IMG/VR virus record: IMGVR_UViG_3300031963_001100
Span: 1-20,947 of that record
Origin: a virus
Strand: one strand, 5' to 3'
Length of the DNA: 20,947 nucleotides
Shown: positions 1 to 20,947 of the stretch, one piece after another
Layout: the number at the start of each line of letters is the position of its first letter
How positions within the stretch are numbered: position 1 is the stretch's first letter
Program-made: the position numbers and the translations under genes
The notes under the pieces: generated by a model
Database searches by the model: none
The model's input: only the letters and a program-made list of their open reading frames with translations
Told to the model about the DNA's origin: nothing

Positions 1-3000
1 GCGCCAGGAGTTGCAGTTCCAATTCCTACATTGCCATTTCCATGCGGACTTAAAACTATATGACCATCACCTGCGAGAGTAGCTAAAGTTAAAATTCCCG
101 TAGCAGTTTGAATAGTTTGCGCGGTGCTTGATTGCAAAACACCAGCATTAGTTATTCTCCATTTTTCATTAACTCCAGTTCTAAATACAATTGGAAACGC
201 GCCAATTGTTCCAACGAATAAAGTATTTGATGTTGAATCAAAACCACCAATTCTTACACCTGCAACCGTTGTTTCAATTATGGCGGAGACTGGACCATTA
301 ACTTGCAAAAATCTATAATTAGATTGCGCCGTTGGAGTCGCAGTTCCAATTCCAACATCACCTTGGACAATTAATCCATTAGTTGGCGCTGCAACATTAT
401 AAGTTGAATCTCCAATATTTGCCGCTCCAATTACACTTAATTTATTTATTGGATTAGCTGTTCCTATACCAACTTTATTATTAATTACTACTAAATCATT
501 TTGTCCATATTGTCCCGCAACAATTCTATCGTCTGCAAACACTTCAAGCACAGGAAGCCCCGCGCTATTATTTACACTCATCAAACTATCACTGAGATCA
601 TCAACAACGCTAAATAACGTTCCATTTGTTCCATCTGCGCGTAGTAAAGTTGCGCCAGATATAGCTGAATTTATATGTAATCTAGCATTTGGAGTATTAA
701 TTCCAATTCCAACATTACCATCACTTCTTTTAACGAAAAAACCTTTTGCGATATTAGAGCCAAAATCTGGGTCTATCCAAAAACCAGAGAAAGCTGGTGT
801 ATATCTATAACCATAAAACATCAAGTCATTATTACTTGTATCTTGCGCCCTAAATCCCCAATAACCCGAAGATCCATCTCCTGTGCCAGGAGCTTTTAAT
901 GATATTATAGGATAATCTGACGCTTCAAGTCTGATAAATCCACTTCCGCTAACATGACTTCCTACAAGATGTAATTTAGATAATGGACTTGATATTCCTA
1001 TTCCAACGCTTCCTTCTACTATTAAACCATTTGCTGGTGCAGCAGTATTATAATTTGACCCAATACTAACTGATCCTGAAATAGCTAATTTATTATTTGG
1101 TGAAGGATGTCCAATTCCAACATTTCCGACATCAGTAACAGTCATTTTTACTGTCGGATCTGTAGATATTCCTCTTGTATAAATATCTAAAATACCACCA
1201 GCACTTCCAGCGCTAACAGCTCTATTCCTAAATACAACGTGACTGTATGTTCCTAATGCAAGTGAAGTTGGATTAGCGTCTGCGGAACTATCAATTAAAT
1301 TTAACGTATGAGTATAAACGCTTGTATTAGTTGTAATATCAGCGTTTATAAACATCGCTCTTTGATTAACAGGAAGAGTTCCTGCTGAAACATATAACTT
1401 TGAATTAGGACTTGTTGTTGTTCCTATTCCTACATTTCCACTTGATCTAACAATAGAAATAACATTAATATCACCAGCTATTAAACTATTCGCATCATCA
1501 TGAACGCCAATATGAAAAAGATTATTAGATCCATCATAATGCAAATAAGCTCCTTGATAAAATGGCGCGGTTCCAGTTACTTTTTCAGTAAACCTTATTC
1601 TTCCAGATTCAAATTGATTTACATCATTGCCGCCAAGATTAATAATTGGGCCAGAATCTTTATCATCTCCAGCTTGAATTGTTAATTTATTATTTGGAGT
1701 ACTGTTTCCTATTCCGACGCTGCCATTTAATAAAGTATATCCAGTGCCGCTTGGAGTTAAAACTACATTTTGATTAGATCCTCCAGCAGTTACTGTTATT
1801 CCGCTTGTCCCAGTTATATTTCCAACTGATGTTAAATTTCCGCTTACATTTTGCGTTCCATTAAAACTTTGTCCCCAAAAAGTATATGTACCAGATAAAC
1901 TTCCAGCAGATCCAGAAACACTTCCTGTTATTGTATTTGTAACTGTTAAATTAGTTAAAGTGCCAACGCTTGTTAAACTAGAATTGACAACTCCAGAGCC
2001 TAATGTTGTTGAACTTAAAACATCAGTTCCATTTATTCTATAAACTTTTCCACTTGCGATATTAAGATGTTCAGATAAAGTCCAAGCATTAGTAGAATCA
2101 ACCCAAATAATTGTTTTATTCGTTGTTCCTTTTAAAGTTATTCCGCCGCCATCAGCAGTAACATCTGTCGCGCCACCAACACTAAAAATAATAGATCCTG
2201 TTGTAGCGTGAACAGGAGTTACAGTAAATTGAGTTGCACTAATTATACTAGTAATAGTAGGACTTGCTCCAAAAGCTCCCGTTCCACCAGTTTTAGTTAA
2301 CGCTTGACCAACTATTAACCCAGTCGTACTATTTACTATTACTAAATCACTACCTGCTTCTATATCATTCGTACTAGATAAAGATGCAATTGCTATTACC
2401 GCACCCAATTCAATATTTTTATCATCAACAGACAGCGTACTTGAATTAATAGTAACAGTAGATCCGTTAACAGTTAAATCACCAGATATTATTACATTAT
2501 CTTTAAAAGTTTTATTTCCAGCAAAAGTTTGAGCGCCAATAGAAACGCCACCAGCTTGAGAATCAGAAGCATTTTGTAAACCAATTGAAACAGCGGAAGA
2601 TCCATTATAACTAGTTCCAGTTAATGGAGAACTAATAGTTAATGCATTCGCAAGTGAACCAGCAGTTGTTGCACTTCCTACACTTAACGAAGATTGATTT
2701 GCCCAAGTTGGCGCACTAGTTCCACCAGAAAGTAAAACTTGATTTGCAGTTCCAGCGGCGCTAAATAATGTTGTATTCGCGCCTGATTGATATGGAATTT
2801 GTCCAGCAATTCCTCCTGCAATATTTACGGCTCTAGATACCGCGCTTGATCCTATAACAGCAACAACTCCTGTTCCATCTAATTCTTGTACAGGACCAGT
2901 TGAAGCAGATGTTCTTCCTAAAATTCTTAAAGTAGCAATATCTGCTAATTTAGCAATAGCTAATGCTCCATCTGCTATTGAAATTGTAATTGTTTTATCA

Positions 3001-4595
3001 GCAGAAGCATTTGCTGTAAAAGTAGGAGGCGAATCAATTCCTATTCCTCCAGATCCAGCTAAAGTTAAAGTAGCGTTATTAACTGTAGGAATCTGATCAG
3101 TTGTAGCTAAAAGACCAGAAGTTGGAAGAGTTAAACTTGTAGATGCTGTAGTTGTAAAAGCTAAAGAAAAATTTCCAATAGTAGTAAAACTATTTGCTAA
3201 AGAAATAGCTTTACCATTTATTTGAATTAACCCAGTTCCTTTAGATATTAAATTTAAACCAATATTTGTATCGTCACCAGTTGCTGAAATTGAAGGAGAA
3301 CCAGTTGCCGCCGCATTACTTATTGTTAATTCATTTACAGCACTAGCAACAGTTGATGGAAATTTAATCAGCTCATTATTATTTGCATCAAGAATAAATG
3401 AGCGATTTTTCCAAAAAGAAGTTGTAGAGTCATAAGTTAAAAATTGCCCTCCTAATACACTTGATATTTCTACGTCAGTTAAATCGTCTAAATTAGTTAC
3501 GGCGCTTCCGATGCCACCTCCTGCAACTGCGCCAGCGCTTCTAAAAGCTCCTGATTGGAAAAATGCTGCATCACTGCTTAAACTTAAATCTGTCGCGCCG
3601 CCTCTTAAAATTAAATATCCTAAAAATACTGCATTTTCTGATGTTATGACTGATTCAGAAAAAAATTCGGTAGATATCGCTGCAATAGCATCAATAGAAC
3701 TATTATAAATAGCATCACCATAATAAACTACAATTTCGTTTACATTAATTGGAAAAAAGAATAATCTTTGAATTGTCCATTGATTATTATTTACTGTTTG
3801 CAAAGTCCCGCTGCCATTATCATATTTAGTAGGGTCAATATTTGTATGGAAACTTCCAGAATTAGAATCAAATATAAATCCTCCGCTTCCGTTTCTATAT
3901 ATTCTATCAAGTAAAGCTGGATTTGCTGCTGCTACATCTGGAGAATCCGCTTCAAATTGATCAGAGGCGTAATTACAACCAATAGAAAAAACTGAACCTG
4001 CTCCTCTAGTTATTCTTAAGTCTGTAGAATAAGCGCTTATATTTAAACCGCTTCTTTTAATTGGTCCAAAAGAATTTGCTAATTCATATATTCTATGAGA
4101 ATCTGCATAAGCAGTATTTTGCTTATTAATAACTAAATTAATCGTTGAATAATTAATATGACTAATTACCGCTAAAATAATTTTATTTTTATATTCTGCA
4201 TCTGTAAAATTAGAAGTCTGTTGTTGAAGAACGCCATTTTCGTCAATATAAAGATATGAAAATTGATGAGTCGTTCTATTAGTAAGAGCTACATTACTTT
4301 GAGCATTCCAAGAAATAATTTTATTTGTAGTTACTATATCATTATTTACTAAAGCTCTTGTTATAATTTGACCCGATCCAGCACTTAAATTAAATGTTGT
4401 TCCGCCAAACGTCGCACTAATTACTCCTCCATAAAAAATACCACTACTTTCATTTAAATCCGCCCTCCAATCAACTCCATCGCCAGTAGAATTTAAATAA
4501 TAACCTTTTTTTCCAATAAAATTATTTTTATCGAAAAGATTGCCAAGTAATCGCAAATTTTGCGTCCTAAAAGCCTGTGATGTTCCTATAGACAT
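1..4595 (-). CDS. Very long tail-fibre / adhesin protein, C-terminus cut by window edge
   Basis: This open frame starts at the ATG at 4595-4593 and runs without a stop to the left edge, at least 1531 codons. The stop of the upstream gene lies 17 bases before it. The translation is low in charge and rich in Ser, Thr, Gly, Asn and Val. It contains segments common in phage fibres: about residues 702-730 carry LTVNGSTVTINSSTLSVDD followed by KNIELGAV, and further on come GGGITLKGTTNKTIIWVD and INGTDVLSSTTLG. From about residue 957 to the edge there are eight copies of a VGIG..(S/T)P..KL.V motif, typical of fibres that end in a peptidase S74 intramolecular chaperone. That chaperone would lie beyond the window. 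The probable role is host recognition as a trimeric shaft at the tail or baseplate. I identify the family by sequence style only; the receptor is unknown. Confidence 0.8.
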   Translation of the reverse strand, partial: MSIGTSQAFRTQNLRLLGNLFDKNNFIGKKGYYLNSTGDGVDWRADLNESSGIFYGGVISATFGGTTFNLSAGSGQIITRALVNNDIVTTNKIISWNAQSNVALTNRTTHQFSYLYIDENGVLQQQTSNFTDAEYKNKIILAVISHINYSTINLVINKQNTAYADSHRIYELANSFGPIKRSGLNISAYSTDLRITRGAGSVFSIGCNYASDQFEADSPDVAAANPALLDRIYRNGSGGFIFDSNSGSFHTNIDPTKYDNGSGTLQTVNNNQWTIQRLFFFPINVNEIVVYYGDAIYNSSIDAIAAISTEFFSESVITSENAVFLGYLILRGGATDLSLSSDAAFFQSGAFRSAGAVAGGGIGSAVTNLDDLTDVEISSVLGGQFLTYDSTTSFWKNRSFILDANNNELIKFPSTVASAVNELTISNAAATGSPSISATGDDTNIGLNLISKGTGLIQINGKAISLANSFTTIGNFSLAFTTTASTSLTLPTSGLLATTDQIPTVNNATLTLAGSGGIGIDSPPTFTANASADKTITISIADGALAIAKLADIATLRILGRTSASTGPVQELDGTGVVAVIGSSAVSRAVNIAGGIAGQIPYQSGANTTLFSAAGTANQVLLSGGTSAPTWANQSSLSVGSATTAGSLANALTISSPLTGTSYNGSSAVSIGLQNASDSQAGGVSIGAQTFAGNKTFKDNVIISGDLTVNGSTVTINSSTLSVDDKNIELGAVIAIASLSSTNDIEAGSDLVIVNSTTGLIVGQALTKTGGTGAFGASPTITSIISATQFTVTPVHATTGSIIFSVGGATDVTADGGGITLKGTTNKTIIWVDSTNAWTLSEHLNIASGKVYRINGTDVLSSTTLGSGVVNSSLTSVGTLTNLTVTNTITGSVSGSAGSLSGTYTFWGQSFNGTQNVSGNLTSVGNITGTSGITVTAGGSNQNVVLTPSGTGYTLLNGSVGIGNSTPNNKLTIQAGDDKDSGPIINLGGNDVNQFESGRIRFTEKVTGTAPFYQGAYLHYDGSNNLFHIGVHDDANSLIAGDINVISIVRSSGNVGIGTTTSPNSKLYVSAGTLPVNQRAMFINADITTNTSVYTHTLNLIDSSADANPTSLALGTYSHVVFRNRAVSAGSAGGILDIYTRGISTDPTVKMTVTDVGNVGIGHPSPNNKLAISGSVSIGSNYNTAAPANGLIVEGSVGIGISSPLSKLHLVGSHVSGSGFIRLEASDYPIISLKAPGTGDGSSGYWGFRAQDTSNNDLMFYGYRYTPAFSGFWIDPDFGSNIAKGFFVKRSDGNVGIGINTPNARLHINSAISGATLLRADGTNGTLFSVVDDLSDSLMSVNNSAGLPVLEVFADDRIVAGQYGQNDLVVINNKVGIGTANPINKLSVIGAANIGDSTYNVAAPTNGLIVQGDVGIGTATPTAQSNYRFLQVNGPVSAIIETTVAGVRIGGFDSTSNTLFVGTIGAFPIVFRTGVNEKWRITNAGVLQSSTAQTIQTATGILTLATLAGDGHIVLSPHGNGNVGIGTATPG
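18..1725 (-). repeat. Eight VGIG-type protein repeats inside the long fibre
   Basis: On the plus strand these appear as variants of TTCC(A/T)ATTCC(A/T)AC near positions 22, 334, 463, 699, 992, 1110, 1422 and 1706. Each encodes V-G-I-G followed by a short S/T/N-P-x-x-K/R-L turn. Spacing is irregular (about 110-310 bases), so these are modular protein repeats, not a DNA tandem array. They probably mark successive beta-rich shaft segments before a C-terminal chaperone. Confidence 0.7.
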
Positions 4596-4610
4596 TTTAT
4601 TATATTACAC
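4596..4610 (-). promoter_or_regulatory. TGTAAT-type start-site element before the long fibre gene
   Basis: Read on the minus strand this is GTGTAATATAATAAA, directly followed by the ATG at 4595. It starts one base after the stop codon of the upstream gene. There is no Shine-Dalgarno sequence. The same element stands before five other genes here (see 6076, 9806, 11686, 14715 and 19645). It contains a perfect TATAAT. Confidence 0.5.
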
Positions 4611-4611
4611 G

Positions 4612-6075
4612 TTAAAAGGTTGGAGATGATATTATTACGTCAAGATTGTATTTATTACTTATTGAAATTGGCGCGGAAAATAATATAGTTGCAGATGTAG
4701 TTGATGGAGATCCAGATATCATCGTCGCGTACCAATCTGCATCATTATTAATAGCTCCAACTCCAGTATATCTAATATTTGCGCTTATTATCGGAGAACC
4801 ACTAACAGTATTATAAGTAATAGTTTTATAATATTCTCCATAATTTAATTGATACGATTTAGAATTATAAACATATTCATTTATAACTTCATATCCGTTT
4901 TGACGTAAATCTTTAAAATATCCAGTGCCATTAACATTAATATTATATCCTTGAACATCAATAGCTTGAGAAGGAATTGTTGTTCCAATTCCAATTGAAC
5001 TTCCACTTTTTAAATAAAATATACCACTACCTGCTGATCCAGAATTATAATAAACATTTGAGCCAGAATTGTAATAAGTCTTTGAAGTAGATTTAGCGTA
5101 TAAATTTCCTTCAAGATCTATGTACGCGCCAGTTCTTATTCTTAGATAAGAGTTGTTATTAAATAATTCATAAGAGCCACTATTAAAATCATTGTGAGAA
5201 GACGCGCTAAAAGATTGATAAGCTCCATTTAAAACTGAAAGATTATTAGATCCAGAAACATATAAATTATTAGAAAAGATTCCGCTGCCGCTGAAATTAA
5301 ATAAACTTGACGCGCCAAGATTTAAAGTTTGATTTACGATTAAATTTTCAGCTTCACCAGTTCTATTTATTTTTGTATATCCAGAAAGATTAGTATCAGT
5401 TAAGAAATCTTGTTTAGATCCAGAAAAAATTACCGCTCCAGAAGTAAAATTAACTCCACTATTTAAATTAACATTTCCACTGAAATTACTTTGTCCAGCA
5501 GTATATACAGTTCCAGTAAAATTTGAAGTTCCAGAAAATCTATTATCACCTACAAAATAATTTACAGTAGATCCTCCTGCGCTAACTCCAAATACGTTAT
5601 TTCCTAATAAATTAGTATTTCCATTAAAGGTAGATGTACTAACTCCTACGGAGAAAGTATTATTAACAACTACTGCGCTGTTAAAAGTGGCAGTATCAGT
5701 AAAAGTAGTTGGATCATTAAATGTCGCCGCTCCATCTGAAGTAAAATTTCCAGATACAGTTAAATTGTTTTGAAAATATCCTGTTTTAAAAGTCGATATT
5801 CCTGAAATCAAAGAATTGCCGCTAACAATTAAATTTTTATATCCCGTAATATCTCCAGAGAATTTCGCGCCTGAATAAAAAAGAGCTTCTTGTATAAAAG
5901 TAACATCATTAGCAAAACTAACGTCGCCGCTAAAATTAGCTTGCCCAGTAACAAATAAATCTTTATATATAGATACAGAATTTGCGCCAGTTACGCCAAC
6001 TCCTAAAAATCCCGTAACATAGCTTCCGATTTCTCCAGATTTTATCTGTTTAAGACCTATTAAACTCTGCGGCAT
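4612..6075 (-). CDS. Tail-fibre-like structural protein, paralogue of 13551-14714
   Basis: A 487-residue protein made of short beta-type repeats centred on FSG, NFSG and VSG, of the kind that builds phage fibre or baseplate shafts. Its first 22 residues (MPQSLIGLKQ... to ...YVTG) are identical to those of the fibre-like gene at 13551-14714. The central part (around FNDPTTFTDTATFNS, then SVGVS, NNVFGVSAGGST and NRFSG) also aligns with that paralogue. The C-terminal 100 residues (from about YFKDLRQNGYEVI) are unique and end in a compact, tyrosine-rich domain. The shared N-terminus probably anchors the fibre to the virion and the unique C-terminus probably binds a partner or receptor. It follows a terminator by 24 bases, so it should start its own transcript, which likely also covers the long fibre gene 17 bases downstream. 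Exact location in the virion is unknown. Confidence 0.75.
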   Translation of the reverse strand: MPQSLIGLKQIKSGEIGSYVTGFLGVGVTGANSVSIYKDLFVTGQANFSGDVSFANDVTFIQEALFYSGAKFSGDITGYKNLIVSGNSLISGISTFKTGYFQNNLTVSGNFTSDGAATFNDPTTFTDTATFNSAVVVNNTFSVGVSTSTFNGNTNLLGNNVFGVSAGGSTVNYFVGDNRFSGTSNFTGTVYTAGQSNFSGNVNLNSGVNFTSGAVIFSGSKQDFLTDTNLSGYTKINRTGEAENLIVNQTLNLGASSLFNFSGSGIFSNNLYVSGSNNLSVLNGAYQSFSASSHNDFNSGSYELFNNNSYLRIRTGAYIDLEGNLYAKSTSKTYYNSGSNVYYNSGSAGSGIFYLKSGSSIGIGTTIPSQAIDVQGYNINVNGTGYFKDLRQNGYEVINEYVYNSKSYQLNYGEYYKTITYNTVSGSPIISANIRYTGVGAINNDADWYATMISGSPSTTSATILFSAPISISNKYNLDVIISSPTF

Positions 6076-6089
6076 AAATTAAATTACAC
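6076..6089 (-). promoter_or_regulatory. TGTAAT-type start-site element before the fibre gene
   Basis: The minus strand reads GTGTAATTTAATTT, then ATG at 6075. Only about 24 bases separate the U-tract of the terminator at 6100-6128 from the ATG, so this stretch is where a fresh promoter would have to be if the terminator works. No Shine-Dalgarno sequence is present. Confidence 0.5.
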
Positions 6090-6099
6090 TATATATATG

Positions 6100-6128
6100 A
6101 AAAAAGGCCATCATTTCTGACAGCCTTT
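6100..6128 (-). terminator. Rho-independent terminator after the small gene 6150-6497
   Basis: Read on the minus strand, an AAAGGCTGTCA arm pairs with TGATGGCCTTT around a GAAA tetraloop. The stem is 11 pairs with two G-U wobbles and runs into a T-run that overlaps its 3' side. It lies 21 bases after the stop of the upstream gene, which is the usual place. Confidence 0.8.
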
Positions 6129-6149
6129 CATTTTTGTTTTGATATTTTA

Positions 6150-6497
6150 TTATCTTCCTTCTGCGAGAATTTTTAAAACCTCTTTACTAACATTTTGTTG
6201 AGGCTTAGAAACTTCAGGAGGTCTCTTGTAACCATTAACGTGCTTTCTAAATTCAGACATTAAAGTTTTCTTTAATAGAGAAGTATTGTCAATAGGAACC
6301 AATCCTAACTTTGAAGCGTGACTCCAAAGATCTGTTTTATTCATTTCGTTGATCTTGTCTGTATACGCTTCTTCGTCCATCGTTCCATATTTACTCAACC
6401 CTTCGTCGCCCCAAATTTGATCTAATGTAGAAGGAATAAACTTTTCTTCCATACCATGAGATTGAGATAATTCTTCTAACTTTTTCTTCTTAGCCAT
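6150..6497 (-). CDS. Small charged protein with a SAP/HeH-like C-terminal motif
   Basis: A 115-residue protein with a lysine-rich start (MAKKKKLEEL), an acidic middle and a stretch at about residues 53-86 (NKTDLWSHASKLGLVPID, then SLLKKTLMSEFRKH). That stretch resembles the short helix-extended-helix fold of SAP, HeH or Rho-N type nucleic-acid-binding domains. It sits between the major capsid gene and the fibre genes and is flanked by a terminator on each side, so it looks like a single-gene transcription unit. The leader has no Shine-Dalgarno sequence but is full of TATAAATA and TATAAT. A head or DNA-packaging accessory role, or a regulatory DNA-binding role, would fit the position. I do not recognise a named family, so the function is open. 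Confidence 0.7.
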   Translation of the reverse strand: MAKKKKLEELSQSHGMEEKFIPSTLDQIWGDEGLSKYGTMDEEAYTDKINEMNKTDLWSHASKLGLVPIDNTSLLKKTLMSEFRKHVNGYKRPPEVSKPQQNVSKEVLKILAEGR

Positions 6498-6504
6498 ACA
6501 AATT

Positions 6505-6527
6505 ATTATAGAATATTTATATTTATA
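6505..6527 (-). promoter_or_regulatory. Candidate promoter with two overlapping TATAAATA boxes
   Basis: The minus strand carries TATAAATA at 6527-6520 and again at 6521-6514, followed by TATAAT at 6510-6505. All lie in the 33-base gap between a strong terminator and the ATG at 6497. TATAAATA is the consensus of T4 late promoters, which are read by a phage sigma-like protein. The AT-rich composition makes chance matches easier, so this rests on position as well as sequence. Confidence 0.45.
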
Positions 6528-6530
6528 AAC

Positions 6531-6562
6531 AAAAAAAATCGGGGAGGATTTCTCCTCCCCGA
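6531..6562 (-). terminator. Strong rho-independent terminator after the major capsid gene
   Basis: A perfect 10-pair stem (TCGGGGAGGA with TCCTCCCCGA) closes a four-base loop at 6539-6562. On the minus strand it is followed by eight T residues (6538-6531). It begins 18 bases after the capsid stop codon. This is the clearest terminator in the window and should end the long head-gene transcript. Confidence 0.93.
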
Positions 6563-6580
6563 CTGTGAAAACACTAACTA

Positions 6581-7702
6581 TTAGGCATCAACTAGTGAGA
6601 TACCAACAATTGCACGGGCATCCAAGCACATACGGCCTTCCTCAATGAATCCGTAGAAGCCAGTCTTATCAATTCTGTTATTGTTGAATTGATCGTCTGG
6701 GATAGCAGTGAATGTGCCACCGCTCTCAGCTTGGCGAGCGACAGGGCGAACGAATGCACCCTTGCTGTTGTCGATACCGATAATAACTTCATCAGCAGCA
6801 GCAGAGAAGTCAGCATTTCCAGCGACATTTCCGAGGTTGTTTGAACCTGCGAGGAATGTGCCGAACAATGTGTTGTACTTCTTGCTAACACCGAGTTCAA
6901 GAAGCTCAGTGAGGTTGATTCCGAAGATTGAACCAGCACCAGCAGCGCGATAGATTTCCTCGCGAACACCTTCAGGCAATTGAGGAGCAGAAGCGCCTGT
7001 GGTCAATGGAGTGAAGGAGAAAGAGCGGATACGTTGCATAACCTCTGGAGAGAGGTATAGATCAGTTACGCCCTTGCTGAATGGAGCGGCAGGAGTACCA
7101 CCATCGAAGTCAGAATTGATGCGCTTCATGCGGGTCATAAGAGCGTTCAAATCAGCCAATCCGAATGAGGTTGTAGCACTTGTGATAACGTGCTTTAGAG
7201 CAGATCCACCTTTTGGAGTGGTAGAGGCAGTGGCGAGAGCCTTCAAGAGAACGGCCCAAGCATTGCGCTCTTGCTTAACGAGAACTTCGTTAGACATACG
7301 CTCTACAGCCTTGCTAACTACATCCAAGCGTGAACGACGAGCGTAACGCTTCATGAAGCTAACAGCACTATCCAAACGATAAGTTTGGAACTTGACTTCT
7401 CCGCCACCAGTTACTTCTGAGGTTGGAAGACCACCAGCAGTATTTTGGGCGTAGACAGTAACATATCCAGAATTCTCATTGTAATAGAGGTCGAGAGGAT
7501 ATGAAGGAGCGTCATCTTCGTCATACTCAGCATCGGTATAAACAGTGCTGGCAGTACCAGCCTTGTATAGAAGTTGTTGTACGACAGGTCCGAGGAAAGC
7601 GGCGAAAGCCTCTTGAGCTTCTCTGGCAACGATAGCGTTACGAGAACCCATAGCCTTGATTAGCTCAACTTGCTCAGGTGTATTCTTTAGTTTAATTTTC
7701 AT
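6581..7702 (-). CDS. Major capsid protein, HK97-like fold (predicted)
   Basis: A 373-residue protein in the position expected of the major capsid protein, after the protease-scaffold and decoration genes and before a strong terminator. It opens with a helical N-arm (residues 1-50). An acidic, tyrosine-rich segment (about 54-85, TDAEYDEDDAPSYPLDLYYN) follows and could form the E-loop. A long basic helix (about 115-155, FMKRYARRSRLDVVSKAVER) resembles the spine helix. The tail ends in a capsid-like GFIEEGRMCLDARAIVGISL. The gene uses many C- and G-ending codons, unlike most of its neighbours, and has a clear AAGGA ribosome site 9 bases before the ATG. Both fit very high expression. About 415 copies per T=7 head is usual for such proteins, but the head size here is unknown. 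Family assignment is by context and sequence style. Confidence 0.85.
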   Translation of the reverse strand: MKIKLKNTPEQVELIKAMGSRNAIVAREAQEAFAAFLGPVVQQLLYKAGTASTVYTDAEYDEDDAPSYPLDLYYNENSGYVTVYAQNTAGGLPTSEVTGGGEVKFQTYRLDSAVSFMKRYARRSRLDVVSKAVERMSNEVLVKQERNAWAVLLKALATASTTPKGGSALKHVITSATTSFGLADLNALMTRMKRINSDFDGGTPAAPFSKGVTDLYLSPEVMQRIRSFSFTPLTTGASAPQLPEGVREEIYRAAGAGSIFGINLTELLELGVSKKYNTLFGTFLAGSNNLGNVAGNADFSAAADEVIIGIDNSKGAFVRPVARQAESGGTFTAIPDDQFNNNRIDKTGFYGFIEEGRMCLDARAIVGISLVDA

Positions 7703-7711
7703 ATTATAAAT

Positions 7712-7716
7712 TCCTT
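7712..7716 (-). promoter_or_regulatory. Shine-Dalgarno AAGGA of the major capsid gene
   Basis: AAGGA lies 9 bases before the ATG at 7702, in the context TTAAGGAATTTATAATATG. The decoration gene has the same site at the same spacing, while most other minus-strand genes in the window lack one. Confidence 0.7.
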
Positions 7717-7739
7717 AAATTTAATTGTTAGCTTGTTAA

Positions 7740-8309
7740 TTAGACTGATGTCTCAAGGAATGAGGTGAAGTTTAGGAGGGTTAATGTGCAGCCGTTTGCA
7801 TCAGCAGCACCCAAACAGATACCAACTTGCTTGGCTCCGCTTACGCTTCCGATTGAAAGCTCGCCAGCGCCAGAAGTGTGAATCTTTGAACCAGCGGCAG
7901 GAGTTCCGTTGATACCGCTCAAGAGGAACATACCCTTGGTGGCGATAGGAACGGTTTGTCCAGGAATTACAGCGCCGATTTCAACGGCCTTGCGTGGGTT
8001 AAACTTGAGAGCTTCACCATTTTCGTCAAGATTCTTAACGTCTTGAAGAAGAATGCCGATTGGAGTATCAGTTTGTCCACAGAGTTCAACTGTGGCAGGA
8101 ACATTAAATCTTGGAGAAGTAACGTTGCCGAAAGAAGCTCCGATATCAGAATCTAAAGTCAACTCATCAGTTGCTTTCCATCCTGATTGAATTTTAACTA
8201 CAGCGCCTTTGGTGGCGATACTGGCAGTAGTTAGGTCTGCGGTTTTGAATGCGAACAATCCGATTACATCGTGTTCGTTAACTTGTCTAAATGGTCTTAG
8301 TGTAGCCAT
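7740..8309 (-). CDS. Probable head decoration / capsid-stabilising protein
   Basis: A 189-residue, beta-rich, Gly/Ala/Thr-rich protein directly upstream of the major capsid gene, the usual place for a decoration or cement protein. Its segments (GLFAFKTADLTTASIATKGAVVKIQSGW, written here only in part as ATKGAVVKIQSGW, then GILLQDVKN and VIPGQTVPIATKGMFLLSG) recall small phage capsid-stabilising proteins that fold as beta-barrels. Like the capsid gene it has elevated G+C, many G/C-ending codons and an AAGGA site 9 bases before its ATG. It therefore shares the high-expression signature of a stoichiometric head component. No enzymatic motif is visible. A minor tail or fibre-base role cannot be excluded. 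Confidence 0.6.
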   Translation of the reverse strand: MATLRPFRQVNEHDVIGLFAFKTADLTTASIATKGAVVKIQSGWKATDELTLDSDIGASFGNVTSPRFNVPATVELCGQTDTPIGILLQDVKNLDENGEALKFNPRKAVEIGAVIPGQTVPIATKGMFLLSGINGTPAAGSKIHTSGAGELSIGSVSGAKQVGICLGAADANGCTLTLLNFTSFLETSV

Positions 8310-8318
8310 ATTATTTTT

Positions 8319-8323
8319 TCCTT
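8319..8323 (-). promoter_or_regulatory. Shine-Dalgarno AAGGA of the decoration gene
   Basis: AAGGA lies 9 bases before the ATG at 8309, in the context TATAAGGAAAAAATAATATG. This closely matches the leader of the capsid gene. Confidence 0.7.
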
Positions 8324-8341
8324 ATATTTTATTTGTTAGTT

Positions 8342-9805
8342 TTATAGTTGGACTTCAAATCCTTCTACGCTGAAAGCCTTCTTGTATTTTTCAACAAGAC
8401 TTTCAGAAGCTTGACTGGAGTTGGGAATAGCACTATCGCGGACGACAGCGTTATCGATGGCATTTTCAACAGCATCCGAAACTTCGGAAGCGTTGGCGGA
8501 AGCCATTACCTTACCCTTTTCCGATACCTCTTCGGCTACTTTAGCAGGTTTCTTACCCTTTAGTAGCACACCCATTTTCTTCTTATAAGCAGCAAAAGCG
8601 TCTTCGCCCATTTCAGAAATATCACCAGCGATAATTTCGCGCTCTTCAGAAGAAAGTTCAAACTCTCCATCGAATTCAGTCATTCTTTGGTTAAATAGTT
8701 CTTGCTTTGCCTTAACTTCATTTTCCTTTTGAAGTTCAGCTAAAACTTGATTAATTTTTTCGTATTCAGCCTTTAGAGCCTCAAGCTCTTTAGTTAAGGC
8801 TTCGGATTTTTCGAGAGAAGCTTTAACAGCTTCTTGAGATTCATTTTTCTCAATTTCAAATTGATCTGAAGCCTTTTTGATTTCTTCAGAAATGAAATCA
8901 GAGATAACTGATGCGGAAACCTGCTTTAGGTTTTCATCAGTAATATCGGAAATTGCATTAATCTTCATAACTTTATTATTATTATTATCTACAGTATTTT
9001 TATTATTTTGTGAAATATCTTTTTGTTCTACTGCCTCAGAAGCTTCAACTTTCATGTCTTGTTCAGGCTTGATAGTTAAAATTCCTTTGACATCAGCGGC
9101 TGGAGTTTCGGTAATACCAACTCCAAGAGGAACAACTTTATCAATGATTTTGCGGTATATTTTTTTACCGCCATCCATTGTTCCGCTACCACCGAAAGCT
9201 TTTAAATAACCTTTATATTTTTCGATTTGATCTGGATCAGAAATAACTTCAGCAGTAGCTATATTCTTTTCGTTATTATCTAGTAATAATAGGTTATAAT
9301 TGGAAAATCCTAATTCCCAAGAAGTAGAAATAGATAGATAATCTTCGCTTGAAGGATCTGAAGAATTTTCTACTAATTTAGTAATTCTTGGATTAACGAC
9401 TTTCCACAACACGCCGCCAAGAGTAATATTAAATGGGCCGTCCATTTTAGAAACTTCTTCTTCACTTAATGGGCGATCTGTGCCAAATTCGCTAAAACCA
9501 GCTTTTAAAATTGTGCCAATAACTTTTTCTCTGTTATGTTCGATATTAATTGGTTTATTTATAAAGTTTTTATAAATGTCAACGGCTGTTTTAGTATCAA
9601 TAACATCGTTGTTTCTATTAACTCTGTTAGCAACACACGCATTAAATGCGATTGGTAAAAGATCAATATTTGAAGCAGAATCTACTTCTGGAACAAACGC
9701 GCCGATCTTTTCTAAACTTGCTAGTGCTAGATTGAAATCAAAGTCTTCTGAATGAAGAGTTTTAATCTCGGAGCTAAAAATTGATTGAAATGGAAAATCG
9801 TTCAT
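8342..9805 (-). CDS. Head maturation protease fused to a scaffold
   Basis: A 487-residue protein in two parts. Residues 1 to about 240 look like a phage prohead serine protease. A conserved histidine stands in INIEHNREKVIGTI (H90), and a serine pair in SEDYLSISTSWELGFS (S158, S160) is placed like the catalytic serine of S77/S78-type proteases. The part closes with PLGVGITETPAADVKG (226-241). Residues 250-285 form a flexible Asn/Glu-rich linker. Residues about 290-370 form a long predicted coiled coil (EKSEALTKELEALKAEYEK), typical of scaffolds, and the C-terminus (about 465-487) is a basic-hydrophobic helix that could touch the capsid protein. Protease-scaffold fusions are known in several phages. 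The position between the mosaic proteins and the decoration and capsid genes fits. The protease call rests on motif spacing that I read by eye. An internal start at M280 is discussed separately. Confidence 0.75.
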   Translation of the reverse strand: MNDFPFQSIFSSEIKTLHSEDFDFNLALASLEKIGAFVPEVDSASNIDLLPIAFNACVANRVNRNNDVIDTKTAVDIYKNFINKPINIEHNREKVIGTILKAGFSEFGTDRPLSEEEVSKMDGPFNITLGGVLWKVVNPRITKLVENSSDPSSEDYLSISTSWELGFSNYNLLLLDNNEKNIATAEVISDPDQIEKYKGYLKAFGGSGTMDGGKKIYRKIIDKVVPLGVGITETPAADVKGILTIKPEQDMKVEASEAVEQKDISQNNKNTVDNNNNKVMKINAISDITDENLKQVSASVISDFISEEIKKASDQFEIEKNESQEAVKASLEKSEALTKELEALKAEYEKINQVLAELQKENEVKAKQELFNQRMTEFDGEFELSSEEREIIAGDISEMGEDAFAAYKKKMGVLLKGKKPAKVAEEVSEKGKVMASANASEVSDAVENAIDNAVVRDSAIPNSSQASESLVEKYKKAFSVEGFEVQL

Positions 9806-9823
9806 AAAATTTTATAATTACAT
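9806..9823 (-). promoter_or_regulatory. TGTAAT-type start-site element before the protease-scaffold gene
   Basis: The minus strand reads ATGTAATTATAAAATTTT, then ATG at 9805. It is a less exact copy of the element found before the other genes. No Shine-Dalgarno sequence is present. Confidence 0.4.
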
Positions 9824-9833
9824 TTACAATAAA

Positions 9834-11024
9834 TCACCATTGAACTTGATCGTATCTTTTTTGATACTCTTTTTCGTCTTCTGAAAACCCGTTGCCTCCA
9901 CCATGCTCTTTTTCTTCTGGATTAATTTGTTCAGTAATTTTTTTAAGTTTTTTAAGAACTTCTGGGGAAAGAGTAGAAGGATTAAATTTTTTAGAGTCAT
10001 ATTTTCTTAATTGATCTTTTGTTTTAGTTAATACATCGCCTACTTTATAAGTAGCGCCGTCATTAGTAACTTTATATTTTACTACTTTGCCCATTTTATT
10101 AGGTAATTCTTCTACTGATTGAACGATTCCTTCGCTTCCGTAATGATCACAAGAAGGATTAACGTTCTTAACCATTGCGCCATTTTCATAATCGTCTTCT
10201 TCATCTTGCATTTCGCCATTATCATTAGCATTAGAATATTCATCTTCTTTATTAAACATAACGTAATTATGAATCGTCAACATATAATCTTCTGTAATAG
10301 CAATTTTGCCTTGCAGCCATGATTCTGTTAAATTTTCTTTAACATTAGGATCTTCTATATTGTTTAAGATTGCGGTTACATGAGCTTGTATAGATCTTAA
10401 AGATCCAATTGACATTCCAAGAAAATCACCTTTATATTCGTCCAACTCTTCTGAATCATCTTCTACTTCTACTTCTTGAGCTTTAGATAAATCAGGCCAA
10501 ATTTTAAGTAATTCAGATTGATCACAGAAAGTTACTCCATCCCATTCGACTTCTTCAGCTTGAGCTTTCTTTAAAGCGTCTTGTTTTGGAAAATCTTTAT
10601 CTCCAGGTTGGGCAGGTTTATAATTTTTGCCCATTTTTTCTTTTTTCTTTTGGATATTATACCAAAGACCTTTATTAGCTTCTGACTCTAAATTAATATC
10701 AACTTCTTCTGAAGCTTTAACTGGTGCGCCAGCTCTCCATTGATAACATGACCAATATTTTGCTTTCCACTTTGGTCCAGGATTTTTATCGCATCCATGT
10801 CTTGCTCTAAAACTTTTTCTTCTGGCAGGATCGTCTCTTTTGATTTCCATGTTTGGATCACCAAAATTAACTTTTACGACATTGCCCTTTTCGTTCTTTA
10901 CATAAACAGAAAACTTCTTAGGGCCACCGGGAGTTCTAAAAGGCTTATTTAAAGTCTTTTTCTCTTTGGCGGCTAAAGATATTTGATTAGAAAAATCTAA
11001 TTCTATTGGATTATTATAGTTCAT
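9834..11024 (-). CDS. Mosaic protein of recurring phage domains, function unknown
   Basis: A 396-residue, mostly acidic protein. Residues about 28-98 form a basic, Cys-containing module (KKFSVYVKNEKGNVVKVNFG, then RRKSFRARHGCD and AKYWSCYQW). It recurs in many uncultured aquatic phages, and its two cysteines plus histidine could bind metal. Residues about 199-256 (DFLGMSIGSLRSIQAHVTAI, then ESWLQGKIAITEDYMLTIHNY) form a second recurring helical module. Residues about 285-342 (SCDHYGSEGIVQSVEELP, then KYKVTNDGATYKVGDVLTKT) look like a small SH3/KOW-type beta domain. The start ATG lies inside the end of the preceding gene (11-base overlap, 11014-11024), which implies coupled translation. The position between portal and protease-scaffold suggests a head-associated or internal core protein. 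I recognise the modules as recurrent but cannot give a tested function. Confidence 0.65.
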   Translation of the reverse strand: MNYNNPIELDFSNQISLAAKEKKTLNKPFRTPGGPKKFSVYVKNEKGNVVKVNFGDPNMEIKRDDPARRKSFRARHGCDKNPGPKWKAKYWSCYQWRAGAPVKASEEVDINLESEANKGLWYNIQKKKEKMGKNYKPAQPGDKDFPKQDALKKAQAEEVEWDGVTFCDQSELLKIWPDLSKAQEVEVEDDSEELDEYKGDFLGMSIGSLRSIQAHVTAILNNIEDPNVKENLTESWLQGKIAITEDYMLTIHNYVMFNKEDEYSNANDNGEMQDEEDDYENGAMVKNVNPSCDHYGSEGIVQSVEELPNKMGKVVKYKVTNDGATYKVGDVLTKTKDQLRKYDSKKFNPSTLSPEVLKKLKKITEQINPEEKEHGGGNGFSEDEKEYQKRYDQVQW

Positions 11025-11685
11025 ACCAGAATTTGTTTGAGTTATCTTCTTCGTCTAAATAAAGTTCTTCTACATCTTCAAAATTATAATTCAAGTCATA
11101 TTCTTTTATGTCCATTTCAGCTTGAGCGAAATCGATATCTTCCAACTCCCAAGAATCAGAAATATCAATATTTTCAGAACTACGAGCTACATCAGAGTCA
11201 GCTTTTCTATAAGAATCTTTAACTGATTTTCCAGCCATCATTCTTAAAAACATATTTACCCGTGCCGCAGCCCAACCGCCTCTTGTCATTCCCGGTCTAT
11301 GAGAAGAACTAAAAGCACCTGCTCCTCTACGATAAACTTTTTTTAATTGAGTTAAATTAACTTTTCTAGAATGCTTAGAATTATGATCTTTTACTTTATT
11401 TTTAAGCATCTCTATAACTTTAGTAGAAAAAGTTATTGCATCTCCATTTGTTCCAGCAGATCCAGGTTTATTCTTTGAAGAACCTTTTCTTTTTTCAGAA
11501 GGTTTAGATGGAGTTTGCGCTGCGCTTTTTGGCCCAGATCTTTTAGCTTCTATTTCAACATCTAGTTTTTCTAGTTTTGGCAACACGAAATTTTCTCCAG
11601 AAACAATAGCATCTTCAACAAGAGGTTTTATCTCTTGTTTTTTATACTCTATCTCAATGGGTTCGTTAAATGCTTCTGAATTCAT
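11014..11685 (-). CDS. Phage protein with a basic RRGAGAF/RPGMTR domain, function unknown
   Basis: A 223-residue protein. The first 50 residues are acidic and residues 50-85 are disordered (Ser/Lys/Pro-rich). Residues about 88-165 form a basic domain with TQLKKVYRRGAGAFSSSHRP and MTRGGWAAARVNMFLRMM, a pattern that recurs in phage and giant-virus proteins of unknown function. The C-terminal 55 residues are strongly acidic (from ENIDISDSWE to DEEDNSNKFW). The N-terminus (NEPIEIEY) resembles that of the next gene (NNPIELDF), with which it overlaps by 11 bases. The pair lies between the portal and protease genes, where internal head or core proteins are common. A DNA-binding role for the basic domain would fit its charge but is inference. 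Confidence 0.65.
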   Translation of the reverse strand: MNSEAFNEPIEIEYKKQEIKPLVEDAIVSGENFVLPKLEKLDVEIEAKRSGPKSAAQTPSKPSEKRKGSSKNKPGSAGTNGDAITFSTKVIEMLKNKVKDHNSKHSRKVNLTQLKKVYRRGAGAFSSSHRPGMTRGGWAAARVNMFLRMMAGKSVKDSYRKADSDVARSSENIDISDSWELEDIDFAQAEMDIKEYDLNYNFEDVEELYLDEEDNSNKFWYEL

Positions 11686-11705
11686 TTATTTTTATTATAT
11701 TACAC
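11686..11705 (-). promoter_or_regulatory. TGTAAT-type start-site element before the gene at 11685
   Basis: The minus strand reads GTGTAATATAATAAAAATAA, then ATG. The first 15 bases are identical to the element at 4596-4610. It fills the gap after the portal gene's stop, and no Shine-Dalgarno sequence is present. Confidence 0.5.
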
Positions 11706-11716
11706 TAATTTATTAA

Positions 11717-13549
11717 TTATGATTTACTATTTAATAAAATTGCCGCCATAAATGGATCAAGTCCATGCTTAACTGCAATATCATTTACTTCATTTATTCT
11801 ATTTGCATTAGAATCTACTGGATTATTACAGTATTTTTCGACATTAACATCCCAAGACTCGACATTTTCATTTGCGATAATTATTTTAGAAATTTCTTCG
11901 GCAATTTGCTTTTGATTATCATTTAGCTTTTTCTTGTTATGCTTTTTCTTTAAAAATCCTTCTACTGAGCCTTGAAGCTGTTGGAATTTAAGAATGTTTT
12001 CTTTAATCTTTATAAAGCTATAATTATCTTCTTGAGCTTTAACTTGCTGCTTAATCTTTGTTGTTCCTGCTGGTCTTCCTGCTTCAGGACCAGATTTAGC
12101 TCCACCAATAATTGGAGAGTAAAGCCCTTCGTCTCTTAAATCTTTAGTTATTCTTTGAGACTCTAAAGAAGCTTCTTGATCGGGAAGAACTCCAGTTTCG
12201 ATAGCTTTGAGAGTTTCTTCTGGAGTAAGAACGCCAAGCTCCAAAAGTCTTGTATAAACACGATTTTGAGTAGTGTTATCTTTCAAGTTAACTTCTTCAA
12301 AATAAGGAATTGGATATCCTCTAAATCCAAGAGCTTTTGATATTCTCTTTATTTCAGGAATCAAAAAGTCATTCAAGAAAGCTTGGCGACCTTGATTTAA
12401 TCTTGCCAAAAATACGTCAATCTTCGCTTCTTGATTAGAGAATTTTTCTCCTCCGACAAGGATATTATTAAGACCAAGATTAATATCATTATTAACTGTT
12501 TCATATTTTTTAGGATCTAATAAATCAGCAATCTTAGGAACTACGAATTCAGCTTTTGTAGTATAATCAGCAATAAGAACGCGACCAACAGATTCATTTT
12601 CAAATAATTTTTGCATCGACTCAAGATTCTTTTGATTAATGCCGCCCTTTTCAGGTTCAGCACCCATTGTAACTAACAAAATAGCTTGTTGCATTGTACG
12701 AGCAATAGCCATATCCATTTTCTTTAACTCAGCCTTAAAGTTAATATCCTCAAGAACTGGATATCCCATTGGAACTGCAAAAGGCTCGTAATCTTGTTTC
12801 TTATAAAATACAGACTTAAATCTTTCTGGATTAAGAGAAATTCTCAATGAGCCAATCTTAGAAGTCTTAATAAGACGCTGAGTTTCAGCATCAAAACTAT
12901 CAAAAATTTGTTGATCTTCTTCTGTGGTAATTGTTCTTAATCTACTTAATTCATATTCGCTAAGAACTTTATAATATTGACCTGCAAGATAAGAAGCGCC
13001 GCTAGAAAATTGAATGTCAACAGGATTTATAATAACATAACGAACTGGAATTTTAACACCAGAAAGACTTAATGGACCTCTTCCTAATAATTGAACTAAT
13101 CTATTTGTATCTTCTTCTTGGATAATTCCTTCAAACCTATAAATGAAAACATTTCCAGAACGATAATATTCTCTAAAAAATCTATCTTGAAAACTCCAAA
13201 GATTAATTTTATTAAATAAAGCCTCGAAAAAGTCTCTTGCTTTTTTAGTTCCTCCTTGAAAATATAAATTACTAACAGAAAATTCCGTCATCAAATCAAT
13301 GACGTTTCTAAATTGAGCGAAATTATAATAAGCTTTTTGACACAAAATAGTAGCATCTTTAATGTCAATTGTACTTCTATCAGCAAAATTAGTGCGAGTA
13401 TATTTAAATGGCATTAAGCCATCATCAATATTCTTAAACTTATCTGTTCTTTCTATAGATCCAGCCTTGTTTCTTCTTGTGCTTGTAGAAGAAGAAGCTG
13501 TCGAAACCATTAAAGGCTCTGTCTCTTGAGATTTAAGTTTTGATTTCAT
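11717..13549 (-). CDS. Portal protein
   Basis: A 610-residue protein one gene downstream of the large terminase. Portal-like features in order: a basic, disordered N-terminus (1-40); helices around residues 70-135 with YNFAQFRNVIDLMTEFSVSN and WSFQDRFFREYYRSGNVFIY; a beta-rich section with a VRYVIINPVDIQFSSG stretch; a long helix (ELKKMDMAIARTMQQAILLV) that would line the channel; and a Lys/Asn-rich C-terminal extension with a coiled-coil look. The portal forms the twelve-part ring through which the terminase pumps DNA. The length fits myovirus and siphovirus portals. The ATG follows the stop of the fibre-like gene by one base and lacks its own Shine-Dalgarno site, so it is probably translated by coupling with that gene. 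Confidence 0.85.
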   Translation of the reverse strand: MKSKLKSQETEPLMVSTASSSTSTRRNKAGSIERTDKFKNIDDGLMPFKYTRTNFADRSTIDIKDATILCQKAYYNFAQFRNVIDLMTEFSVSNLYFQGGTKKARDFFEALFNKINLWSFQDRFFREYYRSGNVFIYRFEGIIQEEDTNRLVQLLGRGPLSLSGVKIPVRYVIINPVDIQFSSGASYLAGQYYKVLSEYELSRLRTITTEEDQQIFDSFDAETQRLIKTSKIGSLRISLNPERFKSVFYKKQDYEPFAVPMGYPVLEDINFKAELKKMDMAIARTMQQAILLVTMGAEPEKGGINQKNLESMQKLFENESVGRVLIADYTTKAEFVVPKIADLLDPKKYETVNNDINLGLNNILVGGEKFSNQEAKIDVFLARLNQGRQAFLNDFLIPEIKRISKALGFRGYPIPYFEEVNLKDNTTQNRVYTRLLELGVLTPEETLKAIETGVLPDQEASLESQRITKDLRDEGLYSPIIGGAKSGPEAGRPAGTTKIKQQVKAQEDNYSFIKIKENILKFQQLQGSVEGFLKKKHNKKKLNDNQKQIAEEISKIIIANENVESWDVNVEKYCNNPVDSNANRINEVNDIAVKHGLDPFMAAILLNSKS

Positions 13550-13550
13550 T

Positions 13551-14714
13551 TTAAGCTATCCACTTTCTTATCGCCAATACATGATAAGTTACACCATTTA
13601 CAGTTAATTGCTGAACATATAATTGACCAGTTGGAACAGTCGCAGAAGCTGGAATAGATCCATCGTTCTGAGTATGTATACCTGTTTCAATATTAAATTT
13701 TGCGCCGCTCTTAATGGTAAAATTACAATCTTTATATAAAGTTTCTTTCGATCCACTCTTTATTTCTAAAAATGAACCGCTATTTAAATTAATATATGAT
13801 TCATTGTAATCTGAAACGCCACTTAATTGAGCTACATCAGCATCTGATAATTGAAGAGAATTTGCTCTAAGTATTAAATCGTTTGAAACGCCAGATATAT
13901 AAACGTCATTATAGAAAAATGACTGACCATTATTAGTAAATGAAGCACTAGTTGAAATTCCTAAAGAAGAAGTTACATTAACTGATGCGCCAGTTGTATT
14001 TCCTAATAAAGCTACGTCTCCTGAAAAAGTAGTCTTAGTAGCGAACGCTTGACCAGTACCGCTAAAAATAATGTTGCCGCTGTTAAATGATACTCCGCTA
14101 TTAAAGTTTGTTATTCCTGAGAAATAATTTGTTCCTGCGTAGTAATTAGTTCCAGAAAAATTAGCTCCTCCAGAAAAAATATTATTTCCAATTAAATATG
14201 TGTTTGTCGTTCCTCCTGCGCTTGTTCCAAGGCGTACATCGCCTAAAGATTGGAAATTTCCGCTAAAAACAGTGTTAACAACTCCGACGCTTAGAGTATC
14301 AGTTACAACTATTGGATCATTAAAAGTAGATGTTGAATTAAATGTCGCCGCCGCATCAAATCTAGAAGTTCCAGAAAATCCAGCAGCGCCAGATACAGTC
14401 AATACATCTTCTAGAATAACTGGATTATCAAAAGAAACGTCGTTATCAAACCTAGCAACTCCGCTAACGTTTAAAGTTCCTAGGCCAGTTACATTTCCAG
14501 AAACTAATAATCCAGAAGCGATTTGAAAATCTTCTCTAGCATAAGAAGTGTCTTTTAGATCAGCCGCTCCACTCACTGTAAGAGAGTTATTAAAGACAGA
14601 AGGCTTGGAAGTATAAACAGTAGCTCCCGTGCTTGATACACCTAAAGCTCCAGTAACATAACTTCCAATCTCGCCAGACTTAATCTGCTTTAAACCTATA
14701 AGACTTTGCGGCAT
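13551..14714 (-). CDS. Fibre-like structural protein between terminase and portal, paralogue of 4612-6075
   Basis: A 387-residue beta-repeat protein (FSG, VSG and NFSG motifs) whose first 22 residues are identical to the fibre protein at 4612-6075 and whose middle aligns with it (compare DPIVVTDTLSVGV, GTSAGGTTNTYLIG and NNIFSGGANFSGT). The C-terminus (from about residue 340, KFNIETGIHTQNDG to VLAIRKWIA) is unlike the paralogue and probably defines its partner. It is unusual to find such a gene between the large terminase and the portal. Its stop is one base before the portal ATG, so it is tied to portal translation. It may be a second fibre, a whisker, or a head-fibre protein such as some phages carry on the capsid. 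The beta-repeat fold is visible; the exact role is inference. Confidence 0.7.
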   Translation of the reverse strand: MPQSLIGLKQIKSGEIGSYVTGALGVSSTGATVYTSKPSVFNNSLTVSGAADLKDTSYAREDFQIASGLLVSGNVTGLGTLNVSGVARFDNDVSFDNPVILEDVLTVSGAAGFSGTSRFDAAATFNSTSTFNDPIVVTDTLSVGVVNTVFSGNFQSLGDVRLGTSAGGTTNTYLIGNNIFSGGANFSGTNYYAGTNYFSGITNFNSGVSFNSGNIIFSGTGQAFATKTTFSGDVALLGNTTGASVNVTSSLGISTSASFTNNGQSFFYNDVYISGVSNDLILRANSLQLSDADVAQLSGVSDYNESYINLNSGSFLEIKSGSKETLYKDCNFTIKSGAKFNIETGIHTQNDGSIPASATVPTGQLYVQQLTVNGVTYHVLAIRKWIA

Positions 14715-14729
14715 TTTTATTAATTACAC
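14715..14729 (-). promoter_or_regulatory. TGTAAT-type start-site element before the fibre-like gene
   Basis: The minus strand reads GTGTAATTAATAAAA, then ATG at 14714. The preceding AAAAAGG overlaps it, so a weak ribosome site is also possible (AAGG, 13 bases before the ATG). It lies in the 19-base gap after the terminase stop. Confidence 0.45.
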
Positions 14730-14733
14730 CTTT

Positions 14734-16560
14734 TTATATCATTCTTGGCGAAAAAGTAGAGACTTCTTTTATTTTTGATGATGCTTCTATCTCAAAATAA
14801 AACTTTGTCGCCCAGTTTGCTAACATTAATGTAGTATAATTATCTTTTCTAGCTCTATTAGGAGACATGTCTCTTTTTAGATGTTGAGGTAGATCAAAGG
14901 ACTGAGATCCTTTTGCAGAAGATTTTACTTCGATTAACGCGCATTGCTTTTTCGTTTGATATATAATATTATCTTGGAATTCAATGAAATCTAAAATAGA
15001 TTCATGACCGACGTTATCTAAATTAACGTGACAAGAACTTTGTATATCGAAAGCTTCGTTATTAGCAGAAGTTCTAGAAGCAAACCAAACTTTTTTATGA
15101 TCAATACAAGCTTGTAAATAGTTATTTGCTTTGCGAATAAAATCTGTTGTAAAGTTTTGCTTAAAACAAATATGTCCTTTTTCTAAAGTATATTCTCTTG
15201 CAGCTTTACGAGTCATATTTATATACTCATTGCCTTCAAGAGATGTATCAGCTTCGAAGAATCCTAAATTAATATTAGACTTCTTAAATAATTCGCTTTC
15301 TCTTGCGCTATCAATAAACTGATAACCAGCATTATCAATGCATATCATTACAATATTAAAATTTGTCATTAAATAATACAAATAACTAATATGAGCTTTT
15401 AAATTTCCACCAGCAACTGCATATCCATGAACCAACGTTCCTTGTTTACGTTCTTCGTCTAATTCGAAAACAGACATAGCGAAATAGTCAGAACTTGGGC
15501 TATTAGAAAAGCTTGGATCGATTCCTAATATATATTTAACATTAGACTTTCCTTTAATTAAAGTATATGGAGCTTCTCCATCAGGAATTGTGCATTCATG
15601 CATCTTCTTCGCGCTAAAATATCCATCGCTACCATCTGTAAATTGGGCGCAATATTCTCTTAAAAATGAACTATGAGAAGTGCCGCCGTTTTGAGCTTCC
15701 TCAATAACGGTATTATCAATCATGTGTGTTGGCAAAGCTTCATAACTCATTTGAGCTATAAAGTATTTAGCGTCGTTCTCTTCATTGGAATAAATTTTAT
15801 CATTCCATTCTTTATAAGTTTTATATAAATTCTCAAATGTAAAAGAAGCTGAAGAAAGAGCAATCATTTTTGAGGTATTTGGAAATACCATTCTTTCTTC
15901 TTCTTTCATGAGTCCATCTTTAATCAACTTGTCTTCAATTTCTCGTATTTCCATACGCTCTTTCATGTTTTGAGGAGCGACAAGGAATGGCATCAATACA
16001 TTTTTAATAATATCTTCTGGGAGCAGTAGATATTCGTCTAATAAAAGGATATTGGCGCGAAAACCACGAATCTTTTCTCCGTTGAGAGGAATGGCAGTAA
16101 TGGAACCTCCATTAATTTGCCATTCATATTGATCGTTACGTTTAGCTTTCACGCCAAAAGCTTGTTGAAGAAGTTCGCCGCCTTTTGAATCAACTATCTT
16201 CTCTAAATAATTAAAAATAAAACGCGCAGTTCTAAAAGTTGGTCCAGCAATTAATATTTTAGTATTAGGCTCAAATACGCATTGAAGAAAACAAAATACA
16301 CTGCCTAAAAAGCTTTTGCCGCAACCACGGCCAAGAACATTCAAACAAAAATTACGATTCATCATACCTTTGAGAATCATTTCTTGGTATGGCGCAAGTT
16401 TAATTCCTGACAACAACTCAGTTGTAAATCCAATATTATTTCTTAGAAATTTAGCTAAAGTAACGCGAGCTTCTTTATCATCAAGTTCTCCTTTAAGAAG
16501 TTTATACTCTTCATTTAAATCAGGAAATTCTGCTTTATATTTATCGGGACAGTAAATCAT
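14734..16560 (-). CDS. terL: Terminase large subunit (DNA-packaging ATPase and nuclease)
   Basis: A 608-residue protein with both terminase domains. ATPase part: adenine-binding YQE at 58-60; Walker A GRGCGKS at 77-83; Walker B ILLLDE at 171-176; coupling motif SSAS at 236-239. Nuclease part (RNase H-like): GIDPSFS with D348, CIDNAG with D409, and a C-terminal acidic residue, probably D573, in NRARKDNYTTLML. The length is normal for a T4-like large terminase. The protein docks on the portal, hydrolyses ATP to pump DNA into the prohead and cuts the concatemer. Its ATG overlaps the nuclease gene's TGA (ATGA at 16560-16557), so the two are translationally coupled. No intein or frameshift is visible. 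Confidence 0.93.
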   Translation of the reverse strand: MIYCPDKYKAEFPDLNEEYKLLKGELDDKEARVTLAKFLRNNIGFTTELLSGIKLAPYQEMILKGMMNRNFCLNVLGRGCGKSFLGSVFCFLQCVFEPNTKILIAGPTFRTARFIFNYLEKIVDSKGGELLQQAFGVKAKRNDQYEWQINGGSITAIPLNGEKIRGFRANILLLDEYLLLPEDIIKNVLMPFLVAPQNMKERMEIREIEDKLIKDGLMKEEERMVFPNTSKMIALSSASFTFENLYKTYKEWNDKIYSNEENDAKYFIAQMSYEALPTHMIDNTVIEEAQNGGTSHSSFLREYCAQFTDGSDGYFSAKKMHECTIPDGEAPYTLIKGKSNVKYILGIDPSFSNSPSSDYFAMSVFELDEERKQGTLVHGYAVAGGNLKAHISYLYYLMTNFNIVMICIDNAGYQFIDSARESELFKKSNINLGFFEADTSLEGNEYINMTRKAAREYTLEKGHICFKQNFTTDFIRKANNYLQACIDHKKVWFASRTSANNEAFDIQSSCHVNLDNVGHESILDFIEFQDNIIYQTKKQCALIEVKSSAKGSQSFDLPQHLKRDMSPNRARKDNYTTLMLANWATKFYFEIEASSKIKEVSTFSPRMI

Positions 16561-17486
16561 AACTTCTTTATATCATATAATAACTGAAGATCGTAATTTA
16601 ATGATATATCTTTATTAACAAAGATTTTCTCTATTACTCTTACGCATTCTTCTCGACCATCTACAAATAAAAATTGCACGTTCTTATATGTAGTCATTAA
16701 CGTCCGAACTTTATGAAATATAAAATCAGGATTTACTTTTGTATTTCTAGCTATATACGGAAGATAGTTAAATCTTAAACACGTTGCCAAATCATTCTCA
16801 ACTACCACAACAATAGAACTATTGTTCTCTGCGGCTCTTTCTATCTCCCGGCAAAATCTATCGTATCCTGCGGCCAAAGTTCCAATAAAATCTTTTAACG
16901 ACTTTCTTTCGATAAAAGTATTTCCAGATATGTCTAAATTCTCGAAACAATAATCTCCGAAATCTAATTTCTTTACTTGAGTTAACCTAGGAAACTCTAA
17001 AGGCTTTTGCTCTCTTGTGTCTACATAAATACAATAGTTATCAACTATGTTGTCAATTAAAAGTAAGTCTTTTGGATTTAAAAACTTCTTTTCAAAGCCG
17101 TTATTATCACAGTAATCATAATAATCACCAATAACAGTTTCTAAAAAGTTAATACTAGGAATTCCAGAAGACTTTAACTCGACTTGAGAAAATGGATATA
17201 TAGATTTCTTTTTCTCTTGACGTTTTTGCAACAATCCTTTGCAATAATCTCCAACTATTTTAGGATCTGAAGACTTCGCCCACTTTTTAAAGTTTATCTT
17301 TGAATTAAAGTCAGACTCGAAATACTGATCTTTATTCTTGAACTCAATAACCTCACCAGTTAATAAATCCTTGCGAGGATAATAATGCTGATAGTAATCT
17401 GATACTGAGATTTTATGAGATTTTAAATGAGCGTGTAAACTTTTGTCATTATCAAAATCTTTATTACAGAATTTACAATTAACCAT
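16557..17486 (-). CDS. C2H2 zinc finger plus ERCC4-type nuclease
   Basis: A 309-residue protein. Residues 4-24 form a classical C2H2 finger (C4, C7, H20, H24; spacing 2-12-3). Residues about 152-245 carry the ERCC4/XPF-type nuclease core: DTREQ at 156-160, GDY at 177-179, and ERKSLKD at 193-199 with the catalytic ERK...D. A hydrophobic strand SIVVVVEND follows. Such enzymes cut branched or flapped DNA, so a likely role is resolving replication or recombination structures before or during packaging. The gene overlaps the terminase by 4 bases and its neighbour upstream by 8 bases, so it is produced together with the packaging motor. It has a clear AGGAG site 7 bases before the ATG. A homing or free-standing mobile nuclease is less likely because of the tight coupling. 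Confidence 0.85.
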   Translation of the reverse strand: MVNCKFCNKDFDNDKSLHAHLKSHKISVSDYYQHYYPRKDLLTGEVIEFKNKDQYFESDFNSKINFKKWAKSSDPKIVGDYCKGLLQKRQEKKKSIYPFSQVELKSSGIPSINFLETVIGDYYDYCDNNGFEKKFLNPKDLLLIDNIVDNYCIYVDTREQKPLEFPRLTQVKKLDFGDYCFENLDISGNTFIERKSLKDFIGTLAAGYDRFCREIERAAENNSSIVVVVENDLATCLRFNYLPYIARNTKVNPDFIFHKVRTLMTTYKNVQFLFVDGREECVRVIEKIFVNKDISLNYDLQLLYDIKKL

Positions 17487-18558
17487 TTAATATCTCCTGT
17501 TTAGAAATGCCTAGTATACGGCACTTTAATTCGTCCATACCTTCTAGCTTTGTAATTTCTTCGTCCAACGTTCTCTTTCGCATTTCTGCTAATTTGATCA
17601 TCTTTACTCTAGACTCTTCTTCTTTCCAAGCTTGAATAAGATTTACGATACTAGCATTTTGCTTGATTTGACTGCCTAATCTATCAGAACGTTTTGTTTT
17701 TAGATCATTAACAAGTTTTTGTTGACGACTGACGCATTGATTATATTCTTGCTGCGCCGTATTAATAGATTCAACAAGACCCATTGAAATTCTAGCGTCG
17801 TTATCTGCGGCTCCTTCTAATAATCTCTGCAACTTTTCTACTCTTCGCTGAATGCTAGAAGCAATAACAACTTCAGAAGACAATATAATATATTGATCTA
17901 CTTCTTCTTCTGTAAGATCGTTTTTATCGTATGTATAACGAACAAAAGAGCTTTCAAAAAGATCTCTATCAACATTACTGTCATAAGAATTAATTTGATG
18001 CACGAATCTATAAGTATTGATATACTTTAATAGGCATTCTAAATCTTTTTTATGTCTAGAGTTTAAACTTTCGCGCTTTAAATTTAAATCATATACATAT
18101 CTATTAACTTTATTAATCGCTTTATCTAAAGAACGAGGAGACACATAATCTTCTTGCGCGATTTCTTCTTGTTCTTTGTAAATATCTTCTGGAAGTATAT
18201 TCTCAGAAATAAATTTGGCGACAATTCTAGTTTCATTGTTCAAATTCGACAATGTAGGATTATCAAATATGATTCGTGTTATTTCTAACGCCTTCATTGT
18301 TTTGGCGTTATTTAAAATGAACTGTTTATTTTCGTCTGTTAAATCTGGCGCTTTTTTAGACTTGTATTCATGAGTGCCTCTAGCTTTTAGACTTCTTTTC
18401 GCTAGAAACGCTTGAACATATTTACCTTCTTTACAACGGCCATCTAAATCAGGAGAATTTGGATACGCTAATCTAATCAATTCTATCAAAGAAGGAGGAT
18501 CATCAGGACGATTGTTCCATTCGTTAACGATAATATTTTGCTGTTCTTCTGTTAACAT
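17479..18558 (-). CDS. Two helix-turn-helix-like repeats plus coiled coil; candidate small terminase
   Basis: A 359-residue protein, Lys/Glu-rich and mostly helical. Residues 2-60 (LTEEQQNIIVNEW, then SLIELIRLAYP, then KYVQAFLAKRSLKARG) and residues 73-120 (LTDENKQFILNNAKTMKALE, then ITRIIFDNP, then ETRIVAKFI) look like two copies of one helix-turn-helix-type domain. Residues about 135-345 contain long helices with heptad-like spacing (RVEKLQRLLEG, EYNQCVSRQQKLVNDLKTK), likely to oligomerise. DNA-binding domains followed by an oligomerising coiled coil, two genes before the large terminase, match the plan of a small terminase subunit. It is longer than most small terminases (about 150-250 residues), so a replication or regulatory protein is also possible. 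It starts one base after the sigma-like gene's stop, without a ribosome site. Confidence 0.6.
   Translation of the reverse strand: MLTEEQQNIIVNEWNNRPDDPPSLIELIRLAYPNSPDLDGRCKEGKYVQAFLAKRSLKARGTHEYKSKKAPDLTDENKQFILNNAKTMKALEITRIIFDNPTLSNLNNETRIVAKFISENILPEDIYKEQEEIAQEDYVSPRSLDKAINKVNRYVYDLNLKRESLNSRHKKDLECLLKYINTYRFVHQINSYDSNVDRDLFESSFVRYTYDKNDLTEEEVDQYIILSSEVVIASSIQRRVEKLQRLLEGAADNDARISMGLVESINTAQQEYNQCVSRQQKLVNDLKTKRSDRLGSQIKQNASIVNLIQAWKEEESRVKMIKLAEMRKRTLDEEITKLEGMDELKCRILGISKQEILNG
17494..17498 (-). promoter_or_regulatory. Shine-Dalgarno AGGAG of the nuclease gene
   Basis: AGGAG lies 7 bases before the ATG at 17486, inside the end of the upstream gene. It is the strongest Shine-Dalgarno match on the minus strand in this window and supports the chosen start. 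Confidence 0.75.
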
Positions 18559-18559
18559 A

Positions 18560-19249
18560 TTAATAAACGTCTATTCCGCCGTTATGGATATTTATCTTTA
18601 TCTTCTTGATAATAGCTTTTTGCATGTTCTTTATCTGCTTATATCCAGGATTTCTATTTTCCTCTGTACTCTTATAGCCCATCTTTTTCGCCGCTTGTTT
18701 TTCCGTCATTTTCTTTATATACAACATTTCATACAACTTCCATTCTAAAGGCTTCAAAAACTTTTTCATTTTCTGATCTAAGTCTAATTTGAACTTATCA
18801 ATGTCAATAGAATCGCTGTAACTTGTATCAACGCAATTTTCTAAAGACTCAAAAGACACAGGCATATTTAAATTATACGCATGTTTCTTATTTTTCTCCC
18901 ATTCTTTATATAATGGGCAATTTGAGCATTGTTTTCCAAACTTCTTACATCCTTCATCAGGTTCAGCTTCAGGACATTGGGCGCAAGGTTTAATAAAATT
19001 CAGATAATTATTGCGGATTAAATTCTTTATCTGATTTGATATTATTCTATTTACCCAAGGAGCTAAAGGCTGCTTAGGATTATAAAGATGCCACTTTTTA
19101 TAAATATGAATTCTAATGATCTGTGAAACGTCATCGAAATCTATCCAAGTTAAGCTGGACAGATTCCATTTATTCCTTCTTTTACTTATTTCGTTGTCGA
19201 TTATACTTATCGACTCTTCAAAAGAAGGTGATGACTTTTTCTTTTTCAT
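18560..19249 (-). CDS. Sigma-like transcription factor with a cysteine-rich insert
   Basis: A 229-residue protein with the plan of a small sigma factor. Region 2-like: WIDFDDVSQIIRIHIYKKWH at 35-54, then PWVNRIISNQIKNLIRN at 64-80, with the acidic pair and N..N.IRN pattern used for core binding and -10 recognition. A cysteine-rich insert follows (C89, C92, C101, C108, C111), which could bind zinc. Region 4-like: residues 160-218, LEWKLYEMLYIKKMTEKQAA with a helix-turn-helix running to KQIKNMQKAIIKKIK. T4 and relatives use a small sigma-like protein (gp55) to read late promoters, and this is the likely role here. The cognate sites may be the TGTAAT-type elements in the window. It overlaps the zinc-ribbon gene by one base (TAATG). 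An alternative is a host-derived ECF-like sigma. Confidence 0.75.
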   Translation of the reverse strand: MKKKKSSPSFEESISIIDNEISKRRNKWNLSSLTWIDFDDVSQIIRIHIYKKWHLYNPKQPLAPWVNRIISNQIKNLIRNNYLNFIKPCAQCPEAEPDEGCKKFGKQCSNCPLYKEWEKNKKHAYNLNMPVSFESLENCVDTSYSDSIDIDKFKLDLDQKMKKFLKPLEWKLYEMLYIKKMTEKQAAKKMGYKSTEENRNPGYKQIKNMQKAIIKKIKINIHNGGIDVY

Positions 19250-19644
19250 TATTGGTTTTTAATCGAACCTGCTTCTCTTCTAAAGTCATCCATAGAATAT
19301 CCGCCGCCTTCATTACTTCTTTGAAATGTTTCGCCGCCTGTTGAAGATCCAATTACATTTTCTATTTTTATTTTGAAGTTATGATCTTTTTCAATTTCAA
19401 CGTCTAATTTAGAAGCGCTAAATGCCAAATCTGTATCAATTGGTGCGCCGTCATCATCTTCATCAACATCATCTTCTACAATTGGGGCGCGATATTGTGG
19501 GCGCGTAGCTTTTGGTGCTGGCTTATTTTGTACAGTTGAAGCCGCCGCGACCTTTGTATTAAAAGGGTTGCCACAATTAAAGCAGAAATTGGGCTTATTG
19601 TTAGATTCGTGCGGCGACCCACATTTTTGGCAGTATATCTTCAT
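19249..19644 (-). CDS. Zinc-ribbon protein with disordered acidic middle
   Basis: A 131-residue protein. Residues 5-24 form a zinc ribbon (C5, C8, C21, C24; CQKCGSP and CFNCGNPFN). Residues 30-80 are disordered, first basic-Ala/Pro-rich, then acidic (EDDVDEDDDGAP). Residues 82-110 look like a short beta segment (DLAFSASKLDVEIEKDHNF). The C-terminus is short (MDDFRREAG). The gene overlaps the sigma-like gene by one base and starts 17 bases after the PhoH stop. The overlap suggests the two are made in a fixed ratio and might work together, as T4 gp33 and gp55 do in late transcription. This partner role is inference; I see no sequence match to gp33. Confidence 0.65.
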   Translation of the reverse strand: MKIYCQKCGSPHESNNKPNFCFNCGNPFNTKVAAASTVQNKPAPKATRPQYRAPIVEDDVDEDDDGAPIDTDLAFSASKLDVEIEKDHNFKIKIENVIGSSTGGETFQRSNEGGGYSMDDFRREAGSIKNQ

Positions 19645-19661
19645 ATATTATTATATTACAT
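19645..19661 (-). promoter_or_regulatory. TGTAAT-type start-site element before the zinc-ribbon gene
   Basis: The minus strand reads ATGTAATATAATAATAT, then ATG at 19644. It exactly fills the gap after the PhoH stop codon. TGTAATATAATAA is identical to the elements at 4596 and 11686. Confidence 0.5.
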
Positions 19662-20381
19662 TTATTTAGAAGATTTTAGTTTATTAACGATAAACTTAAC
19701 AATTTTCGATCTTACAATGTCTTCTTCATCAAATGTGAATGTGTGTATTCCCATAGCTTTACTGTCTTCATCAGAGAATAAATGGAATAAATCTTCAAAG
19801 CCGCCAGCTTTATTTGGCGGCAAATCTGTTTGCATAGGATCGGCAAGAACGAAACAACGACTAAATTCACCTAGACGAGTAAGAACTGTAACTATTTCTT
19901 TTTTTGTACTGTTTTGACATTCGTCGAGGATAATAGACTTTGCCGCCCAACTCATACCGCGAGAATAATTAATTGGATACATCGAAATCCGCTCTTCTTT
20001 TTCCAACTTGTCAACTTCGGCGCGAGGTAATAGTTCATCCAACTTTTCCAAAAATGGCAAATTGTAGAACTGAAGCTTTTCACTTGCATCTCCCGGCAAG
20101 AACCCAATCTTGCTATCGCTGCTTTCTACCGCAGAACGAATATATATAATATCAGAAACTTTTTTCTCATTTAGTAACAATAATGAAACATAAGTAGCAA
20201 TAATACTCTTAGAAGTACCAGCGGGGCCATTAACAAATATAATACGAGTGTTTTTATTTGTAGCTAATTCAATAAATTGCTTTTGCTTTTCAGTCCATTT
20301 TAAAGATCGTACACTTAAAGAGTCTTTGATTTTTTCTCTTTGAGATACTTTTGTAGACTCATCAGCTTTTTTTGATTTCAT
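19662..20381 (-). CDS. phoH: PhoH-like P-loop ATPase
   Basis: A 239-residue PhoH-family ATPase, of normal length for the phage form. It shows Walker A GPAGTSKS at 52-59, Walker B with IILDECQN at 150-157, the LADPMQTD sensor-like motif at 179-186 and a conserved arginine in DIVRSKIVKF near 224. PhoH proteins belong to the helicase-like P-loop group and are very common in marine phages. Their role in infection is unclear; RNA handling and phosphate stress have both been proposed. It is the first gene of the leftward operon, 464 bases from the divergent gene. In Walker A, S replaces the usual G (GTSKS), and the usual DEAQN is DECQN. Neither change removes the catalytic Lys, Asp or Glu. Confidence 0.92.
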   Translation of the reverse strand: MKSKKADESTKVSQREKIKDSLSVRSLKWTEKQKQFIELATNKNTRIIFVNGPAGTSKSIIATYVSLLLLNEKKVSDIIYIRSAVESSDSKIGFLPGDASEKLQFYNLPFLEKLDELLPRAEVDKLEKEERISMYPINYSRGMSWAAKSIILDECQNSTKKEIVTVLTRLGEFSRCFVLADPMQTDLPPNKAGGFEDLFHLFSDEDSKAMGIHTFTFDEEDIVRSKIVKFIVNKLKSSK

Positions 20382-20397
20382 TTTATGTAATTAGAGT

Positions 20398-20403
20398 ATT
20401 ATA
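20398..20403 (-). promoter_or_regulatory. Candidate -10 box for the PhoH operon
   Basis: The minus strand has TTTTTGTTATAATAC, with a perfect TATAAT ending 16 bases before the PhoH ATG, giving a leader of about 8-10 bases. The expected -35 position holds only AT-rich sequence. AT content makes this moderately weak evidence. Confidence 0.4.
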
Positions 20404-20455
20404 ACAAAAATATACATATATATTAAAATTAGTATATGTAATAGGCGGTTTCTCG

Positions 20456-20476
20456 AAAATACGACTATCGTATTTT
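20456..20476. repeat. Perfect 9-pair inverted repeat
   Basis: AAAATACGA and TCGTATTTT are separated by CTA. On the plus strand two further T residues follow. It could be an operator near the PhoH promoter or a weak terminator for rightward transcripts. The AT-rich stem favours a protein-binding site. Confidence 0.5.
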
Positions 20477-20712
20477 TTACACCTCAAAGAATATAGAAAA
20501 TACCTTTTTCTTTATTTTTTTAAAAATAGGGGGGGTATGTATATTATTTAAATTAGGAGAGAATAAAGCAGTTATATATAAAAGGAGAATTTTGAGTATG
20601 GGAGAATATAGTATATATGTAAAGGAGTATTTTTAATTGGGGAGAATGATATTAATCCCCTCCCCCCTGCTAGGCAAAAGTCAAGTCCGAATTTTTTTGA
20701 AAAATGGGGGGG

Positions 20713-20749
20713 TTGGCACGGTATGTGCTGCATGCAGGTTGTGTGCCAA
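20713..20749. repeat. Nested inverted repeat (TTGGCAC...GTGCCAA around CTGCATGCAG)
   Basis: TTGGCAC at 20713-20719 pairs with GTGCCAA at 20743-20749. The 10-base palindrome CTGCATGCAG (20728-20737) lies almost at the same centre. The two concentric symmetries suggest an operator or a structured RNA leader upstream of the rightward promoter. Confidence 0.4.
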
Positions 20750-20810
20750 GTGTCTGCGTCCAGGCGAAGAAAAAAAAAGCGAAAAAAGTAAAAAAAAGTA
20801 TCTGAAAGAG

Positions 20811-20839
20811 TTGACAGCCACCGAGTTCTAGCCCATAGT
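20811..20839 (+). promoter_or_regulatory. Sigma-70-type rightward promoter
   Basis: A perfect TTGACA (20811-20816), a 17-base spacer and CATAGT (20834-20839). Three A-tracts centred about ten bases apart (20770-20778, 20782-20787, 20790-20797) lie just upstream and would act as curved DNA or an UP element. The predicted start of transcription is close to 20846, the A of the downstream ATG. It looks like an early promoter read by host polymerase. Confidence 0.5.
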
Positions 20840-20845
20840 GTGTCC

Positions 20846-20947
20846 ATGCAAAACGAAATGAACTTCACGGTCTACATCAACGGAATCGCCACCTCCATCA
20901 TGGCTGGCAATCAGTTCCACGCTCTCAATCGTGCGCGTAAGATTCAC
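20846..20947 (+). CDS. Start of a plus-strand protein, cut by window edge
   Basis: Thirty-four codons are visible, beginning MQNEMNFTVYINGIATSIMA, with no stop before the edge. G/C-ending codons (ATC, GCC, TCC, CAC) dominate, like the capsid genes and unlike the AT-rich minus-strand genes. The upstream frame closes at 20789-20791, so starts at ATG 20846, GTG 20840 or ATG 20858 are possible. None has a Shine-Dalgarno site. It is divergent from the PhoH operon and follows a good sigma-70-type promoter, so it could be an early gene. I do not recognise the protein. A chance frame or an assembly junction cannot be excluded. Confidence 0.45.
   Translation, partial: MQNEMNFTVYINGIATSIMAGNQFHALNRARKIH

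Follow-up and report, generated by a model that had tools for sequence, protein, structure and literature searches.

GTGTAA(T/A) as a probable -10-like box of phage-specific late promoters abutting start codons in a family of uncultivated phages

In a 20.9-kb stretch of phage DNA, TGTAAT followed by AT-rich sequence stands immediately before several minus-strand ATGs, in the place of a Shine-Dalgarno sequence. Does this element start transcription, or does it guide the ribosome? The sequence-only reading listed six such sites and offered both answers, a -10 box whose mRNAs would have little or no leader, or a non-canonical ribosome site. The window (the whole stretch analysed), named G000 here, comprises an entire IMG/VR record (20,947 bases) and is itself a piece of a larger uncultivated phage. 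Its main genes on the minus strand encode PhoH, a Zn-ribbon protein, a sigma-like protein, an unknown protein, and an ERCC4 nuclease, followed by large terminase (TerL), fibre-like, portal-like, and capsid proteins, with the portal, capsid, and decoration labels assigned from gene position and length. A terminase search returned at least 300 relatives in IMG/VR; 80 loci from these matches, some of them near-identical, were fetched for comparison, and relatives at about 70% terminase identity to the window were treated as the distant clade. The best cultured phages reached only about 30% identity across part of the terminase, and tblastn against INPHARED detected no cultured relatives of the portal or the sigma-like protein (cut-off for the latter, E 0.1). 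A sharper test set drew on 11 long records (32-137 kb) and the window, which together gave 943 non-redundant upstream regions. Genes were taken as the longest ATG ORFs with uncurated starts, the records are fragments, and the labels early and late derive from gene content.

Inspection of the letters of the window located all six RTGTAAT strings on the minus strand, and three copies did share the exact string TGTAATATAATAA. The sites and an adjacent hairpin were as follows.

4604..4610, minus strand: putative late box GTGTAAT, 8 nt before ATG 4595 of a tail-fibre-like gene
6083..6089, minus strand: putative late box GTGTAAT, 7 nt before ATG 6075 of a fibre-like gene
6100..6128, minus strand: terminator-like hairpin AAAGGCTGTC-AGAAAT-GATGGCCTTTTTT, from inspection and a script flag
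9817..9823, minus strand: ATGTAAT before ATG 9805, probably a chance match
11699..11705, minus strand: putative late box GTGTAAT, 13 nt before ATG 11685
14723..14729, minus strand: putative late box GTGTAAT, 8 nt before ATG 14714
19655..19661, minus strand: variant ATGTAAT(ATAATAA) before ATG 19644, head of the Zn-ribbon/sigma/ERCC4/TerL operon

The exact string TGTAATWTAAT occurred four times in the window, each time on the minus strand and directly upstream of an ATG, and nowhere else. With one mismatch allowed there were 7 matches versus 3.5 expected, a count that 9 of 100 shuffles reached, and the window by itself is then not decisive. Only four to five of its genes carry a box; the capsid and decoration genes carry a Shine-Dalgarno sequence instead.

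Orthologous alignments separated the six sites. The boxes at 6075, 11685, and 14714 were kept as GTGTAAT while flanks and spacing drifted, the first in L014, L021, L024, L025, and L032 and the second in nine relatives with differing flanks. The sequence upstream of 4595 recurred in L026, there ahead of a different tail gene. Conservation of the 19644 variant was confined to the nearest relatives, being kept as ATGTAAT in L004, L006, L018, L019, L021, and L029 and gone in L022, L025, and L031. The 9805 site was kept in no close relative, where the sequence reads taattaaattataaaataatATG, and this member of the original list is probably due to chance. The hairpin at 6100..6128 stops 10 nt upstream of the 6089 box, and its stem also forms in L024 and L025 with changed letters (aaggctatc..gatagcctttttt). 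Terminators were no commoner before boxes than elsewhere (14% versus 16%), so that single terminator-box arrangements such as that at 6075 are suggestive only. Two further observations were made in this part of the window. At 6010-6075 and 14649-14714, two different fibre-like genes share the same first 22 residues (MPQSLIGLKQIKSGEIGSYVTG), each with a GTGTAAT box. At 6498-6564 a strong terminator (12 pairs) is followed by TATAATAA a short way upstream of ATG 6497, lacking the GTG but kept in relatives; this element is perhaps another promoter variant.

Comparison across the relatives established that the element is real. TGTAAT at -25..-8 of ATG ORFs was counted 141 times in the 80 loci versus 7.9 expected, a figure that includes some near-identical loci. 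When 6-mers at -30..-4 of deduplicated ATG-ORF starts were ranked by enrichment, blind to the motif, GTGTAA came first in both clades (28 versus 0.8 expected in close relatives, 89 versus 2.7 in the distant clade), and the Shine-Dalgarno 6-mers AAAGGA and AAGGAA trailed it in the distant clade at 37-40 versus about 6 expected. Among the 943 upstream regions, GTGTAA ended 8-14 nt before the ATG in 57, far above the mean of 1.8 in 200 dinucleotide shuffles (maximum 6). The TGTAAT core that had been proposed from the window held roughly; the core conserved in relatives was GTGTAA(T/A) rather than TGTAATATAAT, and the ATAATAA tail was a preference of the close clade only. Outside GTGTAAW, 98 clustered sites had AT-rich flanks with no further strong conservation, and no column reached significance as a -35 element; a T-rich -35 partner seen in the first alignment disappeared once related sites were clustered. 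The T4 late box TATAAAT was unenriched at -25..-8 (5 versus 6.1 expected).

The placement of the box was equally distinctive. At 8-17 nt before the 943 starts GTGTAA was found 64 times, its reverse complement TTACAC once, and AATGTG three times. This asymmetry shows that the box is no palindrome and argues against a repressor operator. The spacing between box and ATG was variable: it broke off sharply below about 7 nt, had a long upstream tail reaching about 30 nt, and was most often 7 or 8 nt after GTGTAAW. The restriction to genes preceded by a gap, noticed originally in the window, extended to the whole family, with a box at 4 of 369 genes where the gap was 5 nt or less versus 35 of 163 where it was 12-40 nt. 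Divergent gene pairs carried one box per side, each adjoining its own start. In distant relatives the box downstream of TerL precedes the portal gene. The close clade has a fibre gene inserted between these two, and there it is the fibre gene (ATG 14714 in the window) that the box precedes. Since the box moves from one gene to the other, it appears tied to the place where a transcript starts and not to a particular gene.

We further compared Shine-Dalgarno use. None of the 64 genes with an abutting late box carried such a sequence, in line with the original claim that the box replaces it, though the box itself fills part of that space. A Shine-Dalgarno sequence was present in 6 of 19 genes with the late box 18-40 nt away (about a third), in 4 of 81 with an abutting early promoter of the type described below, and in 25% of operon-internal genes. 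These counts indicated that the phage uses such initiation within operons and behind some longer leaders, and omits it at abutting promoters.

Outside the structural region a different signal was enriched, TTGAC followed by TAnnnT 16-18 nt downstream. This sigma70-type class, which the sequence-only reading had missed, is the strongest support for reading the box as a promoter. TTGAC-N16..18-TAnnnT with the -10 ending 5-10 nt before the ATG occurred in 81 of the 943 regions versus 0.47 in shuffles (maximum 3), the pattern having been picked after 6-mer enrichment. The distance from -10 to ATG had its mode at exactly 6 nt (37 genes). Since 6 nt is the canonical distance from the -10 hexamer to +1, the A of the ATG should be the first base of these transcripts. 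The two signals divided the genome between them. In the three longest records, GTGTAA lay 8-40 nt upstream of 29 of 126 structural-region genes versus 16 of 373 elsewhere, and TTGAC..TAnnnT was found at 2 of 126 versus 54 of 373; the Fisher p values (6e-9 and 1e-5 respectively) are descriptive, as the region limits were drawn after gene content and sites were seen. The close clade, whose instances were found later, showed the same geometry with C or T allowed as the first base of the -10, and the window has one at its edge.

20811..20839, plus strand: putative early-type promoter TTGACA-N17-CATAGT, 6 nt before ATG 20846
20846..20947, plus strand: start of a divergently transcribed ORF, 34 codons open, running off the window

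The same geometry was present in L004, L014, L019, L025, and L031, and the L004 copy of the ORF has 76 codons. A separate set of early promoters (G002:80130, 82929, 84876, 86234, and others) has an AACTAT..TATAAT spacer motif and a weaker -35, and still lies 5-10 nt from the ATG.

A candidate reader of the late box is encoded in the window itself.

18560..19249, minus strand: phage sigma factor, candidate late-box reader (Pfam PF04542, E 6e-6, above the cut-off)

The protein has a region 2, a Cys-rich insert in which C89, C92, C101, and C111 are invariant, and a region-4-like C-terminus. Region 2 was matched in 30 of 30 relatives (E 0.01), and the sigma search gave 56 locus matches, of which some come from overlapping stretches of a single record. 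The structural model is of modest confidence (pTM 0.38), and its best fold matches were ECF and other sigma factors; residues 152-223 of this model superposed on the -35-binding domain of SigD with Z 9.1 and rmsd 1.7 over 62 residues, and Pfam returned no region-4 match. Of the sigma-region-2 genes, the window-type sigma alone occurred in every one of the seven long records tested; G003, the record richest in boxes, has no other. Recognition of the late box by this sigma is therefore likely. The assignment is not unique, because G001, G002, and G004 carry further sigma-region-2 genes (G001:129849-130061, G001:10051-10248, G002:70568-70771, G002:41412-41618, and G004:29207-29422); a third class of promoter may exist in some members. 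In distant relatives the sigma operon itself usually lacked GTGTAA and often had TATAAT instead, which would fit earlier expression by a host sigma. No RpoB homologue or other multi-subunit RNA polymerase gene was found in the long records; a search for a single-subunit polymerase gave no match, and its control was silent as well.

From the enrichment, strand-specificity, and position of the box, its separation by gene class, the lack of Shine-Dalgarno and -35 sequences, and the conservation of the sigma gene, we infer a transcription start site, a late timing, recognition by the sigma at 18560-19249, and leaderless translation. GTGTAA(T/A) very probably serves as the -10-like element in late promoters specific to the phage; these are probably read by a phage sigma and would yield leaderless or near-leaderless mRNA. 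RNA polymerase, most likely host core with the phage sigma, would open the AT-rich DNA beside the box and start RNA about 7 nt downstream of it. Because the box commonly lies 7-8 nt from the ATG, the 5' end of the mRNA would fall at the AUG or within 0-5 nt of it, and such an mRNA would be translated leaderlessly or with too little leader to hold a Shine-Dalgarno sequence. A more distant box would give rise to a leader, and about a third of the genes with such a box carry a Shine-Dalgarno sequence. The other, early or middle genes would be expressed from host-type sigma70 promoters equally tight against the ATG. As both classes abut the start codon, leaderless expression may be a genome-wide strategy with the late box as its second tier.

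Of the two answers offered at the outset, the -10 box is thus backed by strand-specificity, confinement to gaps, the lack of abutting Shine-Dalgarno sequences, the lower limit near 7 nt, and an independent promoter class with the same abutting geometry. The opposite answer, that the box acts within the mRNA to guide translation initiation, as a non-canonical ribosome-binding or standby site, accounts for its nearness to the ATG and for its taking the place of the Shine-Dalgarno sequence. However, the distance is unfixed above its sharp lower limit, operon-internal genes do without the box, the box is concentrated in the structural half whereas the other half has sigma70 promoters in the same geometry, and about a third of the genes with room have a Shine-Dalgarno sequence between box and ATG. 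We therefore regard a ribosome site as very unlikely. Compositional chance in AT-rich spacers, for which the one-mismatch count of the window might speak, is refuted: the motif is far more frequent at these positions than in shuffles, in strand controls, or elsewhere in the same genomes, which leaves this account practically no probability.

Two other accounts leave the box a promoter. It could be of host type, with sigma70 or another host sigma reading TATAAT-like DNA and GTGTAA serving as a variant or extended -10, since the close-clade string TGTAATATAATAA contains TATAAT and sigma70 promoters with good -35 boxes occur in the same genomes. Yet GTGTAA is invariant between clades and the TATAAT downstream of it is unconserved, the late region has almost no TTGAC..TAnnnT, and a sigma70 -10 element would rarely have G as its second base; a host promoter is improbable on these grounds. 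A stronger competitor, though clearly less probable than the main reading, is a late promoter with functional short leaders of 5-15 nt, translated by an AT-rich, S1-type or host-specific mechanism without Shine-Dalgarno sequences and hence not truly leaderless. About a fifth of the box genes (19 of 83) have 18-40 nt between box and ATG, as this would allow, but the commonest spacings of 7 and 8 nt leave a leader of only 0-2 nt if RNA starts about 7 nt past the box. The phage-specific late promoter with leaderless or near-leaderless mRNA remains the reading that we prefer.

Known systems resemble this arrangement in part. T4 late promoters have a box at the -10 position and no -35 conservation (PMC2988020). 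Like the T4 late system (gp55 sigma, gp33, gp45 clamp), the family has a phage-encoded sigma-family protein and a putative late box that lies where a -10 would, in AT-rich DNA and with no conserved -35; unlike it, the family has GTGTAAW instead of an 8-bp TATA box, and its sigma carries a Cys-rich insert and appears to retain a region-4-like domain. In phages phiEco32 and 7-11, a phage sigma drives the structural-gene promoters (consensus TAATGTATA; TGATGT) and host sigma70 the early part (PMC4331800). The family likewise has its structural genes on one promoter type and other genes on the sigma70 type, the link to a sigma being probable here, but the core is GTGTAAW and not TAATGTATA, and tblastn against INPHARED detected no portal or sigma kinship. 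The abutting sigma70-type geometry (5-10 nt) was absent from 50-kb stretches of T4, SPO1, phiEco32, and HTVC008M. Middle and late transcripts of Thermus phage phiYS40 are reported to be leaderless (PMC3594737), and in the same scan TTGAC..TAnnnT ended 6-9 nt before the ATG at 5 among 58 of its genes. phiYS40 thus works as a positive control for inferring leaderlessness from geometry. Its promoters adjoin the ATG as the predicted ones do here; unlike the family, it has no GTGTAA box abutting starts, and the proteins searched show no relationship between the two. In Deinococcus-Thermus and Actinobacteria, leaderless genes have a -10 TAnnnT a few bp before the ATG (PMC12340547, PMC3160421), as does the first tier here with TTGAC..TAnnnT at 6 nt; those are cellular genes under a housekeeping sigma, whereas the family has a second, phage-specific box. 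We found nothing in the literature describing GTGTAAT or TGTAAT as a phage promoter.

Hints to the host were examined as well. A 77-kb contig of the family (L102, NZWA01000041.1) lies in a Flavobacteriales MAG and has GTGTAA boxes 14-20 nt before ATGs; it is possibly misbinned, because the promoters of the family look sigma70-like and not Bacteroidota-type. The Bacteroidota promoter TAnnTTTG showed no excess over its reverse control. An actinobacterial host was considered through WhiB, which is common in actinophages, and no WhiB was found. In the late region of L098 (12463-14816, or G003:32463-34816), three consecutive secreted proteins have PEP-CTERM-like C-termini. Phages do not usually have such termini, and a host resembling Verrucomicrobiota or Planctomycetota may be hinted at here.

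Phage sigmas with their own late boxes (T4, phiEco32, SPO1) and leaderless phage mRNAs (phiYS40) are already known. Here the two features appear side by side, in both expression classes and across hundreds of uncultivated contigs whose cultured relatives reach at most about 30% terminase identity. On balance we lean towards a phage family that does without leaders in both phases, with host-type promoters most often exactly 6 nt before early ATGs and, late, a Cys-insert sigma reading a new -10-only GTGTAAW box that lies 7-8 nt ahead of structural genes. For annotation, GTGTAAW or TTGAC..TAnnnT at a nearly fixed distance can serve to mark start codons and the heads of operons. If the proposal is true, leaderless translation would be the main initiation mode of the family at operon heads, and the ribosome of the host, or one modified by the phage, would favour leaderless translation. 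This raises the question of whether the phage depends on leaderless translation in its host or imposes it.
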